DNA of 64,000 nucleotides from Conexibacter sp. S30A1. Lineage in GTDB: Bacteria > Actinomycetota > Thermoleophilia > Solirubrobacterales > Solirubrobacteraceae. Shown piece by piece: positions 1 through 64,000 of the stretch (position 1 is its first letter; every line of letters starts with the position of its first letter). Both the position numbers and the translations under genes were made by a program. A model generated the notes under the pieces. The model made no database searches. It was not told the DNA's origin and worked only from the letters and a program-made list of their open reading frames with translations. Where the stretch lies: contig NZ_CP097127.1 of assembly GCF_023330665.1 (NCBI RefSeq), forward strand, positions 2,852,001 to 2,916,000. The letters are read 5' to 3'.

Positions 1-573
1 ATAGGCCTCAGCGAGTCCGGCCGCGATCGCACGCGCGTCCGCGAGCCCCGCCGTGTCGACCACGTTCACCAGCGTCAGCGCCGCCACCCGGGCACAGTCC
101 CGCAGGGCCTCCACGGTGACCAGGTGGCGAGGCACTCGCGCGCCGGTGAACGCGTCGATCACGATCGCGTCGCCACTCGCGTCTGCCAGCCCGTCCAGCG
201 CCCCGCGGCCGTCGCCGACCTGCACCCTGAGGCCCGGCTGGCGCCGCAGCCCCATGTGCGCTCGCGCCAGCTCGAGGACGCGGGCGTCGAGCTCGTAGAC
301 GCGCTGGCGCGAGCCTGGATCGTCGGCCAGCAGCGCGCGCGCCAGTGTGCACGCGCCGCCGCCCAGGTGGATCACGCGTCTGGCCCCTGCGGCCCGCAGC
401 ACCAGTCGCATCCAGCGCAGGTAGTCGAACTCCAGGTGGCTTGAATCGGCCAGGTCTACGTAGGAGGCGTCCATGTCGTCCTGGCGCAGCAACCGGCCGC
501 TTGGGCGGTCGGGGTCGGCGAGCACGGAGAGCTCGCCGACAGTGCTGATCAGGACCCGATCACTGCGACTCAT
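1..573 (-). CDS. Spermidine synthase-like methyltransferase-fold protein, 3' end cut by the window
   Basis: Reading the minus strand from the ATG at 573 gives 191 codons with no stop before the window edge, so only the N-terminal part is present. The visible protein has the Rossmann fold of the spermidine synthase/SAM-dependent family: VIHLGGGACTLARA (residues 67-80) is the nucleotide-binding loop, YELD (93-96) supplies the acidic ribose contact, VGDGR (119-123) follows, and IVIDAFTG (137-144) is the strand-4 motif. Homologues are often annotated as polyamine synthase-like or as the soluble half of fused MFS/spermidine synthases. Whether this one makes polyamines cannot be judged from the fragment. 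Confidence 0.8.
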   Translation of the reverse strand, partial: MSRSDRVLISTVGELSVLADPDRPSGRLLRQDDMDASYVDLADSSHLEFDYLRWMRLVLRAAGARRVIHLGGGACTLARALLADDPGSRQRVYELDARVLELARAHMGLRRQPGLRVQVGDGRGALDGLADASGDAIVIDAFTGARVPRHLVTVEALRDCARVAALTLVNVVDTAGLADARAIAAGLAEAY

Positions 574-1258
574 GATCGCCTTGACCTTCGAGTAGGTTCA
601 GGGTGTTTCCTTGGGCGCGTGGAGCGAATGCTGACGATAGGCGAGCTCGCCGCGCTGGCCCGTGATTGCCGCACTCGCCGTCGGCGGGGCGCAGACGACG
701 ATCTACAACACGCTGATCGCGACCATTGTGTAGACCAGCCTGCCCAGCGACGCTTACGGCCTTGCGACTTCGATCAGGAGGTGCGGATCGAAGCTGCTGG
801 TCCCCGCCGGCGTCGGTTGCGCCGGCCTGCTCGCCGGTGCGCGCTTTCTCTCCAAATTGCGCGAACACTCGCTGCGACGGCTTGCAAACACCACAGGCGC
901 TGGGGTAAGTTTCAGCGCAGCGGTTCGGGAGGGAGCAGGCCCAGCGAAAGCCAAGCGAGGCGGCTCCCGACGGCTGGCGACAGAGCTTTTTTCCGCGCGC
1001 AGGCTACGCGTGAGAGCAGGCACGGTCGTCGCCCCCGGACCGCCTTTTTTGTTTCTGGCGCGGTCACGTCCGACCCGCCAGCTAGCTTCCCGGGCGCGGC
1101 ATCAACACCGCCGAAGCAGCTCGGGAGCCTGCCCCCGAGCTGCAGGGCGACCGGGGCGCCACCGGGAGCCGGGCGCTGAGGGTAGACCCCGTACGCACAA
1201 CACCTCAGCTAGCCCGCCCGCTCCCCCGCAGGCGCCGCTCCGCGTAGCATTTTCTGTG
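574..1258. other. Intergenic region with a possible structured leader RNA and no convincing gene
   Basis: Open frames here do not look like protein. A short hydrophobic stretch near 660-735 (plus strand) hits a stop and may be a remnant. Around 895-1015 there is a run of potential pairings, including GGGAG/CTCCC near 928/967, ending in a terminator-like hairpin at 1019-1050. The order GGGGTAA, AGGG, CTCCCGA, CGACAG, GCAGGCT loosely recalls the 3' half of the c-di-AMP (ydaO/yuaA) riboswitch, but its 5' half is not seen and the spacing is off. This is only a candidate. Confidence 0.3.
1019..1050 (+). terminator. Rho-independent terminator-like hairpin
   Basis: CGGTC (1023-1027) pairs with GACCG (1038-1042), with outer GGC/GCC support, followed directly by six T residues. 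No gene ends just upstream, so it may end a leader transcript of the methyltransferase gene at 1259. Confidence 0.45.
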
Positions 1259-1927
1259 ATGTCTGCTCCGGACCGACACACCGAGCTCGACGCCCAGCAG
1301 GAGCACTGGCAGCGCATTCTCGCCGCGAGCCCAGACCGCTTCGGGACAGACGCGAGCGTACCCGCCCGAGCCGCCGCGCAAGCCTTCCGGGAGGTGGGCG
1401 CCACGCGTCTGCTCGAGCTCGGCGCCGGGCAGGGGCGCGACACGCTGTTCTTCGCCACAAACGGCTTCCTGGTGACCGCCCTTGACTACGCCGCGAGCGC
1501 GACCGCGGCGACAAGCGCCAGGCTCGCAGCTCACGGCCTGGCCGACCGGGTGCGGGTGCTTGGCCACGACCTGCGCGAACCCCTGCCGTTCACCGACGCG
1601 AGCTTCGACGCCTGCTACTCGCACATGCTCTACTGCATGGCCTTCACTGAGGCGCAGCTCGCGCGCCTCTCGGCGGAGATTCTGAGGGTGCTCAGACCTG
1701 GTGGTCTGAACGTATACACCGCCCGCAGCACCAGCGACCCCGACTGGGGCAAGGGCACACACCACGGCGAGAACCTCTACGAGAGCGGCGGCTTCATCGT
1801 CCACTTCCTCTCCGACGAGGCCATCGCGCGGCTCGCCGAGGGTTACGGGCTGGTTTCGGTCGAACCGTTCGAAGAGGGGCCACTGCCCCGCCGGCTGGTC
1901 CGCGTCACGATGCGCAAGGCCGAGTAG
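1259..1927 (+). CDS. SAM-dependent methyltransferase (class I, Methyltransf_11/25 type)
   Basis: A 222-residue cytoplasmic protein. Motif I is LLELGAGQGRDT (residues 51-62), the SAM-ribose acidic position is in ALDYA (74-78), GHDLREPLPF follows, and the strand-4 region is ASFDACYSHMLYCM. These are the marks of class I methyltransferases, close in style to the tellurite-resistance TehB/ubiE group. The substrate is unknown. The frame stays open upstream, but the ATG at 1259 is where family-like sequence begins and the upstream extension looks non-coding. The next gene starts 12 bp after its stop, so the two may be co-transcribed. Confidence 0.8.
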   Translation: MSAPDRHTELDAQQEHWQRILAASPDRFGTDASVPARAAAQAFREVGATRLLELGAGQGRDTLFFATNGFLVTALDYAASATAATSARLAAHGLADRVRVLGHDLREPLPFTDASFDACYSHMLYCMAFTEAQLARLSAEILRVLRPGGLNVYTARSTSDPDWGKGTHHGENLYESGGFIVHFLSDEAIARLAEGYGLVSVEPFEEGPLPRRLVRVTMRKAE

Positions 1928-1939
1928 GACGCAGCTGCG

Positions 1940-2521
1940 GTGGCAGGGCGCGTCAGGACGCTCTCGTGGATCAGTCTCGGCTGGATGACGGTTGAGGGCG
2001 CCGTGGCGATCATCGCTGCGGCCGCTGCCGGCTCGGTCGCGCTGCTGGCCTTCGGCATCGACTCCGCGATCGAGGCGTGCGCGGCGCTGATCGTGATCTG
2101 GCGCTTCAGCGGCAGCCGCCTCGCCTCGGAGACCGCCGAGCACCGCGCCCAGCGCCTGGTCGCCGTGAGCTTCTTCCTGCTCGCACCCTACGTCGCTCAG
2201 GATGCGGTCCGCACGCTGCTCACCGGAGAGCATCCGTCCACGAGCCGCGTCGGCATCGCGCTGGCGCTCGCCAGCATCGTCGTGATGCCGCTGCTGGGGG
2301 GCGCCAAGCAGCGGCTCGGGCGCGCGCTCGACTCGCGCGCGACCATCGGCGAGGGAGCACAGAACCTGCTCTGCGCATACATGGCGGCGGGCGTGCTCGT
2401 GGGTCTGCTCGCCAACACCTTGCTCGGCGCCTGGTGGCTTGACCCGCTGATTGGGCTGGCGATCGCGGCACTGGCCGTGCACGAGGGAATCGAAGCCCTG
2501 GAGGACGAGGACGGCGACTAG
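1940..2521 (+). CDS. Cation diffusion facilitator-like integral membrane protein
   Basis: A 193-residue protein with GTG start and several hydrophobic segments. FGIDSAIEACAALIVIWRF and the C-terminal WWLDPLIGLAIAALAVHEG closely resemble the second and last transmembrane helices of cation diffusion facilitator (CDF) transporters, where Asp residues bind Zn/Co/Cd. The cytoplasmic metal-binding C-terminal domain of CDF proteins is missing, and the usual HxxxD motif of helix 5 is not evident. It may be a diverged or short CDF relative. It follows the methyltransferase gene by 12 bp. Confidence 0.65.
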   Translation: MAGRVRTLSWISLGWMTVEGAVAIIAAAAAGSVALLAFGIDSAIEACAALIVIWRFSGSRLASETAEHRAQRLVAVSFFLLAPYVAQDAVRTLLTGEHPSTSRVGIALALASIVVMPLLGGAKQRLGRALDSRATIGEGAQNLLCAYMAAGVLVGLLANTLLGAWWLDPLIGLAIAALAVHEGIEALEDEDGD

Positions 2522-2673
2522 CCCTCGGTGGCCCTCGCGGCGCGGCGCCGTCGGCGCGAGAGCCAAAAGAATGTCTCTGCGATCGGGTTTGGCGACCTAA
2601 GCTTGGGGTATTGCGAGCATCATGAGAGGGCGGCGGTCGCCCTCCGCCAAACACCTCCAGAGGCGGTCTGCGG

Positions 2674-4914
2674 ATGCAGCTTGGAATCGTCACGCGAGGG
2701 GGGCACGAACCGGAGCGCGAGGCGCGCTCGGGTGACGGGCGGGACGCAACCAACAGGCAGGGCGGGACCGGGGCACTTTCGGTGGCCACCGAGCGCCGGC
2801 GCGACCTGCAGGGCGTGCGCGCGCTCGCAGTGCTGCTGGTCGCCTTCAACCACGCCAACGTCCCCTTCCTGCCGGGCGGCTACATCGGCGTCGATGTCTT
2901 CTTCGTCCTGTCGGGCTACTTCATCACCGGGCTGCTGCTGCGCGAGGGGTTGGGAGGCGTCCATGGACGCGACGGCGAGCACGGCGCCGGGCGCGTCTCG
3001 ATCCCCCGCTTCTACGCGCGGCGCGCGCGCCGCATCCTGCCGGCCGCGACGCTGACGCTGGCGGTCACCGCGGTGGCCGTTTACTTCGTCTACGACGTGT
3101 GGCGCGCCGACGTGCTCGCAACCCGGCCGGTGCTGCTGGACGAGCTGGCCGCGGCGCTCTTCTACGCCAACCTGCACTTCGCCGCCACGGCCACCAACTA
3201 CTTCGCCAACGCGGCCGCGGGCCTGCCCTCGCCGGTCCTGCACTTCTGGTCGCTGTCGGTCGAGGAGCAGTTCTACCTGGTCTGGCCGTCGCTGCTGGCG
3301 GTTGTGCTGTTTGTCTCACACCGCCACGGCGTCTTTGACCGCCGTCGCGCCGTGAAGCTCGTCACCGTCACGCTGGTGCTCGTCTGCGCGGGGTCGCTCA
3401 TCTACTCCATCCACGACAGCTACACCAACCCAGAGAGCGCCTACTTCTCGCCCTTCGCGCGAGCCTGGGAGCTCGGGCTGGGCGGGCTCATGGCGCTCGC
3501 GGCGCCGTACGCGGCACGGCTCTCGCGGGTGCTGCGCGAGGTGCTCGGCTGGGTCGGGCTGGGGATGGTGATGACGGCAGCCTTCGTCTTCTCGAGCGCC
3601 ACGATCTTTCCCGGCTACGCGGCGCTGCTGCCGGTGGTGGGCGCTGCGCTGCTGATCATCGGGGGCCTGCACAGCACCCGCCGGGGCGTTGATCGGCTGT
3701 TGGCCACACGGCCGATGGCCTACGTCGGTGACCGCTCCTACACCTTCTACCTGTGGCACTACCCGACGCTCGTGATCGCCTGGCAGGCGGCTGGCCATGA
3801 GTTGCCGGTGATTGACAACCTGGGGCTCCTGGCTGGCGCCTTCGCGCTCTCAGCGCTGACCTTCCACTTCTACGAGAACCCACTGCGCTTTGCCCGCTGG
3901 CTGCGCGGCTGGCGTACCGCGTTGCTCGTGCCGATCTCGATCGGCACCTCACTGACGGCGATCATGGTGCCGGCGTTCATCGTCGAGGGGACGCTTGTCT
4001 CCGAGGCGCAGGCCGCCCAGAAGATCGTCGTGCCGCCGCTGCGGCCCGCGCCCGGGCAGCCGGATCCCATCAGCCTGCTCGACGCAAAACCGCTGCCGGC
4101 GCTCTTGGCGGCGGTCGCGGCGGTGCGCGCCAACGCGCCGCTGCCAAAGATCCTCGTGCCGGACGGAGCCACGCTCGCGCGCGAGAACGTGCTGATCAGC
4201 TACGACATCCCGCGCGGCTGCCAGCCGGCCTTCGGCCCCGGGATCACCAGCAAGATCTGCAAGCTCGGCGACCCGACCTCCAACAGGGTGGTCGCGATCG
4301 TGGGCGACTCCCACGGTGGCATGTGGGTGCCAGGGCTGCTGCGGGTGGCGCGCGCACAGCACTTCGCGGTGGTGGTGCTCGACAAGCCCGGCTGCTTCGT
4401 CAACCGCGTGCACACCAACCTGCCCGGCTTCCCCTGCGCCGACTGGTACCGCTGGGCGATCCAGCAGGACCGCGAGCTGCACCCGGTGGCGACGCTGGTC
4501 GCCTTCAAGCTCTCCGGCGGCTACCTGGAGCACCATCCCGTGAGCACCACCGCCGAGCTGCGGTCGGTGATGCGCGATGTGCGTCACGGCGTCTGGCTTG
4601 AGGACCCACCCGGTCAGCTGCAGAAGACCGCCGCCTGCATCACCGCCCCGGGCGCCACCCAGCGCACCTGCTCCTCGCCGGAGACGCCCGCCTACCACGA
4701 CCTCGTCAACCACATCCAGTCGATGTTCGTCGCGCGGCGTCTGGCCTGGATCCCGACCGTGCAGTGGTTCTGCGCCGAGAATGTCTGCCCGAGCGTGATC
4801 GACCACATGCTCACGACCCACGACGGCGACCACCTGACAATGCCCTTCAGCGCCGCGCTGGGGCCGCTCGAGGCACCGGAGATGCGCCGCATCTTCGCCC
4901 ACTTCGGGGAGTGA
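2674..4914 (+). CDS. OafA/YrhL-type acyltransferase 3 with C-terminal SGNH domain
   Basis: A 746-residue inner-membrane O-acyltransferase of the acyltransferase-3 family, which modifies cell-surface polysaccharides or peptidoglycan. The N-terminal half begins with RRRDLQGVRALAVLLVAFNH, contains FFVLSGYFITGLLL and RRARRILPA, and has about ten membrane helices with the family motif SLSVEEQFYLVWP. The periplasmic C-terminal half is an SGNH hydrolase: IVGDSHGG at about residues 541-548 is block I (catalytic Ser) and DGDHLT near 717 supplies the Asp/His pair. The ATG at 2674 gives a long charged leader; a GTG at 2782 in the same frame starts just before the conserved region and is a plausible alternative. 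Confidence 0.85.
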   Translation: MQLGIVTRGGHEPEREARSGDGRDATNRQGGTGALSVATERRRDLQGVRALAVLLVAFNHANVPFLPGGYIGVDVFFVLSGYFITGLLLREGLGGVHGRDGEHGAGRVSIPRFYARRARRILPAATLTLAVTAVAVYFVYDVWRADVLATRPVLLDELAAALFYANLHFAATATNYFANAAAGLPSPVLHFWSLSVEEQFYLVWPSLLAVVLFVSHRHGVFDRRRAVKLVTVTLVLVCAGSLIYSIHDSYTNPESAYFSPFARAWELGLGGLMALAAPYAARLSRVLREVLGWVGLGMVMTAAFVFSSATIFPGYAALLPVVGAALLIIGGLHSTRRGVDRLLATRPMAYVGDRSYTFYLWHYPTLVIAWQAAGHELPVIDNLGLLAGAFALSALTFHFYENPLRFARWLRGWRTALLVPISIGTSLTAIMVPAFIVEGTLVSEAQAAQKIVVPPLRPAPGQPDPISLLDAKPLPALLAAVAAVRANAPLPKILVPDGATLARENVLISYDIPRGCQPAFGPGITSKICKLGDPTSNRVVAIVGDSHGGMWVPGLLRVARAQHFAVVVLDKPGCFVNRVHTNLPGFPCADWYRWAIQQDRELHPVATLVAFKLSGGYLEHHPVSTTAELRSVMRDVRHGVWLEDPPGQLQKTAACITAPGATQRTCSSPETPAYHDLVNHIQSMFVARRLAWIPTVQWFCAENVCPSVIDHMLTTHDGDHLTMPFSAALGPLEAPEMRRIFAHFGE

Positions 4915-4937
4915 GCGCGGCTGTGTAAGGCGTCGTT

Positions 4938-4968
4938 GGTGGGGCCGGCCCAGCGGGGCCGGCCCACC
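4938..4968. terminator. Hairpin between convergent genes
   Basis: GGTGGGGCCGGCC (4938-4950) pairs with GGCCGGCCCACC (4957-4968) with one bulged G. It lies between the stops of the acyltransferase (plus) and permease (minus) genes and could serve both directions. There is no clear T-run. Confidence 0.5.
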
Positions 4969-4972
4969 GATC

Positions 4973-6448
4973 TCAGCCCTCGGCGGCCAGTTCCGCCAGC
5001 CAGGCCTCGTCCCTGTCGGCGGTCGCGGCGGACGCCTCGGCGCGTACCGTGCGGCGGCTCAGCAGCAGGTAGGTGCCGGCGCCGAACAGGGCGCCCATGA
5101 AGACGCTGAAGTCCGCGCCGCCGGTCTGGTTTGAGAGCGGCGAGATCCAGGCCGGATAGGCGTTCAGCCAGGATGCGGCCGCGACCATGCCGACCAGCTG
5201 AGCGATGATGCCCGGCCAGTGGATGCCGCCGGAGCGGTGGTAGAGGCCGCGGGCGGTCTGCATCAGCGCGCCGGAGTCGTAGTGGCCACGGCGCAGGAAG
5301 AAGTCTGTCAGGTAGATGGCCACCCACGGCGCGATCCAGATCAGCATGAACAGCACGAAGTCCTCGAGGAACGAGTAGAAGCTCGTGGAGAAGACCGTGA
5401 CCGCCGTGAGCGCGCCCGCGATCGTCGTGTCGAGCAGCACACACTGCCAGCGCTTGATGCCGGGGATGATCGCCTGCAGGGTCAGGCCGGAGGAGTAGAG
5501 GTCGATGGAGTTGATCGCGAACAGCTGCACGATCACGAAGGCGAGGTAGGGCCAGATGAACCAGCCCCAGAGCGCGTGCGGCAGCCCGGCGATCGGGTTT
5601 GAGGCGTCGGGGATCGCGGTGGCCACGGCGGCGCCCAGCAGCATCAACAGGGTGGTCGGGATGAAGCCGCCGAGCGCCACCCAGCCGACGATCTTGCGCG
5701 GGCTGGTGTCGGGCGGCAGGTAGCGGGAGAAGTCGTTGGCGTTCATCGGCCAGCCGTAGCCGCCGGCGGAGAGCACGAACGCGAGCGCCGCCATCATGCT
5801 CGCCCAGCTGGCGTCGTGGCCCGCGCCGAGATGCGCCTTGCCGATCGTCTGGATCGCCAGCAGGATGAACAGCACGACGAACGGGCCGACCATCATCCGC
5901 AGCGTTCGCAGCATCATCCGGTGGCCGAACAGCGGCAGCGCCAGCTGCACGCAGGTGGCGGTTACGATCAGCGCCCACTTGAGTCCGTCCGAGGTGCCGA
6001 CACCCGCCTTGTTGAGGAGCGCGAGGCCGGCGGAGACAACCAGGTAGAGCCCCAGCACCTCGTAGCCGACCTGGGTCATCCAGTTGAAGACCGCGATCAG
6101 CTTCGCGCCGGCGGGTCCGAACGGCGCCCGGTTGATCGTGAACGCGGCGGTGCCGGCACGCGGCCCCTGCAGCGAGCCCAGGCCGTTGACCAGATACGAG
6201 AGGTTGCCCACCAGGACCACGACCAGCGCCTGCCAGAAGCGCAGGCCGAAGCCGACGATCAGCAGGGCCCCGTAAACCACGTATTCGACGTTGAAGAGTG
6301 CGCCCGCCCACATCCAGGCGAGGTCCCGGGGCACGCCACGGCGCTCGGCGAGCGGGATGTAGTCAATCCCCTTTGTCTCAAACAGCGGCTCGTCGGTGAC
6401 TGAGCCGCCGGCCGGATGTGCACTGCTCAACTCGAGCGTCGCGTTCAC
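4973..6448 (-). CDS. NCS1-family nucleobase permease (cytosine/allantoin permease type)
   Basis: A 491-residue polytopic protein with about 12 hydrophobic segments. Early LAWMWAGALFNVEYVVYGAL, the segment YLVNGLGSLQGPRAGTAAFTINRAPFG and MNANDFSRYLPPDTSPRKIVGW are typical of nucleobase:cation symporter-1 transporters (CodB/PucI/Fur type) that import cytosine, uracil, allantoin or hydantoins. The chosen start is the GTG at 6448, preceded by GGAGGGG. The frame extends upstream, but that extension is repeat-rich and Arg/Pro-rich and looks non-coding. The exact substrate is unknown. Confidence 0.85.
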   Translation of the reverse strand: MNATLELSSAHPAGGSVTDEPLFETKGIDYIPLAERRGVPRDLAWMWAGALFNVEYVVYGALLIVGFGLRFWQALVVVLVGNLSYLVNGLGSLQGPRAGTAAFTINRAPFGPAGAKLIAVFNWMTQVGYEVLGLYLVVSAGLALLNKAGVGTSDGLKWALIVTATCVQLALPLFGHRMMLRTLRMMVGPFVVLFILLAIQTIGKAHLGAGHDASWASMMAALAFVLSAGGYGWPMNANDFSRYLPPDTSPRKIVGWVALGGFIPTTLLMLLGAAVATAIPDASNPIAGLPHALWGWFIWPYLAFVIVQLFAINSIDLYSSGLTLQAIIPGIKRWQCVLLDTTIAGALTAVTVFSTSFYSFLEDFVLFMLIWIAPWVAIYLTDFFLRRGHYDSGALMQTARGLYHRSGGIHWPGIIAQLVGMVAAASWLNAYPAWISPLSNQTGGADFSVFMGALFGAGTYLLLSRRTVRAEASAATADRDEAWLAELAAEG

Positions 6449-6553
6449 GTGACCCCTCCGCGGTGGTCTGGTGGTTTTCGGGCTGCGAATTCTGCCGCCT
6501 CGGCCGGTCGGCTGCTTCGGCCACCTGGCCAAAGCGGATTCGACCTCGACTCG

Positions 6554-6621
6554 GAGGCGCCCCAGAGCGAGAGGCGCCCCAGAGCGAGAGGCGCCCCAGA
6601 GCGGGAGGTGCCATGGAGCCG
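6554..6621. repeat. 17-bp tandem repeat between the permease and nudC genes
   Basis: GAGGCGCCCCAGAGCGA occurs at 6554-6570 and 6571-6587, with a one-mismatch copy at 6588-6604 and a degenerate copy to about 6621. It sits between the permease start and the end of nudC. No function is evident. Confidence 0.75.
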
Positions 6622-6630
6622 GAGGCGCGC

Positions 6631-7650
6631 CTATGAGTCGAGCCGGTGGCCGCCGCGGGCGACCCAGGCGTCGATCAGCTGGCGCGCGATCGAGACCTGG
6701 CCCGGGAGGCGCAGCGCACCGCTGGCGTGCTCGTTGTTGGCCGGGCGATCCTCGGGACCGGTGGCCTCGCGCACCTCGTCGAGGCTGAACCACGCCACCT
6801 CGACCATCTCACCGGGCTGTGGGCGAGGCGGCTGCGCGCCGCCTCGCTCGGCGCTCGCCTCGTAGCCCAGCATCAGCGAGGCCGGAAACGGCCACGGCTG
6901 GGAGGCGATGTAGCGCGGCGCATGCGCGCGGACCGCTGACTCCTCGTGGACCTCGCGCAGCACGGCCTCCTCGGGTGTCTCGCCGGGTGCCACGTAGCCT
7001 GCCAGGATCGAAAAGCGCCCCGGCTCCCAACCGATGCGCCGGCCGAGCAGGACGTTGCCACAGCCGTCGTCGACGAGCATGATCACGACCGGGTCGGTGC
7101 GCGGGAAGTGACTTGCCCCGCAGCTCGGGCAGCGCCGCGCGAGCCCCGCCTGTCTCACCCGAGTCGGGCTGCCGCAGCGCGCGCAGAAGCGATGGTTCCG
7201 GTGCCATCCGAGCAGCGCCACCAGATAGGCCGCAAGCCCGCTCTCGGCCTGCGGCAGCAGCAGGCCGGCCTCACGCAGGGTGACCAGGCGGCCGAGGCCT
7301 GTGTCGCTTGCCTGGCTCGCGGCCTCGGGGTCGTCGAGGTCGGCGGCGAACAGCGGCGCACCGGCATCGAGTCCGAGCAGGATTGGCTGGTGGGGGTTGA
7401 TGTTGCCGGCGAGCGGGCGGCGCAGCAGGTGCGGGCGCGGCGAGTCGCCGATCAGCACGCGGTCGGCGCTCGCGCCCAGCACGGCGGCCTGCGGGTCATC
7501 CAGCAGGCGCAGTATCTCGTTGCGGTCGTCGCGCAGGTCACTGGCTCGGTCGATGGTCGCGCCCGTCAGCGGCAGGGCCAGCGGTGGCGCTGCGAGCGCG
7601 ACACCCGACAGCGCGGGTGAGCGGGAGTCTGGATGGGCGGGCACGGTCAT
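6631..7650 (-). CDS. nudC: NADH pyrophosphatase NudC (Nudix, decaps NAD-RNA)
   Basis: A 339-residue Nudix hydrolase that splits NADH to NMNH and AMP and in homologues removes NAD caps from RNA. The zinc ribbon has Cys156, Cys159, Cys174 and Cys177 (CARC and CPSC). The Nudix box starts at GYVAPGETPEEAV (218-230) and continues LREVHEES. The NudC-specific SQPWPFPAS is at 250-258, which separates it from other Nudix enzymes. Within the Nudix box the usual EExG reads EESA, a mild deviation. It is monocistronic by appearance. Confidence 0.92.
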   Translation of the reverse strand: MTVPAHPDSRSPALSGVALAAPPLALPLTGATIDRASDLRDDRNEILRLLDDPQAAVLGASADRVLIGDSPRPHLLRRPLAGNINPHQPILLGLDAGAPLFAADLDDPEAASQASDTGLGRLVTLREAGLLLPQAESGLAAYLVALLGWHRNHRFCARCGSPTRVRQAGLARRCPSCGASHFPRTDPVVIMLVDDGCGNVLLGRRIGWEPGRFSILAGYVAPGETPEEAVLREVHEESAVRAHAPRYIASQPWPFPASLMLGYEASAERGGAQPPRPQPGEMVEVAWFSLDEVREATGPEDRPANNEHASGALRLPGQVSIARQLIDAWVARGGHRLDS

Positions 7651-7781
7651 CTCGGTCTACCGCTGACTGTAGTTGCAGGGTCGTCTGCGCCTGTGGTCGA
7701 TCGGTGGTCGCCACGGCCGTTCACGGCGCTGACGGCGGCCGTCCGGGGCGGCGGACCGCCCGCCATACAATGGGGCTTCGC

Positions 7782-7854
7782 GCCCCCATGGTCTAGTGGT
7801 TAGGACGCCTCCCTTTCACGGAGGAGATCGCCGGTTCGAGCCCGGCTGGGGGTA
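7782..7854 (+). tRNA. tRNA-Glu (anticodon TTC)
   Basis: The full cloverleaf is visible: acceptor GCCCCCA/TGGGGGT, anticodon arm CCTCC-CTTTCAC-GGAGG with TTC at the anticodon, and T arm GCCGG-TTCGAGC-CCGGC. CCA is not encoded. Its 3' part from 7810 is the left copy of a 48-bp direct repeat, making this gene the integration site of the large element downstream. Integration leaves the tRNA intact. Confidence 0.95.
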
Positions 7855-7857
7855 CTC
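7810..7857 (+). repeat. Left attachment repeat (tRNA-Glu 3' part)
   Basis: Identical over 48 bp to 35884-35931, starting TCCCTTTCACGG and ending GGGGGTACTC. It spans the anticodon loop to 3 bp past the tRNA. The strand-exchange point should lie within it, as is usual for tyrosine recombinases using tRNA anticodon or T arms. Confidence 0.92.
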
Positions 7858-7922
7858 AAGAAAGCCCTGCAAATCGATGGCTGTTGAGGCGATCAGAGGG
7901 TGGCAAAGTGGGGCCATTTGGG

Positions 7923-7949
7923 TTTGGCTACCACTTTTGGCTACCAAAC
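7923..7949 (+). repeat. Candidate integrase arm-type sites, left end
   Basis: Two direct copies of TTTGGCTACCA (7923-7933 and 7936-7946) lie about 70 bp inside the left repeat. The same core, TGGCTACCA, occurs four times at the right end. Short direct repeats flanking the crossover core are what tyrosine integrases bind through their N-terminal domain; the assignment is inferred. Confidence 0.55.
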
Positions 7950-8257
7950 GAGAGCCGGTTTGTCGTGGCGGGCGGGCTGTGATGCTCGCGCAGCCGGCGA
8001 GGTCGCTCGGTCGCAAGGCTGTCGGGCAGATGGCTATGCGGGCCGCTCGCGCGAGCGCCGCGCGCCCGGGGGCTCTGCTGCGGTCTGAGACAACTGCGGA
8101 TGCCAGGACGGCGTGCTTCAGTTCAACGTTTCGGTGCCGGACTCCGGCAGCGTCTCCACCGGTAGGATCAACGAGTTCGTCCAGTGCGGCAAGGCCCTGG
8201 GGCGATGGCCTCTTGCGGAACACTGAGGGCGGACGCTCGGCCTACCCGAGTCCGGGA

Positions 8258-8304
8258 TGCTTTACACGCAGGATGTCGGGGGTTCGAGCCCCTCACCGCC
8301 CATC
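8258..8304 (+). pseudogene. 3' fragment of a tRNA-Val (TAC) gene
   Basis: TGCTTTACACGCAGG contains a valine TAC anticodon loop and is followed by a T arm (GGGGG-TTCGAGC-CCCTC) and the acceptor strand ACCGCCC-A. The 5' half does not form a proper D arm or complete anticodon stem: only TGC/GCA pairs. It is therefore a 3' fragment, the footprint left where an integrative element used a tRNA-Val gene. It may belong to the truncated integrase at 32177-32722. Confidence 0.6.
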
Positions 8305-8689
8305 CATGAACCGCCTGCAAACCGGCGTATTGTTGGGCGTGTTGCTGGTCGGCTAGGGCCAGATTCGCGAAAAGTGCATCACGGGAGTGCATCATTTGGG
8401 GCTCTCCGTGGTCGAGCACGAAGTCTGCGCGCGCCATTCTCGGCCCGGCGCCAAGTGGTTGACAGCGCCCTCTCGCACGAGCGCGGTCCCGAACCGTCGG
8501 AGCGCGGGTGCGGGTGGCATCGACTCCCGGGCAGCTCGCGCTGTCCGCGGGGGTTCGGGTGCCTGAGGTTGCTGGCGGCCTCCATGGAATATGGTGGTCA
8601 TGGAAGCCGAGCGATGGGAGCTTCGCTGCACAATCCGGCGGCTGACCGCCCCACCAGCAAGTTTCAGTGAGGCCGGAACACGCCTGACG

Positions 8690-8742
8690 ACCTGGATCTT
8701 GGATTAAGTGGTCGCGTTCTGGGCTTGCGGGGGCGCGGCGCT
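8690..8742. repeat. Solitary IS1380-type terminal remnant
   Basis: CCTGGATCTTGGATTAAG and the following 35 bp match, with scattered differences, the reverse complement of the right end of the IS1380 element at 11880-11928. No transposase of that family is attached, so this is a solo end left by deletion or replacement. Confidence 0.55.
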
Positions 8743-8801
8743 TTATTGAGGCTCTCTCGGCATCGATGTGGTCAGTGTCAGCCGATTTCGAACACGTGCA
8801 G

Positions 8802-10187
8802 TTAGTGTGGGAGGTGAAGGGTGATCGGGCGGCTGGTGGGCAGGATGAGCGCGAGCGCGGCCTTGGCGCTGCGCAACCCGTAGGCACGGCGAGTGATCAG
8901 CCGGACCTTTTTGTTGAGCGCCTCAGTTCGGCCCTGGTTGATCCCGAGACGGATGGCGGCGAGGCTCCCGTCGCGGTTTGCGGATCGTCTTGCCGAGCTT
9001 GACGAACGGCTGAAGCCAGCAGCGGGCGAGGCGGCTGAGGAGTCGGTCGATCAGGACAGTGACGTCGTCGATATCCAGGCCACGCTCGAAGATGCCGCGG
9101 ACGGCTTTTTTGAGCGTGTACGCGCGCCACATCTCGCCGCCAGCGGTCTTCAGTCGGGCGAGCGTGGCGGCTTGGGCGTCGGCCAGCTTCTCGAGCTTCT
9201 TTAGCAGCGACGAGCGGGCGTCCTGGAAGCGCTTGGCGGCGTTCTGGTGGCCGCGGGAGCGCAGCTCGTTCCAGTAGGCGCGGCGGACGTCGTCAAGCTC
9301 CTGGTCGGCGAGCGCTACCACGTGGTAGGGGTCGATGCAGATCGTCGCCTGTGGCGCGTTGGCGCGGACGCTCTTGGCGTAGCCGCCGGTCGTGTCCATC
9401 GACACGACCCGCAGCTTGCCCACGCGCGCGAAGATCGCGGGCTCGATCTCCACGTCGGACTCGAGCCACGTGCCGTGGATGCCGTTGCCCGAGGGCACTG
9501 TCGGGCAGGGGCCGAACGGGACCATGATCGTCTGCTCAGACTCCCCCGACGGCTTGTAGGTATCTGCTGGCGGGTCCTGAAGCGGCGGGTCGAGATCCTC
9601 GAAGAACCGGTCGGCAGCGGCCACCACTTTGCCCTCGCATCCGCACACGATCTGACGGCGCTGATGGTCGGCGACCAAGGTGAGGTAGTTGTGCTGGCGT
9701 TTCCAGCGGACCTCGTCAACGCCGCTCTCATAGAGCTCCTCCAGACGCCGCGGATCGAGCTCGTCGTCGCAGACGCGCTTGATGATCCGCCCGACCGTAT
9801 CCCAATCGATCCGCTGCATCCGCTTGATCGTCGACCTGTCCGTCCTGGCTGCCAACCACGCGACCGGACACTCGAAGTCGCGTGTGAACTCCGAGCCCGG
9901 CCGCGCTAACAGCACCCCCGAGGTGATCGCCCCTCGCTCTGGGCACCACAACCGGCGCCGGCGGCAATGGACCTCAAACCGCCAGATGCCGAAATCCAGG
10001 TGCCGTCAGACCGAGTGCTCCGGGCGCGTGTACTTGCGCGCCCTCGTCGAGTAGCCGCACTCAGGGCAGATCAGCCACCGCCGCTTGAGCGCTACCTCGA
10101 CGACCACCCGGCCGGGCTCGAAGCGAACCTTTCACACCCATGCCCCGGGAGTCGCATAAGCCTGGAAAATGCCGTCGTGACAGGCAT
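8802..10187 (-). pseudogene. Decayed ISL3-family transposase
   Basis: The central 300 residues carry ISL3 features: RIDWDTVGRIIKRV, VVSMDTTGGYAKSV, ICIDPYHVVALADQ and a late DDE region. The gene is broken. The start MPVTTAFSRLMRLPG is followed by small indels before VRFEPGRVVVEV. The zinc-finger region (LICPECGYSTRARK) is cut by an in-frame TGA near 9998 where the family has Trp. A one-base shift near 8970 separates the C terminus, which continues as AAIRLGINQGRTEALNKKVR to the TAA at 8802. The IS1380 element sits just upstream of its start. Confidence 0.8.
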
Positions 10188-10221
10188 CGTCGTCTTCTGC
10201 TTCGGGCCGCTTGACCATCAG

Positions 10222-11928
10222 CCTCGATCTTGCAGTAAGCGGCTGGGTTGGTTGTCAGGGGGGCGCGGGAGCGTTGGTGCGGGTGGCGCGGGGTCTCTTT
10301 GGCCGCTTGCGGATCGGTGTGTGGCGCGGTCGGGGTCCCTCTGGCGGGTTGGGGTGCTGTTTTTGGGCAGGCTGACGCCCGGGGTGTCGCGGGAGTGATC
10401 GTCGGTGGGGTGGCCGTGGCGCTGAGCAGCGCCGCGTGGGTCAGCCCGTGGGGGCTTCGAGCGCTTTCAGACGCGCAAACGCGGCGGCGAGCTGTGCTGA
10501 CCACGGCCAGGAGCCGGAGAGTCTCAGCACGCTGCGGCGGGCGTGACGGCTGATGCGGCCTGACTGGTGCAGCAGCCGGTAGCGCAGTCGTTTGAGCTCC
10601 CAGCGACGTGCCTGGTCTTTGAGGCAGAGTTGTTGGGTTATGGCGATCAGGTCCTGGGCGAGCATCACGAGCCAGAGCCACACCTGGTTGTTGGCGAACT
10701 GGCGGAACGGGAGGTTACGCAGCCCGCAGTCCTTCGCTTGGCGGATGCGGTCCTCAACCCGGGCGTGGCCACGATGGGTCAGGTCAAGCTGGCGGATGTC
10801 GCCGTCTTGCTGGTCGGTGATGAACACCGCCAGGCGATAGCCGTCATGGTCTGCGAAGGACTGCTGATCACCGTCTGTAAGGGTGGTGCGACGGGCGATC
10901 AGCCTGGAGCGCTCAGGCCATGCGGAGAGGTCGACATGATCGGTGATCTCAACCACCCAGGAATGCTCGCGCTCTGTTCCGTCCCGACGGAGCGCCCGTT
11001 CCCAGGCGCTCTCAGGTATCGCGATGATCGCCTCACGAACGGGCTGGGAGAGGTCAAACCCGAACGAGAACCGCAGATCACCCTCACGGCAGTAAACGCA
11101 CAGCTCATGTGTTGAGCCGGCACCATCAGCCCTGACCAGGATCTCCCCATCAAGCGCCTTCTCATCCAGCTGCGCAAGCGCGAGATCCAAAACCTGCTTG
11201 TGATCGCTGGCGGTGTTCGACCCCGCGTTCCCGGGCCTCAAGATCCCTGCGAGCGCCTCCCCGGTCCCGTCCAGGTACGCAAGCAGCGGATGATGCCCGT
11301 AGCCGCCCTTGAAGTTCCCGTGCGCCTGCTCCTTCTCCGAGTACGCGGTGGTCAGCGACGCGTCGATGTCGATCACGGTCCGCTCCGGCCGGTTATGCCA
11401 GCGTGCCAGTGAACGCTCCGGTCTTGCGCCGATCTCCCACGCGCGGGCCCTGCCGACCGCGACCGCGTCACGCAACCGGGCAAGACACTCCTGATCGATC
11501 GAGTCGATCACCCGAAACGCTGTTGAGTCAGAGCACACGTTCCCGAACAGGTCAGGCTGGTCACGAAACGCGCCGAGATCCGCCAAACAGTCCCCGCCAT
11601 CAGCAAGCATCACCGCCAGATCACGCAAAACAACCCCCGGGTCGTGCGCGGAGCGCCGCCGGCGACTGGGTGCCATCGCCACAGACAGCGCTCGTGTGAG
11701 CCCAACCCGGTCCGCCACCCCAGCCAAAAGCGCGCTGCCGACATGCCCCGCCACACCGGCGCCGTCCGCCCGAACATCTACCTTTGCCAGCAGCCCTTCA
11801 TGCTGCACCATATGGGTGAACCTCCTGAACCGGAAACGTGAGCGTGGTAACCCACATTTTCGCTGCTCAGGCGGACGTTCTCGCGCCCCGGCAAGCCCGG
11901 GGCGCGACTACTTAATGCAAGATCCAGG
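10222..11928 (-). mobile_element. IS1380-family insertion sequence, complete
   Basis: Terminal inverted repeats are CCTCGATCTTGCAGTAAG (10222-10239) and CTTAATGCAAGATCCAGG (11911-11928). A 4-bp target duplication, TCAG, flanks both ends (10218-10221 and 11929-11932). The 1,707-bp element has one intact transposase gene and inserted just upstream of the ISL3 transposase start. Confidence 0.85.
10441..11811 (-). CDS. IS1380-family transposase
   Basis: A 456-residue DDE transposase with no frame damage. Typical segments are VLRDLAVMLADGGDCLADL near the N terminus, TVIDIDASLTTAYSEKEQAHGNFKGGYGH (first catalytic Asp), ILVRADGAGSTHELCVYC (second Asp) and RVEDRIRQAKDCGLRNLP (Glu). It fills most of the IS1380 element and is probably functional, unlike the neighbouring transposase genes. 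Confidence 0.9.
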   Translation of the reverse strand: MVQHEGLLAKVDVRADGAGVAGHVGSALLAGVADRVGLTRALSVAMAPSRRRRSAHDPGVVLRDLAVMLADGGDCLADLGAFRDQPDLFGNVCSDSTAFRVIDSIDQECLARLRDAVAVGRARAWEIGARPERSLARWHNRPERTVIDIDASLTTAYSEKEQAHGNFKGGYGHHPLLAYLDGTGEALAGILRPGNAGSNTASDHKQVLDLALAQLDEKALDGEILVRADGAGSTHELCVYCREGDLRFSFGFDLSQPVREAIIAIPESAWERALRRDGTEREHSWVVEITDHVDLSAWPERSRLIARRTTLTDGDQQSFADHDGYRLAVFITDQQDGDIRQLDLTHRGHARVEDRIRQAKDCGLRNLPFRQFANNQVWLWLVMLAQDLIAITQQLCLKDQARRWELKRLRYRLLHQSGRISRHARRSVLRLSGSWPWSAQLAAAFARLKALEAPTG

Positions 11929-11932
11929 TCAG

Positions 11933-12350
11933 GAGCCAGCAGACTGCGGAGTGGGCGGCGAGCGTGTCGCCAACCAGCGCGCAGCATGCGAGGCTTTCTC
12001 AGACGGCGAGAGGCCTCCTCAAACCCAGAATCCAACGCTCACCATGTCCACACCGACGCCCGGAGACCCCTTAATGACTAGTCCGGGTTGGCAACGTCGA
12101 AGTCGCGCCAGCGGACACAGACCGTCACCACCTTGATGGAGTGCGGGCGTGTAATTCCGCCGGAACGGACCGCACAGCTCCCGTACTCGGTCGGGCCGCT
12201 TTGTTGCGGCGCGTCCTACCAGTGGGTACAGCTCGCATGGTGGGACCGATACACCGTCTGGCTACGACTCGCTGCGTAGGGCGGAGATTCGGTCGTCGTC
12301 GATGGCCGCTGATCACCACAGTCGTCGGTGTGGTGAGGTGACCTACCCAA
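11933..12350. other. Non-coding stretch beside the IS1380 element
   Basis: The first part is probably the 5' end of the ISL3 element displaced by the IS1380 insertion. Beyond that I see no credible gene, tRNA or repeat. Confidence 0.4.
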
Positions 12351-12677
12351 TCACTCCTTGACAGGCAGGACGTGGTAGACGGTCGGATAGTGGGCATCGA
12401 GCTTCGCCACGCCCATCTTCTGCGCCACGAGATTAAACGCCGTCGTGACGGCTTCGAGCGGTCCAACACCGTGAACTCGAACGCCGATCATCATTCTCAA
12501 TGACTCAGGCTGCGGCTGTCCCTGCTCACGGTGCAGCGACTTGATGTTGCCTTCATCGTCCATCTCTAGGAGGATCGGTGGTTCGGTCAGGGCGTCCGCA
12601 GCAAGCAACCCGACGATAGTCGGGTAATCTGCATATGCCGCGGTAGGCATGCTGACCGTCACTCGATAGTCGCCCAT
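12351..12677 (-). CDS. Small hypothetical protein (108 residues)
   Basis: Starts MGDYRVTVSMPTAAYADYP at the ATG at 12677 and ends with HYPTVYHVLPVKE. It reads as a compact soluble alpha/beta protein without recognizable motif, signal peptide or membrane segment. The frame is open further upstream, but that extension is low-complexity and probably not translated. It lies in the accessory part of the integrative element, divergent from the next small gene with about 150 bp between starts. Function unknown. Confidence 0.6.
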   Translation of the reverse strand: MGDYRVTVSMPTAAYADYPTIVGLLAADALTEPPILLEMDDEGNIKSLHREQGQPQPESLRMMIGVRVHGVGPLEAVTTAFNLVAQKMGVAKLDAHYPTVYHVLPVKE

Positions 12678-12826
12678 CGGCCCCGCCTTTTGACGCGTTT
12701 GCAGACGCCACCCTATCACCTGGGCCGACTGGTGGGCCCGCAAGCTGGTAGCGGAGACCCCTATGCTGCCGAGGTCGTCGTCGGATATGTTCCGCTCACC
12801 AGCATGCGATAGAGGAGCTCTGCCCC

Positions 12827-13150
12827 ATGAGCGATGACCCAACAGACGTAACGCCGTTCGTGAAACAGATAGCCAACGACCTAGTCCGGGAACTGGTCGA
12901 TCGAGCCCCCTCCCTGACGGAGCTGTCGGTGAGGGACCAGGACGCGATTTCAACCGCGATCCTGAAGGCTGCGTGGCGAGGCATCCTGCAGGGGCTCGCG
13001 ACCTATCAACACGAGTTCAACCTGAATGCGGCACAGATGACTGCCGGGAACCCCGAGCTCACGATCCAACGCGCCCAGGTGACCGTAACCACTGTCGGCG
13101 GCGTGACTGAGCCTGACGTTTGGCTACGCAAGTACGGCGACGACGCCTAA
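12827..13150 (+). CDS. Small hypothetical protein (107 residues)
   Basis: Begins MSDDPTDVTPFVKQIANDL and is mostly helical and acidic in the first 70 residues, followed by a Val/Thr-rich segment. GAGGAGCT lies about 15 bp upstream of the ATG. It is divergent from the 108-residue gene. No family is recognized. The stop lies at the start of an imperfect palindromic stretch (13145-13202). Confidence 0.6.
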   Translation: MSDDPTDVTPFVKQIANDLVRELVDRAPSLTELSVRDQDAISTAILKAAWRGILQGLATYQHEFNLNAAQMTAGNPELTIQRAQVTVTTVGGVTEPDVWLRKYGDDA

Positions 13151-13315
13151 CGGCCCGGTTGCATGGGCTTGCGTCAGTTTATGCTTGGACGTTGCATTAG
13201 GCGCGGCGCTGATCATGCCGGTGAGCGCGCCGGCTGAACGAGATGTGATCGGGCGCTTCAACCTGAGTCGCACTTTTCCAAGCCGCCGCGGCGTGTTACT
13301 GGGATACTGCGGCAC

Positions 13316-13702
13316 ATGACCAACACCGACTCCAGCACGCCGGTCGCGAGCGCGCAACGAACCGACTTGGGCTCGATCCCGGTCAAGGACATGGAACGCG
13401 CCAAGGCGTTCTACCGCGACACGCTCGACATGCACAGTCCCGACTGGGAAGAGAACTGGCCGGAGATCGAGACCGGCAACGTCTCTGTCTACCTCATCGA
13501 CCCGACCGGAACGGGCGCAACCTTCTCGCCGCACACCGCGCCACTGGCACTCCACGTCGCCGACGTCGCCGAAGCCAAGCAAGCCCTCCAGCAGCGCGGC
13601 GTCCAGCTCTCAGGCGAGCACGACACCAGCGTTTGCAAAATGGCGTTCTTCAACGACACCGAAGGCAACGGCCTGATGCTCCACCGACGCTACGCCCCCT
13701 GA
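13316..13702 (+). CDS. VOC-superfamily (glyoxalase/dioxygenase-like) protein
   Basis: A 128-residue vicinal-oxygen-chelate protein. LGSIPVKDMERAKAFYRDTLDM is the first beta-alpha-beta module, and APLALHVADVAEAKQALQQRGV with FFNDTEGNGLMLHRRYAP is the second, ending in the usual D-x-x-GN pattern. Members include glyoxalase I, fosfomycin and bleomycin resistance proteins and many of unknown role; the substrate cannot be told. It sits in the accessory left half of the integrative element. Confidence 0.8.
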   Translation: MTNTDSSTPVASAQRTDLGSIPVKDMERAKAFYRDTLDMHSPDWEENWPEIETGNVSVYLIDPTGTGATFSPHTAPLALHVADVAEAKQALQQRGVQLSGEHDTSVCKMAFFNDTEGNGLMLHRRYAP

Positions 13703-14478
13703 CCCCCAACAACGAGCACCATCGGGGGGCGATGTGATGAAAGAGCGACGGCTGCACTAACGGACCGGGCATCCACAGCGAAGTCAAGACGCGCCTGTGA
13801 TGGTCCTCGCCCACAGACCAGCTTGGCCCGAGTCGCGTGCCATCAGCTTCCGACGTCCTGACAGCTCCGCGACACGGCCCCCTTCCCGGACGTCCCAGCG
13901 TTCTTGCGCCGGACGGCCGGGCGGTCACCGAGCCATAGGCGAGGGTAAGGGAGCGAAGCGACCTTGACGGCCCGGCTGCCGGCGCCACTATTCCACCCGT
14001 CCGGGAAGGGGGCCATCACGCCCACCGCTGTGGGACCAGCGAGTTCGTCAACGGGCCGGCGGACCGCGGACAACGGCCGGGAGAGGCGTCGCCTAAACAC
14101 CGCGCGCCGGATTGGACACGGCTTGCGGCAACGCCGCCATCCAGCTGGCGCCGCCGCAAGACGGGGCCGTACAGCGGCACGCGAGGCCGCAAGGCCGGAG
14201 TGGCGCAGGTGCCCCGCCCGCGCGGAGGCTCGCTTGCCGGGCTACTCCTCGCCGCAAGTGAAGTCTTGCAGGGGAGGCCAGCGGCACTGTTGCGAAGGCA
14301 CGGATAACTGTGCTGTCTTGGCGGCGGTGCTGGTGGTGCTGGCCGCGCCCGGCGCGAGACCGGCGTGGTCCAGCTCGTTTTGGCGGTTCTCGACCGCCAG
14401 CAGACCAGTGCGGCTGCGGACAACTTTGAAAGTGGCTTCTTGCAGGACTTTACGCGGTCCGGGCCGTGAAGGTGGCCG
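13703..14478. other. Long non-coding region upstream of the excisionase/relaxase genes (possible oriT)
   Basis: No convincing gene. It contains a perfect 17-bp inverted repeat with arms 105 bp apart (listed separately) and several short GC-rich dyads. Because it lies directly upstream of the excisionase-like and relaxase genes, it is the natural place for the transfer origin and for transcription control of the mobilization module. Confidence 0.45.
13876..14014. repeat. Perfect 17-bp inverted repeat, candidate oriT
   Basis: GGCCCCCTTCCCGGACG (13876-13892) and CGTCCGGGAAGGGGGCC (13998-14014) are exact reverse complements. The 105 bp between include GGGAGCGAAGCGACC and further short dyads. MOBF relaxases nick beside inverted repeats at oriT near their own genes, which fits this location. 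No nic consensus could be confirmed. Confidence 0.45.
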
Positions 14479-14551
14479 GAAGTTGTCCTGAAGATGTCCA
14501 AGTTGTCCGTAGACGTCTTGCAAGACGTCCCAAGACGTCCTTGAGCCGTCC
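14479..14551 (+). repeat. Iteron-like direct repeats
   Basis: Degenerate 10-11-bp direct repeats of the form (C/G)AAGnnGTCC run in tandem: GAAGTTGTCC, GAAGATGTCC, CAAGTTGTCC, CAAGACGTCC, CAAGACGTCC and a final weaker TGAGCCGTCC. GACGTCTTGCAAGACGTC within them is a perfect 18-bp palindrome. They end about 25 bp before the ATG of the excisionase-like gene and may be iterons or a regulator-binding array. Confidence 0.6.
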
Positions 14552-14575
14552 CGGCGTCTGGTGCATGTTTTGGCC

Positions 14576-14800
14576 ATGCCCACCAGCACCACCTACACCG
14601 GCGCTCATGCGCCAGCCACCCCACGGCTCCACGGCCTCACACGCGATGAGGTGATGACCGCCATAGAGGTCGCGGAGCTTCTCCAGCTCCCAGTCTCAAC
14701 CGTGTACTACCTCGCCAGGCGCGGGGAGATTCCCGCGTCCCGGTTCGGGCGCGCATGGCGGTTTCTACGGCCCCGGATCGAAGAAAAACTCGCGAGCTGA
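14576..14800 (+). CDS. Excisionase-type helix-turn-helix protein
   Basis: A small DNA-binding protein of the excisionase/MerR-like HTH_17 family. The core is MTAIEVAELLQLPVSTVYYL, followed by ARRGEIPASRFGRAWRFLRP: HTH plus wing. Such proteins act as recombination directionality factors or repressors in integrative elements. The ATG at 14576 gives 74 residues; an internal ATG at 14654, preceded by GAGG, would give just the HTH domain. It lies directly upstream of the relaxase gene and downstream of the iteron-like repeats. Confidence 0.75.
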   Translation: MPTSTTYTGAHAPATPRLHGLTRDEVMTAIEVAELLQLPVSTVYYLARRGEIPASRFGRAWRFLRPRIEEKLAS

Positions 14801-15008
14801 GCCTTGGTTTGTGCATGATGCACCGGCCAATCGCACAGCAGGCGGATTCCACCCTGAGCCGGAGCCCCCGGACCACCCCGGACACGGGCCGGTTCAGTCA
14901 AGGGCGACCCGGACAAGTAGGACAACTTGCGGGCCGAGCACCGAGTGCGTGGAGTGTGTCGCTGTTGATCGGGCCACTGGGCGCTCGGGTCCACGGGTGG
15001 TTGGGTTG

Positions 15009-17103
15009 TTGACGGTCGCGAAGATCACCGGTAGCGGCGCGGGCGGGTACGCCGAGTATCTGGACGGCAAGACCCGCTCAGCGGAGCTTGGGGACTACTA
15101 CCTCAAAGACGGCGAACGGGTCGAGGCACCAGGCCGCTGGGTGACCGGTGCTGAACGCTTCAGCCTCGACGGGTCAGGACCGGTGACCGGGGAGCAGCTC
15201 AGAGCGCTGATGGCGGTCAGACGCCCAGACAACGGTGAGCAGCTCAGGCGCACCGGCGGCTCGGGTGAGGCGGTCGCGGCTGTGGACGCAACCTTCTCTG
15301 CACCGAAGTCCGTGAGCGCTGCCTGGGCCATCAGCGACCGGGAGTTCCGTCAGAAGATCGAGCGGGCGCACGAGACCGCGGTTGACCGTGCGCTCTCCTA
15401 TGCGACAGGGCAGGTGCCGATGTTGCGCCGGCGTGTCAACTCCACCGAGGTGATCCACGAGAAAGCAACGGGGCTTGTTGCGACGAGCTGGCGGCACACC
15501 ACCGCCCGCGCGGTCTCAGGTCAGCTCCCCGACCCGCAACTGCACTCCCACGTCCTCTTGCACGCCGCCGTCAGACGGGACGGCCGTTTGGTGGCGATCG
15601 ACTCGCGTTCCTGGCTTGTGCACCAGCGTGAGATCGGTGCTGCGTACCGGACAGAGCTTGCGCGTGAGCTGCAGGCCCTTGGGTTTCAGATTGTGCGTGG
15701 CACGGGTCGTGGTGGCCGGTACTTCGAGATCGCAAGCATCCCGCAGAGCCTGCTTGACCGCTGGTCGAGTCGCCACCACCAGGTCAAGGCCGCGATCCGT
15801 GAGCGGCTCACCGACCGGGAGCGTGCGCTACAGACGCTGATCACCCACGGTGGCCCAGAAGCGGAGGAGGCGATCATCGAGCTTGAGCGGTTGCATGCGA
15901 CCGGGCAGCTGCCGCCGAAACAGGACCGGCTGATGGGCACTCTGACCCGTAGCGTGAAGGTGCCGGCCACCACCCAGGACCTCGACAGCGAATGGCAGCG
16001 GGAAGCGATCCGGCATCGGATCAGCCGCGAACGCCTCGAAGTGTTGCGCCACACACCCAAAACGATCCTTCAGCCGGCAAGCCCCGAACAGGTGCTGGTC
16101 GCGCTCACCGAGTTCGACTCCACGTTCGCCGCCCGCGAAGCGAGGGCAGCCGCGCTTGAGCAGTCAGCGGGCACCCCGATCCTCGCGGCGCTGGACCAGC
16201 TCCGGGCGCTCAGAGCCAGCGGTGAGATTCTGTTGTTGGCGGACGGGAGCGGCACCACCAAAGACCATCGCGGGTATGAGCGTGCGGTGATCACGATCAC
16301 CCAGCGCCTCAGCACCACCACGGTCACGCCGATCCCTGAAGAGACCACCAGGCGTGAGACGGGGCGGCTTGATCAAGAGCTCGCCGCCTATGGCGGACGG
16401 CTCTCCAACGAGCAGCGTGCCGCGATTGCCCTGGCGTGCGGTGAGCACCCGCTCGTGGTCATTGTGGGGCATGCCGGGACGGGGAAGAGCACCACCCTGA
16501 CCGGCATCGCGCGCGCACACCAGAACGCGGGCCGCCGGATAGTTGTGACAAGCACCGCTGCCGCAGCCGCGGAACGACTCGCCAGCGAGCTACAGGAACA
16601 CGGCGTTCAGTGCGTCGCGTATTCGACCGTCGGTTTGCATGCCGCCCTCAACCACGGCCGGATCGAGCTTGGGCCGGACACAACGGTGATCCATGATGAG
16701 GCCGCCCTGGCGTCAACCCGTGAGCAGCTCCGGTTGCTGCACGCCGTGGAGGTCGCTGGTGCGAGGTTGATTGCTGTTGGGGACCCGCAACAAAACCAGC
16801 CGGTCGGTGCCGGCGGCCTCTGGGACCGGATCGAGACCATGACCCGGCACACAGGCGCCCTGGTGGCGCTCACGGTCAACCAGCGCGCCCAGGACCCTGG
16901 TGACCGTCACAGCCAAACCCTGTTTCGCAAAGGCGAGACCGAGCTTGCGATCCGCACCTACGCAGCCCGCGACCGGATCCACCAAGCAGAGAACCAGCGC
17001 CTGGTCGAGGACCAGGCACTCGAAGCCGCCCACCAAGACCGGGAACAGGGGAAGACGACGCTCGTGATCGCGCAAACCTCGAATGAGCATTTGGATGAGC
17101 TGA
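15009..17103 (+). pseudogene. TrwC/MOBF relaxase-helicase, 5' part (split by an insertion sequence)
   Basis: The first about 698 residues of a conjugative relaxase that nicks oriT and unwinds the transferred strand. With the TTG start at 15009 the protein begins LTVAKITGSGAGGYAEYL, with candidate catalytic tyrosines at 14 and 17. SAPKSVSAAW and DPQLHSHVLLHAAV (metal-binding His cluster) complete the relaxase domain. Helicase motifs follow: VVIVGHAGTGKSTTL (Walker A) and AVGDPQQNQPV. The frame is then interrupted after SNEHLDEL by the DUF6431-type element. Removing that element and one copy of the 5-bp duplication gives 3,000 nt, a continuous 999-residue protein. Confidence 0.88.
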
Positions 17104-18296
17104 TGTTGACGGACATGCTGGATGGTGATGATCGCGTCATCGGGGGTGATGATCTGGGTTATGAACGACCGAACGACCAAAGCCCCTTGCAGCGTGCTCC
17201 TGTGGCCCTGGGAACGGCGGCAAGGAAGAGAAACAGGGGGCACGGGGGCGTGTGGTGGTGCGTTGCGCGTCTGTGACCGCTTCGCTTTCGCTGTTGATCG
17301 CTCGGCAGGGGCGTAGCGCCAGGACGCGGGATGTTGTCGGGGTGCGGGCGTGTGCGGTCCGAGCGATGCGACCCACCGCGCGTGGCCACCAACACCCCGG
17401 GGTCTCAGAACCCTGGTGGGTCGCGTCCCGGCCCGTGCAACAGGCCCGTCAACACCACAGCAAGCTCCCACGGTGACGCGGTGAGCTTCAGCCGTGACCG
17501 GCATGCCCGGGCCGCTCGACCGAGCGCGTCAACGGCCCCAACCAGCGGCGGGCCGGACACGATCTGTTGGTCGGCTGACGGGTCAAGCACACGCTCCCAC
17601 AGGCGGGCGGTCGTGGTGATCGCCCCGGCGCGGCGCGTGAAGGTCCGCAACCAGCCACGCACAGTTCCCGCCGGGCGCCCCAGCGTCACGGCGATCGTGC
17701 GGTGACCCTGACCATTGGCCTTGGCCAAAAGCGCCCGGCCGATCACTTCCGTTCCGTCGCGCCGACGCGCGAGCGCCCAGGCTGGAAGCAGCACGTGTGT
17801 CCGCTCGCAGCGCCGACAGCACGCTCGCCGTGGCCGCAGCAAGCGTGTCTCATCAAGCAGGCGCACGGTGCGCTCGCGCGCAAACCCCCACGGCGCAAGC
17901 GGCCCGTCACAAACCGGGCAACACAAACGCCCAGCCACCAGATCATCCTCCGCCACCACCTGCTCTGCGCTCATCGCCATCACGCACACACCACACCACG
18001 CTCCTCACCTGGCCAACGCTCCCAACGGCCCCTCCCACGAGGCCCCCGGGGGAACTCGTGTTGGAAGGCATATCAGACCCCGGTCGCACCGGCAAACGCC
18101 GCCACCAGCATGGTGATAAGCAGCATCACCGCTGGCGGCAGGGCAGCGGCCAGCACCCGCAAATTGCGGACGACTACCGCGACCCGGCCGGTCATCACCA
18201 CGATCCTGGCGTTGACCGCGACCAGCATCCGATCACATCACCACGCTCAACGACGTTTGAGGGCCCAACCGTCACCATCCAGCGTGTCGCTCAACA
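17104..18296 (-). mobile_element. 1,193-bp insertion sequence with a DUF6431 gene, inserted in the relaxase gene
   Basis: Left end TGTTGACGGACATGCTGGAT and the reverse complement of the right end, TGTTGAGCGACACGCTGGAT, are imperfect inverted repeats. A 5-bp target duplication, GCTGA, is at 17099-17103 and 18297-18301. The only credible gene is the DUF6431 protein (17405-17989). There is no DDE transposase, so the copy may be non-autonomous or internally deleted. Part of the same element recurs at 32727-32871. Confidence 0.82.
17405..17989 (-). CDS. DUF6431-type zinc-finger/HTH protein of an insertion sequence
   Basis: A 194-residue protein with an N-terminal CxxC zinc knuckle (CCPVCDGPLAPWGFARERTVRL), a second CxxC pair (CCRRCERTHVLLPAWALARRR) and a helix-turn-helix region (LLAKANGQGHRTIAVTLGRP, then AGTVRGWLRTF). 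This matches the DUF6431 proteins frequently found in actinobacterial insertion sequences, usually next to a DDE transposase. Here the partner is absent. It may be the DNA-binding subunit of the transposition machinery; a transposase role on its own is not established. Confidence 0.65.
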   Translation of the reverse strand: MCVMAMSAEQVVAEDDLVAGRLCCPVCDGPLAPWGFARERTVRLLDETRLLRPRRACCRRCERTHVLLPAWALARRRDGTEVIGRALLAKANGQGHRTIAVTLGRPAGTVRGWLRTFTRRAGAITTTARLWERVLDPSADQQIVSGPPLVGAVDALGRAARACRSRLKLTASPWELAVVLTGLLHGPGRDPPGF

Positions 18297-18301
18297 GCTG
18301 A

Positions 18302-19206
18302 ACGCACGTGCGCAGGCGATCCGCAAACAACACCGCCAGCTCGGCGAGCACGGGCTTGAGATCCCCGGCAGGCCGTATGAGCTACACGAGGGCGACGAGA
18401 TCCAGGTCCGGCACACGATCAACCATCCCGGCCACGGCCCGGTCCGTAACGGCACCAACGCAACAGTCACGGCCGTGGATGCTGAGCGGCATGAGGTTGA
18501 GCTGCGTCTCGCTGACGGGGCTCGCGTGAAGCTCGACCACCAGCAGGTCGAGCAAGCGGATCTCAGGCTGGCGTATGTGCAGCACCCGTTCCCCGCCCAA
18601 GGCCACACCACCGACACCACACACGTGATCATCACCACCCAGGCGACCCGGGAAGGGACCTATGTCGCGATCACCCGCGCACGAGCGCAAACACACATCT
18701 ACCACGCCCCTGACATCGACCAGACGACGCCAGCCGTGGATCCGCTGGCGCGGCTTGCTGAGCGGGTCGGCCAAACCGAGCCGGAGGTCCCATCGATCAA
18801 CACCCCCCTCGCACACGAAACGACGGTCAGAGCGATCGCGGAGCTTGAAGCCGACGGTCAACGGGTCGTGCCGGGCAGGCGCAACGAGATCGAGTACGAA
18901 CCCGACCGGACGCCACCGAGGCATGCGAGGTCGCAGACACTGCCACCTATACGACGTGACCGTGAGCCGGAGCGCGATCCCGCGGTACTGGACCACGACC
19001 CGCAAGAGAACAACAGTGAGCATGGCGGAGTCGCGCGCGACAGTGGCGGACCGGCACCCGCACCCTCAATCAACATCGGCCACGACGACAGGCGCAAGGG
19101 CGATACACGACGTGTCTGGCCCGGGAGAGCCGTCATCGAGCCAGACGGACCGGAGCGGGAACCGGAGTTGCGCACACGGGATCGGACATCCGGTCACGAG
19201 CTATGA
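18302..19206 (+). pseudogene. TrwC/MOBF relaxase-helicase, 3' part
   Basis: The continuation of the split relaxase, beginning NARAQAIRKQHRQLGEHGLE once the duplicated target is counted once. It carries the late helicase segment YVAITRARAQTHIYH (motif VI of the RecD/TraI type), then a poorly conserved, charged C-terminal tail of about 150 residues. The stop overlaps the start of the next small ORF by ATGA. It has no start of its own and is unlikely to be made unless the insertion sequence leaves precisely. Confidence 0.82.
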
Positions 19207-19388
19207 GCACCACTTCCGCTCCATCACGGCGCAGACCATGCCTGCCGGAACGAGCGTCACTGTTGCTGCGCGCCCGCTGCCGGCAGGCCGGGTTGCGGTC
19301 CCGACACGAACTCTCACCCGGACAGCCAGCCGCAGCGAGACCTGAGGTTTCTTCAGACCGTGAACGGCCGGCGTTAGGATCGGCGTGA
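19203..19388 (+). CDS. Small ORF translationally coupled to the relaxase gene
   Basis: A 61-residue basic frame starting MSTTSAPSRRRPCLPERASL. Its ATG overlaps the relaxase stop (ATGA), a usual coupling arrangement in mobilization operons, and its own stop lies at the start of the next frame. No family is recognized and the composition is Arg/Pro-rich, so it could be chance. A sequence near its end (19334-19358) resembles the terminal repeat of the IS3 element at 32872. Confidence 0.4.
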   Translation: MSTTSAPSRRRPCLPERASLLLRARCRQAGLRSRHELSPGQPAAARPEVSSDRERPALGSA

Positions 19389-19737
19389 TGCAGCTTGAGT
19401 GGGAGCTACTGCTGACGTTTCCGGGCATCGGCGGCATGCAAGGCATCTGCCACATCCGCGCCTACGAAGCACCCGGGGCATCGGCCGGTGGTGGCCGCCG
19501 ACTAGCCGCCAGACAAGCCCAGCACTTTCGTCCACAGCCCGACCGAGACGCCCGACAACACAGTCCAGGAACGTCGCTAGCCGGACGGACGCGAACCCCA
19601 GTTCGTCGCACACCACGGACCAGATGAGTTTCCCGACGGCTGCCACTTCGCGCGCCGTTCCGTCACCGAGGACCCGGACAACCACGAGCAGACAATCGTC
19701 GTCACCCAAGACCGCACACGCCACACGACTCGAATGC
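19388..19737 (+). pseudogene. Decayed hypothetical gene at the cargo boundary
   Basis: Begins convincingly as MQLEWELLLTFPGIGGMQGI and continues to about HIRAYEAPG. A one-base shift then moves coding sense to another frame (HRPVVVAAD, then PDGREPQFVAHHGPDEFPD and TEDPDNHEQTIVVTQDRT) that contains two in-frame TAG codons. The tail runs into the end of pxpC on the other strand, so the gene was probably cut when the metabolic cargo joined the mobilization module. Confidence 0.5.
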
Positions 19738-20634
19738 CCTGTCGCTTGTGGTGAACTTCAGCTTCTGACCTGGCCTGAGTTGGGCGGCCAGCGGCAGGCT
19801 GCCGCTGAGTACGGTTGCAATGACAGGGTAGCCACCGGTCGTGGGGTGGTCGGTCAGCAGCAGGATTGGGTGGCCGCTCGGCGGCACTTGAATCGCACCT
19901 TCGATCATGCCTTCGGACGGTAGCTCACCGTCGCGCGCGCGCTCAAGTAGCGGGCCGGAAAGGCGAAGGCCGATGCGGCCCGATTCAGGTGTAACGGTGA
20001 ACGGATCCGCGGTCAACCGCCGTAAGGCGGCAGCGGTGAACCAGTCGTCACGCTGACCGAAGGAGATCTGGAGCAGCGCTTGGCCGGCGGGTTGGGTCGA
20101 GTGCGGCGCATGCGATATCACATGGGTGGTCTCCTCTATCGTGCCACCGCGCGGCGAATCCGTTAGGGCTGACGCGGCGCCGAGCTCGAGAGCGTCACCG
20201 GGTGCTAGCGGTGCTGGCCCGATGCCGGTCAGCAGGTCAGTGGCGGCGCTTCCGAGTGTCAGGGGGACGGCGATGCCGCCAGCGAACGCTACGTAGGTCC
20301 GCAGGCCGGTGCGAGCCGTGCCAATGCTGAGGACCTCCCCGTCGCCGATCGCTACTGCCGTGTTCATCGGGATCGAATTGCCGCCGACGCGTGCTGGTAC
20401 CGGGGCGCCAGTCAGCGCGATTACAACCGCTCCGCGCACTCGGAGCCTAGGGCCTATAAGTGTCGTCTCGAGTGCGGGTGCGTCCGCTCGGTTGCCAACC
20501 AAGGTGTTTGCGAGGCGCAGTGCCGGCCGATCTGCGGCGCCTGAGCGAGGGACGCCGATGTGCGCAAGACCGGGACGGCCGAGGTCCTGGATTGTGGTAA
20601 GTGGACCAGAGGAGATGACCTCGAGTATCGTCAT
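19702..20634 (-). CDS. pxpC: 5-oxoprolinase subunit PxpC (KipA/biotin-dependent carboxyltransferase type)
   Basis: A 310-residue homologue of PxpC, which with PxpA and PxpB opens 5-oxoproline (pyroglutamate) to glutamate with ATP. It starts MTILEVISSGPLTTIQDLGR, then GLAHIGVPRSGAADRPALRLAN, with GLRTYVAFAGGIAVP in the middle and GYPVIATVLSGSLPLAAQLRPGQKLKF near the end: the whole family core. The last residues (SDRAFESCGVCGLG) read into the neighbouring pseudogene, so its native C terminus was probably replaced at the cargo junction near 19,740. It overlaps pxpB by 4 bp. No pxpA is present. Confidence 0.88.
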   Translation of the reverse strand: MTILEVISSGPLTTIQDLGRPGLAHIGVPRSGAADRPALRLANTLVGNRADAPALETTLIGPRLRVRGAVVIALTGAPVPARVGGNSIPMNTAVAIGDGEVLSIGTARTGLRTYVAFAGGIAVPLTLGSAATDLLTGIGPAPLAPGDALELGAASALTDSPRGGTIEETTHVISHAPHSTQPAGQALLQISFGQRDDWFTAAALRRLTADPFTVTPESGRIGLRLSGPLLERARDGELPSEGMIEGAIQVPPSGHPILLLTDHPTTGGYPVIATVLSGSLPLAAQLRPGQKLKFTTSDRAFESCGVCGLG

Positions 20635-21293
20635 GATCTCGCCAGCGGGCGCGGCTCGAATTGCACGTGCATCCCCGGCGTGAGCAGTGCCGGAGGCTCA
20701 CGCTCAGGGTCAAATAGCACGACCTCCGTACGGCCGAGCAGGTTCCAGCCACCTGGCGAGCGGCGCGGGTAGATGCCTGAATAGCCAGCGGCCACGGCCA
20801 CGGATCCAGCTGGAACGTCGGTCCGTGGGACCGCAAGGCGCGGCAGGTTCAGCCGTGGGTCGCCGCCGACCAGGTAGGCGAACCCTGGCGCGAAGCCGCT
20901 GAACGCGACGGTGTATCGCGCCGTGCTGTGTAGCCGAACGACCTCGCCTTCCGAGATGCCTAGCCGAGCGGCGACGTTGGGCAGATCGGGTCCGTCGTAG
21001 CGGACAGGGATGATGACCGGCTCAGCTGCAGCTTCGGCAGACGCGCTTGCGCCATTTCCGAGCCAATTTCCTTGTTCAGCGAATTGGCCCAGGAACGACG
21101 TGACAGCACGTACGTCAGGCCGCGCAGTCTCCCAAACGAGCAGAACGGTGCTGTGGCCGGGCACGACGTCTCTGAGTTCGCCGCCCCAATGCATCCGCGC
21201 AGCACGGGTAACTGCGTGCACGTCTCGGTTCCTTGCGAGCTGTAAAAGCACCGCACGATCTCCGCTGGGCCTGACTGATGGCTTCTCGGTCAT
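20631..21293 (-). CDS. pxpB: 5-oxoprolinase subunit PxpB (KipI/allophanate hydrolase subunit 1 type)
   Basis: 220 residues from MTEKPSVRPSGDRAVLLQLA (ATG at 21293). Family marks are the early GDRA, VIIPVRYDGPDLPNVAARLG, VVRLHSTARYTVAFSGFAPG followed by FAYLVGGDPRLNLPRL, and SVAVAAGYSGIYPRRSPGGW. With PxpC it forms the kinase/hydrolase part of 5-oxoprolinase; the missing PxpA may be elsewhere in the genome. Its ATG overlaps the stop of the upstream gene, and its stop overlaps the start of pxpC, so the three are translationally coupled. Confidence 0.88.
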   Translation of the reverse strand: MTEKPSVRPSGDRAVLLQLARNRDVHAVTRAARMHWGGELRDVVPGHSTVLLVWETARPDVRAVTSFLGQFAEQGNWLGNGASASAEAAAEPVIIPVRYDGPDLPNVAARLGISEGEVVRLHSTARYTVAFSGFAPGFAYLVGGDPRLNLPRLAVPRTDVPAGSVAVAAGYSGIYPRRSPGGWNLLGRTEVVLFDPEREPPALLTPGMHVQFEPRPLARS

Positions 21294-21766
21294 GTGAACG
21301 AGCGGACTCCACAACCGGTGCCGATCAGAGTGGAGCGCAGCGCCAGCCCCGGGACTCTAGGACTGGCGCCATTGAGGCAGGCTGGGCCCACTACTAACGG
21401 CATCACGTCGCCATCAATGGCGGCCATCGGGTGCTTGCTCTGGATCGATTTCGCCCGCGCCAACGGTCGATCGAGGCACTGCCACTGCGCACCTCGGAGC
21501 AGACGCACGCTGTCGGCGCGGCACCGGGGAGCGGCGACGCCCTCCCGGCGCTCCCGGCCAGAGGCGAGGAGCAGCTCCAACCGCAGTGGATCGACGAGTT
21601 TCAGATCCGTTCCCCCCGACGCCACGCGTGGAGCCCCGGCGTCGACCGCGACTGGGTCCACCGCGGCATGGCTGTCCAGCGCTCCGCGTGGCTCATATAC
21701 GTCAACGTCGCGCCCGTGGTTGTCATCGGCTGCAGCTCCTGGGCTGTTGTACAACATGCCTCCCAA
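21290..21766 (-). CDS. Unrecognized protein translationally coupled to pxpB
   Basis: A 158-residue frame (from TTG 21766; 155 from the ATG at 21757, with GGGAGG just upstream). Third positions are mostly G or C and the TGA overlaps the ATG of pxpB, which argues for a real gene. Readable parts are VDVYEPRGALDSHAAVDPVA, GGTDLKLVDPLRLELLLA and AAIDGDVMPLVVGPACLNG. It lacks PxpA (LamB/YcsF) motifs, signal peptide and membrane segments. I do not recognize the family. Its place suggests a part in the same pathway. Confidence 0.5.
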   Translation of the reverse strand: MGGMLYNSPGAAADDNHGRDVDVYEPRGALDSHAAVDPVAVDAGAPRVASGGTDLKLVDPLRLELLLASGRERREGVAAPRCRADSVRLLRGAQWQCLDRPLARAKSIQSKHPMAAIDGDVMPLVVGPACLNGASPRVPGLALRSTLIGTGCGVRSFT

Positions 21767-22552
21767 GCTTGTTTGGGTTGACAGCCTTTAGGTGCATGCG
21801 ACCCAAACCGTCCTAGTCGAGCACGTGACGTGTGTGTTGATCCACTGGTGGCCCGAGGTCAAGAACGCACATGCCGACCGCGTCACCGCGCCGCCCTCAG
21901 CGTGAGCCACACGGGACGTGAGCACTGAACCTTCTGACTAGGATGTCAGGATCGACGTCGCTCCCTTTAGGTCCGGGCCGCTCTCCACTGTCTGAGTTCA
22001 GGTATGTCAGAACGACACTTACTCAGCGCCTATCATACACCACTATCGAGTTCGGTCTGGGCGCAACCCGCGCTCAGTCTGCGGTTTGGTTGATTCGGTT
22101 GCAGGCGTCCTTCATGAGTCGAGGAGCTGCGCGGCCGGTTCGTCTAGATGAAACTGCGGAGATTCTCGCTTTTCGGCGACGATGCAGTCTCGCCGGCTGC
22201 TATCAGCGCTCGCACGGAACGGTGTGGGCCACATTGAAGGTGCGCGGTAATCAGCTCCGCAAACCAGCGGTCGGCAAGGTTGATTCAATCGTGCCAGTTT
22301 CGCGTGAACTGCCGCAGCAGCCCCGGGGGCGCCGAGCCGGCCGGCGTCGAGCCGCCGGGAGTCGCGGTGACCGGAAGGGCGGACATCGCCTCAGGCTCGT
22401 AGAACGGTCCGAGCGCCCCTAACAGGGCCGGCGCCATCGCAAAACCCCTCCAATATCGAGGTAACGCGAACCCGCAGCCGGAACAGCTAGTTGAGCCGAT
22501 CGGGACTCAACGGGTCTCACCGGGTGCCCGGCGGCCCCGTTTTGATCTTAGC
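21767..22552. other. Divergent control region of the metabolic cargo
   Basis: 786 bp between the pxp genes (minus) and the GntR gene (plus). Frames on both strands are weak. It should hold the promoters of both transcription units, but only one clear promoter, at the right edge, is visible. Confidence 0.4.
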
Positions 22553-22582
22553 TTGACAAGCTGCCAGGCAACCAGGTAGCAT
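22553..22582 (+). promoter_or_regulatory. Sigma70-type promoter of the GntR gene, with a dyad between the boxes
   Basis: TTGACA (22553-22558) and TAGCAT (22577-22582) are separated by 18 bp, 10 bp before the gene start at 22592. The spacer contains the imperfect dyad CTGCCAGGCAACCAGGTAG, a reasonable place for the GntR protein to bind and regulate itself. Confidence 0.6.
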
Positions 22583-22591
22583 GGCGTCTCG

Positions 22592-23443
22592 ATGGAGGCA
22601 GCTCATTTTGCGGAACGTACGCACAGCGGGGACTCCGCGGGCAGGGCGGCGCGCGCGCGGGAGCGCGATGATCTACAGATCAGCGCAGTAGACCGATCAG
22701 TGCCGGTGGCGCTTCAGGTTGCTAGCGCGCTCGCTTCAATGATCCAGACCGGCGAGATCGCAGTAGGCACCCGCCTACCAAGTGAAGCCGTCCTTGCGAA
22801 GCAGTTTCACGTCAGCCGTCCAACGGTGAGGGAAGCCCTGTGCTCGCTGCATTTCAGCGGGTATATCGAGAGTACACGCGGCGCCGGGTCGGTCGTTGTG
22901 TCGGCAGCGGCGGTAGGTCAAGGCCCCATCGCGACGTCACTGATCGAGCGGCCGTCAGACATCGTGGATGTTTTCGAGGCGCGACTAGTGATTGAGCCCG
23001 AGGTGCTCTACCACGCAGCTGTCGATCCCATCGCGGGAGGTCTGGCTACGGTCGACCGCTCACTTGAGGGGATGGAACTCGCGTTGGTTCGAGACTCGCT
23101 TGATTGCTGTAGTGACCTAGCGTTGCATCGCGCGCTGGTGCGGATCTGTCGTAACCGAGTGCTGGCTGAAGCGGCGGAGACGCTACTGCGACGAACTGAC
23201 GGACGCCTCTGGCGGTCAGTGAGGGACCGCGCGTGGAGCGACGAACGCCTACCGAGAGTGTGGCTCGGTCAGCACATCGCCATGGCTCGGGCGGTTGCAG
23301 ATCACGACGGAAACGGTGCTCGCGGCGTGTGTCGAGCGCATCTCCGCTCTGTACTAGAAAACGCAGCGGGTAGCGTCCGACTCGGGGAACGTGACCGCGC
23401 GCGTGTTGCGAATTTGCTGAACGAGGACCCGACACATAAATGA
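22592..23443 (+). CDS. GntR/FadR-family transcriptional regulator
   Basis: A 283-residue regulator. The N-terminal winged HTH (about 40-108) contains GEIAVGTRLPSEAVLAKQF then HVSRPTVREALCSLHFSGYI, the GntR signature; the C-terminal FCD-type domain (about 120-270) binds an effector, with DIVDVFEARLVIEPEVLYHA and a HxxH-like segment (LALHRALV, GQHIAMARAV). It precedes and overlaps the threonine-synthase-like gene by 4 bp and probably controls the cargo operon in response to its substrate. Confidence 0.85.
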   Translation: MEAAHFAERTHSGDSAGRAARARERDDLQISAVDRSVPVALQVASALASMIQTGEIAVGTRLPSEAVLAKQFHVSRPTVREALCSLHFSGYIESTRGAGSVVVSAAAVGQGPIATSLIERPSDIVDVFEARLVIEPEVLYHAAVDPIAGGLATVDRSLEGMELALVRDSLDCCSDLALHRALVRICRNRVLAEAAETLLRRTDGRLWRSVRDRAWSDERLPRVWLGQHIAMARAVADHDGNGARGVCRAHLRSVLENAAGSVRLGERDRARVANLLNEDPTHK

Positions 23444-24759
23444 GCGCCCGGTTCAGCTATTTGGAGACACTTGAATGCAGCGCATGCGACCGGGTGTATG
23501 ACCCGGACAAGGTTCAGGGCCTGTGCTCGTGCGGGGCACCGCTGCTTGCGCGATACGACTTGGCGGCACTAGCCACAGACCTTCGAGGCCCCGCGTTCCT
23601 TGCGACACGCAGTCCAGACCTTTGGCGCTACCACGAGCTGCTGCCAGTGCGAGACCCGACGCATATTGTGACGCTTGGGGAAGGGCTGACGCCTCTCCTG
23701 CCGTTAAGCCGGCTCGGAGCGGAACTGGGCCTGAAGCGCCTCATGCTTAAGGACGAAGGGCTATTGCCCACCGGGAGCTTCAAAGCGCGCGGGGCTACGG
23801 TGGGTGTGTCGCGTGCGTCGGAGTTGGGGATCGGCCGCATTGCGATGCCCACGAACGGCAATGCCGGCGCGGCTTGGGCGATGTACGCCGCGCGGGCCGG
23901 GATTCGGGCTGCCATCACAATGTCGGTCGACGCCCCCCCGATCCCGCGCAGCGAATGTTTTGCAGCGGGCGCCGAGTTGTATCTGGTCGAAGGTTTGATC
24001 GGCGATGCGGGCGCGGCCCTCAAACCGCTAATTTCAGGCGTGAACGCCCCGTACTTCGACGTCTCGACCCTCAAGGAGCCATACCGGCTGGAGGGTAAAA
24101 AGACGATGGGCCTAGAACTCGCCGAGCAGCTTTGCTGGCGCCTACCCGAGGTCATCGTATACCCCACGGGTGGGGGCGTTGGTCTCATTGGCATGCACAA
24201 GGCATTCTTGGAGCTGCGCGAGCTCGGTTGGACCGATGGCACCGTTCCGAAGCTCGTCGCAGTGCAGGCTGCTGGTTGCGCCCCCATTGTGCGGGCCTTT
24301 CAGCAGGGAGCGCGCCGTGCTGAGGCGTGGAGCAACGCGCACACCGTCGCATTCGGCATCACTGTTCCTAACCCCCTAGGTGACGCTCTCATTCTAGACG
24401 CGTTGTATGAATCGGGCGGGACCGCGATCAGTGTCACCGACGAGGAACTACTCGCAGCCCAACTCAGTCTCGCCGCCACAGAGGGCTGCTTTGTTTGCCC
24501 AGAAGGCGCAGCGACCGTCGCTGCTGTATCAAAACTGCGTGATAGCGGATGGCTCGACACCGACAGCACCGTCGTCGCCGTGAACACCGGCACTGGGACA
24601 AAGTATGCCGACCTAATCAGCGTAGATGCGCCCGTTATTGCGGCTGGCCAAACGATAGAGCCGTCGCCCTTTAGCCCCAATGACGCCGATGCCGTCAAAG
24701 CGGCACCAGCCGATGGAAGTACCAGTAACAGTCGTTCGCGTCGACCGGGGAGGGCTTGA
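23440..24759 (+). CDS. thrC: Threonine synthase-like PLP enzyme
   Basis: A 439-residue type-II PLP enzyme. An N-terminal zinc ribbon (Cys13, Cys16, Cys29, Cys31) is typical of the actinobacterial/archaeal threonine synthase branch. Lys115 in LPTGSFKARGA binds PLP, MPTNGNAGAAWAMYAARAG is the Asn loop and YPTGGGVGLIG the phosphate loop. It would convert O-phosphohomoserine to threonine. In a catabolic import operon it may instead act as a lyase or synthase on an imported amino-acid derivative. The last 30 residues are low-complexity. Confidence 0.82.
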   Translation: MSARFSYLETLECSACDRVYDPDKVQGLCSCGAPLLARYDLAALATDLRGPAFLATRSPDLWRYHELLPVRDPTHIVTLGEGLTPLLPLSRLGAELGLKRLMLKDEGLLPTGSFKARGATVGVSRASELGIGRIAMPTNGNAGAAWAMYAARAGIRAAITMSVDAPPIPRSECFAAGAELYLVEGLIGDAGAALKPLISGVNAPYFDVSTLKEPYRLEGKKTMGLELAEQLCWRLPEVIVYPTGGGVGLIGMHKAFLELRELGWTDGTVPKLVAVQAAGCAPIVRAFQQGARRAEAWSNAHTVAFGITVPNPLGDALILDALYESGGTAISVTDEELLAAQLSLAATEGCFVCPEGAATVAAVSKLRDSGWLDTDSTVVAVNTGTGTKYADLISVDAPVIAAGQTIEPSPFSPNDADAVKAAPADGSTSNSRSRRPGRA

Positions 24760-24918
24760 GTTCGTTTCGGACCCAAGGACCCATGTGCCCCCGTGCCAAA
24801 GTACGCACGAGCCCAACGACGACGCCACGAGTAACGACGCCACAAAAAAACAGTATCTACGACGCTGCCGGTCCGCAGCGTCACAGCCAGGTCAAGCTGC
24901 AACAAAGGGAGGATCACT

Positions 24919-26613
24919 ATGTCAGACGCCAGCAGCCGGCTCGAGCGCTATCGACGCCAAGGGTCACCAGTCCAAGAGCACATCATAGACGAATTCGTCG
25001 ACGGTCATCTCTCTAGACGAGACTTCATACGCCACGCAACTACGGCGGGAATCTCACTGTCAGTAGTGGGAGCAATCCTGCAGGGCTCAGAGGGATCTGC
25101 GGTCGCTTCGACACCGCGCGGGCTCGCGCGCGCCGCGAGAGGGGTTGGTGCGACTATCCGCGCCGGCCAGAGCGCGCCTGGTGGCCCAGTCAATCCCCTT
25201 ACCGCTTCTACCAGCGGGGCATTTGAGACGATGCAGTTGGTGGGCGAATGGCTGACGCTTGTCGACTACGACCTTACAGTACACCCGTGGCTCGCAGAAA
25301 GCTGGGTCTCTAATCACGATGCGACGGTCTGGACGTTCAAGATCCGTGGCGGCGTCAAGTTTAACGACGGGACGCCCATGACAGTCGATGACATCGTGTA
25401 CACGTTCAAGCAGCAAGCCGACCCAAAGATCGGCGTCAACGCTGCCTCCATCTTCGGTGGCGTGCTAACACCAGATGGGGTCCATAAGGTAGGCGACCAT
25501 TATGTCCGCTTCGCGCTCGAGAGTCCTGTCGCGGCCTGGCCGAACCTCGGCGTGTCGCAGCAAAACGGAAACGTGTGTATTGTTCCGCGCGGGTACGACT
25601 GGGCGAAGTTCAACCGGGAACTCCCTGGCACTGGACACTTCAAGATGGTGAGCTACTCAGACCAGCTTGGGGGTAAGTTCGTGCGCAATCCACACTATTG
25701 GGGAAGTCCGGCTAAACCGGCGGCGATCGTTCTGAGTTACTTCTCGGACGAGCAAGCGGAGACTGCAGCTCTGTCTGGTGGCGACATAGATGTGGATGAC
25801 AGCTTTTCGGTAGCCAATAGCCCCCAGCTCCTTGGGGGCGGCTACAACGTCGTTTCGAAGGCGGCCTCGAACAACAACATGACGTCGATGCGATGTGACG
25901 CGGGAGCGTTCAGGGATAAGCTGGTCCGTCAGGCGCTGGCGCTTACGCTGGACCGTCCGGGAATCGTCAGGGCGATCTTCAAGGGGCACGCTCAGGTTGG
26001 GAATGATAGTCCGTTTGCGCCTGTTTACCCGTCGACTAATCGTGACGTGCCGCAGCGGCATCAGAACTTGAGCGAGGCGCGGAAACTGCTCGCGGCCGCT
26101 GGCGTGTCGCGAGGGTTCAAGGCGCAAATGGCGGTGGTGGATTCGCTCTCGGCGCCGGAGGTCGCGCAAATCTACAAGGAGAGCGCAGCACGAATTGGCA
26201 TCGATCTCGAACTATCTGTGATGGCGGCCAGCGAGTATTATGGGTCGGCGACGTTCGGACAATCGCCGTGGCTAGACACGACGGTCAGCATGGCTTATTT
26301 CGGTCGGGACACAGTGCCAAGCACGTTGCTGGACGCGACGCTGATGACGTACGACCCGAAGACGGGGCGCGGTGCTTGGAACAGTGCTCACTTCAGCAAT
26401 CAGAGATGCGACGAGCTCGCGGTGAAACTCGTAGGAACAGTAGATCTGGCGGTGCAACGGCGGCTCGCTGGGCAGATCGAGACATTGCTGTTAGACCAGA
26501 CTCCGGTGACGGTGCCTTATTTCGCGAACAGTTTAACCGCCATGGGCAAAGGCACGCTAGGCGTGTTCCCGGTGCCGGGTGGCCTGTTCTATTGGAACAT
26601 GACGAAGGAGTGA
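24919..26613 (+). CDS. TAT-exported solute-binding protein of a Dpp/Opp-type ABC importer
   Basis: A 564-residue SBP_bac_5 lipoprotein-like receptor. SRRDF at residues 32-36, followed by a hydrophobic stretch (TTAGISLSVVGAILQG), is a twin-arginine signal, so it folds before export. Family features include WLAESWVSNHDATVWTFKIR, GVKFNDGTPMTVDDIVYTF and RQALALTLDRPGIVRAIFKG. It captures peptides, opines or similar solutes for the permeases downstream. GGGAGG lies 8 bp upstream of the ATG. Confidence 0.9.
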   Translation: MSDASSRLERYRRQGSPVQEHIIDEFVDGHLSRRDFIRHATTAGISLSVVGAILQGSEGSAVASTPRGLARAARGVGATIRAGQSAPGGPVNPLTASTSGAFETMQLVGEWLTLVDYDLTVHPWLAESWVSNHDATVWTFKIRGGVKFNDGTPMTVDDIVYTFKQQADPKIGVNAASIFGGVLTPDGVHKVGDHYVRFALESPVAAWPNLGVSQQNGNVCIVPRGYDWAKFNRELPGTGHFKMVSYSDQLGGKFVRNPHYWGSPAKPAAIVLSYFSDEQAETAALSGGDIDVDDSFSVANSPQLLGGGYNVVSKAASNNNMTSMRCDAGAFRDKLVRQALALTLDRPGIVRAIFKGHAQVGNDSPFAPVYPSTNRDVPQRHQNLSEARKLLAAAGVSRGFKAQMAVVDSLSAPEVAQIYKESAARIGIDLELSVMAASEYYGSATFGQSPWLDTTVSMAYFGRDTVPSTLLDATLMTYDPKTGRGAWNSAHFSNQRCDELAVKLVGTVDLAVQRRLAGQIETLLLDQTPVTVPYFANSLTAMGKGTLGVFPVPGGLFYWNMTKE

Positions 26614-26693
26614 CGCCAGCGTGAACGCGACCCACAACGGGCTAGATGTGGCGCCGATGGCGGCATCGACTATTAGCGCAAGGCGGTGAGGGA

Positions 26694-27737
26694 ATGCAAC
26701 CGAACGATCGCGATTGGGTGAGCCTGGCGCTGCCCATGATTGGCAGTAGTACCCCCACGGCATACGGAAGACCGTTTGTTCGTGAGGACGATGGGTTTCA
26801 GGATGCTGACGCGGTGTTCATGGGAATCCCGTGGGCGGCACCCGTGCGACCCGATCTTGCGTTCACGGGGGGCGGCGCGAACTTCGGGGTAACGGGTATG
26901 AGTCCAGGGATATTCCGACGGGCGTCGTTACGCCATCGCGGTGGGTTCCTACTTGAATTGAACATGGCAATCTTCGATCGTGTGAAGCTGGTTGATTCTG
27001 GCGATGTCGCTGTGAGCGGCGACATGGAGGAGATGCTGCAGCGAATCGAGGCGCGCACGCGCGCCATCAGACGCGCCGGATGCGTGGTGATCAGCTATGG
27101 CGGTAATGCGGGCCCATCCTCGTACCCAGTGATCAGCGGAATCGCTCAAGAGGCGGACGGTGAGGTCACCATCGTCAACTTTGACGCGCATGGTGATAAC
27201 AGGCCTGGCGACTGGCGTGCTGAGGACCCCGCGTTCTCAAGCTGGGGAAGTAGTTGGGTGCATCAAATGCTCGAACGACCGGACATCGATGCGCGCCGCT
27301 TCTACCACGTAGGGCTGCGCGGACCGGTTAACGACAAGCGTGTGGTTGACCGATTCCGAGATCTTGGCGTTGAGCGGGCGCAGATTCTGGACCCAGGTGC
27401 GATAGGCCGCGCCCGGCAGGCGGGCTTTGCAGAATGGGCCGCTGCGTGGGCCGCGGAGGTGGTGGCGGAGACGCCCGCCGTATGGATCGCGATCGACGTT
27501 GATGTCCTGGATATGGGCTCGAATCCAAGCTTCGTCGGCGAGCCCTTCGGGCCGAGCGCCGACGAACTCATTTTAATGGTGGAGGCGCTCGCACGAGCAG
27601 CCGGCCGGCAACGGCTCGCCGGGCTGTCGTTTATGGCCGTCCCGCCCGGGGCCGCTGAGTTGCATGTGATCGCATCCCACGCACTCTTGCACTGCCTAGC
27701 TGGCATCGCTCCTGCTGTTCAGGACGGTCGCCCATGA
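26694..27737 (+). CDS. Ureohydrolase (arginase/agmatinase fold) with an altered first metal motif
   Basis: 347 residues from the ATG at 26694 (GGTGAGGGA just upstream). The fold is that of agmatinase/arginase, which removes urea from guanidino compounds using two Mn ions. DAHGD (164-168) and DVD (268-270) supply five of the six usual ligands. The first motif, normally GGDHS, reads GGNAG (136-140), so the first His ligand and its neighbouring Asp are absent. It may bind one metal, use another residue, or have lost hydrolysis. It lies between the solute-binding protein and permease genes of the importer. Confidence 0.78.
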   Translation: MQPNDRDWVSLALPMIGSSTPTAYGRPFVREDDGFQDADAVFMGIPWAAPVRPDLAFTGGGANFGVTGMSPGIFRRASLRHRGGFLLELNMAIFDRVKLVDSGDVAVSGDMEEMLQRIEARTRAIRRAGCVVISYGGNAGPSSYPVISGIAQEADGEVTIVNFDAHGDNRPGDWRAEDPAFSSWGSSWVHQMLERPDIDARRFYHVGLRGPVNDKRVVDRFRDLGVERAQILDPGAIGRARQAGFAEWAAAWAAEVVAETPAVWIAIDVDVLDMGSNPSFVGEPFGPSADELILMVEALARAAGRQRLAGLSFMAVPPGAAELHVIASHALLHCLAGIAPAVQDGRP

Positions 27738-27873
27738 GGCTAGAAATCATTCGCGTGCCACCTGGCCGCGGCGCAGGCTGGCGCGACATGAACCGGAGTG
27801 CTGGTCGAACCTAGGTGCGTGACACATATTCATTTATGTAGTCAAGCGTGTCGGCGCGGCGCTGCTGACGCTG

Positions 27874-28773
27874 GTGTTGCTCACGATTCTCGTTTTCGTA
27901 GCGGGTCAAGTCCTCCCGGGCAGTCCAGGGCGAGAGATCCTCGGCAACAGCGCGTCACGCGCTGCTGTTGCGGCTCTCGACAAACAACTCGGTTTGAACA
28001 GGTCGCTGTTTACCCAATACCTTCGCTGGTCCGGTGGCATCTTGCACGGCGATCTTGGCGAATCGTATGAGTATCGCGCACCCGTTGCTGGCCTCTTATG
28101 GCCCGCGTTGCTTCGCTCACTTGAGCTGGGAGGCTTGGCATTCGTGATTGTGGTGCCAACGTCGCTGGCCGCAGGCGTAGTCACGTCGCTATACCGAGGC
28201 AGACGCCTAGACTGGATAATCACGACGCTTGGGTCTTCACTCGCTACAGTGCCTGAGTTTGTGTCGGGCACGATCCTGATCGTCGTATTTGCACTAGGCC
28301 TGAAGTGGCTACCCGTTGAGGCCGAAGCCCAGGGCAGCTTCGGTAGCAGACTGGTATCCCTCCTCTTGCCCGCGTTGTCACTAGACGGTGTCATCTTTGG
28401 GTACATCCTCAGGGTGGCGCGCGCGGGCATGGTCGATGCCCTCGAGTCAGACTACGTTCGGACCGCCACACTGAAAGGACTCCCGCGTTGGCAAGTCGTC
28501 CGTCGGCACGTGTTGCGGAATGCGTTGTCGCCCGCAGTCACCGTGATCGCAACTGAGGTGAGCTTTTTGATCGGCGGGCTTGTCGTAATAGAAACCCTAT
28601 TCAACTATCCTGGGCTCGGCCGACTAATCTATCAGGCAGCGCAGTACAAGGACTTCCCTATGCTTGAGGCCGGAGTCCTCGTAATCGGTGTGGTTTTCGT
28701 GCTCGGCACTTTGATCGCGGACGTGCTTTACGTAGTCCTCAATCCCCGCGTCCGCTTCGAAGCGAGCGACTGA
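27874..28773 (+). CDS. ABC importer permease, DppB/OppB type
   Basis: 299 residues from the GTG at 27874. About six membrane helices; the EAA loop, which docks the ATPase, is VDALESDYVRTATLKGLPRW then QVVRRHVLRNALSP. The family N-terminal helix seems to begin earlier: in frame upstream is VVKRVGAALLTLV, but no ATG, GTG or TTG precedes it before the stop, only an ATT near 27,831. The native start may have been mutated or a rare ATT start used. Confidence 0.85.
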   Translation: MLLTILVFVAGQVLPGSPGREILGNSASRAAVAALDKQLGLNRSLFTQYLRWSGGILHGDLGESYEYRAPVAGLLWPALLRSLELGGLAFVIVVPTSLAAGVVTSLYRGRRLDWIITTLGSSLATVPEFVSGTILIVVFALGLKWLPVEAEAQGSFGSRLVSLLLPALSLDGVIFGYILRVARAGMVDALESDYVRTATLKGLPRWQVVRRHVLRNALSPAVTVIATEVSFLIGGLVVIETLFNYPGLGRLIYQAAQYKDFPMLEAGVLVIGVVFVLGTLIADVLYVVLNPRVRFEASD

Positions 28774-28812
28774 TGCTGCTCCCTATCTTAGACCGGCGGT
28801 CTGATAGCCATC

Positions 28813-29736
28813 ATGAACGTGCGCTCTACGCAGACGACTGAGCCGCAGGGCGAGCGCGGTGACCTGGGCGGCGTCACCGGCGGCGAAGCCCGTAAGACCG
28901 CCAGACACGAGCTCGAGAACCCGCGATGGACGATGCTGTTCCGGTCACGCGCGTTCCAAGCTGGGGGCGTGGTGCTCCTGTTCTGGGTCGTGTGCGCAGC
29001 ATTCGGGGAGCTATTCGTGCCGTACGGTCCCCTGGTGCAGAACTTCAACGCGATCAATCAAGCCCCGTCACTGGCGCACTGGTTCGGGACCGACAATCTC
29101 GGCCGCGACGTGCTATCGCGGGTCATCGCCGGCTCGCGGACGATTTTGATCATCGCTCCGTTGGCCACTGGCGTTGGCGTCGTGGGCGGTACGGTACTGG
29201 GTCTGGCTCAAGCGTACTATCGAGGGGTCGCTGACATGATCACGGGCAGGCTGGTGGAAGCTGGCTTAGCCTTGCCCACCGTGATTGTTGCGTTTTTGTT
29301 CATCGTGGCGCTGGGACCGTCGACAGCGACGCTCGTGATCGTGATCGGGTTAGCCTTCGCATTGATCGTGTCTCGTACGGTGCGGACGGCTGCGCTGGCC
29401 GAGCGGGAGCTGGACTACGTTGCCGCGGCAGGACTGCGGGGCGAAAGCGGACCGTACGTGATGTTTGTCGAAATGCTTCCCAACGTCCTGCCACTGATTT
29501 TCGTAGAGTTCACAATCAGACTGGGTTATGCGATCTTTACCGTTGCATCGCTATCGTTCCTCGGCCTCGGAGTGCAGCCGCCGACGCCAGACTGGGGAGC
29601 CGACATTGCTGCAAGCTATCAGTATCTGTCTGCCGGATATTGGTGGGAAACCCTGTTTCCAGCGCTGGCTATTGTTTCCTTGGTCACGGCAATCAATATG
29701 ATCAGTAGTGCGCTTGAGAGTACGTTCATAGGGTGA
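28813..29736 (+). CDS. ABC importer permease, DppC/OppC type
   Basis: A 307-residue permease with a cytoplasmic N-terminal tail, a first helix at VVLLFWVVCAAFGELFVPYG, the DppC motif HWFGTDNLGRDVLSRVIAGS and the EAA loop ALAERELDYVAAAGLRGESG. It pairs with the DppB-like protein to form the membrane channel. It follows that gene by 39 bp in the same operon. Confidence 0.88.
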   Translation: MNVRSTQTTEPQGERGDLGGVTGGEARKTARHELENPRWTMLFRSRAFQAGGVVLLFWVVCAAFGELFVPYGPLVQNFNAINQAPSLAHWFGTDNLGRDVLSRVIAGSRTILIIAPLATGVGVVGGTVLGLAQAYYRGVADMITGRLVEAGLALPTVIVAFLFIVALGPSTATLVIVIGLAFALIVSRTVRTAALAERELDYVAAAGLRGESGPYVMFVEMLPNVLPLIFVEFTIRLGYAIFTVASLSFLGLGVQPPTPDWGADIAASYQYLSAGYWWETLFPALAIVSLVTAINMISSALESTFIG

Positions 29737-29854
29737 GCGGCGATGAGCTCTGTTACGTTTAACCGCAAAGCGATCACGTGGTCTAGGCTCACCTCTAGGC
29801 GCGAGCGGCCGCTTAGAGGAAAGAATAGCCGATGCCTCATGCAGGTGACTGTTA

Positions 29855-32011
29855 ATGCGGCGGTTACTGAAGCCGGGCACCCGACAGGAGCTGTGCACGG
29901 TCATGCCGGACCAGCCGGTGCCGATCCGAGGGAACAGGTGTGCAGCCGTGCGGCCTGACGAGATGGCAGATGTCCCTTTGGCCGTGAACGGTGGGCGCAA
30001 GACTAAGGCTTTAGGGCTGGAAGTGTCTCACCTTGAGGTGTGCTACAGAGTGCGCGGCGTGGACCTTCCGATATTGAGAGACGTGAGCTTCGAGATCGAT
30101 GTTGGCGAGTCGTTTGGACTCGTGGGCGAATCTGGATGCGGCAAGTCCACGGCCGTGCAGGCGATCACGAGCTATCTGGCGCGAAACGGGAAGGTGACCG
30201 GCGGACAGGTCTTGGTCCGGGGACGGGACATCGCGAGACTGGGCAAACCGGAGCTTCGAGAGCTGCGCGCCAGAGATATCTCTGTCGTGTACCAGGAGCC
30301 TGGGAGGGCACTCACGCCATCCGTGAGGATCGGCCACCAAGTCGCCGAGGTGTTTCGGGTTCTAGGGGCGTCCAAGATGGAGGCTATGCAGCGGGCCCGC
30401 GACGCGCTCGATGCGGTACAGATCCCAGACGGGCCGCGGGTGATGGGCGCCTATCCGCATGAGCTTTCCGGGGGAATGCTCCAACGCGTTGTGATCGCGA
30501 TGGCGATCGCGTCTGAGCCTACGCTCCTGATACTCGACGAACCGACGACCGCGCTCGACGCGACCGTTGAAGCTGAGGTGTTGGAACTGGTGGCCTCGCT
30601 CAGGCAGCGGTTGGTAATGTCGACGCTGTTCATCAGCCACAACTTGGCGGTCATCTCAAAGATGTGTGATCGGGTAGCTGTGATGTATGCGGGAGAGATC
30701 GTCGAACAGGGGTTGGCCCGAGACGTCTTGGAGAGACCCCAGCATCCGTATACGGTCGGCTTACTGCGGTGCATTCCGAAGCGGACTCAAAGGAAGGACC
30801 GAGATCGACTTGACACGATCCCTGGATTCTTGCCCGAGCCGGGCCTGATGCAGGTCGGATGTGTGTTCGCGCCGCGGTGCGCCTTAGCTGACGACGGATG
30901 CAGGGCTGATGCGCCACCAGTGTTTGACGTGGGGAAGGAACATCTCTCGAGGTGCTTTAAGCACCGCGAAGCGGAGAGCATTCCACGCATAGATAATGCT
31001 TCCCGATGCCTAACGGCAACACCAGCCGAAACCGAGCCGCTGGTTCGGCTTGAGCGCGTGTCAAAGACCTTCCCTGGTCGTAAAGGCGGGCGGGTCAGTG
31101 CACTTAACGACATCGATATCGAGTTATACGCAGGGGATACGCTTGGAGTGGTGGGCGAGTCCGGGTGTGGCAAGACGACCCTGGCGAGGATACTGCTTGG
31201 GCTAACGGCGCCTGACCCTGGCTCGCGGGTCGAAATTCGCGGCGAGGCGGCCGCGCCGATCGTAGCGAATCGCTCCAGAGAGCAGTTAAAGCTGGTTCAG
31301 ATCATATTTCAGAACCCTGACGCCGCGCTCAATCGCCGTCACAGCGTCGGCCGCATCATCGGCAGGGCCGTCACAAAGCTCGGCGGCTTGAAGGGCGGCG
31401 AAAGGCAGCAGCGCATAGCAGACGTCGTGGGTTCGGTACGGCTGGAGCCACGCCACCTAGCGATGCGGCCGGCTCAGCTCTCGGGTGGCCTGAAGCAGCG
31501 GGTCGCGATAGCTCGTGCGTACGCGGGCAGCCCCAGCGTGCTCGTGTGTGACGAGCCGACGTCGGCGCTCGATGTGTCGGTCCAGGCCGCGATTTTGAAC
31601 CTACTCGTTGACCTGCAGCAGGATGAGCATATTGCTTACGTATTCATCTCTCACGATCTTGGCGTCGTGCGCTATCTCGCCGACCGCGTGCTGGTTTTGT
31701 ATCTGGGGCGCGTCATGGAATACGGTCCCGCAGCGGCGGTGTTCGCCGGGCCGCACCATCCATACACGGAAGCGCTTCTGTCAGCAGTCCCGACCCTCGA
31801 TCAGAAGGCGGACGAAAGGATCAAGTTGACGGGCGAGATACCAAGCCCGTCAGAGCCGCCGACTGGTTGTGTGTTCAATACACGCTGCCAGCGGCGGCTG
31901 CCTGACGGTAAGTGTAGCCAGGAAGAACCACCCTTGCGCGAGCTCGCGCCTGGCAGAGCCATACGCTGTCATCTGTCACTAGAGAGTTTGGGCACTGCTG
32001 CAGGGCAGTAG
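29855..32011 (+). CDS. Fused double ATPase of the ABC importer (DppD-DppF type)
   Basis: A 718-residue protein holding two ABC ATPase domains in one chain. Domain 1: Walker [10 protein letters not shown] (about residue 91), signature [10 protein letters not shown], Walker B LLILDEPT. Domain 2: Walker [10 protein letters not shown] (about 433), signature [10 protein letters not shown], Walker [13 protein letters not shown]. Each ends with the Cys-rich oligopeptide-ATPase tail ([16 protein letters not shown] and [17 protein letters not shown]). DppD and DppF are usually separate genes. The start is uncertain; M at about 29963 ([10 protein letters not shown]) is likely. Confidence 0.88.
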
Positions 32012-32176
32012 CCCGACACGGTAACCACCGCATCGTAGACCTCCGAGAAGGGGCGAGGTACCAGGCAAAAGCCGCTTTCTTGGTCGGCCGAGGGCGTCAG
32101 ATCACGGTGGCTTTTCGTGTGGCGGGCGAGTGTGAACGGCCGCAGGTGAAGTTGAGGACCGGGACGTGCGTGCTGT

Positions 32177-32722
32177 TCACGAACGGTCTGTAAATGCCGC
32201 GGTGAATGCGGCGGCGCGCTCGTTCGCTGGGCGGGTGTGGAAGTAGCGGCTGGTAGTCGGGAGTTGGGAGTGTCCGAGGGCGTCTTGGACGCTGACGAGA
32301 TCCACGCCTCTGGCGATCAGGAGCGACCCGAGGGTGTGGCGTAGGTCATGCCATCGCAGCGGTCGAAGCCCGGCGGCGACGCGCGCGCGTTTGTACCGGC
32401 GCCGTGACGCGGAGCCGTCGAGCGGTCGGCCGAGGGCGTTGGCGAACACGAAATCGTCAGGCGCTGTGTAGTCGGCTCTCTGGCCAAGCCGTCTGAGGGC
32501 TAGTCTCGCTTGGTCGGCTATTGGTACGCGCCGCACCTCTCCAGATTTAGTGGGGCCTTCGATCCCGGCGCTGATCGCACGGCTGATCGTCAAGGCCGCT
32601 CCGGGCATATCGATGTCGCGCCAGCGCAGTGCGAGAAGCTCGCCGAGCCTGAGTCCTGCGTAGGCGGCCACTCGCACCGCCTCGGCGCTCTGGTGGGTCC
32701 TCCCGCAGCTCGTTCTGGTCAC
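32177..32722 (-). pseudogene. Tyrosine integrase, N-terminal part lost
   Basis: Only the catalytic domain of a phage-type integrase remains, about 170 residues. It keeps AAYAGLRLGELLALRW (catalytic Arg), TKSGEVRRVP (Lys), LRPLRWHDLRHTLGSLL (His/Arg) and LGHSQLPTTSRYFH (His, Tyr). The DNA-binding N-terminal half is replaced by a fragment of the DUF6431-type element ending at 32727, and a small frame error is present just at the junction. It is related to, but distinct from, the intact integrase at 34435. Confidence 0.8.
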
Positions 32723-32726
32723 GGTG

Positions 32727-32871
32727 GGTGTCGAGCGACCCGCCGGGTGGCGACGGCTCGGGCGTCAAACGTCGTTGAGCGTGGCGATGTGATCGGCTGT
32801 TGATCGCGGTAAACGCCAGGATCGTGGTGATGACCGGCCGGGCCGTGGTGTTCGTCCGCAATTTGCGGGCC
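32727..32871. mobile_element. Fragment of the DUF6431-type insertion sequence
   Basis: About 145 bp matching the reverse complement of the right end of the element at 18150-18296, from the terminal repeat (TGTCGAGCGACCCGCCGGGT) through CGTCAAACGTCGTTGAGCG and a stretch ending CCGCAATTTGCGGG. It truncates the integrase on the left and is cut by the IS3 element on the right. Confidence 0.75.
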
Positions 32872-34139
32872 TGACCTGAGGTTCCCCCAAGACCGTGGAG
32901 GCTCCAGCTATGAGGAGTCCCGATGTCAGAGAGCGGGAAGAAGTCAGGTCAGGAGTTCAAAGCGAGCGCGGTCGGGATTGTTCAGGAGTCCGGCAAGCCG
33001 ATCGCTCAGATAGCCCGGGATCTGGGTGTGGGTGAGGGCACCCTGGGTAACTGGGTTGCGAAAGCGAGGGCCGCAGCTGACCCGGGCGGTCTCAAGGCCG
33101 GATGAGCGTGAGGAGCTCTGGGCAGCTGCGGGCGCAAGGTCGCGACATTGCGGATCGGGGCGTGATGTCCTCTGAGCGATCCGTGGTCCTCTGGGCGGGG
33201 GAGGCGACGAGGTGACGGTGGCTTGCTTTGATCGCTTGATCAGAGGACCCGCTTCCGTGTGCCACACGCCGCGTGCTGCCGGCTTTTGGGGGTGTCTGTG
33301 TCGTGGTTCTACAAATGGACGGGCCGTGCCAGCAGCGGTGAGCGGAGCGTCTCTGAGACGCGCCGCCAGGCGCTGGATGACCCGGTCGCTTTAGCGTTTG
33401 AGAAGGCGAAGGGCAGACACGGCTCACCGCGGCTGCTCGTCGACCTGCGCGAGGCCGGCTGGACGGTCTCAAGAGAAGACTGCTGGCCGCCTCGATGCGC
33501 CGACAGGGGCTCATCGCGCGCCGGATCCGACGTCGTCGCAACACAACCCGGCCGGATAAGACCAGAAAGCCGTTTCCTGACCTGCTGCGCCGTGATTTCA
33601 CCGCCCGTGGCCCGAACCTCCGCTGGGTCGGGGACATGACCGAGATCCCCGCCTGAGGGCACGGCAAGTTCTATCTGGCGACCGTGATCGATCTGTACTC
33701 CCGTCGTTGCCTGGCCGCGTGCACGAGCATGAGCGCGAACGCGACCCTGGCTCGCTCAGCGATCCAGACCGCGGTCGCGGCCCGTGGCGGGCCTGGTGCT
33801 GTCCACAACGTCATTTTCCACACCGACCAAGGAGCCACATACACGGCGCAGCGGTTCACCAGCCTGTGCCGACAGCTCGAGATCCAACAGTCGATGGGCC
33901 GTGTCGGGTCGTTTCTTGATAACGCCGCTGCCGAGGCGTTCTTCTCCTCGCTGGAATGGGAGGTCCTCCGTGACGCCGAGTTCCGCGACCTCGAGCACGC
34001 CCAAGCCGCCACCCAACAGTGGTGCTACGGGTTCTACAACCACATCCGACGTCACAGCCATATCCTGCAGATGAGCCCAGTCAACTTCGAGGCACTAGCC
34101 GCATAGATCAACCCTCCACGATCCGGGGGGAACCACAGT
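32872..34139 (+). mobile_element. IS3-family element, decayed
   Basis: Inverted repeats are near 32872-32901 (TGACCTGAGGTTCCCCCAAG) and 34111-34139, whose reverse complement runs GTGGTTCCCCCCGGATCGTG. Between them is a broken orfA/orfB pair. The left end abuts the DUF6431-type fragment. Confidence 0.75.
32923..34106 (+). pseudogene. IS3-family transposase orfA/orfB, broken
   Basis: orfA starts MSESGKKSGQEFKASAVGIV with the HTH IAQIARDLGVGEGTLGNWVA but stops after 60 codons. Sense is then scattered over frames (LLGVSVSWFYKWTGR, GSPRLLVDLREAGWTVSRE). The DDE domain reads NLRWVGDMTEIPA, a TGA at 33655-33657, then GKFYLATVIDLYSRRCL, FHTDQGATYTAQRF and MGRVGSFLDNAAAEAFFSSL to the end. A frameshift near 33,480 and the stop make it non-functional. 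Confidence 0.85.
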
Positions 34140-34434
34140 CGTTCGATGGGCCGACCGCGTGGACGCCATTGGGCTGGCCAGAGACTCTAAACAGTCTAGT
34201 GCGCTCGCGGGAACGATGCTGCCCAAAGGGGGCAGGTAAGGGTGCCGCCAACCCGTCCAGCGTGTAGCTAAGAGGAGCCGAGAGCGTCGCAAGAGGTTCT
34301 TTGGGGCAACCAGTGCGCACGGAAGTGGTCAACTATTGTCGGTGGCGGTAGCCGGAGTTCTCTAAGCGGTTGGGTCTCCTCCGGGGGAGCACGCCGTCCG
34401 GGGGTATCTGGGATGCGGGACCGAAAGGGGCCAG

Positions 34435-35763
34435 TCAGTGTGCCAGTGCAGGCTGGCTCGCACTTTGAGCGGCGAACGCGGCTGTGAACGCGGCTGCTTG
34501 CTGGGTGGCGGGGCGTGCGTGCAGGTAGCGCTCCGTTGTCGTGATGCGCTCGTGTCCCATGGCTGCTTTGACGGTGACGGTGTCGATCCCAGCAGCAACA
34601 AGGAGCGATCCGAACGTGTGCCTGAGGTCGTGCCAGCGCAGTGGTCTGAGGCCGATCGCGTCGCGCGCCCGGTTGTAGCGGCGCCCGAGCGCGGTGGCGT
34701 CGAGATGACGTCCGTAGGCGTTGCACAGCACCAGGTCGTCAGGGCCTGTGAAGTCCCGACGGTGCGACAGCCGTTCAAGCGCGGCGAGCGCTTGATCGGA
34801 CAGTGGAACATCCCGGAAGCTGCCGCTCTTGGGCGAGCCCTCGACACCGAGGCTGAGCGCTCGGGACACGGTCAGCTTGGCGCCGGTCCAGTCGATGTCC
34901 TTCCAGCGCAGCGCCACAAGCTCGCCGCGCCGCAGACCGGTGTATGCGGAGAGCCGCACCGCCTCCGCGTCCTGTGCATCCTGTCCAGCTCGGCGCTCGA
35001 GCTCCGCGGCATCGCCGTCACCCACGCGGGTGCGGTGCACGCCAGTCTCGAGCGCCCGGGCCAGCGCTTCGATCTCTTCTGGCGAGAAGTACAAGAGCGG
35101 CGCTGGTTTGGGCTCGCGCCGAAGCTCGATCCCGACGGTCGGGTTCGCTTCGAGCTTGAAGCGGCCGGTGGCGCGCCTGGCTCCGTGGTTGAAGATCGCC
35201 GCGATCAGGTTGCGGTGCTTGTTGACGTTGCGTGCCGACATGCCGCTTGCCGTCATCGACGACAGCAACCGGCGCACGTCCTCGCCGGTGATGTCTGCGG
35301 CGAGACGATCGCCGAGCTCGCGCATGATCCGGCCCTGGGCGACGCCGGCGCCGCGCCGGTGCGACGTTCCGGGCTCGGCCAGCTTGTAGGAGTGATCACG
35401 CAGCGTCGTCGGCTTTGCGCCGTAATCCGTCTCAAGCCAGCGCATGTAGTCGGCAGCGAGCTCGCGGAAGGTGGCGCGCTGCACTACACGACCGCTCTTC
35501 GGTTTCTCCGCCACATACGCGGACACCAGCTCCGCGGCCCGCACATGCGCGCGACGCTCGTCGAAGTAGCCCTCGGGAACCCGGCCCTTGCGTGGCACCC
35601 AGACCCGGCCGGGTCCCGGTTCAAGCCAGGCGGGACCGATCCGGCGCATCACCTGACGCTCCGCGTCACGGAACTTCGCTTCGTAGTACGGCTTGCCGTT
35701 ATGGGACCTGATCACGAGCGTCGGAGTGGTGGTCATGAGCCCATCATACGCTTTGGCTACCAC
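34435..35763 (-). CDS. Tyrosine integrase of the 28-kb element
   Basis: A 442-residue recombinase with an arm-binding N-terminal domain (about 14-60), a SAM-like core-binding domain (95-200) and a catalytic domain. All catalytic residues are present: Arg278 (TGLRRGE), Lys312 (SPKSGSFRDVP), His378 and Arg381 (RWHDLRH), His404 (MGHERIT) and Tyr413 (TERYLHA). An ATG at 35736 (MTTTPTLVIRS) is the more likely start than that at 35763, which overlaps a TGGCTACCA repeat. Its position 120 bp inside the right attachment repeat marks it as the enzyme that integrated the element. Confidence 0.93.
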   Translation of the reverse strand: MVAKAYDGLMTTTPTLVIRSHNGKPYYEAKFRDAERQVMRRIGPAWLEPGPGRVWVPRKGRVPEGYFDERRAHVRAAELVSAYVAEKPKSGRVVQRATFRELAADYMRWLETDYGAKPTTLRDHSYKLAEPGTSHRRGAGVAQGRIMRELGDRLAADITGEDVRRLLSSMTASGMSARNVNKHRNLIAAIFNHGARRATGRFKLEANPTVGIELRREPKPAPLLYFSPEEIEALARALETGVHRTRVGDGDAAELERRAGQDAQDAEAVRLSAYTGLRRGELVALRWKDIDWTGAKLTVSRALSLGVEGSPKSGSFRDVPLSDQALAALERLSHRRDFTGPDDLVLCNAYGRHLDATALGRRYNRARDAIGLRPLRWHDLRHTFGSLLVAAGIDTVTVKAAMGHERITTTERYLHARPATQQAAAFTAAFAAQSASQPALAH

Positions 35764-35802
35764 GTGGCTACCAAATTGATCTGGCTACCAATTTGGCTAC
35801 CA
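35752..35802 (+). repeat. Candidate integrase arm-type sites, right end
   Basis: Four direct copies of TGGCTACCA (35754-35762, 35765-35773, 35782-35790, 35794-35802) lie between the integrase start and the right attachment repeat, matching two at the left end. The first overlaps the upstream integrase start codon, so integrase binding could also repress its own gene. Confidence 0.6.
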
Positions 35803-35883
35803 AACAAGTCTGACATAGCGTTTTTACAGGCATTTTCGCAACGCTAAACTGCCCGTACTTACTGAGATGACACCCTCTTCCTA

Positions 35884-35931
35884 TCCCTTTCACGGAGGAG
35901 ATCGCCGGTTCGAGCCCGGCTGGGGGTACTC
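35884..35931 (+). repeat. Right attachment repeat (tRNA-Glu 3' fragment)
   Basis: A 48-bp exact copy of 7810-7857. Upstream bases differ (CCTCTTCCTA), so no tRNA can form here. An IS701-like element begins 2 bp after its end, with target duplication TACTCG overlapping the last bases. Confidence 0.92.
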
Positions 35932-35932
35932 G

Positions 35933-37497
35933 CTCGGGTTTCGCAGTTCATAGGTTGGCGTCGGCCCATGCTTGCTGGACGGCGCTGATTTCCCGGGTTG
36001 TGGGGGTTCGGGCTTGTTCGGGTTGAAATTGGTTGGCGATGATCGTTCGTCGTAGCTTGACGAGCATGTCGGTGAAGGACGGGGTGCTTTTCGTGAGGTA
36101 CCAGGGCGCACGAGCGCGATGCTCGGTGACGATGTCGGGGTGGTGGCCGTAAAGGGCGTACCAGACGATCGTGAGGTCCATGACCAGGAACTGGAACGGG
36201 ACCGTTCGCGCGACAGCGTTGGGGGTACGGTTGCGGGCCTCGCCGACCCCGAAGATCTCTTTGCCCTCGAGGAACGCGACCTCGATCGGCCAGCGGTCGG
36301 CGTAGCGCTCAACGATCTGGGTGGGTGTGGCCTGCAGGTCGGTGCTGATCAGCGCGATCTGGTAGCCGCACGGCCTGGTGTCGTCTTTGACGAGGATCAC
36401 CCGTACCGGGCTGTCGGGTCCCAGCGGCTCCCATAGGCAGCAGATCTCGGCGAGCTTGAGCGTCACGGGCTTGCCGTAGCGACAGACGGTGTGAGCCACC
36501 CATTCGGTCGCCGGGTCCAGTGCGATGTTGTTGAGGGCCGGGAGCCGGTCCCCCCATTTGCGGGGTCGGCCGCGTTTGCCGGTGCGTGGTGGCGCGGGGG
36601 CGTAGAGCACCGCGTTGGTACGCAACCTGGATGTGATCGTCACCCGCTTGGGCCGCTCACGCCACGCGCCGCTGATATACGCGCTGTCGCCGACAACATC
36701 GATCTGCCGATCGTGAAGCCGGGCGGCAAGCAGACAGATCATGTCGTTTGCGAGCTTCACTTTGCCGGGCCGTCCGGGATCGGGCTTTGACGCGCTCACA
36801 TACTGTTTGCGTCTGGGCTGCCAGAGCCTGAAGAGGACCGGCAGGCACACCGTCCGCTCCAGAAACGCCAGACGGATGCAGATCCCGGCCACAACCCAGT
36901 CATTGCCCCACGCGACCGACCCGGAGCGGCTGTTAGCGGTCGCGTCATGATGCCAAAACGTGCCGTGGATCCGGCGTCCGCGACGTTTCAAAAGCGTGTC
37001 ATCGACCGCGACCAGCACCGGCCCGCCGGGGTCTGTGAACCGCTCAACGATCAGGCACGCGAGCGCCAACCCCAGCTCGTCCACGGACCAACGCGCGTTG
37101 GCGAAGAACCGGTGGCAGCGAGCGTGATGCCAGATCCCCGACAGCCTGGCGCCTGTCAGCATCCCGGTCACGCACCGCAAACGGGTCTGGGAGACCTGAC
37201 CAACCACCAGGGCGCGAAACGTGTTGAACGTCGGCTGGGTGAAACACGACTCAAACAGGACAAGCAGCTCGTTCAGCGAAGATGGGACGCAGAGCATCGG
37301 CGGCGACCTCCAGGGGTCAGCCGCGCAGCGCGCCTCCCCTGGCTGCGACGGACAGGTTTCCTTGACAGCAACCGCTTTCGCAGCAGCCGCCGATGCTCCT
37401 TCCTCTCCCGCCCCGAGCTGCTCAGGCCATCAAGCCCGCAGCCACCCCGCCGCCGCCAACACGCCGCCGCTCAACCCACAAAAGTGCGAAACCCGAG
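35933..37497 (-). mobile_element. IS701-like insertion sequence (copy 1)
   Basis: 1,565 bp with ends CTCGGGTTTCGCAGTT (35933) and AAGTGCGAAACCCGAG (37482-37497) and a perfect 6-bp target duplication TACTCG (35927-35932, 37498-37503). It holds one intact transposase gene and inserted exactly at the right boundary of the integrative element. Confidence 0.88.
35948..37297 (-). CDS. IS701-like DDE transposase
   Basis: A 449-residue transposase of the IS4/IS701 superfamily (DDE_5-like). It starts MLCVPSSLNELLVLFESCFT followed by QPTFNTFRALVVGQV. Catalytic regions are PVLVAVDDTLLKRRGRRIHG (first Asp pair), IDVVGDSAYISGAW (second Asp) and RWPIEVAFLEGKEIFG (Glu). The fold and start match the transposase at 48285, but the sequences are quite different. 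No frame damage is seen. Confidence 0.88.
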   Translation of the reverse strand: MLCVPSSLNELLVLFESCFTQPTFNTFRALVVGQVSQTRLRCVTGMLTGARLSGIWHHARCHRFFANARWSVDELGLALACLIVERFTDPGGPVLVAVDDTLLKRRGRRIHGTFWHHDATANSRSGSVAWGNDWVVAGICIRLAFLERTVCLPVLFRLWQPRRKQYVSASKPDPGRPGKVKLANDMICLLAARLHDRQIDVVGDSAYISGAWRERPKRVTITSRLRTNAVLYAPAPPRTGKRGRPRKWGDRLPALNNIALDPATEWVAHTVCRYGKPVTLKLAEICCLWEPLGPDSPVRVILVKDDTRPCGYQIALISTDLQATPTQIVERYADRWPIEVAFLEGKEIFGVGEARNRTPNAVARTVPFQFLVMDLTIVWYALYGHHPDIVTEHRARAPWYLTKSTPSFTDMLVKLRRTIIANQFQPEQARTPTTREISAVQQAWADANL

Positions 37498-37696
37498 TAC
37501 TCGTGGAAGGGCCTGAAATTGCGGGCTCTCAGTACGTGTTCAGTTGGTCGCAGGAGGCTCTTGAGTGCAATCAAGCCAGCAGCGAGCCCTTGCTGTGGCG
37601 TGGATCGTGCCAGCGCAGTTCGTGGACGCCTGCGGCCCGTTGGGCGTCCTTGCAGCGGCGTCTGAGCGCGGAGGTGTCGCGGTATATGCCGGGCGC

Positions 37697-38095
37697 TCAG
37701 CGCTCGCGGTCGGCCGCGAGCAGGCGATCGGTCGTTCCGGCTGGGCGAGGTAGTGCGGTGGCGATGATGCTGTCGAGCACTGCCAGGCGGTCCTTCAGCG
37801 GGCCCGCGTTGGCGGCGGGCCGCCGCAGCACTGGCTCGTCACGCGCAAGGCCGTCTCGGTCGATGTCGAACCGCAGCTCCTCGCCGCTGTCGAGCCTCAA
37901 TGCCGCACCCTCGCGCATGCCCGAAGTGTCGCAGCCAGCAGTAACAAGGAGCGAACCGACCGCGTCCGCGGTAGGTTCCGTGCCCGGGCCTGCGACCAAT
38001 TGGACGTCGGCGACCCACGCCGCGACCCCCGACGCGGCGGGCCCGCCCATCAAGCCGGCTTGACGGCCGGTCGGACCACCGCCGTAGAGGGACAT
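37697..38095 (-). CDS. Hypothetical protein (132 residues)
   Basis: Reads MSLYGGGPTGRQAGLMGGPA, then a more protein-like C-terminal half with MREGAALRLDSGEELRFDID and VLDSIIATALPRPAG. No signal peptide, membrane segment or known motif. No clear ribosome-binding site precedes the ATG. A gene on this strand is plausible from its G/C-rich third positions, but a chance frame cannot be excluded. Confidence 0.4.
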   Translation of the reverse strand: MSLYGGGPTGRQAGLMGGPAASGVAAWVADVQLVAGPGTEPTADAVGSLLVTAGCDTSGMREGAALRLDSGEELRFDIDRDGLARDEPVLRRPAANAGPLKDRLAVLDSIIATALPRPAGTTDRLLAADRER

Positions 38096-38314
38096 GCCAA
38101 GTTTGCTGCCTGCCTTCAGCAGCAGGAGGTGGACTCTGGTCTGGCTGGTCGAATGGGGGGTGCGCTACGCTCTGATGGTCAGACAGCGAAGGCAACCTGA
38201 GGGCGAGACCTTCATCTGAATGTCCCCTTCCCGCGAAAGCCGCCTGATCTTCTGATGGCCGAGAGTCCACTTACGGGTGGGCTTTCCGCGTTTAACGGCC
38301 AGTCCGGCGGCGCG

Positions 38315-39088
38315 TCAGGGCAGGATGTCCTTCAGTGTTGCCGTGAATCGCTCGCCTGACTCCTCGAGCTCGCCCTCGATGTGCAGGCGGGCCGGGCCGT
38401 TGTCGGTCCATAGGTCAAGGAAGTACGTCCACCCCGGCAGGTCGGGATCATCTGAGCGGGTGATCGCCTCGACCTGGTAGCTCTCGCGTGGCGCCAGTAC
38501 CAGGGACTCGGGGCAGTCGTCCTCGACGCGGCGGCGCAGGTCCTCGACCCTCAGCCGACCATCAGACGCAGCGCATAGCTCCTCGTACTCGCCGTCGACG
38601 ACGAGGCCGACGATCTGCTCAAGCGCGCGGTACATCGGCTCGGGCATCAGCTCGAGCGTCTCGATCGACTCTCGGGGTCCGCTCAAATTGTGGTTTGGTG
38701 GCAGGTCAAGCCGGCTGTAGAAATAGTCCTCACACGCCGCTCGCGCCTGCCGCTGGATGCTCTTGGGCAACCCGGCGGCGGCAAGTCCGAACACCCCGGC
38801 GTCTATCGCCTGCTCGAGCGTTTCGTGGCGGCGTGTCAGCTGCGCGGCGATCGCGCGACCGTGTTCGGTTTCGCTCGCCAGCGAGGAGCCGCCCAACAGG
38901 ATCGATGGCGCCTCATGGCGGCTGTAGCCTGCGCAAGCCCGCACCGCAGAGTGAAAGACGATCAGGTGGTCGCCCATCACGATCGGGCCGATGGCCGGGC
39001 GCCCGCTGGCGCCCGGCCCACCGTGGACGCTGGAGGCGCTGATTGCATTGTTGCCACAGCCCTCATCGTACGGACAACCACGCCTCAC
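38315..39088 (-). CDS. Hypothetical cytoplasmic protein, C-terminal DUF7668-like segment
   Basis: Up to 257 residues; an internal ATG at 38977 (MGDHLIVFHSAVRACAGYSR) may be the true start, giving 220. The middle is helical and acidic (ASETEHGRAIAAQLTRRHET; PEPMYRALEQIVGLVVDGEY). The end, DLPGWTYFLDLWTDNGPARL then HIEGELEESGERFTATLKDI, resembles the DUF7668 type of immunity-like or regulatory domain. Function unknown. No operon partner. Confidence 0.6.
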   Translation of the reverse strand: MRRGCPYDEGCGNNAISASSVHGGPGASGRPAIGPIVMGDHLIVFHSAVRACAGYSRHEAPSILLGGSSLASETEHGRAIAAQLTRRHETLEQAIDAGVFGLAAAGLPKSIQRQARAACEDYFYSRLDLPPNHNLSGPRESIETLELMPEPMYRALEQIVGLVVDGEYEELCAASDGRLRVEDLRRRVEDDCPESLVLAPRESYQVEAITRSDDPDLPGWTYFLDLWTDNGPARLHIEGELEESGERFTATLKDILP

Positions 39089-39590
39089 TCGATCGTGAGG
39101 TCACGTCGCCTCGTCTCCCGGCTTGTGGCGCGAGGGGATCAGAGTTGCGAAGCTCGTGAGCGCCACGACGAGGCCGGTGATGACGGCCGGTGAGCCCGTC
39201 GACATCGACGGTGTGCATGCTCCCGTGAGGGCCTCGGAGATTCCGATGACCGCCGCGCTTGCTGTTCCTGCGCCAGAATGACACCCACGAGTGTGACCGA
39301 GGCGCCTCGCCAGCCGCCTTGGCGAGCGGTTGGCGGACCGCTGGGGCGACCCGGAGCAGCAACACCAGTTTGTTGCGGCCCTCCAGGGGAGTCATGACGA
39401 GGGTATTCACGGGCGAGACGGCAGCGATCGGTCCGACGAGGGCGTTCAGGACGTGGTTGGCACGCGAGGTCTCGGCGTCGGCCAGTGCGTCCTGGGCGTT
39501 GGCGACGCCGTGGCTGGCCGGGGGGCTCTCAGGCTTGCAAGCGACTCGGTGTGTCAAGCGGTGGGGCGTGAGACCTGAAAGACTGGGTGG
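39089..39590. other. No clear gene; possible remnant on the minus strand
   Basis: On the minus strand near 39100-39180 the frame SPAVITGLVVALTSFATLIP could be the last helix of a lost transporter, but no continuous gene is present. Confidence 0.35.
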
Positions 39591-40001
39591 ATGGCGCGGT
39601 GTCTGTTTCAGAAGGTTGATGCGGTGACCATTCCTGTCCCGGATCTTGACGCGGGTCTGCGGTTCTACCGCGATGGTCTCGGGCATCGTTTGCGCTGGCG
39701 CAACGATGCCATCGGTCAGGCTGCCTTGGCCATGGCCGACAGCGAGACCGAGATTGTCCTGAGCACCGAACTTGGGTATGAGCCAGACTGGCTCGTTGCT
39801 GATGTCGTCCAGGCGGTTGCTGTCATTGTGGCGGCGGGTGGGCAGGTTATATCCGAAGCGGCCGACATCCCAGTCGGCCGAGTGGCCGTCGTCCTTGACC
39901 CATTCGGCAACACCCTGGTTCTGGTGGATCTCTCCAAAGGTCTGTATGTCACAGACGACGCGGGCAACGTGACTGCGGTTGAACGCCATGACGAGCGCTG
40001 A
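39591..40001 (+). CDS. VOC-superfamily protein (glyoxalase-like)
   Basis: 136 residues: VDAVTIPVPDLDAGLRFYRD then GLGHRLRWRNDA forms the first module, and ADVVQAVAVIVAAGGQVISE with VAVVLDPFGNTLVLVDLSKG forms the second, with the D-P-F-GN signature. It is not close to the VOC protein at 13316. Possibly a lactoylglutathione-lyase-like or antibiotic-sequestering protein. It stands alone. Confidence 0.8.
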   Translation: MARCLFQKVDAVTIPVPDLDAGLRFYRDGLGHRLRWRNDAIGQAALAMADSETEIVLSTELGYEPDWLVADVVQAVAVIVAAGGQVISEAADIPVGRVAVVLDPFGNTLVLVDLSKGLYVTDDAGNVTAVERHDER

Positions 40002-40189
40002 ACTGCGCGTGCGGTGGCGATACCGAGGACCGCAGTCGTAGCAGCCAGAGCGCGAGCGGGACCGTCGCCTGCATCGATGTCCGCGCACGTCGCTTGCATA
40101 CCGGGTCTCCGGCAGGCCTCGCGCGGAACGCCCGTGGCCGCAGTCTCGGCGCGGCGTTTCGGTGCTCGCGGGTGGCGTGTGCCCGCTGC

Positions 40190-40570
40190 TCACGCGGGTC
40201 GGAGGGCTACGCTGGCTTGCGTTTGGGGCCGGGAGCGCTTCGGGCTGGCGGTGCCCGACGGCTCGGTACCCTTGCCCGGCTCGGCGGTGGCGGCGATCGC
40301 TTGCAGGGCTGCCAGGTGTCCGTGCAGAGCGGTGTGTCCGGGCTTGGTGAGCGTGACCTGCCGCCGGGACCTCGAGTTCGCGCGCACGCGGGAGAGCTCT
40401 ATGTATCCGGCTTCGGCGAGCGCTGAGAGGTGCTTGCTGAGTACCGAGTCGGAGATCTCCAGGCTGTCGCGGATGTTGGCGAACGGCAGCGACTGCACGG
40501 GCGCGAGCATCGCGCATTTGCGTAGACGCAACGGCGCGTGGATCGACTCGTCAAACGCTGCTTTGCTCAT
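40190..40570 (-). CDS. Winged-helix transcriptional regulator (HTH_34/ArsR-like)
   Basis: 126 residues from MSKAAFDESIHAPLRLRKCA (ATG 40570). The fold LRLRKCAMLAPVQSLPFANI followed by RDSLEISDSVLSKHLSALAE and AGYIELSRVRANSRSRRQVTLT is a MarR/ArsR-like winged helix of the type that regulates a small membrane-protein partner. Its ATG overlaps the stop of that upstream gene (ATGA), so the two are translated together. Confidence 0.82.
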   Translation of the reverse strand: MSKAAFDESIHAPLRLRKCAMLAPVQSLPFANIRDSLEISDSVLSKHLSALAEAGYIELSRVRANSRSRRQVTLTKPGHTALHGHLAALQAIAATAEPGKGTEPSGTASPKRSRPQTQASVALRPA

Positions 40571-40827
40571 GACGGCCACGCTCGGGCGCTGTGATGTCGA
40601 TAGGAGGTGCTGGCGCTGAACAGACACGCCGCGACGGTGCCGGCCACGGCCCCGCCAAGTCCCCAGCTGATGAATGTCGAACTGTTGGGGCTGGCCAGCA
40701 GGTGCGGGCCGAGGAGGCCACCGACAAGCACCGCGGCAGCGATGAGCGCAACTTCGCTGAGGTTCCATTTGCGTCTTGGCGCCGAACGCAACGCGCGCCA
40801 ATTGTTACGAGCCGACAACCTGGGCAA
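40567..40827 (-). CDS. Small two-helix membrane protein
   Basis: 86 residues with a basic N terminus and two hydrophobic helices (VALIAAAVLVGGLLGPHLLA and FISWGLGGAVAGTVAACLFS). It ends in an ATGA overlap with the winged-helix regulator. The pair resembles regulator/membrane-protein modules in which the membrane protein is of unknown function. Confidence 0.65.
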   Translation of the reverse strand: MPRLSARNNWRALRSAPRRKWNLSEVALIAAAVLVGGLLGPHLLASPNSSTFISWGLGGAVAGTVAACLFSASTSYRHHSARAWPS

Positions 40828-41061
40828 CTCGACGACAAGTCACGCCAGTGCGACGCTGGTCACGACGTGTCCCGGTCCTCTGCGCGAGGGCGTGACGGTC
40901 AGCGCTCCGCAGAAGAGGCTCACGGCGAGCATGAGGCCGGCCGGCGGTGTGGCACGACTGGCCGTTGCGTCGTGTGCCTACCGATGCGGCCTGCAGCTGC
41001 CGGCACCCTACGACTCGCGGATGCCGCGCCGATCTGGTGGCTCGCCTGCGCACAGCGGGCC

Positions 41062-41478
41062 TCACTGACCGCGCAGGCGGGTGAGGCGGATGCGGATCGG
41101 TGTGTCGTAGGTCTCCGCGAAGCTCGCCGGGGTCATCTCCAGGCCGCCGATCCGCTGCTCGTACTTCTCGAGGTAGGCGGCATTCTGATCGGCGGGAGGG
41201 GCGTCCGGGTCGAAACTCGCCTCGCCGGAGAAGACGACCACGTCGGTGCCCTCGGAGTCGCTTGGGCAGCTGAGCGCCACCAGCGGGTTTGCTCCGACGT
41301 TGCGCACCCGGGTGCCGTTGATGCTGTAGACGAGCAGCGACTCCTGGCCGTCGAACACGAACCACACGGGCATCGGCAGCGGCGCGCCGCTCGGGGACAC
41401 CGTGGTGAGCCATATGACTGGATCCTGGCGCAGGTGAGCCAGGGCGCGCGCGCCATGCTCTCCACCGAAGTCGATCAT
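41062..41478 (-). CDS. PPOX-class flavin/F420-dependent oxidoreductase
   Basis: 138 residues from MIDFGGEHGARALAHLRQDP (ATG 41478). The split-barrel pyridoxamine-phosphate-oxidase fold is shown by VIWLTTVSPSGAPLPMPVWF, then VFDGQESLLVYSINGTRVRN and ANPLVALSCPSDSEGTDVVV. In Actinobacteria such proteins mostly use F420 or bind heme/FMN; the substrate is unknown. The frame continues upstream, but that part is not family-like. Confidence 0.85.
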   Translation of the reverse strand: MIDFGGEHGARALAHLRQDPVIWLTTVSPSGAPLPMPVWFVFDGQESLLVYSINGTRVRNVGANPLVALSCPSDSEGTDVVVFSGEASFDPDAPPADQNAAYLEKYEQRIGGLEMTPASFAETYDTPIRIRLTRLRGQ

Positions 41479-41639
41479 GGCAGGGAGCTTATCCCACGCG
41501 AGCCGTCGCGTCTGGCCGCAGTGGCGCGGTGCTGGTCCCGGCTCCGGCGCGCAGGGACTCCGTAAATTGCGGTCATCTGCGCGCTCTTGCAAGCCGACCA
41601 GCGTCCATACGTCCAGCTCGGCGCGTAGCCTCAGCTGCC

Positions 41640-44600
41640 ATGGCGACCGTGGCTGAAACCCGGATCGAGATCGACTTGGCCGAGCTGCAGGAGGAGTGCG
41701 GCGCCGCCGCCTTCAAACGCGGTCAGGCATACGCCCGCGCGCACCGTGTGCTCTCACCCAGCTGGGACGAGGAGACCCTCATGCTGGATGCCCGCGTGGT
41801 CGGCAACGGTGCGATCTACGAAACGTGGGCCCAGTTCTCGCGTCGTGACGACGAGGACGATGCGCCGCTCGTCTTTGAGGAGGGCGAGTGCTCCTGCCCG
41901 GTCGGCTGGAACTGCAAGCACGTGGCGGCGCTCGTGCTCAGCGTCGTGGGCGAGCCCGACTCGCGGAGCGCACGCGAAGCGCGCGGCCAGCGCACGACGC
42001 CTGCACGCCACAGCGGCGCCCACCAGCCCCAGGCACCCGCAAACCCGTCGCCGCCACCGACGCCACCGCCGCCGCCGAGCTGGGAGGCGCCGCTACGGGC
42101 TCTGATCCCCACACCGACCGCCCGCGCCACAGGTGATCCGCTCGCCATCGAGTTCGCGCTGGTGTCCACCGCCTATGGCTCGAGCCCCGGTGCCCTGCGC
42201 CTGCAGGCGCGCCTGATGCGACCCGGCGCGCGCGGCGGGTGGGTCAACGGCTCGCTCTCCTGGGGGTCGCTGGAGCCCTGGCATCTGCGCCAGGGCAACT
42301 ATCGCGAGGACCACCTCGAGCTGGCGCGCGAGTTCCAGTCGGTGCACCGCGCGCGGATGGCCACCAGCTCGCGCTACTACTACGGCTACGGCGAGCGCGA
42401 GCGCACGCTCGACCTGAGCGACTGGGACGCCAGTCAGCTGTGGTCGCTGCTTGACCGCGCCGACAGGATCGGCATGGTCACGGTCCACGCCGCGCCGCGG
42501 CTGGGCGAGGTGCCGCGCTACCGCCGCGCCGAGCTGGTGCTTGACGTGACCGCGACCGCCGACGGCGCGCGGCGCCTGCGCCCGGCCCTGCGGATCGACG
42601 GTGCCGGAGATATCGGAGAGTTCGAGCCGGTGCTCTTCCTCGGTCAGGACGGCCACGGCCTGGTGCTGGCGCGAGCGGACGCCACCCGCGCCACCGGGCG
42701 CACAAGCCGCGCGCAGCGGCCGCAGGATATCGGCGTGCCGGTGCGGCTCCTGCGGCTGGCCAGGGAGACGCCCGACCAGCTTCAGCGGATGCTGCTCGAG
42801 GCAAGCGAGCTCACGATCCCCGCCGGCGACCTACCGCGTTTTGCGACCCAGATCGCCCCGGCGCTGCGCAGCGTCGCGCCCGTCGTCTCCTCCGACGGGT
42901 CCTTTGCCCTCCCCGAGATCTCAGCGCCGGAGCTGATTCTGCGCGCCCACCACGGCGCCGACCACGTCACCGAGCTCGCCTGGAACTGGGTCTACACCGT
43001 CGGCGAGGAGCGTGTCTGCTTCGAGCTGGGCGGCGCTGACACGCTGCCGGGCCTGCGCGACACACAGCGCGAGCGCGCGATCCTCGACTCACTCGACCTC
43101 TCGGCTGGCGAGGGGCTCGCCGCGCTCGGCCTGCTCGACGCCGACGGCCGGCCCGCCGCCCACACACCGCCGCTGCGGGGCCTGGACACGGTGCGCTTCG
43201 TCACCGAGGCGTTGCCGGCGCTTGAAGAGATCGCGGCTGTGGGGCTCGAGTGCAGCGGCTCACCGGTGGCCTACCGCGACGTCGACGACCAGCTGCAGAT
43301 CGCTGTCGCGACAGCCGCGATCGACGGCGAGCACGACTGGTTTGACCTCAACGTGACCATCTCCGTAGAGGGCCGCGAGCTTCAGTTCGCGCCGCTCTTC
43401 GCCGCCCTGGCACGCGGCGAGGAACGGATGCTGCTGGACGACGGCGCGCACTTCTCGCTGCTGGCCCCCGAGCTTGCCACGCTGCGTCAGCTGATCGAGG
43501 AGGCCCGCTTCCTACAGGACGCCCGCCGGCCCGATGCGCTGCGCATCAGCCGGTATCAGGCCGGTCTCTGGGAGGAGCTTGTGGCGATCGGCGTGGTGCG
43601 CGAGCAGGCCGAGGCGTGGCGGCGGCAGGTGGAGGCGCTCAGCGGCCTAGACGACCTCGCTCAGCTCCCGGTACCCGAGGGCCTCAAGGCGACGCTGCGC
43701 CCCTACCAGCTCGACGGCTTCCGCTGGCTGGCCGCCCTCTGGGAGCTCGGCCTCGGCGGCATCCTCGCCGACGACATGGGGCTCGGCAAGACCCTCCAGG
43801 CGCTGGCGCTGATCCTGCATGCCCGTGAGCGCTCCACCTCGCCCGCCGGCCCGCTGGCCGGCGGGCGGACCAGCCCGGTGCTGGTGATCGCGCCCACCAG
43901 CGTCGTGCCCAACTGGGTCAGCGAGGCCGCTCACTTCGCCCCGCAGCTGCGCGTAAGGGCGCTGACCGACACGCTGGCCCGCGCCGGCACGACCATCGCG
44001 CAGCTGTCCGCTGGCGCCGACGTGGTCGTGACCACCTACACGCTCCTGCGCCTGGACGAGGCGCACTACACGACCGTGGAGTGGGCGGCGGTGATCCTCG
44101 ACGAGGCCCAGGCTGTCAAGAACCACAACGCCAAGACACACCTTGCGGCAAGGCGGCTGCGCGCCCCGTTCAAGCTGGCGATCACCGGCACGCCGATGGA
44201 GAACCACCTCGGCGAGCTGTGGGCGCTTCTGTCGATCACCGCACCGGGGCTGTTCCCCGACCCGGCCGCCTTCGACGAGCTCTACGCTCGGCCGATCGAG
44301 CGCCATGGCGACGCCGAGCGCCTCGCGCGGCTGCGCCAGCGGATCCGCCCGCTGGTCAAGCGCCGCACCAAGGAGCTCGTGGCCGCCGAGCTGCCAGCCA
44401 AGCAGGAGCAGGTCCTGTCGGTCAAGCTCACGCCGCGCCACCGCAAGCTCTACGACACGCACATGCAGCGCGAGCGCCAGCGGATCCTCGGGCTGCTCGA
44501 GGACTTTGACTCAAACCGCTTCACCGTGCTGACCGCGATCACGCGCATGCGGCGCCTGGCGCTGCACGCCGGGCTGGTCGAGGAGAAGCACATGAAGGTC

Positions 44601-45107
44601 GCAAGCGCGAAGCTCGACGCGCTGGTCGAGCAGCTGGCTGAGGTGCGCGACGGCGGCCACCGGGCGCTCGTCTTCAGCCAGTTCACCGGCTTTCTGTCGC
44701 TCGCGCGGGCACGGCTCGAGGCCGAGGGGCTCGGCTGCTGCTACCTGGACGGCAGCACCCGCGCGCGCGGGAAGGTGATAGAGCGCTTCCGGGGTGGCGA
44801 TGATCCGGTGTTTCTGATCAGCCTCAAGGCCGGCGGCTTTGGCCTCAACCTGACCGAGGCCGACTACTGCTTTTTGCTTGACCCGTGGTGGAACCCGGCG
44901 ACCGAGAACCAGGCGATTGACCGTATTCACCGCATCGGCCAGACCAGGCAGGTGATGGTCTACCGGATGATCTCCGAGGAGACGATCGAAGAGAAGGTGC
45001 TGGCGCTCGCGCAGCGCAAGGCGGCGCTGTTCAAGGGTGTGATGGATGACGGCGATGTGTTCGCCGGCGAGATCACCGCCGAGGACGTCCGCGGCCTGCT
45101 CGGCTGA
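41640..45107 (+). CDS. SWIM zinc-finger SNF2-family helicase
   Basis: An 1,155-residue DNA-dependent ATPase. The SWIM zinc finger is Cys84, Cys86, Cys92, His94 (CSCPVGWNCKH), followed by a Pro-rich linker and a long middle region. The SNF2 ATPase begins with LRPYQLDGFRWLAALWELGL; Walker A is DDMGLGKT (about 709), Walker B DEAQ (about 820), and the C-terminal helicase lobe ends ENQAIDRIHRIGQTRQV (about 1088-1104). Bacterial RapA/HepA-like relatives remodel nucleoprotein or RNA polymerase complexes; the specific role is unknown. The ATG at 41640 is chosen because upstream sequence is not conserved-looking. Confidence 0.9.
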   Translation: MATVAETRIEIDLAELQEECGAAAFKRGQAYARAHRVLSPSWDEETLMLDARVVGNGAIYETWAQFSRRDDEDDAPLVFEEGECSCPVGWNCKHVAALVLSVVGEPDSRSAREARGQRTTPARHSGAHQPQAPANPSPPPTPPPPPSWEAPLRALIPTPTARATGDPLAIEFALVSTAYGSSPGALRLQARLMRPGARGGWVNGSLSWGSLEPWHLRQGNYREDHLELAREFQSVHRARMATSSRYYYGYGERERTLDLSDWDASQLWSLLDRADRIGMVTVHAAPRLGEVPRYRRAELVLDVTATADGARRLRPALRIDGAGDIGEFEPVLFLGQDGHGLVLARADATRATGRTSRAQRPQDIGVPVRLLRLARETPDQLQRMLLEASELTIPAGDLPRFATQIAPALRSVAPVVSSDGSFALPEISAPELILRAHHGADHVTELAWNWVYTVGEERVCFELGGADTLPGLRDTQRERAILDSLDLSAGEGLAALGLLDADGRPAAHTPPLRGLDTVRFVTEALPALEEIAAVGLECSGSPVAYRDVDDQLQIAVATAAIDGEHDWFDLNVTISVEGRELQFAPLFAALARGEERMLLDDGAHFSLLAPELATLRQLIEEARFLQDARRPDALRISRYQAGLWEELVAIGVVREQAEAWRRQVEALSGLDDLAQLPVPEGLKATLRPYQLDGFRWLAALWELGLGGILADDMGLGKTLQALALILHARERSTSPAGPLAGGRTSPVLVIAPTSVVPNWVSEAAHFAPQLRVRALTDTLARAGTTIAQLSAGADVVVTTYTLLRLDEAHYTTVEWAAVILDEAQAVKNHNAKTHLAARRLRAPFKLAITGTPMENHLGELWALLSITAPGLFPDPAAFDELYARPIERHGDAERLARLRQRIRPLVKRRTKELVAAELPAKQEQVLSVKLTPRHRKLYDTHMQRERQRILGLLEDFDSNRFTVLTAITRMRRLALHAGLVEEKHMKVASAKLDALVEQLAEVRDGGHRALVFSQFTGFLSLARARLEAEGLGCCYLDGSTRARGKVIERFRGGDDPVFLISLKAGGFGLNLTEADYCFLLDPWWNPATENQAIDRIHRIGQTRQVMVYRMISEETIEEKVLALAQRKAALFKGVMDDGDVFAGEITAEDVRGLLG

Positions 45108-45116
45108 GCTGGGCGA

Positions 45117-45536
45117 CTAGCGCTCGGGCTGGTCCTCCGCGTCGGGCTCGTACTCCGCGTCGCTGACGTGCGTGCCCCAGCTGACCGTGGCGCCTGCCGC
45201 GTCAGCCTGCTGGATCGCCAGGTGCACCATCAGCCGGTCCGGCGCCGCGCCGTGCCAGTGGCGCTCGCCCGGCGCGAAGAACACACGGTCGCCGGGGCGG
45301 ATCGTCTCAACCGGCCCGCCCTCGCGCTGGCAGCGCCCAACCCCCTCGGTGATGAAGATCGTCTGGCCGTGCGGGTGGGTGTGCCAGGCCGTGCGCGCAC
45401 CGGGGGTGAAGTGCACGAGCGCCGCAGCGACCGCCGAGCCCGCTCCCGGCGCCGCGACCGCGTCGAGGTAGACGTCGCCGGTGAACCAGTCGGCCGGCCC
45501 CTTCGTGGTCTCGATGCTCGAGCGTGTGATCTCCAT
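45117..45536 (-). CDS. Small cupin-fold protein
   Basis: 139 residues from MEITRSSIETTKGPADWFTG (ATG 45536). A single cupin barrel: motif 1 has His52, His54, His56 and Gln58 (WHTHPHGQTIFITEG), and motif 2 has GDRVFFAPGERHWHGAAPD with His93 and His95. This is the type of the manganese-dependent hydroxynitrile-lyase-like and carboxymuconolactone-associated cupins. The reaction is unknown. Convergent with the SNF2 gene. Confidence 0.82.
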   Translation of the reverse strand: MEITRSSIETTKGPADWFTGDVYLDAVAAPGAGSAVAAALVHFTPGARTAWHTHPHGQTIFITEGVGRCQREGGPVETIRPGDRVFFAPGERHWHGAAPDRLMVHLAIQQADAAGATVSWGTHVSDAEYEPDAEDQPER

Positions 45537-45620
45537 GCCTTCGCTACCTCCAGTGTCGGTCCGCGCGGGCTGTTTGCCTGCGTGCGGGGGGCCGATCATA
45601 CGTGTCAGGGCACTGGTCCA

Positions 45621-45649
45621 GGGGCCGTCCTCGTGGCGAGGACGGCCCC
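45621..45649 (-). terminator. Hairpin after the collagen-like gene
   Basis: GGGGCCGTCCTCG (45621-45633) and CGAGGACGGCCCC (45637-45649) form a perfect 13-bp stem with a 3-nt loop, 45 bp beyond the stop of the collagen-like gene. No long T-run. Confidence 0.6.
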
Positions 45650-46227
45650 GGAGGTGTCAGTGATGCGCGTCGCCAGCCCGACGCTGGCGGCTGATCAGTT
45701 CACGTTGTAGACAATGATCGATGCTCCGGCCTGACGCACGTCGCCGCTCGGGGCAGGAACCCCGGTTGCGGTCGGGTCGTTGGTCTGGACCGCGCCCTCC
45801 AGGTAGAGCGTCGCCCCACCACTCGGCACCGTGATCGGAAACGTGCCGCTGTCCTGCGCGGCAATCGTACCGTCGGGGGCCTGGGGAATCGCGTTGCTGT
45901 AGCTCGAGACGACCCGCGTCGCTGTGCTCTGCGAGCTGCCGAGGTACAGCATCATGTCGCCCCACTCGTTGTAGCTGGCGCTTGAGTCGCCGTCGTAGTT
46001 CTGGTTTACGTAGCGGTAGAACTGCGCGCTGGCCGTGACGATGTATTTGCCAGCTGGCAGGCTGATGGGTGTCACCAGGTTGACCTCGTTGCTCGCGGAG
46101 TCGACGGCCCCGCCCTGGTAGGGGTAGATCGGCACGTCAACGAGGTTGTACCCGGTGAGCTGGGTGTTGAGGCCGCTGTACAGCGCGGTTTCCTCCTCCG
46201 CGAATACGGCCTGGCCGGGGGGGCCCT

Positions 46228-46380
46228 GTGGTCCGGTTGCGCCCTGCGGTCCGGTTGCGCCCTGCGGTCCGGTTGCGCCCTGCGGTCCGGTTGCGCCCTG
46301 CGGTCCGGTTGCGCCCTGCGGTCCGGTTGCGCCCTGCGGTCCGGTTGCGCCCTGCGGTCCGGTTGCGCCCTGCGGTCCGC
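46228..46380. repeat. 18-bp tandem repeat encoding GPQGAT
   Basis: Eight nearly identical 18-bp units (plus-strand unit GTCCGGTTGCGCCCTGCG) encode the collagen triplets. Near-identity at DNA level points to recent expansion or contraction by slippage. Confidence 0.9.
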
Positions 46381-46686
46381 TCGTGCCCTGCGGTCCCTGC
46401 GGACCTGCGGGTCCGGTCCCGCCCTGGAGGCCGTGCAGGCCGTGCAGGCCGTGCACGCCATGCAGGCCGCGAGGGCCCCGGAACCCGCGTGGGCCCCGGA
46501 GCCCGCGGGCACCCCTGGGTCCCGCGGGGCCGCGGTCGTAGTCGTACGCGACGCTGGTCGAGCCGGCGCCCGCCGTCCTCGCCACCGGCTTACCGTGGCG
46601 GCTACTGCTCGACGCGAGCGCCGGTATGGCGCCGGCGGCGATGGCCGAGATGGCGCACAAAATCAGTGGGCGGATTCGAGTGATCG

Positions 46687-48211
46687 TCGCAACACCACCA
46701 CGGTTTGGGGGTTGCGATGGCTGGGACGGGAAGGCCGCGAGGGCGTCCGCCGCTGACGGCGCAGCGGGCGCAGTGGGCTGTGCTGATCGCGCAGGGGGTG
46801 AGCAACAGGGAGGCGTGCCGGCGTGTCGGGGTTGACCGCAGCTCGGGTAGGCACTGGCGTAACGGCGACACGGCGCGGGATGCCATCGGCCGTGTCCGGC
46901 ACTATCCGCCGGTGAAGATCATTGAGCCAAAGGCGCGCAGCGACCGGTATTTGAGCGAGGAGGAGCGGGTGCAGATCGCCGATTTGCGTGGTGAGGGGCT
47001 GGGTGTGCGTGAGATCGCCCGCCGGATCGGGCGCTGCGCCTCGACGGTCAGCCGTGAACTGTCCCGTAATGGCGGTGAGGATGGTTCCTATCGCCCGCAT
47101 GGCGCGCAACGTCTCGCCGGCGGGCGGCTTGGTCGTGCGCGGCAGCGTCGCGTCGCTACCGATACGGTGCTGCACGACACGGTTCTGGGGCTGCTTGGCA
47201 GGCGTTTCAGTCCGGAGCAGGTCTCCCACGAGCTGCACACGAGGTTTCCGGGTGAGCGCGCTCGGCAGTTGTGCACAGAGTCGATCTATCAGGCGATCTA
47301 TGACCCGTTGGTGGATATCACGCGTCCGTGCCGTAGACGGCGGCGTAAGCGGCGCCTGCGCCCTGATCAGCGTCGTCAAAGGCCTGAGAGCATGCGGATG
47401 ATCACCGAACGTCCGAGCGAGGTTGAAAGCCGTGATGTCGCCGGGCATTGGGAGGGTGATCTGATCAAGGGCGCGTACAACCGCAGTGCGATCGGCACGC
47501 TGGTTGAGCGCAAAACGAGGTTTGTGGTGTTGTTGCACCTGGACGGCGGGCAGGGCGCCCAGGCGCTGAACACGGCGCTTGAGCACAAGCTCGCCGTGCT
47601 GCCTGAGGCGCTGCGCCGGTCGCTGACCTGGGATCAAGGAACCGAGATGGCAGGCCATGAGCAGCTCAGCGCCAGCACCGGCACAAGCGTGTTCTTCTGT
47701 GAGGCTCACAGCCCTTGGCAGCGGGCATCCAACGAGAACATGAACGGTGTTTTGCGTGACTACTTCCCGAAGGGCAGCGACCTCTCACAGCACGGCCCGC
47801 AGGAGCTTGAGCGTGTCGCAGCAGAGATAAACGCTCGGCCACGCAGAACGCTGGGGTGGCACACCCCAGCACAGCTGTTGGACATGGAGCTTGAGCAGCT
47901 CGCCGCATAGACGCCGGGCGCAGCATCTCGCCCGCCCATAGCGTGTTGACGGCGTGTTCGCCAGCCGCGATCACCGCCAGTGCGGCCGGGTCCTGACATG
48001 CGCAGCATCGTGCGTGCTCGCGCACGATGTCCCCAGACCGTCGCTGTGCGGCAGGCCGCCGGTGTGCCGTGCCCCCGGGGGTGCCGGCCGCGCCCGTGGC
48101 GGGGTGAGAGCCATCGCCCCTCCGGGGCTCCTGCTCCCACCCCGCCACGGCACCCCGGTCTGTAGCGCTCCGTGACCCCAACCGGTAGGGTTGACCTGTC
48201 TACTGTTGCGA
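46687..48211 (+). mobile_element. IS30-family insertion sequence
   Basis: 1,525 bp with ends TCGCAACA (46687) and TGTTGCGA (48211) and a 2-bp duplication CG on each side, as usual for IS30. It contains one intact transposase and about 300 bp of GC-rich 3' sequence with hairpins but no other gene. Confidence 0.78.
46717..47910 (+). CDS. IS30-family transposase
   Basis: 397 residues from the ATG at 46717. Two HTH regions ([20 protein letters not shown] and [20 protein letters not shown]) precede the DDE core: [20 protein letters not shown] (first Asp), [13 protein letters not shown] (second Asp) and [16 protein letters not shown] (Glu), the IS30 signature. No damage is seen. Confidence 0.92.
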
Positions 48212-48284
48212 CGTTGACTGGAACTCGCCGTGTCCAGGCGTGCTTCTTAAAGCGCCCCACATGAAACTCTCGACTTTCGTGATC

Positions 48285-49604
48285 TCAGGCGGCGGCTTGG
48301 GCTGACGGTGACAGGGCGGGCGTGATTTGTGGTTCGGTGGTTGTCTGGGGTGCTTGTGCCCAGTATTCGTGTCGGATCAGCTCGCGGCGGAGCGTGGCGA
48401 GCATGTCGGTGTAGCTGACGCTGGTTTTCTGGCGGTACCACGGGGCGGCGCGCCGTCGGGCTTTGAGGTCGGCTTCGGGGTTGCCGTGCAGTTGGTACCA
48501 GGCGATCGTGATCGTCTGGGTGAGGAACCCGAACGGGACGGTCCGCTCGACGGCTTTCTGGACGCGGTTGCGCGGGTCGCCGACGCCGTGTGCTTTCGCT
48601 TCTTGATGGCAGGTCTCGATCGTCCAGCGGCTGTCGTAGCGGGCGATCAGCACCGCGGCGGTCGCGGTCGTGTCGGTTGACGCGAGTGCGATGTCGAACC
48701 CTTCGCTGGTGCCGGGGTTGCGGATCAGGATCACCTTTACCGCCCGTGTGTGTAACGGCCCGTACCACAGGCACGTGAACGCGTGGATGTGCGCGGTCCG
48801 CTCGCGGCCGCCGGGGGTGGTGACCGTGACCGGCGTGAACGCCGCAGCGGCGGCGAGCTTGGCGAGACTCGCGAGCCGGGCGCCCTTCAGCGCTGGGCGT
48901 CCCCGCTTGCCGGTTGGTTCCGGCGCGAACGCGAACACGGCCGCGTTGGAGCGCATTCTGGTCGTGAGCGTCACGCGGTCTGGTAGCCCTTGCCACGCCT
49001 TGCTGGCGTACGCGCCGTCCATCACCAGCTCCACGACCCGGCCCGGGAAACGCTTCAGGATCATGTCGATCAGCCGCCTCGCGAGCTCGGGTTGTGACGG
49101 GCGGTCCGGATGCTGCTCGTCCTTCGGGCGGAACAGCCGGAACAGGACCGGCAGCCCAACCTGCCGGCCGTCGAGGCACGGAAGCTCCACGACGAGCACG
49201 AGCACGACCCAGCAGTTCCCCCATCTGGTCCGCTGCCCGGATCCCTCGGGTTGCGCGCCGTCGTGGAGGTAGTGCGCGCCGAACACCTTGCGTCCGGAGC
49301 GGCCGAAGAGCGTGTCATCAACGGCGAACCGGATCGGGCCGTCGGGCTTGACGAACATCGTGATGAGGAAGTCCAACAGCCGAACGCCGAGCTCGTCAGG
49401 CTCCCAGCGTCGGCGGGCGAAGAAGTCGTGCGCGCGGCTGTGATGCCACTCGCCCGCGAGCCCGGCGGACTGCAGCATCCCCGTCACGGTGCAGTCCCGC
49501 ACCCGGCCGACCATCCCGACCACCAGCATGCTGAACGTCTGAAACGTTGGTTGCGTGAAGGATGGCGCGAGCAGGGACAACAGCCCGGCGAGCGAACTTG
49601 GCAT
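48285..49604 (-). CDS. IS701-like DDE transposase (copy 2)
   Basis: 439 residues from the ATG at 49604 (MPSSLAGLLSLLAPSFTQPT), which aligns with the start of the copy-1 transposase; an upstream start at 49676 is less likely. Catalytic segments are PIRFAVDDTLFGRSGRKVFG (first Asp pair), VELVMDGAYASKAW (second Asp) and RWTIETCHQEAKAHGVGDPR (Glu). Intact. Confidence 0.88.
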   Translation of the reverse strand: MPSSLAGLLSLLAPSFTQPTFQTFSMLVVGMVGRVRDCTVTGMLQSAGLAGEWHHSRAHDFFARRRWEPDELGVRLLDFLITMFVKPDGPIRFAVDDTLFGRSGRKVFGAHYLHDGAQPEGSGQRTRWGNCWVVLVLVVELPCLDGRQVGLPVLFRLFRPKDEQHPDRPSQPELARRLIDMILKRFPGRVVELVMDGAYASKAWQGLPDRVTLTTRMRSNAAVFAFAPEPTGKRGRPALKGARLASLAKLAAAAAFTPVTVTTPGGRERTAHIHAFTCLWYGPLHTRAVKVILIRNPGTSEGFDIALASTDTTATAAVLIARYDSRWTIETCHQEAKAHGVGDPRNRVQKAVERTVPFGFLTQTITIAWYQLHGNPEADLKARRRAAPWYRQKTSVSYTDMLATLRRELIRHEYWAQAPQTTTEPQITPALSPSAQAAA

Positions 49605-49783
49605 AGCGGCGACTCCTGGTGCAAAGGGCCGCGGGAACGTGTCAGCGTCTCGTGGCCAGATCGGCTTGTCGCGCACCAGATTCGGGTCGCCGCGACCTTC
49701 TCCTTGCCGTGCTCCAGGCGCGGGATGATCCGTCGCGCGGCGCCAAGGTCGCCGCGCCTGACGCGCAGGCTAGCCTTCCGCTT

Positions 49784-50779
49784 GTGTCTGACCTCGCAGC
49801 GATCGAGCGGGAACTCGATGTCGCCCGCGAGCGTGATGACAACACGGCGCGCGTTCGCTTGATCGCGCGCGCGCTCGAACTAACCGAGACGCAGCGGCAC
49901 CGCGCGGAGTACCTCGACGAGCTAGCGTATGCCTACCAGCAGCTCGGCCGGTTCGACGAAGCGGTCGACGCGATGCGCCAAGCCGTCGCCGCTGGATGGG
50001 ACGGCGACCTTGATGAGCACCCCAGCGCACAAGCACTGATCGCCGATCTGCTGCTGCACGCAGGACACACAGACCAGGCCGATATCGCCTGGCTAAACGC
50101 CGAGCGCGAGGACCCCGGCAACCCGTGGCTGCACCAAACAGCGGGCCTCGCCTACGCGGACGTCGGACTGCACAACAAGGCGTTGCCGTGGCAGACCAAA
50201 GGCCTCACGCTCGCGCTCGCCACCAACGTCGACAGCGACATGCTCTGGATGCTCACCAGCGAGCGAGCCGAAACCCTCGACGCGCTCAGCCAACCACCCG
50301 ACGAACTGCAACTCCAAGCTGAAGAACTCGTCGATCGCGAAGAACGAGCCGAACGAGCACGCGTTGACGCGTTCTACCGAGACCAGAGCACGCGGACGGT
50401 CCCGCCAAAGCACGCGTCGGTCGGTCTTGCCTGGTTCCCGGCCCAGGAGTACCAGCGAGCGCTCGAGACCTGGCCAAGCTTCGCCGAGGACTACGAGCAC
50501 GGACCCTACGACGCATACTGCGCCCGGCTCGAACTGCTCCTCCGACAGCTCAGAGCCCAGGGCGTCGCGCGGCTCGCGCTTGTGCCAATCACGATCGACA
50601 GCTACCTCGCCTGGTCCGCCGAGCACGACCGCGATCCCGAGCAATCAGACACCCGCGCGAGCTACGCCACCGAACTCCTCAAAACAACCACAACACATCC
50701 CTGGCCACCAGAGCGCAACCAGCCCTGCTGGTGCGGAAGCGAACGCAAGTACAAGAAGTGCTGTCTACGCGCCAGCTGA
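49784..50779 (+). CDS. TPR-repeat protein with C-terminal SEC-C zinc motif (passenger gene)
   Basis: 331 residues from the GTG at 49784. The N-terminal half has tetratricopeptide-like helix pairs (RAEYLDELAYAYQQLGRFDE, AVDAMRQAVAAGWDG; AGLAYADVGLHNKALPWQTK). The C terminus is a SEC-C zinc motif, QPCWCGSERKYKKCCL, as found at the end of SecA and in many stand-alone proteins that bind SecB, ribosomes or nucleic acids. The role here is unknown. It lies wholly inside the IS701-like element, divergent from the transposase. Confidence 0.8.
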   Translation: MSDLAAIERELDVARERDDNTARVRLIARALELTETQRHRAEYLDELAYAYQQLGRFDEAVDAMRQAVAAGWDGDLDEHPSAQALIADLLLHAGHTDQADIAWLNAEREDPGNPWLHQTAGLAYADVGLHNKALPWQTKGLTLALATNVDSDMLWMLTSERAETLDALSQPPDELQLQAEELVDREERAERARVDAFYRDQSTRTVPPKHASVGLAWFPAQEYQRALETWPSFAEDYEHGPYDAYCARLELLLRQLRAQGVARLALVPITIDSYLAWSAEHDRDPEQSDTRASYATELLKTTTTHPWPPERNQPCWCGSERKYKKCCLRAS

Positions 50780-50914
50780 CACCGCACATCGGACTGCGCC
50801 AACCCTCACCCAGCGACCTCGAAAAGCCCGAAACTCGAGGAAACTCCTAATTCCGTTTTAATGGTGATGGCGCGCGACGCTACCAGATCAACGCGCACTC
50901 GGCGTGACGGGCGC

Positions 50915-52144
50915 TCACCAGTCGTGCATGGTGCCGTCCTTGAGCCTGCTGATCGGCAGGTAGGCGGGCTGGTATGGGTAACGGGCGGCGGCTTCCTCGT
51001 CGAGCGTGACACCCAGGCCGGGAGTCTCGCCGGGGTGCAGCATGCCGTCGGTGAAGCTCATGCTCTGGCGGAACACCACGTCGGTCTGCTCGCTGTGGGG
51101 CATGTACTCCTGGATGCCGAAGTTGTGGATCGCAAGCCCGAGGTGCAGCTGTGCGGCCAGCCCGACGGGGGAGACGTCGGTGGGGCCGTGGAAGCCGGAG
51201 CGGATCTGGTACTGGGCGGCGAAGTCCATCAGCTTGCGCAGCGGCGTGATCCCACCGAAGTGCGTTGAGGCGGCACGGACGTAATCGATCAACTGCTCTG
51301 AGATCAGCTGCTGGAAGTCCCAGACCGTGTTGAAGACCTCGCCGATCGCAAGCGGCGTGACCGTGTGCTGGCGCACCAGCCGCAGCGCCTGCTGGCTCTC
51401 CGCCGGGGTGCAGTCCTCGAGCCAGAAGAGGTTGTGGGGCTCGAGGCTCTTGCCGAGCTTGGCGGCCTCGATCGGACGCAGGCGGTGGTGTGCGTCGTGC
51501 AGCAGCGGCAGCTCCGGCCCGAACTCCCGGCGGACATAGTCAAAGACCTTCGGGACGTGACGCAGGTACGCGGCGCTGTCCCAGTCCTCCTGCGCCGGTG
51601 CTGCGCCGCGGCCGGCGGGCTCGTAGTCGTAGCGCTCACCGGACGCCTGCGCCTGGGCGGCGACCCCGTAGACGGCGTGCACCCCTGGGATCGACGACTG
51701 CACCCGGATCGCGCGGTAGCCCTTCTCCAGGTGCATGTTGATCGACTCGCCAAGCGACTCAAACGAGGTGCCAGAGGCGTGGCCGTAGGCCAGCAGCCCC
51801 TCCCGCGAGGCGCCGCCCAACAGCTGGTAAACAGGCACGCCGCAGACCTTGCCCTTGATGTCCCACAGCGCCATGTCCACGGCGGCGATCGCGGCCATCG
51901 TCACCGGCCCGCGCCGCCAGTAGGCACCGCGGTAGAGGTACTGCCACGTGTCCTCGATCCGGGCCGGGTCGCGGCCGATCAGAAGCGCCGCCACATGCTC
52001 GCGCAGGTAGGCCGCGACCGCCAGCTCACGGCCGTTCAGCGTCGCGTCACCGAGCCCCGTGACACCGTCGTCGGTGGTCAGCTTCAACGTCACGAAGTTG
52101 CGGGTCGGGCTCGTCACCACGACATCGGCAGCAGCGATTCTCAT
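50915..52144 (-). CDS. ManD-type D-mannonate dehydratase (enolase superfamily)
   Basis: A 409-residue enolase-superfamily enzyme. [20 protein letters not shown] starts the capping domain; the barrel carries [20 protein letters not shown] (first metal Asp), [13 protein letters not shown] (Glu) and [15 protein letters not shown] (Glu), the ManD/RspA arrangement. It dehydrates D-mannonate to 2-keto-3-deoxygluconate. It abuts the fructuronate reductase gene, which makes mannonate, so the cluster is the hexuronate pathway. Low-efficiency RspA-like members also exist. Confidence 0.85.
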
Positions 52145-53461
52145 TCAGAAGATCTCCAGTAGCTCAAACAGTGCACGCTTTGCCTGCTCGCCGCCGGCGG
52201 CGGCGAGCGCCGGGCGCAGCGCCCCACCATTCTGATCGCTTGCCGCCCGTGCTGGGTCGCCGATCAGCCAGTCGGCCCACGCCTGCACGATCGCAAGCGC
52301 AGGGCTGGCGTCAGCACCGGCCGCCCGCGCGGCCACGATCACCGGCACCACCCGGTTGCGCAGCTTCTCCAACCCGTCAGAGGCGATCTGCGTCAGCGGG
52401 TAGCCGATCCGGGCGTTGGCAAAGCGCTCCCGCAGCGCCGCCCGATACGCGTCCAGCTCGAGCAGCTCGCCGCCGGCCAGCAGCGACGCGGCCAGGTCCC
52501 AGTAGCGCTCCAGCGCCGCCGCCAGCTCCCGGTCGCCGACCGCCTGCGCCACCGTTTCGTGTCCGCGCCCGAGGCCCAGGTAGGCAAGCAGGCAGTGGCC
52601 GCCGTTCAAAAGCCACAGCTTGCGCGCCTCCCACGGTCCGATCTCGTCCACGAAGCGCGCGCCGGCATCCTCCCACCGTGGCCGCCCGGCCGGAAACGCC
52701 CCGCACAGCACCCAGTCGCTGAACGGCTCGCAGACCACCGGCGCCTCGTCGCGCAACCCCAGTTCGCGCTCCACCAGCTCTCGGTCCTCGTCGGTCGTGC
52801 GTGGCGTGATCCGGTCAACCGAGGTGCTCACAAACGACACCTGGCGCTGCGCCCACTCGGCCGCCTGCGGGTCGATCCGCGCAAGCTCGCCCAGAACGAG
52901 CTCCCGCAGGACCGTGCCGTTGGCGGCGAGGTTGTCCAGGCTCACGAGGGCGAGCGGACCGGCGTCCGCGTTGCGGCGCGCGACCAGCCCCGCCGCCAGG
53001 CGCTCGCCAACCGTCGGCAGTCCCCGCCCAGCGCCGGCGGCGGCGCGCTCTGCCGCCGCCGGCGGCCGGTAGCCGGCCTCGGTCACCGTCAACGTCACCA
53101 CCGCCGTCTCGGCCGAGGCAAGCGCGGCCGTGAGCGCCGCAAGCTCGCCAGCGCCGTGCACCTCCACGACCGCGTCCACGACGCTGACGTTATCCGCGGC
53201 CGGGCCCCGCTCAACCAGTGCGTAGAGTCCCTGCTGCGGCGCGAGCGGCGCGGCCAGGCGCGGGCTGCGGCCGGTGAAGCCGCTGATGCCCCAGCCGCCG
53301 GCCAGCTCGGCGCTGGCCGTATACGCCGCCAGGTGCGAGCGGCTGAAGGCGCCAAGCCCCAGATGCACGATCCGCACCGGCCGGGCCGGTGCCGGCCAGC
53401 TTGTGCGGTCAAGTCGTTGGGTGGGCACGGTGCCAAACGATATGGCTAGGCTGACACGCAT
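52145..53461 (-). CDS. uxuB: Fructuronate reductase / mannitol dehydrogenase family
   Basis: A 438-residue NAD(P)-dependent polyol/uronate dehydrogenase: nucleotide-binding VRIVHLGLGAFSRSHLAAYT, FVSTSVDRITPRTTDEDREL, and the catalytic helix KLWLLNGGHCLLAYLG with the family Lys. It interconverts D-fructuronate and D-mannonate. Its start is uncertain: an ATG at 53461 overlaps the ATG of the divergent uronate isomerase gene on the other strand, while a GTG at 53428 (VPTQRLDRTSWP) would separate them. Confidence 0.87.
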   Translation of the reverse strand: MRVSLAISFGTVPTQRLDRTSWPAPARPVRIVHLGLGAFSRSHLAAYTASAELAGGWGISGFTGRSPRLAAPLAPQQGLYALVERGPAADNVSVVDAVVEVHGAGELAALTAALASAETAVVTLTVTEAGYRPPAAAERAAAGAGRGLPTVGERLAAGLVARRNADAGPLALVSLDNLAANGTVLRELVLGELARIDPQAAEWAQRQVSFVSTSVDRITPRTTDEDRELVERELGLRDEAPVVCEPFSDWVLCGAFPAGRPRWEDAGARFVDEIGPWEARKLWLLNGGHCLLAYLGLGRGHETVAQAVGDRELAAALERYWDLAASLLAGGELLELDAYRAALRERFANARIGYPLTQIASDGLEKLRNRVVPVIVAARAAGADASPALAIVQAWADWLIGDPARAASDQNGGALRPALAAAGGEQAKRALFELLEIF

Positions 53462-54872
53462 GTCCCCTCACCCTGACCGTCTGCTCAGCCCGGAGCCCGG
53501 TGTCAGGGAGCGCGCCCGCGAGCTTTACCAGGCGGTGGCGCAGGCGCCGATCATCTCTCCGCACGGCCATGTGAACGCGCGCATGCTTGCCGACGACGAG
53601 CCGTTCTCCGACCCGGCGGCGCTGCTCATCACCCCCGACCACTACGTCACGCGCCTGCTGCACGGCTCAGGCGTTCCACTGGAGGCGCTCGGGGTGGGGG
53701 CTTCAGGAAAGTCGCCGCCGCCCAGCGGGGCGGCGGCACCCCGTGCGGTGTGGCGGACGCTCGCTGAGAACTGGAGGCGCTTTGCCGGGACGCCCGTGCG
53801 GTACTGGTTCGAGGACACACTCGCGCGGGTCTTCGGGCTGGAGGCCGAGCTCGGTCCGGCCAGCGCCGAGCGGCTCTACGACCAGTTGGCCGAGCAGCTC
53901 GCGCGCCCGGAGTTTCGGCCGCGGGCGCTGCTTGAGCGCTTCGGCGTCGAGGTGCTCGCGACGACCGATGACCCTGCCGACGGGCTCGAGGCGCACGCGC
54001 GGCTTGCGGCCGAGGGGCTTGGTGTGCGCGTGATCCCGACACTGCGCGCCGACGCCTACATGGACCCGGCCGACGCCGGCTGGGCAGGGCGACTGGACGC
54101 GCTCGCCGAGGTCTCGGGGGTGGATTGCGGCAGCTACCCCGGGCTGCTCGACGCGCTTCGCGCTCGCCGGGAGTACTTCCGTGCGCTTGGCGCGACCGCC
54201 ACCGACACGGGGGTGCTGGACGCCTGGGCCACCCCGCTCAGCGATGGTCAGGCGGCGGCGATCCACCGCCGCGCGCTCGCGGGCGAGGTCAGTGGCGAAG
54301 AGGCGCTCGCCTACCGGCGAAACATGCTCTACCAGCTCGGTTTGATGGGCGCGCAGGACGGCCTGGTGATGCAGCTGCACGTCGGCGTGCTGCGCAACCA
54401 CCACCGGCCGACCCACGAGCGCTTCGGGCCCGACACCGGGCACGACATCCCGGTCGCGACCGAGTTCGCACGCCCGCTGCGCGAGCTGCTGAACGCCGTC
54501 GGCACCAGCCCGGCCTTCCGCCTCGTGCTCTTCACCGTCGACGAGACCGCGTTCTCGCGTGAGATCGCGCCGCTTGCGGGCTTCTATCCGAGCGTGTATG
54601 TCGGTGCGCCCTGGTGGTTTCTGGACGCACCCGCGGCGGTCAGGCGCTTCCGCGCGGCGGTCACGGAGACCGCCGGCTTCTACAAGACCTCGGGGTTTGT
54701 CGATGACACGCGCGCGCTCTGCTCGATCCCGGCGCGTCACGACATGAGCCGCCGGCTGGACGCGCGCTATCTGGCGGAGCTGGTCTCAGACCACCAGCTG
54801 TCCGAAGACGAGGCGCGGGTCCTTGCCCGCGCGCTCGTGGACGAGATCCCGCGCGGCGCCTTCCGGCTCTGA
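53460..54872 (+). CDS. uxaC: Uronate isomerase UxaC
   Basis: 470 residues from the ATG at 53460. Metal-dependent amidohydrolase-like barrel: APIISPHGHVNARMLADDEP (HxH), WRTLAENWRRFAGTPVRYWF, LATTDDPADGLEAH, GLVMQLHVGVLRNHHRPTHE and ALCSIPARHDMSRRLDARYL are typical. It converts D-glucuronate to D-fructuronate and D-galacturonate to D-tagaturonate, feeding the adjacent reductase and dehydratase. Divergent from uxuB with shared start region. Confidence 0.9.
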   Translation: MSPHPDRLLSPEPGVRERARELYQAVAQAPIISPHGHVNARMLADDEPFSDPAALLITPDHYVTRLLHGSGVPLEALGVGASGKSPPPSGAAAPRAVWRTLAENWRRFAGTPVRYWFEDTLARVFGLEAELGPASAERLYDQLAEQLARPEFRPRALLERFGVEVLATTDDPADGLEAHARLAAEGLGVRVIPTLRADAYMDPADAGWAGRLDALAEVSGVDCGSYPGLLDALRARREYFRALGATATDTGVLDAWATPLSDGQAAAIHRRALAGEVSGEEALAYRRNMLYQLGLMGAQDGLVMQLHVGVLRNHHRPTHERFGPDTGHDIPVATEFARPLRELLNAVGTSPAFRLVLFTVDETAFSREIAPLAGFYPSVYVGAPWWFLDAPAAVRRFRAAVTETAGFYKTSGFVDDTRALCSIPARHDMSRRLDARYLAELVSDHQLSEDEARVLARALVDEIPRGAFRL

Positions 54873-55013
54873 CGGGCGGCCGGTCGCCCGGAGGGTCTGG
54901 TGACTCTGTTTGCGCATCAGCCACAATGAGAGGCATGGGGCGAAACGTGGTCAGCGGTGAGGCGTGCGCGGCGGTCGTCGCAGGCGCAGACGGCCGCGGG
55001 AGGGTCTAGTTCG

Positions 55014-55793
55014 ATGGGCTCAGAGCCGGCCGCGGACACGGAGGCGATCCACGAGTCTGATCCCGAAGGGCCGCCGGCGCGCTGTCACATCCTTGAAGAG
55101 GACCCCGACCTCGGCGCCGGGCTCAGCGAAACCGACCTGGTCGCCGCCACCAGGGCGCTTGTGGCGCCGGTGCTGGTCGCCGCGGGGCCGACCTGGGTGC
55201 CGCCCACATACGACCCGCAGACATCGTTTGGACTGCTGGTGCTCGAGGGCTTTCTCGGACGGCGCCTGCGCGTCGGCCGCGCGGTCGCCACCGAGCTCCT
55301 GAGCACCGGCGACATCATGCGACCGTGGGAGCAGCCGCTGTTCGGCCTGAGTGAATACTCGCTCGACTGGCGGGTGTTCCGGCCGCTGCGCCTGGCGGTG
55401 TTGGACGGCGATGTCACGACCCTGATCGGCCGTCGCCCGCAGTTGGTCGTCAACTTCTCCTCGCGGCTGCTGCGCCGCGCACGCGCGGCCGCCTACCTGA
55501 TGGCGGTCAGCCACCAGACCCGTGTCGAGGACCGGCTGATGGAGACCCTGTGGTTCGTGGCGCAGTCCTGGGGCAGGGTGACGCCGCGCGGCGTGCGCAT
55601 CCCGTTTCGGGTCACGCACGAGGTCCTGAGCGAGATCCTCGGCGCACAGCGGCCCTCGGTCACCACCGCCTTCAGGAAGCTGACCGAGCAGGGCCTGGTT
55701 GCGCGCGAGGCGGACGGGACGCTGCTGCTGCGCGATCCCGGCTCGCGCGCGGCCGCTCACGCCGTGCCTCAGGTCGCCCGCTCGCAGGACTGA
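55014..55793 (+). CDS. Crp/Fnr-like transcriptional regulator
   Basis: 259 residues from the ATG at 55014. The middle is a weakly conserved cyclic-nucleotide-like sensor barrel (FGLLVLEGFLGRRLRVGRAV, then ELLSTGDIMRPWEQPL); the end is a clear winged HTH (RVTHEVLSEILGAQRPSVTT then AFRKLTEQGLVAREADGTLL). The conserved cAMP-binding residues of CRP are not evident, so the ligand is unknown. It follows uxaC by about 140 bp and may regulate the hexuronate genes. Confidence 0.78.
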   Translation: MGSEPAADTEAIHESDPEGPPARCHILEEDPDLGAGLSETDLVAATRALVAPVLVAAGPTWVPPTYDPQTSFGLLVLEGFLGRRLRVGRAVATELLSTGDIMRPWEQPLFGLSEYSLDWRVFRPLRLAVLDGDVTTLIGRRPQLVVNFSSRLLRRARAAAYLMAVSHQTRVEDRLMETLWFVAQSWGRVTPRGVRIPFRVTHEVLSEILGAQRPSVTTAFRKLTEQGLVAREADGTLLLRDPGSRAAAHAVPQVARSQD

Positions 55794-55889
55794 TCGCGGG
55801 CGCTCGCAACGGCCCGCCGTGCGGCCGGGCGTGCTACGGAGGCGCTACCGGACCGCCTCCAGCTCCCAAACCTGCAAGCCAGTTGGAGT

Positions 55890-55930
55890 TTTGTGCATTT
55901 CGGGCGGTTGGAGCGCCCGAAATGCACAAA
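55890..55930. repeat. Perfect 17-bp hairpin
   Basis: TTTGTGCATTTCGGGCG (55890-55906) and CGCCCGAAATGCACAAA (55914-55930) pair fully around a 7-nt loop. It lies 100 bp after the Crp-like gene and has no T-run. It may be a terminator or a REP-like mobile repeat. Confidence 0.8.
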
Positions 55931-55965
55931 GCTCGCCTAGCGCGCGCAGTTTGGGGCTCAGGGGT

Positions 55966-56075
55966 TGTTGGGGTTCGGGGTGGTTGGGGGTTCGCGGTGG
56001 TTGGGGGTTCGGGGTGGTTGGGGGTTCGGGGTGGTTGGGGGTCCGTGGCGGTTCGGGGTTCGCGGCGGTTGAGCG
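55966..56075. repeat. G-rich 17-bp tandem repeats
   Basis: About five head-to-tail copies of GGTTCGGGGTGGTTGGG with small variations. The runs of G could form G-quadruplexes in the plus strand. They lie between the hairpin and the hsp20 promoter. The rest of 55794-56144 holds no gene. Confidence 0.8.
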
Positions 56076-56144
56076 GCGGCGATGTAACCGTGCTGACAAC
56101 CGCGCCGGAGATCCAGCAAATCGAGTCCGTCCAGCTACAATTAC

Positions 56145-56173
56145 TTGACAGATAACGACTCAGATTTTATGAT
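56145..56173 (+). promoter_or_regulatory. Strong sigma70-type promoter of hsp20
   Basis: TTGACA (56145-56150) and TATGAT (56168-56173) separated by exactly 17 bp, 40 bp before the hsp20 start. It is the best consensus promoter in the window. No clear HspR (HAIR) operator is visible. Confidence 0.75.
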
Positions 56174-56213
56174 CGTCAACAGATCACTACACGACCGTTT
56201 CAGGAGGTTCGCA

Positions 56214-56747
56214 ATGGCACTTATCCGCTGGGAGCCGGCAGTCGAACTCGGCACCATTCAGAGCGAGATGAACCGACTCTTCAACTCACTGTTTGACACT
56301 CCCGTCCGCGCCCAGGCCGGCGACGCCAGGCAGTGGATTCCCCCGATGGATCTCGTCGAGACCGGCGACCACTACGTGCTGCGCGCCGACCTGCCGGGGC
56401 TCTCAGAGCAGGACGTCAACATCGAGCTCGAATCCAACGTGCTGACGATCTCCGGGGAGCGCAAGATCGAGCACAAGCACGAGAAGGGTGGCTACCGCCG
56501 CGTGGAGCGCGCGTACGGCAGCTTCTCCCGCTCGCTGACGCTGCCTGAGGGCATCAACCCCGAGGCGGTGGCGGCCAGCTTTGACCGCGGCGTGCTCGAG
56601 GTCCGCATCCCCAAGCCGGAGCAGATCAAGCCGCGCAAGGTCACCATTTCGGTGGCCGGCGCCGAGGGCAACGGCGCGCACGAGGTGCTCGAGGGCAGCG
56701 CGACCGACACTGGCGTGAGCACGCCGGAGCCGGTGGGCGTCGCCTGA
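56214..56747 (+). CDS. Small heat-shock protein Hsp20
   Basis: 177 residues from the ATG at 56214, with AGGAGG 7 bp upstream. The alpha-crystallin domain runs from WIPPMDLVETGDHYVLRADL (about residue 41) through NVLTISGERK, ERAYGSFSRSLTLPEGINPE and GVLEVRIPKP, which carries the C-terminal I/V-x-I/V anchoring motif. It is an ATP-independent chaperone that holds unfolded proteins. It stands alone, with strong promoter and terminator. Confidence 0.93.
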   Translation: MALIRWEPAVELGTIQSEMNRLFNSLFDTPVRAQAGDARQWIPPMDLVETGDHYVLRADLPGLSEQDVNIELESNVLTISGERKIEHKHEKGGYRRVERAYGSFSRSLTLPEGINPEAVAASFDRGVLEVRIPKPEQIKPRKVTISVAGAEGNGAHEVLEGSATDTGVSTPEPVGVA

Positions 56748-56782
56748 GCCACGCAAGCGCACAGCCGGTTTGTTGGGCGACC

Positions 56783-56819
56783 GGGGCCGCGGCTGTCAGC
56801 CGCGGCCCCAGCGGGTTTT
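56783..56819 (+). terminator. Terminator of hsp20
   Basis: GGGGCCGCGGCTG (56783-56795) and CAGCCGCGGCCCC (56797-56809) form a long stem, followed by TTTT at 56816-56819. It lies 36 bp after the stop and also faces the convergent aldo/keto reductase gene. Confidence 0.75.
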
Positions 56820-56880
56820 CCGGACCGGCCGGCCCGGGCGCCCCGGTGTCCGCACCCGCGGACGCGCTGGCGACCGCGCG

Positions 56881-57744
56881 CTATGAAGCCGCTCGCGCGA
56901 GCTCCTCAAAGTCCTCCTGGCTCAGCTCTATCGCCGCCGCGGCCATGTTCTCATCGAGGTGCGCGACCGACGAGGTGCCGGGAATCGGCAGCATCACCGG
57001 CGAGCGCTCGAGCAGCCAGGCGAGCGCCAGCTGCGAGGGCGTGTGCCCGGTGCGCTGCGCGATCGCGGCCGCCGGGCCCCCGGGCTCCGACAGCTTGCCG
57101 GTCGCCAGCGGGAACCAGGGGATGAAGCCGATCCCGTGCTCCTCGCAGTACTCAAGCAGCGGCTCCGCCTTGCGGTTGGTCAGGTTGTAGAGGTTCTGAA
57201 CGGAGGAGATCGGCGCCACGCGCTCGGCCGCCTGCAGCTCTTCGACGCTCACCTCCGAGAGGCCGATGTGGGCGATCTTGCCCTCATCCTGCAGCGCCTT
57301 GAGCTCGCCGATCTGGTCCTCGAGCGGAACCTCCGGGTCGATGCGGTGCAGCTGGAAGAGACCGATGCGCTCCAGGCCGAGGTTGCGCAGGCTGAGCTCG
57401 CACTGCTGGCGCAGGTACGCGGGACGGCCCACCGGCGTCCACCTGTTCGGCCCCTGGCGCGTCAGCCCAGCCTTGGTCGCGATCACCATGCCGTCGGGGT
57501 AGGGGTGAAGGGCTTCGCGGATCAGTCGCTCCGCCACCACCGGGCCGTAGGCGTCGGCGGTGTCGATCAGGTTCACGCCAAGCTCCACAGCTCGACGCAG
57601 CACCCGCAAGGCCTCATCCCGGTCCTTCGGCTCACCCCATACGCCGGGCCCGGTCAGCTGCATCGAGCCGAAACCGAGCCTGTTGACGGTCAGCTCGCCG
57701 CCGATCGCGAAGCTGCCGCTCGCCTGTGCCAATGTCTGTGTCAT
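56881..57744 (-). CDS. Aldo/keto reductase
   Basis: 287 residues, NADPH-dependent TIM-barrel oxidoreductase. The catalytic tetrad is Asp61 and Tyr66 (LIDTADAYG), Lys91 (VIATKAGL) and His133 ([12 protein letters not shown]). Later family parts are [40 protein letters not shown] and [20 protein letters not shown]. Of the general-stress YajO/PdxI-like group; substrate unknown. Confidence 0.9.
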
Positions 57745-58129
57745 AGAGGTCTCCGTTCGTTTCGGTTCTGGCGGAGGTGGGTGTCGCGGTCAGCAGCCGC
57801 CGGCGACGCCGCATGGGCTCCGCTAGAGAGCGTACGCAGCCGCAGGCGAGCGGACCCGGCGTCCGTGGCTCCGGGGTGTCATCCGGGCGCGCCGCCGCAC
57901 GCCTGATCGACCGCGCAGGGCGCCGGATTCAGGCGTAATCACGTGTAAGGCTGGTGTAAGGCTGAGCGGCGCAAAGTCGAGCGCCGGCGGCTCTCTGGCG
58001 CTATGTTTGTCAGCTACTCACCATGGCTGGGGCAGCGATCGTGGCGCACGTCGGTTGGACGCGACCCGTGCGATCACGCTCGGGGAAGTAGCGCCGGCCG
58101 CTTTTCCAGACGACTCAAAAGGAGTTTTC
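57745..58129. other. Upstream region of the sulfolipid synthase gene
   Basis: Contains the 11-bp tandem repeat at 57943-57964 and a good ribosome-binding site just before 58130. The in-frame extension upstream of 58130 is not conserved-looking. No separate gene is seen. Confidence 0.5.
57943..57964 (+). repeat. Perfect 11-bp tandem repeat, possible response-regulator operator
   Basis: GTGTAAGGCTG occurs twice head-to-tail, 166 bp upstream of the sulfolipid synthase start. An 11-bp period is that of Pho-box-type half-sites bound by OmpR/PhoB-family regulators. Confidence 0.55.
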
Positions 58130-59317
58130 TTGCGCATCTTGATTCTGGGTGGAGACGGCTTCTGCGGTTGGCCGACCTCCCTGCACCTCTCGGCCCAGGG
58201 CCATGAAGTGGCGATCGTGGACAACCTCGCGCGGCGCAACATGGATGTCGAGCTGGAGGCCGAGTCGCTCACGCCGATCACCCCGATCGGAACCCGCCTG
58301 GCCGCCTGGCATGAGGTGTCGGGCAATGAGATCCCCTTCCACCGGCTCGACGTGGCCAACAACTACGCGCGGCTGCTGCAGCTCTTCCGCGAGTTCCGCC
58401 CCGACGCCGTGGTCCACTTCGCCGAGCAGCGCGCGGCGCCGTACTCGATGAAGGACTCAGACCACAAGCGCTACACGGTCGACAACAACGTCAACGCCAC
58501 CCACAACGTGCTTGCGGCCACGGTCGAGGCGGAGCTCGATATTCACATCGTCCACCTGGGCACGATGGGCGTCTACGGCTACGGCACCGCCGGCATGCAG
58601 ATCCCGGAGGGCTACCTGTCGGTCAAGGTCGAAACCGGTGACGGCACCGAGATCGAGCAGGAGATCCTCTACCCGGCCAACCCCGGGAGCGTTTACCACC
58701 TGACCAAGACGCTCGACCAGCTGATGTTCGCCTACTACGCCAAGAACGACCTGGTGCGCGTCACCGACCTGCACCAGGGGATCGTCTGGGGGACGCAGAC
58801 CAAGGAGACGCGGCTTGACCCGCGGCTGATCAACCGCTTCGACTACGACGGCGACTTCGGCACCGTGCTCAACCGCTTCCTCATGCAGGCCGCCGTCAAC
58901 TATCCGCTGACCGTGCACGGCACCGGCGGACAGACGCGCGCCTTCATCCACATCCAGGACACGGTCCGCTGTATCCAGCTGGCGATCGAGAACCCGCCCG
59001 CCCGCGGCGAGCGCGTCCAGGTCTTCAACCAGATGACCGAGACCCACCGGGTGCGCGACCTGGCCAAGCTCGTCTCCGAGCTGACCGGCGCCGACATCGA
59101 CTACGTCGACAACCCGCGCAAGGAGGCCGCCGAGAACGAGCTGTTCGTCGCCAACGACAACTTCCTCGAGCTCGGCCTCGAACCAACCACGCTGCGCAAC
59201 GATCTGCTCGGCGAGGTCACCGAGATCGCGCGCGCCTACGCCCACCGCTGCGATCTCGCGAAGATCCCCTGCACGTCGCGCTGGGTCAAGCCGGGCGCGC
59301 TCAGCAGCGCCGGCTAG
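58130..59317 (+). CDS. sqdB: UDP-sulfoquinovose synthase-like enzyme (SqdB/SQD1)
   Basis: 395 residues from the TTG at 58130, preceded by AAAGGAG with 6-bp spacing. An extended SDR epimerase: GGDGFCG (7-13) binds NAD; SVYHLTKTLDQ holds the Tyr-x3-Lys pair. Sulfolipid-specific marks include VDNLARRNMDVELE, GYGTAGMQIPEGYLSV, NRFDYDGDFGTVLNRFLMQA and GTGGQTRAFIHIQDTVRCIQ. SQD1 converts UDP-glucose and sulfite to UDP-sulfoquinovose for sulfolipid synthesis. No SqdX-like glycosyltransferase is adjacent. Confidence 0.85.
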   Translation: MRILILGGDGFCGWPTSLHLSAQGHEVAIVDNLARRNMDVELEAESLTPITPIGTRLAAWHEVSGNEIPFHRLDVANNYARLLQLFREFRPDAVVHFAEQRAAPYSMKDSDHKRYTVDNNVNATHNVLAATVEAELDIHIVHLGTMGVYGYGTAGMQIPEGYLSVKVETGDGTEIEQEILYPANPGSVYHLTKTLDQLMFAYYAKNDLVRVTDLHQGIVWGTQTKETRLDPRLINRFDYDGDFGTVLNRFLMQAAVNYPLTVHGTGGQTRAFIHIQDTVRCIQLAIENPPARGERVQVFNQMTETHRVRDLAKLVSELTGADIDYVDNPRKEAAENELFVANDNFLELGLEPTTLRNDLLGEVTEIARAYAHRCDLAKIPCTSRWVKPGALSSAG

Positions 59318-59325
59318 CGTCTGTC

Positions 59326-59358
59326 CCGGGCGGCCGGCCCGCTGGCTCGGCCGCCCGG
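59326..59358. terminator. Hairpin between convergent genes
   Basis: CCGGGCGGCCG (59326-59336) pairs with CGGCCGCCCGG (59348-59358) around an 11-nt loop, between the sulfolipid synthase stop and the stop of the BNR-repeat gene. Confidence 0.5.
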
Positions 59359-59396
59359 CTCGACCGTACCGGGCGAGGTCCCGTCCGGTGGGCCGC

Positions 59397-60476
59397 TCAG
59401 GCGGCTGCCACCGAGAAAACCGGCGGCAGCCGCTGCGCCAGGGTGCGCCAGCTGGCGCCTGCGTCGCCGGAGCCGAAGAGCTCGCCCGAGGTCGCGCCGA
59501 AGTAGAGCTCCAGACCCGGTCCGCTGCCTCTGCTGGCAAACGCCTGGCGCAGCACCGTCAGGTAGGCGTGCTGCGCCGGCAGCCCGTCCCCGCGCGGCGT
59601 CCAGCTCGCGCCGCCGTCCCGGGTCTCATATACCCGCACCCGACCGTCCGGCATGACCCGGTCCATGTCCGCGACCAGCGGGATCAGGTACGCGCTCTCG
59701 GGGTCGGCAGGATCGACCTTCAGCGGGAAGCCGAAGTCCGATGGCAGCCCGTCACCGATCGGTGTCCAGCTCTCGCCGGCGTCGTCTGAGCGGTAGACGC
59801 CGCCGTGGAACTGCATGAACATGCGCTCGGGACGCGTACGCGAGCGCTCGACGTGGTGCACGCACAGCGCCGAGGTCTCGGGGTCGATGTCGGCCTCCGG
59901 CAGATAGCGCGGATTCAGGCCCCGGTTGCCGCGCCGCCAGCTCGCGCCGCCGTCGTCTGAGAGCCACATGCCAGCCGCCGAGATCGCGACCGCCAGCCGC
60001 TGCGGGTCACCCGGCCAGGTGCAGATCGAGTGCAGGCACAGGCCGCCGCCACCGGGCTGCCAGTCAGGTCGCGAGGGCTCGTTCCAGAGCCCTGAGTTGA
60101 GCTGCCAGCTAGAGCCGTTGTCGTGGCTTTCAAAGAGCACGCCCGGGTCGGCGCCCATGTAGAGCGTGCCCGGCGTCTCGCCGGCGGCGATCACCCAGAT
60201 GCGCGCGAGCGTCTGCTCGCCGCCCGCGGGCAGCTCGACGCCCGTGGCCTGCTGCCACTCGCCCGCCGGGTCAGCGTCGGTGTAGAAGAGCTTGGGGCCG
60301 TAGAACGGCGAGGTCGTGGCGGCGAACAGGCGCCCGCTGCGCGTCTCGCGCAGCGCGTAGTCCACCGGCTCGCCGGCGAACGCGCGCGCGCTGATCCCAA
60401 ACTCGCCACCGCCGCCCGTGGCGTCGCCCTCGAGCAGAAACAGCCCCTTCTTGGTCCCGACTGCCAGCTCCGTCAT
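59397..60476 (-). CDS. BNR/Asp-box beta-propeller protein (exo-sialidase-like)
   Basis: 359 residues from the ATG at 60476 (MTELAVGTKKGLFLLEGDAT). At least five Asp-box motifs (S-x-D-x-G-x-x-W) are visible: SHDNGSSW, SDDGGASW, SDDAGESW, TRDGGASW and SGDAGASW, spaced as blades of a propeller. There is no signal peptide, so it is probably cytoplasmic. Homologues are annotated as sialidase or glycosyl hydrolase, but most have no proven activity. Its ATG lies 4 bp after the stop of the upstream MoaD-like gene, so the two form an operon. Confidence 0.82.
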   Translation of the reverse strand: MTELAVGTKKGLFLLEGDATGGGGEFGISARAFAGEPVDYALRETRSGRLFAATTSPFYGPKLFYTDADPAGEWQQATGVELPAGGEQTLARIWVIAAGETPGTLYMGADPGVLFESHDNGSSWQLNSGLWNEPSRPDWQPGGGGLCLHSICTWPGDPQRLAVAISAAGMWLSDDGGASWRRGNRGLNPRYLPEADIDPETSALCVHHVERSRTRPERMFMQFHGGVYRSDDAGESWTPIGDGLPSDFGFPLKVDPADPESAYLIPLVADMDRVMPDGRVRVYETRDGGASWTPRGDGLPAQHAYLTVLRQAFASRGSGPGLELYFGATSGELFGSGDAGASWRTLAQRLPPVFSVAAA

Positions 60477-60480
60477 CGTT

Positions 60481-60741
60481 TCAGCCTCCGGTGATCGCGG
60501 GTATGACCTCGACGCGGGCGCCGGCCGGGACGGGCGTGTGCTCGGCCCCTCGCTCGGCGTCCACGAAGACGTTGATGTGCGGGCGGATGTGGCCGCGCTC
60601 GTCGAGGATCCAGCCGCGCGTGTCGGGGTTGCGCGACTCGAAGCTGCGCAACAGCTCAAGCACCGTCGGCCCCTCCAGCTCGTGTTCACCACGCCCGCCG
60701 GCCAGCGCGCGCAGCGGTCCCCGGACCCTCACCACCGCCAT
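60481..60741 (-). CDS. MoaD/ThiS-like sulfur-carrier protein
   Basis: 86 residues of beta-grasp fold (VRVRGPLRALAGGRGEHELE, PTVLELLRSFESRNPDTRGW, HIRPHINVFVDAERGAEHTP, RVEVIPAITGG). It ends in Gly-Gly, the site of adenylation and thiocarboxylation in sulfur carriers. It is encoded directly upstream of the BNR-repeat gene. Similar MoaD-BNR pairs occur in Actinobacteria, but their pathway is not known to me. Confidence 0.82.
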   Translation of the reverse strand: MAVVRVRGPLRALAGGRGEHELEGPTVLELLRSFESRNPDTRGWILDERGHIRPHINVFVDAERGAEHTPVPAGARVEVIPAITGG

Positions 60742-60950
60742 CGCGCGATCCTAGCGACGCGCTGCGGCCGCGCGGGAAAAAGCGCACCCCACGAGCCTGC
60801 GGCGGCGGTTGACAGACCGGCTAATCGGGCGGTAAAGCTGTGCTAACGCAGACATAACAGGTGGAGCGCACCGCGATCCGGGTAGTTGTGTTCTAGAGGC
60901 AGCCGTCGGATGCGACGGAAGAACGACTCGCATGGAGGGAGTTGGAACGT

Positions 60951-62282
60951 ATGCACCACAGGCACATGCACCACCACCATCGCACGACCTTGATCGGGGT
61001 GGGTCTGCTGTTCCTCCTGATCCTCATGGCCGTGCTGATGGCGCTGCCGAGCCGCGCCGGCGCCGCGCCGCTGCGCAACCGCGGCCTGACGATCGCCGCC
61101 ACACCCAACCGGATCACCGCCGGCCAGGGTGTCCTGATCTACGGGCGGCTGTACGGGCCCCACCGCGCCGACCGCCGTATCACGCTCTTGCATCGCCTGG
61201 CTGGCGCGCCGCGCTTCACACCGATCAGCGTGACGCGCACCGACGCCGCGGGCTTCTATGAGTTCGTGCGCGCCGACGGGGTCGTCAACACCAACCGCAG
61301 CTGGTTTGTCGTCGGCCCGTACCGCACGCACAGCCGCACCCTCCACGAGCACGTCGCCTCCGTGGTGACGTTCGCAACGGCCGCCAGCAGCGCCAGCGTC
61401 TCAACGGCACAGACCGTGACCTTCTACGGCACCGTCACCCCGTTACACCCCCACCAGCGCGTGCTGCTGCAGGAGCAGAACGCGGCCTCGGGCAACGGCT
61501 GGAGGACGGTCGCGGCAGGCCTCACCGGTGCGTACTCGCACTACGCGATCGCCCACCGCTTCCGGTCGCCCGGCAGCTACACGCTGCGCGCGCTGTTTCC
61601 CAACGACCCGCGCAACCTCCCCGGCCAGTCGGCCAGCCTGACCGTGACCGTGCAGCAGCAGCAGAACCCGTCGTTTACGATCGCCGGCTCGGCCGCCACG
61701 ATCGCCGACGGGCAGAGCGCCACGATCAGCGGCACGCTGTATCCGAGCGGCTCGACCACCACGACCGCGCCGAACGTGCCGGTGACCCTCTACGCCCGTC
61801 CGCTGCACGGCGGCGGCGCGCAGGCGCTCGCGAGCACCACGACCAACGCCACGGGCGCCTACTCGTTCACGGTCATGCCGATCCACAACACCGTCTACCA
61901 CGTCGTCGCCGGCTCGAAGCCGGCGGCGCGCACCGCGAACCTGTTTATCGGGGTCCAGGACGTGGTCAGCGCCTCGCTTTCAAGCCCGACCGTCACGGTC
62001 GGCGCAAGCGTTCAGGTGACCGGGACCGTGACCCCGGGCCACCCCGGCCACTGGCTGTATCTGCAGCAGCAGAACGCGGCTGGCCAGTGGTTTGACATCG
62101 CGGTCGGTCGCCTGAGCCGGGCCTCCACGTTTGCCTTCAGCCTGCGCGAGGGCCAGCCCGGAGCGCTTGCCCTGCGCGTGCAGATCGGCGGCGGGCCCTG
62201 GAACGTCGGCGCCGTCTCGGCGAGCCTGCCGCTCACCGTCAGCGGCCTGGCTCCGGTCAGCTCGCTGCCTGCCGCCTCCTAG
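60951..62282 (+). CDS. Secreted protein with Ig-like repeats
   Basis: 443 residues from the ATG at 60951 (GGAGGGAG upstream). A His-rich start (HHRHMHHHHR) precedes one hydrophobic segment (LIGVGLLFLLILMAVLMALP) ending at AGAAP, a likely signal peptide. Four or so Ig-like beta-sandwich modules follow, each with a G-T/R-V/L-x-P pattern (GRLYGP, GTVTPL, GTLYPS, GTVTPG) as in bacterial surface adhesin and cell-wall proteins. Function unknown; it may be structural or adhesive. Confidence 0.75.
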   Translation: MHHRHMHHHHRTTLIGVGLLFLLILMAVLMALPSRAGAAPLRNRGLTIAATPNRITAGQGVLIYGRLYGPHRADRRITLLHRLAGAPRFTPISVTRTDAAGFYEFVRADGVVNTNRSWFVVGPYRTHSRTLHEHVASVVTFATAASSASVSTAQTVTFYGTVTPLHPHQRVLLQEQNAASGNGWRTVAAGLTGAYSHYAIAHRFRSPGSYTLRALFPNDPRNLPGQSASLTVTVQQQQNPSFTIAGSAATIADGQSATISGTLYPSGSTTTTAPNVPVTLYARPLHGGGAQALASTTTNATGAYSFTVMPIHNTVYHVVAGSKPAARTANLFIGVQDVVSASLSSPTVTVGASVQVTGTVTPGHPGHWLYLQQQNAAGQWFDIAVGRLSRASTFAFSLREGQPGALALRVQIGGGPWNVGAVSASLPLTVSGLAPVSSLPAAS

Positions 62283-62297
62283 CGCCTCCAGGTCCTG

Positions 62298-62331
62298 GGG
62301 AGGGCGGGCCGGAAATCCGGCCCGCCCTCCC
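62298..62331 (+). terminator. Strong hairpin after the Ig-like gene
   Basis: GGGAGGGCGGGCCGG (62298-62312) and CCGGCCCGCCCTCCC (62317-62331) form a perfect 15-bp stem 16 bp after the stop. There is no T-run. Confidence 0.6.
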
Positions 62332-62432
62332 ACGCGCCATCCACAGCCTCCAGATCCCAACCGGCGCGTCGGCCCGCAGAACGTCGTAGGCTCGCCTCCA
62401 GATTCATAAACGCAACCTCAGGGAGGATTGCA

Positions 62433-64000
62433 GTGATCAAAGTACTCAAGGGTGCGAGCGCGGTGGCGCTCGCATGCGGTGTGGGCGCACTGGCGGCGGC
62501 CCCGGCGCTGGCGGCCAGGCCGCACAGCCGGCCGCACAGCAGCGGCGCCAGCGGTCGCAGCACGGTCCCGCTCGGGATCAACGCGGCTGCGATCAGCGGT
62601 GCGAAGGTGCTCGGCAACACGCCGGCCAGCACGCCGGAGACCGTCTCCTTCATCTTCAAGGAGAACAATCTGAGCGGGCTTGAGACGCAGGCGCAGAGCG
62701 GATTCACGGCGCCGTACATGTCGGTGCAGAGCTTCGCGAGCACCTACGGCGCCTCAACGACGCTGATCGGGGAGCTCCAGAGCTACCTTGCCGGCTACGG
62801 CATCAGCACCACGGTGTATGCCAACAACATCGACGTGGTCGCGACCGGTACGGCCGGCGAGTTTGACAGCGCGTTGACTGTCACGCAGCTTGACTACCAC
62901 ACCCCGGCGCTCAAGAGCTCCGCCGCCGGTGGCGGCGGCGGGGGCACGACCGTCCAGGCGCAGACCTTCCACGCGCCGAGCAGCCTGCCCACGCTGCCGA
63001 GCAACATCGCCAGCGACCTGGTGGCGATCCTCGGGCTCAGCAACTACGCGCCGTCGGTCAGCAACGCCGCCCACACGAGCCGCGCGCTCACCAGCCACGC
63101 CGGCGCCAAGCCGAGTCCGTCCTCCAGTTGCCTGGCATCCTCCGGCGTGCCGGACGACTGCAACCTGCCCAGCAACTTCGAGCAGCAGTACGGCCTGACC
63201 GGGCTCCACAGCACCGGCTCGGGCCAGACGCTCGGGATCATCACGCTGGCGAGCGTCGACCCGGGCGCGCCGCAGTACTTCTGGAAGAACATCGCCGGTG
63301 TCCATCGCCAGGGTACGCTGAGCTTTGACAACGTCGACGGCGGTGCGGGCACCCCGAGCTACAACGCCGGCAGCGGCGAGACCGACCTGGACATCGAGCA
63401 GTCGGGCTCGGTTGCCCCGGGCGCGAACATCGTCGTCTACACCGCGCCGAACACCGACTCGGGGTTCATCGACGCGTTCTTCACCGCCGCCAGCCAGAAC
63501 GTGGCGGGATCTGTCTCCTGTAGCTGGGGTGAGGCCGAGACGGTGATCCAGGCGGCGCAGGCACTCGGCCAGGAGTCCTCGGGCTACGTGCAGGCCTTTG
63601 ACGAGGCGCTGCTCGAGATGGACGCCCAGGGCCAGGCGAGCTTCATCGCCTCCGGCGACAGCGGCGCCTACGACGCCTACGGTCAGTTCTCGGGCTCGAC
63701 GCAGCCCACGAACCTATCGGTGGACAACCCGTCAGACAGCCCCTACACGACCGCCGCCGGCGGCACGACGCTGCCGTGGAGCGAGACGTTCGCGCCGGGG
63801 GCATCCGTCGACGTAACCGCCCAGCGGATCTGGGGCTGGGACTACCTCTGGCAGCCGGTGTCTGTGCTCAACAGCATCAGCCTGCAGACCTCCGCGGAGG
63901 AGCAGGTCGTCGGCAGCGGCGGCGGCTTCAGCGTCATAGAGCCCCAGCCGAGCTACCAGAGCGGTGTGAACGGCACGACCAGCTTCACGGCCGTCCCGTA
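62433..64000 (+). CDS. Secreted sedolisin (S53 serine-carboxyl peptidase), 3' end cut
   Basis: 522 codons are visible from the GTG at 62433 (GGGAGG upstream); the gene continues past the window. A signal peptide (VALACGVGALAAAPALAARP) and a pro-domain (about 45-200, with SFIFKENNLSGLETQAQSGF) precede the catalytic domain. The Glu/Asp pair is in GSGETDLDIEQ (about 312-322) and the catalytic Ser in SFIASGDSGAYDAYG (about 406-420), in the usual sedolisin order. These are acid-acting extracellular proteases. Confidence 0.88.
   Translation, partial: MIKVLKGASAVALACGVGALAAAPALAARPHSRPHSSGASGRSTVPLGINAAAISGAKVLGNTPASTPETVSFIFKENNLSGLETQAQSGFTAPYMSVQSFASTYGASTTLIGELQSYLAGYGISTTVYANNIDVVATGTAGEFDSALTVTQLDYHTPALKSSAAGGGGGGTTVQAQTFHAPSSLPTLPSNIASDLVAILGLSNYAPSVSNAAHTSRALTSHAGAKPSPSSSCLASSGVPDDCNLPSNFEQQYGLTGLHSTGSGQTLGIITLASVDPGAPQYFWKNIAGVHRQGTLSFDNVDGGAGTPSYNAGSGETDLDIEQSGSVAPGANIVVYTAPNTDSGFIDAFFTAASQNVAGSVSCSWGEAETVIQAAQALGQESSGYVQAFDEALLEMDAQGQASFIASGDSGAYDAYGQFSGSTQPTNLSVDNPSDSPYTTAAGGTTLPWSETFAPGASVDVTAQRIWGWDYLWQPVSVLNSISLQTSAEEQVVGSGGGFSVIEPQPSYQSGVNGTTSFTAVP

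What the first reader, a model, noticed from the sequence alone, without database searches (positions are those of the whole stretch)
7810..35931. A 28-kb integrative element in tRNA-Glu with exact 48-bp ends
Perfect direct repeats at 7810-7857 and 35884-35931, an intact integrase beside the right copy, and a relaxase/excisionase module inside define a whole element. The insertion leaves the tRNA functional. No secretion or coupling genes are present, so it would need a helper to transfer. The boundaries are read directly; mobility is inferred.
Basis: partly seen in the sequence, partly recalled or inferred. Interest (0 to 1): 0.85.

Follow-up and report, generated by a model that had tools for sequence, protein, structure and literature searches.

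The report
Decayed integrative element in tRNA-Glu
A 28-kb piece of foreign DNA carrying nutrient-uptake genes inserted itself cleanly into a glutamate-tRNA gene of a soil-type actinobacterium; its ends and integrase look intact, but its transfer genes are broken, so it is a stranded member of an ordinary kind of mobile element.

Summary
Exact 48-bp repeats lie at 7810-7857 (3' part of an intact tRNA-Glu) and 35884-35931, none expected by chance. An integrase with all catalytic motifs sits beside the right copy. TGGCTACCA repeats, probable integrase arm sites, occur twice inside the left end and four times inside the right. A same-genus genome (G012) carries a 29.3-kb element at the same tRNA-Glu with the same repeat, a 79% identical integrase, the same arm layout and unrelated cargo, which confirms the boundaries independently.

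The TrwC (MobF) relaxase gene is cut at codon 765 by a 1,193-bp IS with a 5-bp duplication. The coupling-protein gene that lies between excisionase and relaxase in two sister modules of this genome is deleted. So the element can probably still integrate and excise, but its own transfer module is dead; it is not simply waiting for a helper. It is also a mosaic, with a truncated second integrase of another clade and a tRNA-Val 3' half with different arm repeats. Cargo: peptide-type ABC transporter, arginase-family and threonine-synthase-like enzymes, PxpBC. Older integrase debris lies outside the right repeat. New member of a known kind.

The parts
7782..7855 (+). tRNA-Glu (TTC), target gene, 3' part supplied by the element
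   Evidence: ARAGORN and Rfam
7810..7857 (+). left 48-bp repeat (attL core), from the anticodon stem to 2 nt past the tRNA
   Evidence: exact match to the right copy, 0 expected; same core in sister element G012
7925..7946 (+). two left arm-type repeats TGGCTACCA, 13 bp apart
   Evidence: same layout in G012, G017, G020
8258..8305 (+). tRNA-Val(TAC) 3' half followed by GTGCATCA arm repeats at 8374 and 8387: left end of a different, tRNA-Val-type element (fossil)
   Evidence: 83% identical to own genome 2627420-2627606
8750..10216 (-). ISL3-family IS, 79% to another copy in the genome
10219..11934 (-). IS with a DDE_Tnp_1_4 (IS1380-like) transposase, 98.8% to another copy in the genome
13316..13702 (+). 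glyoxalase/bleomycin-resistance-fold protein
   Evidence: Pfam
14561..14800 (+). small HTH_17 / MerR-like protein, probable excisionase
   Evidence: Pfam, PHROGs excisionase
14811..17103 (+). TrwC (MobF) relaxase, N-terminal part up to codon 765
   Evidence: Pfam; homologues align only to residue 765
17104..18296 (-). 1,193-bp IS inserted in the relaxase gene, terminal inverted repeats, 5-bp duplication GCTGA; 98% and 93% copies elsewhere in the genome
18297..19206 (+). detached C-terminal helicase part of the relaxase gene
19702..21314 (-). PxpC-like and PxpB-like (5-oxoprolinase-type) genes
22592..32011 (+). cargo operon: GntR/FCD regulator, threonine-synthase-like PLP enzyme, SBP_bac_5 binding protein, arginase-family hydrolase, two Opp-type permeases, fused Opp ATPase
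32177..32722 (-). truncated second tyrosine integrase of a Met/Arg-tRNA-targeting clade
32725..32869 (.). end of the same IS kind as 17104-18296, abutting the truncated integrase
32889..34145 (+). decayed IS3-like element (rve domains); ends read by eye
34435..35763 (-). intact tyrosine integrase
35754..35802 (+). four right arm-type repeats TGGCTACCA
35884..35931 (+). right 48-bp repeat (attR core)
35933..37497 (-). recent IS (DDE_5 transposase) just outside the element, duplication TACTCG, 100% identical copy at genome 3100890-3102454
37577..37696 (-). third, decayed integrase fragment outside attR: debris of an older element
38139..39080 (-). older flank segment shared with G020 (about 88-92%)

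Best explanation
This is a genomic island inserted by its own tyrosine integrase into the 3' part of tRNA-Glu, with crossover in the anticodon-loop region; the 48-bp core restores the tRNA. It descends from an element with an excisionase - coupling protein - MobF relaxase module. It then decayed: the coupling gene was deleted and an IS split the relaxase gene. It now carries a catabolic cargo probably used to import and break down a peptide-, opine- or guanidino-type nitrogen compound. Shown: ends, arm repeats, integrase, IS in the relaxase, loss of the coupling gene relative to sister modules, sister element at the same site. Inferred: that the integrase and excisionase still work, that the core is exchanged at the anticodon loop, that the TGGCTACCA repeats are bound by the integrase, and what the cargo does.
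For: Exact 48-bp repeats, one forming the 3' part of tRNA-Glu. Sister element in G012 at the same tRNA with the same core, 79% integrase and different cargo. Arm repeats 2 left + 4 right in both. Integrase motifs intact. Relaxase homologues of 1,070-1,103 aa open frame align only to residue 765; residues 762-821 match a multi-copy IS; IS bounded exactly with a GCTGA duplication. In two sister modules of the own genome PF02534 coupling proteins (2709575-2710792, 102560-103732) lie between excisionase and relaxase; the window joins the two directly. Cargo arginase-family gene absent from 27 genus relatives and from the other 248 class genomes searched.
Against: No reads or PCR show excision. No base-precise empty site was found: relatives either carry other element ends at this tRNA or have a different flank. 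The right flank is rearranged between relatives.
Confidence: 0.88

Rival explanations
1. It is a working integrative and mobilizable element that only needs a helper conjugative system.
For: Relaxase nicking domain (N-terminal) is still an open frame; integrase and excisionase look intact. The genome holds sister modules with coupling proteins and longer relaxases that could act in trans.
Against: Relaxase gene split by an IS with the helicase part detached; coupling gene deleted. The only VirB4-type (PF12846) hit above cut-off in the genome is a separate chromosomal locus.
Confidence: 0.1
2. Composite formed by accretion: a tRNA-Val-type or Met/Arg-type element first, later taken over by the Glu-type integrase and core, so the 28 kb moves as a unit only because the outer ends are Glu-type. 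(This can be true together with the best explanation; it concerns how the unit arose.)
For: tRNA-Val core with a different arm repeat 400 bp inside the left end; truncated second integrase in the Met/ArgACG clade, 97/98 support; IS-rich joints.
Against: The second right-hand core of the inner element is not found, and the fragment's clade does not match the tRNA-Val core, so the two fossils may come from different elements.
Confidence: 0.45
3. Defective prophage or satellite.
For: Tyrosine integrase and HTH excisionase match phage families.
Against: No structural, packaging or replication phage genes among the scanned ORFs; relaxase and transporter cargo instead; no close integrase in viral contigs, best 27-32% over part of the protein.
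Confidence: 0.02
4. The repeats are two unrelated tRNA fragments and the 28 kb is ordinary chromosome.
For: Region is rearranged between relatives.
Against: Same core, arm layout and integrase in G012 at the same tRNA; cargo gene unique to this genome.
Confidence: 0.01

Closest known systems
tRNA-integrated genomic islands with tyrosine integrase (Islander-type; PMC4383910)
   Same: integrase beside one end, tRNA 3' part duplicated at the other end, target gene restored
   Different: nothing essential; mosaic with two further integrase fossils
Integrative and mobilizable elements (IMEs; PMC5704250)
   Same: ancestral module with excisionase and relaxase and no recognised mating-pore genes nearby
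   Different: relaxase is MobF/TrwC, a family the 2017 review lists for no known canonical IME; two sister modules in the own genome carry their own coupling protein; this copy is broken
CIME / decayed element with tandem accretion (PMC5704250)
   Same: loss of transfer genes, debris of an older element next to attR
   Different: keeps an intact integrase, so it is not a true CIME
T4SS-based ICEs of Actinobacteria with TrwC relaxase (PMC3218068)
   Same: TrwC relaxase and VirD4-type coupling protein in the sister modules
   Different: no VirB4-type gene found with these modules; that survey's main text does not mention Conexibacter, Solirubrobacter or Thermoleophilia
G012 element at the same tRNA-Glu
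   Same: core, arm repeats, integrase (79%)
   Different: cargo unrelated at DNA level; no relaxase among the eight G012 ORFs scanned

Membership tests
tRNA-integrated genomic island | direct repeat of a tRNA 3' part at both ends | tested here: met
tRNA-integrated genomic island | intact tyrosine integrase inside, next to one end | tested here: met
tRNA-integrated genomic island | target tRNA remains intact | tested here: met
tRNA-integrated genomic island | empty or differently filled site in relatives | tested here: met
   differently filled in G012; other or no element ends in G020, G024, G006, G008 and others; base-precise empty site not found
Integrative and mobilizable element (IME) | encodes its own functional relaxase | tested here: not met
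   relaxase gene interrupted by an IS
Integrative and mobilizable element (IME) | no mating-pore genes | tested here: met
   Pfam scans of predicted ORFs
Integrative and conjugative element (ICE) | relaxase, coupling protein and mating-pore genes | tested here: not met
   coupling gene absent
CIME | att sites kept but integrase and transfer genes lost | tested here: not met
   integrase intact
Integrative element (any) | excision to a circle | not testable with these tools
   needs PCR or reads

The most novel reading that the evidence does not exclude
The genus harbours a family of integrative elements with a MobF relaxase plus their own VirD4-type coupling protein but no mating pore, whose integrases have repeatedly switched tRNA target (cores from Glu, Ala, Arg, Met, Asp, Val, Gly and Trp tRNAs) while arm repeats vary separately; they may use a conserved chromosomal VirD4/VirB4-like locus as transfer machine. 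The window's element would be a decayed member.
Probability: 0.2. Interest if true: 0.6.

Novelty: new member of a known kind. Interest (0 to 1): 0.36.

Why it matters
It gives two well-bounded elements at one tRNA site in an actinobacterial lineage (Solirubrobacterales, judging by the named relative) for whose mobile elements the literature searches here found no dedicated study. Together with the genus-wide integrase set it allows a direct test of how tyrosine integrases change tRNA target while keeping the same attachment-site layout. The relaxase and coupling-gene damage also shows how an element can look mobilisable by gene content alone and yet be stranded.

Tried and rejected
Prophage reading rejected. 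A defence-cargo reading was tested on unknown ORFs with PADLOC and gave nothing inside the element. The idea that the truncated second integrase belongs to the tRNA-Val core was tested: its nearest relatives have Arg(ACG) or Met cores, so it is not supported. A search for a base-precise empty site with the right flank found only fragments elsewhere. The arginase-family protein has no solved relative below E 1e-10 and stays below the agmatinase cut-offs, so its substrate is not named. A literature search gave no study of mobile elements of this order.

Full report
WHERE IT IS. The window is positions 2852001-2916000 of a single-contig genome of 3,458,291 bases.

OBSERVATION. The 48-bp repeats at 7810-7857 and 35884-35931 are exact, and no third copy exists within 3 mismatches; shuffles give none. 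The left copy begins in the anticodon stem of an intact tRNA-Glu(TTC) at 7782-7855 and ends 2 nt past it. The integrase at 34435-35763(-) has a Phage_integrase domain and its R, K, HxxR, GH and Y motifs between residues 275 and 415.

ARM SITES. TGGCTACCA occurs six times in the window where about 0.4 is expected: at 7925 and 7938, and at 35754, 35765, 35782 and 35794. All six lie just inside the two ends. This is the layout expected of arm-type sites of a two-domain tyrosine integrase (established knowledge; binding itself not shown).

SISTER ELEMENT. G012 carries the same NUDIX gene and tRNA-Glu, followed by a 29.3-kb element bounded by the same core (47 of 48 positions) with a 79% identical integrase and the same 2+4 arm repeats. 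At DNA level nothing else inside is shared, so this is a real insertion unit with exchangeable cargo. Six of eleven tRNA-Glu loci examined in the genus have arm-like repeats about 70 and 83 bases downstream of the core; five do not (G024 has one repeat only).

TRANSFER MODULE. An excisionase-like HTH protein (14561-14800) precedes a TrwC relaxase. Homologues in the genus reach open frames of 1,070-1,103 aa, but align to the window gene only up to residue 765; the window's residues 762-821 recur at several other places in the genome. The cause is a 1,193-bp IS at 17104-18296 with inverted ends and a GCTGA duplication. The gene resumes at 18297, and two further copies of the IS lie at genome 2700619-2701816 and 2706470-2707663. 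In the sister modules at genome 2709575-2710792 and 102560-103732 a PF02534 coupling protein lies between the excisionase-like gene and the relaxase. In the window these two genes are joined directly, so the coupling gene was most likely lost by deletion. At genome 3110612 and 2324974 and in other genomes PF02534 proteins also lie next to the relaxase, but the excisionase was not placed there. The genome has one PF12846 match above cut-off, in a separate chromosomal locus.

MOSAIC. Inside the left end is a tRNA-Val(TAC) 3' half followed by GTGCATCA repeats at the same offsets as the Glu arms. Identical or near-identical tRNA-Val cores occur elsewhere in the genome and genus, some as complete tRNA genes and some as orphan halves. 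A truncated second integrase (32177-32722) falls in the Met/ArgACG clade, not with the Glu integrases. A third integrase fragment lies outside the right repeat at 37577-37696, and segments homologous to the chromosomes of G020 and G024 resume by about 41048. The IS just outside the right repeat is 100% identical to a copy at 3100890-3102454, so it is recent.

CARGO. 19702-32011 encodes PxpB/PxpC-like proteins, a GntR/FCD regulator, a threonine-synthase-like enzyme (NF006050, 585 bits against a cut-off of 303), a peptide-type binding protein, an arginase-family protein, two permeases and a fused ATPase. The arginase-family gene is found only in this genome among 28 genus and 249 class genomes at the thresholds used. 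G+C over about 24000-32000 is 59-63% against mostly 65-71% around it. A role in uptake and breakdown of a nitrogen compound is inferred.

INTEGRASE FAMILY. In 24 of the integrase loci examined a tRNA 3' half sits about 130-320 bases upstream of the start of the aligned integrase segment. Read by their anticodons these are Glu, Ala(TGC), Ala(CGC), Arg(ACG), Arg(TCT), Met, Val(GAC), Asp, Gly and Trp (isotypes read by eye). Many have a short repeat present up to four times between integrase and core. On a tree of the integrases the own Ala-type integrase lies inside the Glu clade (100/100 and 97/91), so target changes occur among close relatives.

LITERATURE. Insertion at the tRNA anticodon loop is classical (PMC8371274). 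A 2017 review lists no canonical IME with a MobF relaxase (PMC5704250).

VERDICT. The element is an ordinary tRNA-Glu genomic island, most likely derived from a mobilisable ancestor, with integration functions that look intact but a broken transfer module.

Noticed in passing
G000:C1:2171032-2173819 (L156:11033-13820): A VirD4-like protein (PF02534, TraG-D_C) next to a VirB4/TraG P-loop-like protein. All 28 genus genomes have a PF02534 match, though the call does not show that every one is this locus; possible conserved transfer-like machine.
   Followed up: partly
window 8258-8305; G000:C1:2627447, 97956, 2838182; L119, L120, L123, L127, L128: Orphan tRNA-Val(TAC) 3' halves, most followed by paired arm-like repeats, without the 5' half of the tRNA; their partner integrase was not found.
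   Followed up: partly
window 41529-45107: 1,192-aa protein strongly matching PADLOC DpdE (SNF2-type helicase, 700 bits), just right of the island.
   Followed up: no
window 46179-46466: 18-nt tandem repeats in a minus-strand ORF (45695-46660), probably a collagen-like Gly-X-Y protein.
   Followed up: no
window 55949-56084 and 6537-6621: 17-nt tandem repeats, function unknown.
   Followed up: no
G012:C27 against the window: The segment left of the window's NUDIX gene lies inverted to the right of the G012 element, ending at tRNA-Val: rearrangement around this locus.
   Followed up: partly
L058-L097: Arm-repeat motif and tRNA target of the genus integrases vary separately: TGGCTACC is used by elements with Glu, Ala, Met, Arg and Val cores.
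   Followed up: partly

Follow-up and report, generated by a model that had tools for sequence, protein, structure and literature searches.

The question raised by this locus is whether an insertion sequence carries a second gene as part of the unit that it moves, or whether a host gene happens to lie next to it. Within the window (the whole 64-kb stretch of DNA analysed here), a 2571 bp IS701-like element occupies positions 48269–50839 and is bounded by the matching ends CTCGACTTTCG and CTCGAGTTTCG; its right end, read inwards, is CTCGAGTTTCGGGC, and 10 of its first 11 bases agree with the left end. The sequence-only reading of this DNA had claimed that these ends and the duplication GAAACT enclose both a transposase gene and a divergent 331-residue TPR/SEC-C gene, and this arrangement is present as claimed, the TPR/SEC-C ORF being divergent from the transposase gene (Table 1). 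The simple relative that it had described at 35933–37497 was likewise borne out, with a transposase only, the ends CTCGGGTTTCG and the 6 bp duplication TACTCG. Paired CTCGNNTTTCG ends no more than 6 kb apart occur in the whole window only at these two elements, and five end motifs were observed in it vs 0.5 in mono-nucleotide shuffles. A single end-like CTCGNNTTTCG motif at 22165, with no partner within 6 kb, is a chance match or a remnant. The locus is an IS701_3-type insertion sequence with an intact transposase gene of its own and a 6 bp target duplication, in which the unit includes a second gene.

Table 1. Features of the passenger-carrying element and of its simple relative, in window coordinates
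Feature	Position	Strand	Remarks
Left target-site duplication GAAACT	48263..48268	.	
Left terminal inverted repeat CTCGACTTTCGTGATC	48269..48284	+	10/11 terminal bases as in the right end; same end in sisters L117 and L118
DDE transposase, 439 aa	48285..49604	-	IS701_3 (NF049999), DDE_5, complete Y(2)R(3)E(6)K
Transposase leader with inverted arms GCGGCGAC (49606-49613) and GTCGCCGC (49686-49693)	49606..49693	-	Adjoins the transposase start codon; kept in relatives
TAGCCT and 7-nt spacer, -10-like site, probable leaderless promoter of the SEC-C gene	49771..49783	+	Kept in three diverged elements
Passenger gene, 331 aa: TPR 1-203, alpha/beta ~211-301, SEC-C 311-329	49784..50779	+	dN/dS ~0.21 vs L055
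Right terminal inverted repeat CCCGAAACTCGAG	50827..50839	-	Exact 13-mer in the host genome only at the ends of the two element copies
Right target-site duplication GAAACT	50840..50845	.	
Simple relative without passenger, 1565 bp, duplication TACTCG	35933..37497	-	Transposase 43% identical

The genome from which the window comes consists of one contig of 3.46 Mb, and it holds the passenger element in two copies. The second, at G000:C1:960610-963180, is full-length, differs by 1 mismatch in 2571 bp and has its own 6 bp duplication, CCCTAA. Because the two insertions (GAAACT and CCCTAA) use the same two ends, the SEC-C gene lies inside the moving unit, and the transposase and SEC-C genes move together as one. 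There is no good alternative end ahead of the SEC-C gene, since the best other match to the right end inside the element agrees at only 9 of 13 bases. Copies ending before the gene were sought as well; both copies in the host genome and a copy found elsewhere (L055) end after it, and only diverged sisters in other genomes, with transposase identities of 72–74%, lack it. Two copies with different duplications, together with a diverged relative, thus document an insertion sequence with a passenger gene. No uninterrupted target site was found in 30 relatives, and the left flank is part of a repeated sequence. An IS30-type transposase gene (HTH_38, rve) lies directly to the left of the element, at 46705–47910 (the flank extends to 48268), and the stretch immediately downstream of this gene recurs at other places in the genome.

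A tyrosine integrase gene (L169:824-2185; region G000:C1 ~954000-970000) is found about 4.5 kb away from the second copy, and the small ORFs that surround this copy yield few Pfam matches. The copy may thus be part of an integrated mobile island, which could aid the spread of the element.

The label IS701-like, which the sequence-only reading had used, stands by sequence model and falls short by two classical features. The transposase scores 263.5 bits against NCBIfam NF049999 (IS701_3; cut-off 170) and 85.5 bits against the general IS701 model NF033540 (cut-off 150). IS701, as defined in PMC2266710, has a 4 bp target duplication and an incomplete YREK motif, and IS4, according to the same source, has a complete YREK motif and duplications of 7–13 bp. 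Here, the Y(2)R(3)E(6)K motif is complete, as it is in all full-length relatives aligned, and target duplications of 6 bp flank both passenger copies as well as 17 of the 21 complete simple ones. The element shares the complete motif with IS4, but its duplication length is outside the IS4 range. Because of the complete YREK motif and the 6 bp duplications, we use the term IS701-like for the element and do not count it among the classical IS701 members.

The inverted arms beside the transposase start codon recur in L055, L117, L118, L122 and the simple element of the window (37280–37420; GCATCGGCGGC/GCCGCCGATGC). On read-through transcripts, such arms might keep translation masked. In folding predictions, the leader hairpin has an energy no better than that of shuffled sequence, and for this reason we do not present the hairpin as established.

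The passenger form is known from three genomes only, one of them with a fragment. A scan of GTDB species contigs yielded L055 (QHCC01000073.1), from a MAG filed as Pseudonocardiales, in which the transposase is 78% and the SEC-C protein 75% identical and the divergent order is the same; its right end CCCGAAACTCGAG is completed 43 bp past the last SEC-C codon, and on the left the copy is truncated by the end of the contig. The third carrier, G194, belongs to another genus of the same family as the host and has the same arrangement, with 75% identity over the first 154 SEC-C residues and 79% over the first part of the transposase. This copy is damaged: at about L122:1219 the transposase frame runs abruptly into unrelated sequence, possibly another mobile element, and the contig stops inside SEC-C. 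No carriers beyond G194 were found in the sampled genomes of the phylum and order, and no copy of the transposase/SEC-C pair in plasmid and viral collections.

Other relatives lack the gene. Two sisters from genomes of the same genus, L117 (1561 bp) and L118 (1521 bp), have the same CTCGACTTTCG ends and transposases 72–74% identical; in these elements, which are without the SEC-C gene, only some 200 bp separate the transposase from the right end. At least 22 simple copies were found in the window's own genome, 21 of them with both ends and 1565–1578 bp long; genome copy numbers are lower bounds, as 40 of 213 candidates were scored. Duplications of 6 bp flank 17 of the 21 complete copies, and those of the other four are of 5 or 7 bp. 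Together with the 7 bp repeat GTTCCTT that flanks the sister element at L118:2475-3995, these four indicate that the spacing of the cuts varies slightly. The abundance of simple copies in the 3.46-Mb genome (at least 22, loci L003–L024 in G000), mostly with clean 6 bp duplications, suggests a recent expansion. More distant relatives (L123, L124, L125 and L130) have candidate ends about 1.46–1.56 kb apart with a related start, and a duplication was found only at L125.

Since the sisters, the simple copies and the more distant relatives all lack the gene, the passenger form is derived and the gene was gained. Compared with L117 and L118, the three carriers share a deletion of 9 bp where the transposase starts, and 70% of bootstrap trees unite them in a single group (support 66/77). 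From this deletion and this grouping, a single gain of the SEC-C gene appears likely, although not proven; the support for a single capture (66/77) is modest because there are only three carrier genomes, one of them represented by a fragment.

The passenger protein ends in a SEC-C motif with the CxC...C(C/H) knuckle (Pfam PF02810, E 3.9e-9, 36.6 bits vs a cut-off of 20.4). In an AlphaFold2 model built with 26 homologues (pLDDT 92.8), a TPR solenoid extends to residue ~203 and is followed by an alpha/beta domain (~211–301) and the SEC-C knuckle CWCGSERKYKKCC. The alpha/beta and SEC-C part folds well alone (pLDDT 91.8, pTM 0.83). Structure searches with the passenger recover generic TPR proteins, and in the PDB nothing convincing matches the alpha/beta domain by itself (best E 0.6). 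Searches of PADLOC, PHROGs and NCBIfam gave only motif-level or generic matches, those of PADLOC covering no more than the region of the SEC-C motif (best E 4.5e-5). The protein, encoded by a single gene without a partner, showed neither a nuclease nor a toxin domain. Chromosomal homologues have 30–39% identity, and matches at E <= 1e-8 occur in 17 of 232 genomes of the order, two carriers included. These comparisons place the passenger in a TPR-alpha/beta-SEC-C family that is sporadic among actinobacteria. No IS701-type transposase lies within 1.5 kb on each side of the chromosomal relatives L026–L032, and we know of no function for any chromosomal relative.

Compared with L055, the SEC-C gene shows dN 0.153 and dS 0.727 (NG86), a dN/dS of ~0.21 over 24% protein divergence, and the transposase gene dN 0.169 and dS 0.559 (NG86). 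The passenger gene is intact and under purifying selection, constrained at least as strongly as the transposase. The TAGCCT-N7-GTG arrangement upstream of its start has identical spacing in all three carriers, and both strands of the 64-kb window together contain only four occurrences of the pattern TANNNT-N7-GTG. Taken with general knowledge of actinobacterial promoters, from which the leaderless reading draws, this suggests that the gene is transcribed from a leaderless promoter of its own (TAGCCT-N7-GTG), divergently from the transposase.

We therefore consider it highly probable that a mobile, selected passenger gene resides within an IS701-like element. An ancestor like the 1.5-kb sisters gained the TPR-alpha/beta-SEC-C gene in the stretch that separates the transposase leader from the right end, and the resulting unit probably moves by DDE cut-and-paste transposition. 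As to what the gene does, we favour tentatively that it encodes a soluble cytosolic adaptor or chaperone of the SecA-knuckle type, carried as cargo. The host SecA, too, has a SEC-C motif at its end. In SecA, the metal-binding domain binds iron or zinc and makes contact with SecB and ribosomes (PMC13178939); YecA, which shares a SecA-like metal-binding domain, is a proposed chaperone, and other proteins with such a domain may be Sec accessory factors (PMC8076867). The C-terminal knuckle of the passenger is predicted to bind zinc or iron and might make a ribosome or Sec-partner contact of the type made by the SecA metal-binding domain, the TPR groove would hold a client, and the protein would serve the host as cargo while the element benefits by retention. 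Because the alpha/beta domain has no convincing PDB match, this functional guess draws on motif-level similarity only.

Other readings differ in whom the gene serves, if anyone. Accessory proteins modulate transposition in some other insertion sequences, and the SEC-C protein could serve the element in this way, for instance if its TPR and SEC-C parts bind the transposase or the nascent transposase chain. The gene lies divergently, directly beside the transposase control region, in all three carriers, and purifying selection on it is at least as strong as on the transposase. Yet the sisters transposed without the gene, and so did at least 21 complete simple copies of the window's own genome, whose ends and duplications are intact. 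The chromosomal relatives L026–L032 have no such transposase within 1.5 kb on each side, and we regard a role in modulating transposition as somewhat unlikely. A narrower version, in which TPR-SEC-C is a translation- or transposase-linked cofactor within an IS701-like transposition module, perhaps holding nascent transposase at the ribosome, strikes us as improbable; if true, it would be the first such accessory factor for IS701-like elements. On protection or silencing of the host or the element by the passenger, which the sequence-only reading had raised, the results weigh neither way. Passengers of mobile elements can also be stability or defence genes, as in Tn3-family transposons, which carry toxin–antitoxin pairs next to the transposition module (PMC7157771). 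A gene that guards the element or gives phage resistance is decidedly improbable here, with the PADLOC matches confined to the motif region, a single gene without partner and no nuclease or toxin domain found.

The remaining readings deny the gene any selected role in the element. It could have been trapped between the ends by accident and be carried as a neutral hitchhiker, in keeping with the few copies, the few genomes and relatives that are chromosomal and outside such elements, but this is already disfavoured because of the dN/dS of ~0.21 across 24% protein divergence, and with intact frames and a conserved -10-like site also against it, we hold it to be very improbable. Alternatively, the ends could be chance matches, or a 1.5-kb element could have landed beside a host SEC-C gene. 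The terminal repeats are indeed short, and the right end is far from the transposase compared with the sisters. The second copy, flanked by a duplication of its own (CCCTAA), refutes this reading, which receives practically no credence from us, as L055 has the same right end and no other exact right end exists in the genome.

The selected passenger within an IS701-like element is an unusual addition to a known element type, an insertion sequence with a passenger, and not a new kind of system. With IS701_3-type elements (NF049999), it has in common a score above the model cut-off, a single transposase ORF, DDE_5 and the CTCGNNTTTCG-type ends of the simple copies; it differs in its second, divergent gene and in its length, 2571 bp vs about 1460–1578 bp. 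The IS231 subgroup of IS4 resembles it in having extra genes between one end and the transposase and a complete YREK, but belongs to another transposase group, with other ends and 10–12 bp duplications vs 6 bp here (PMC2266710). Chromosomal actinobacterial TPR/SEC-C proteins (for example L162, L163 and L164) share the three-part architecture, 35–36% full-length identity and the CWCGSxRKYKKCC knuckle with the passenger, whereas those examined are not beside such a transposase. YecA/AscA and other proteins with a SecA-like metal-binding domain (PMC8076867) also have the SEC-C knuckle on another protein, but in family searches only the knuckle is common, the TPR and alpha/beta parts of the passenger being unmatched to them. 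A survey of 2008 reported passengers only in the IS231 subgroup of IS4, other families not having been systematically searched (PMC2266710). In open-licence papers, a scope in which an earlier report published elsewhere could have been missed, we found nothing specific on IS701 or SEC-C passengers.

A well-populated actinobacterial transposase group, with 6 bp duplications and a complete YREK, falls between the definitions of IS4 and IS701. The element described here shows that an IS701-like insertion sequence has gained a non-transposition gene and kept it under selection, and elements that share their ends but differ in whether they have the gene offer a natural experiment for the role of TPR/SEC-C proteins.
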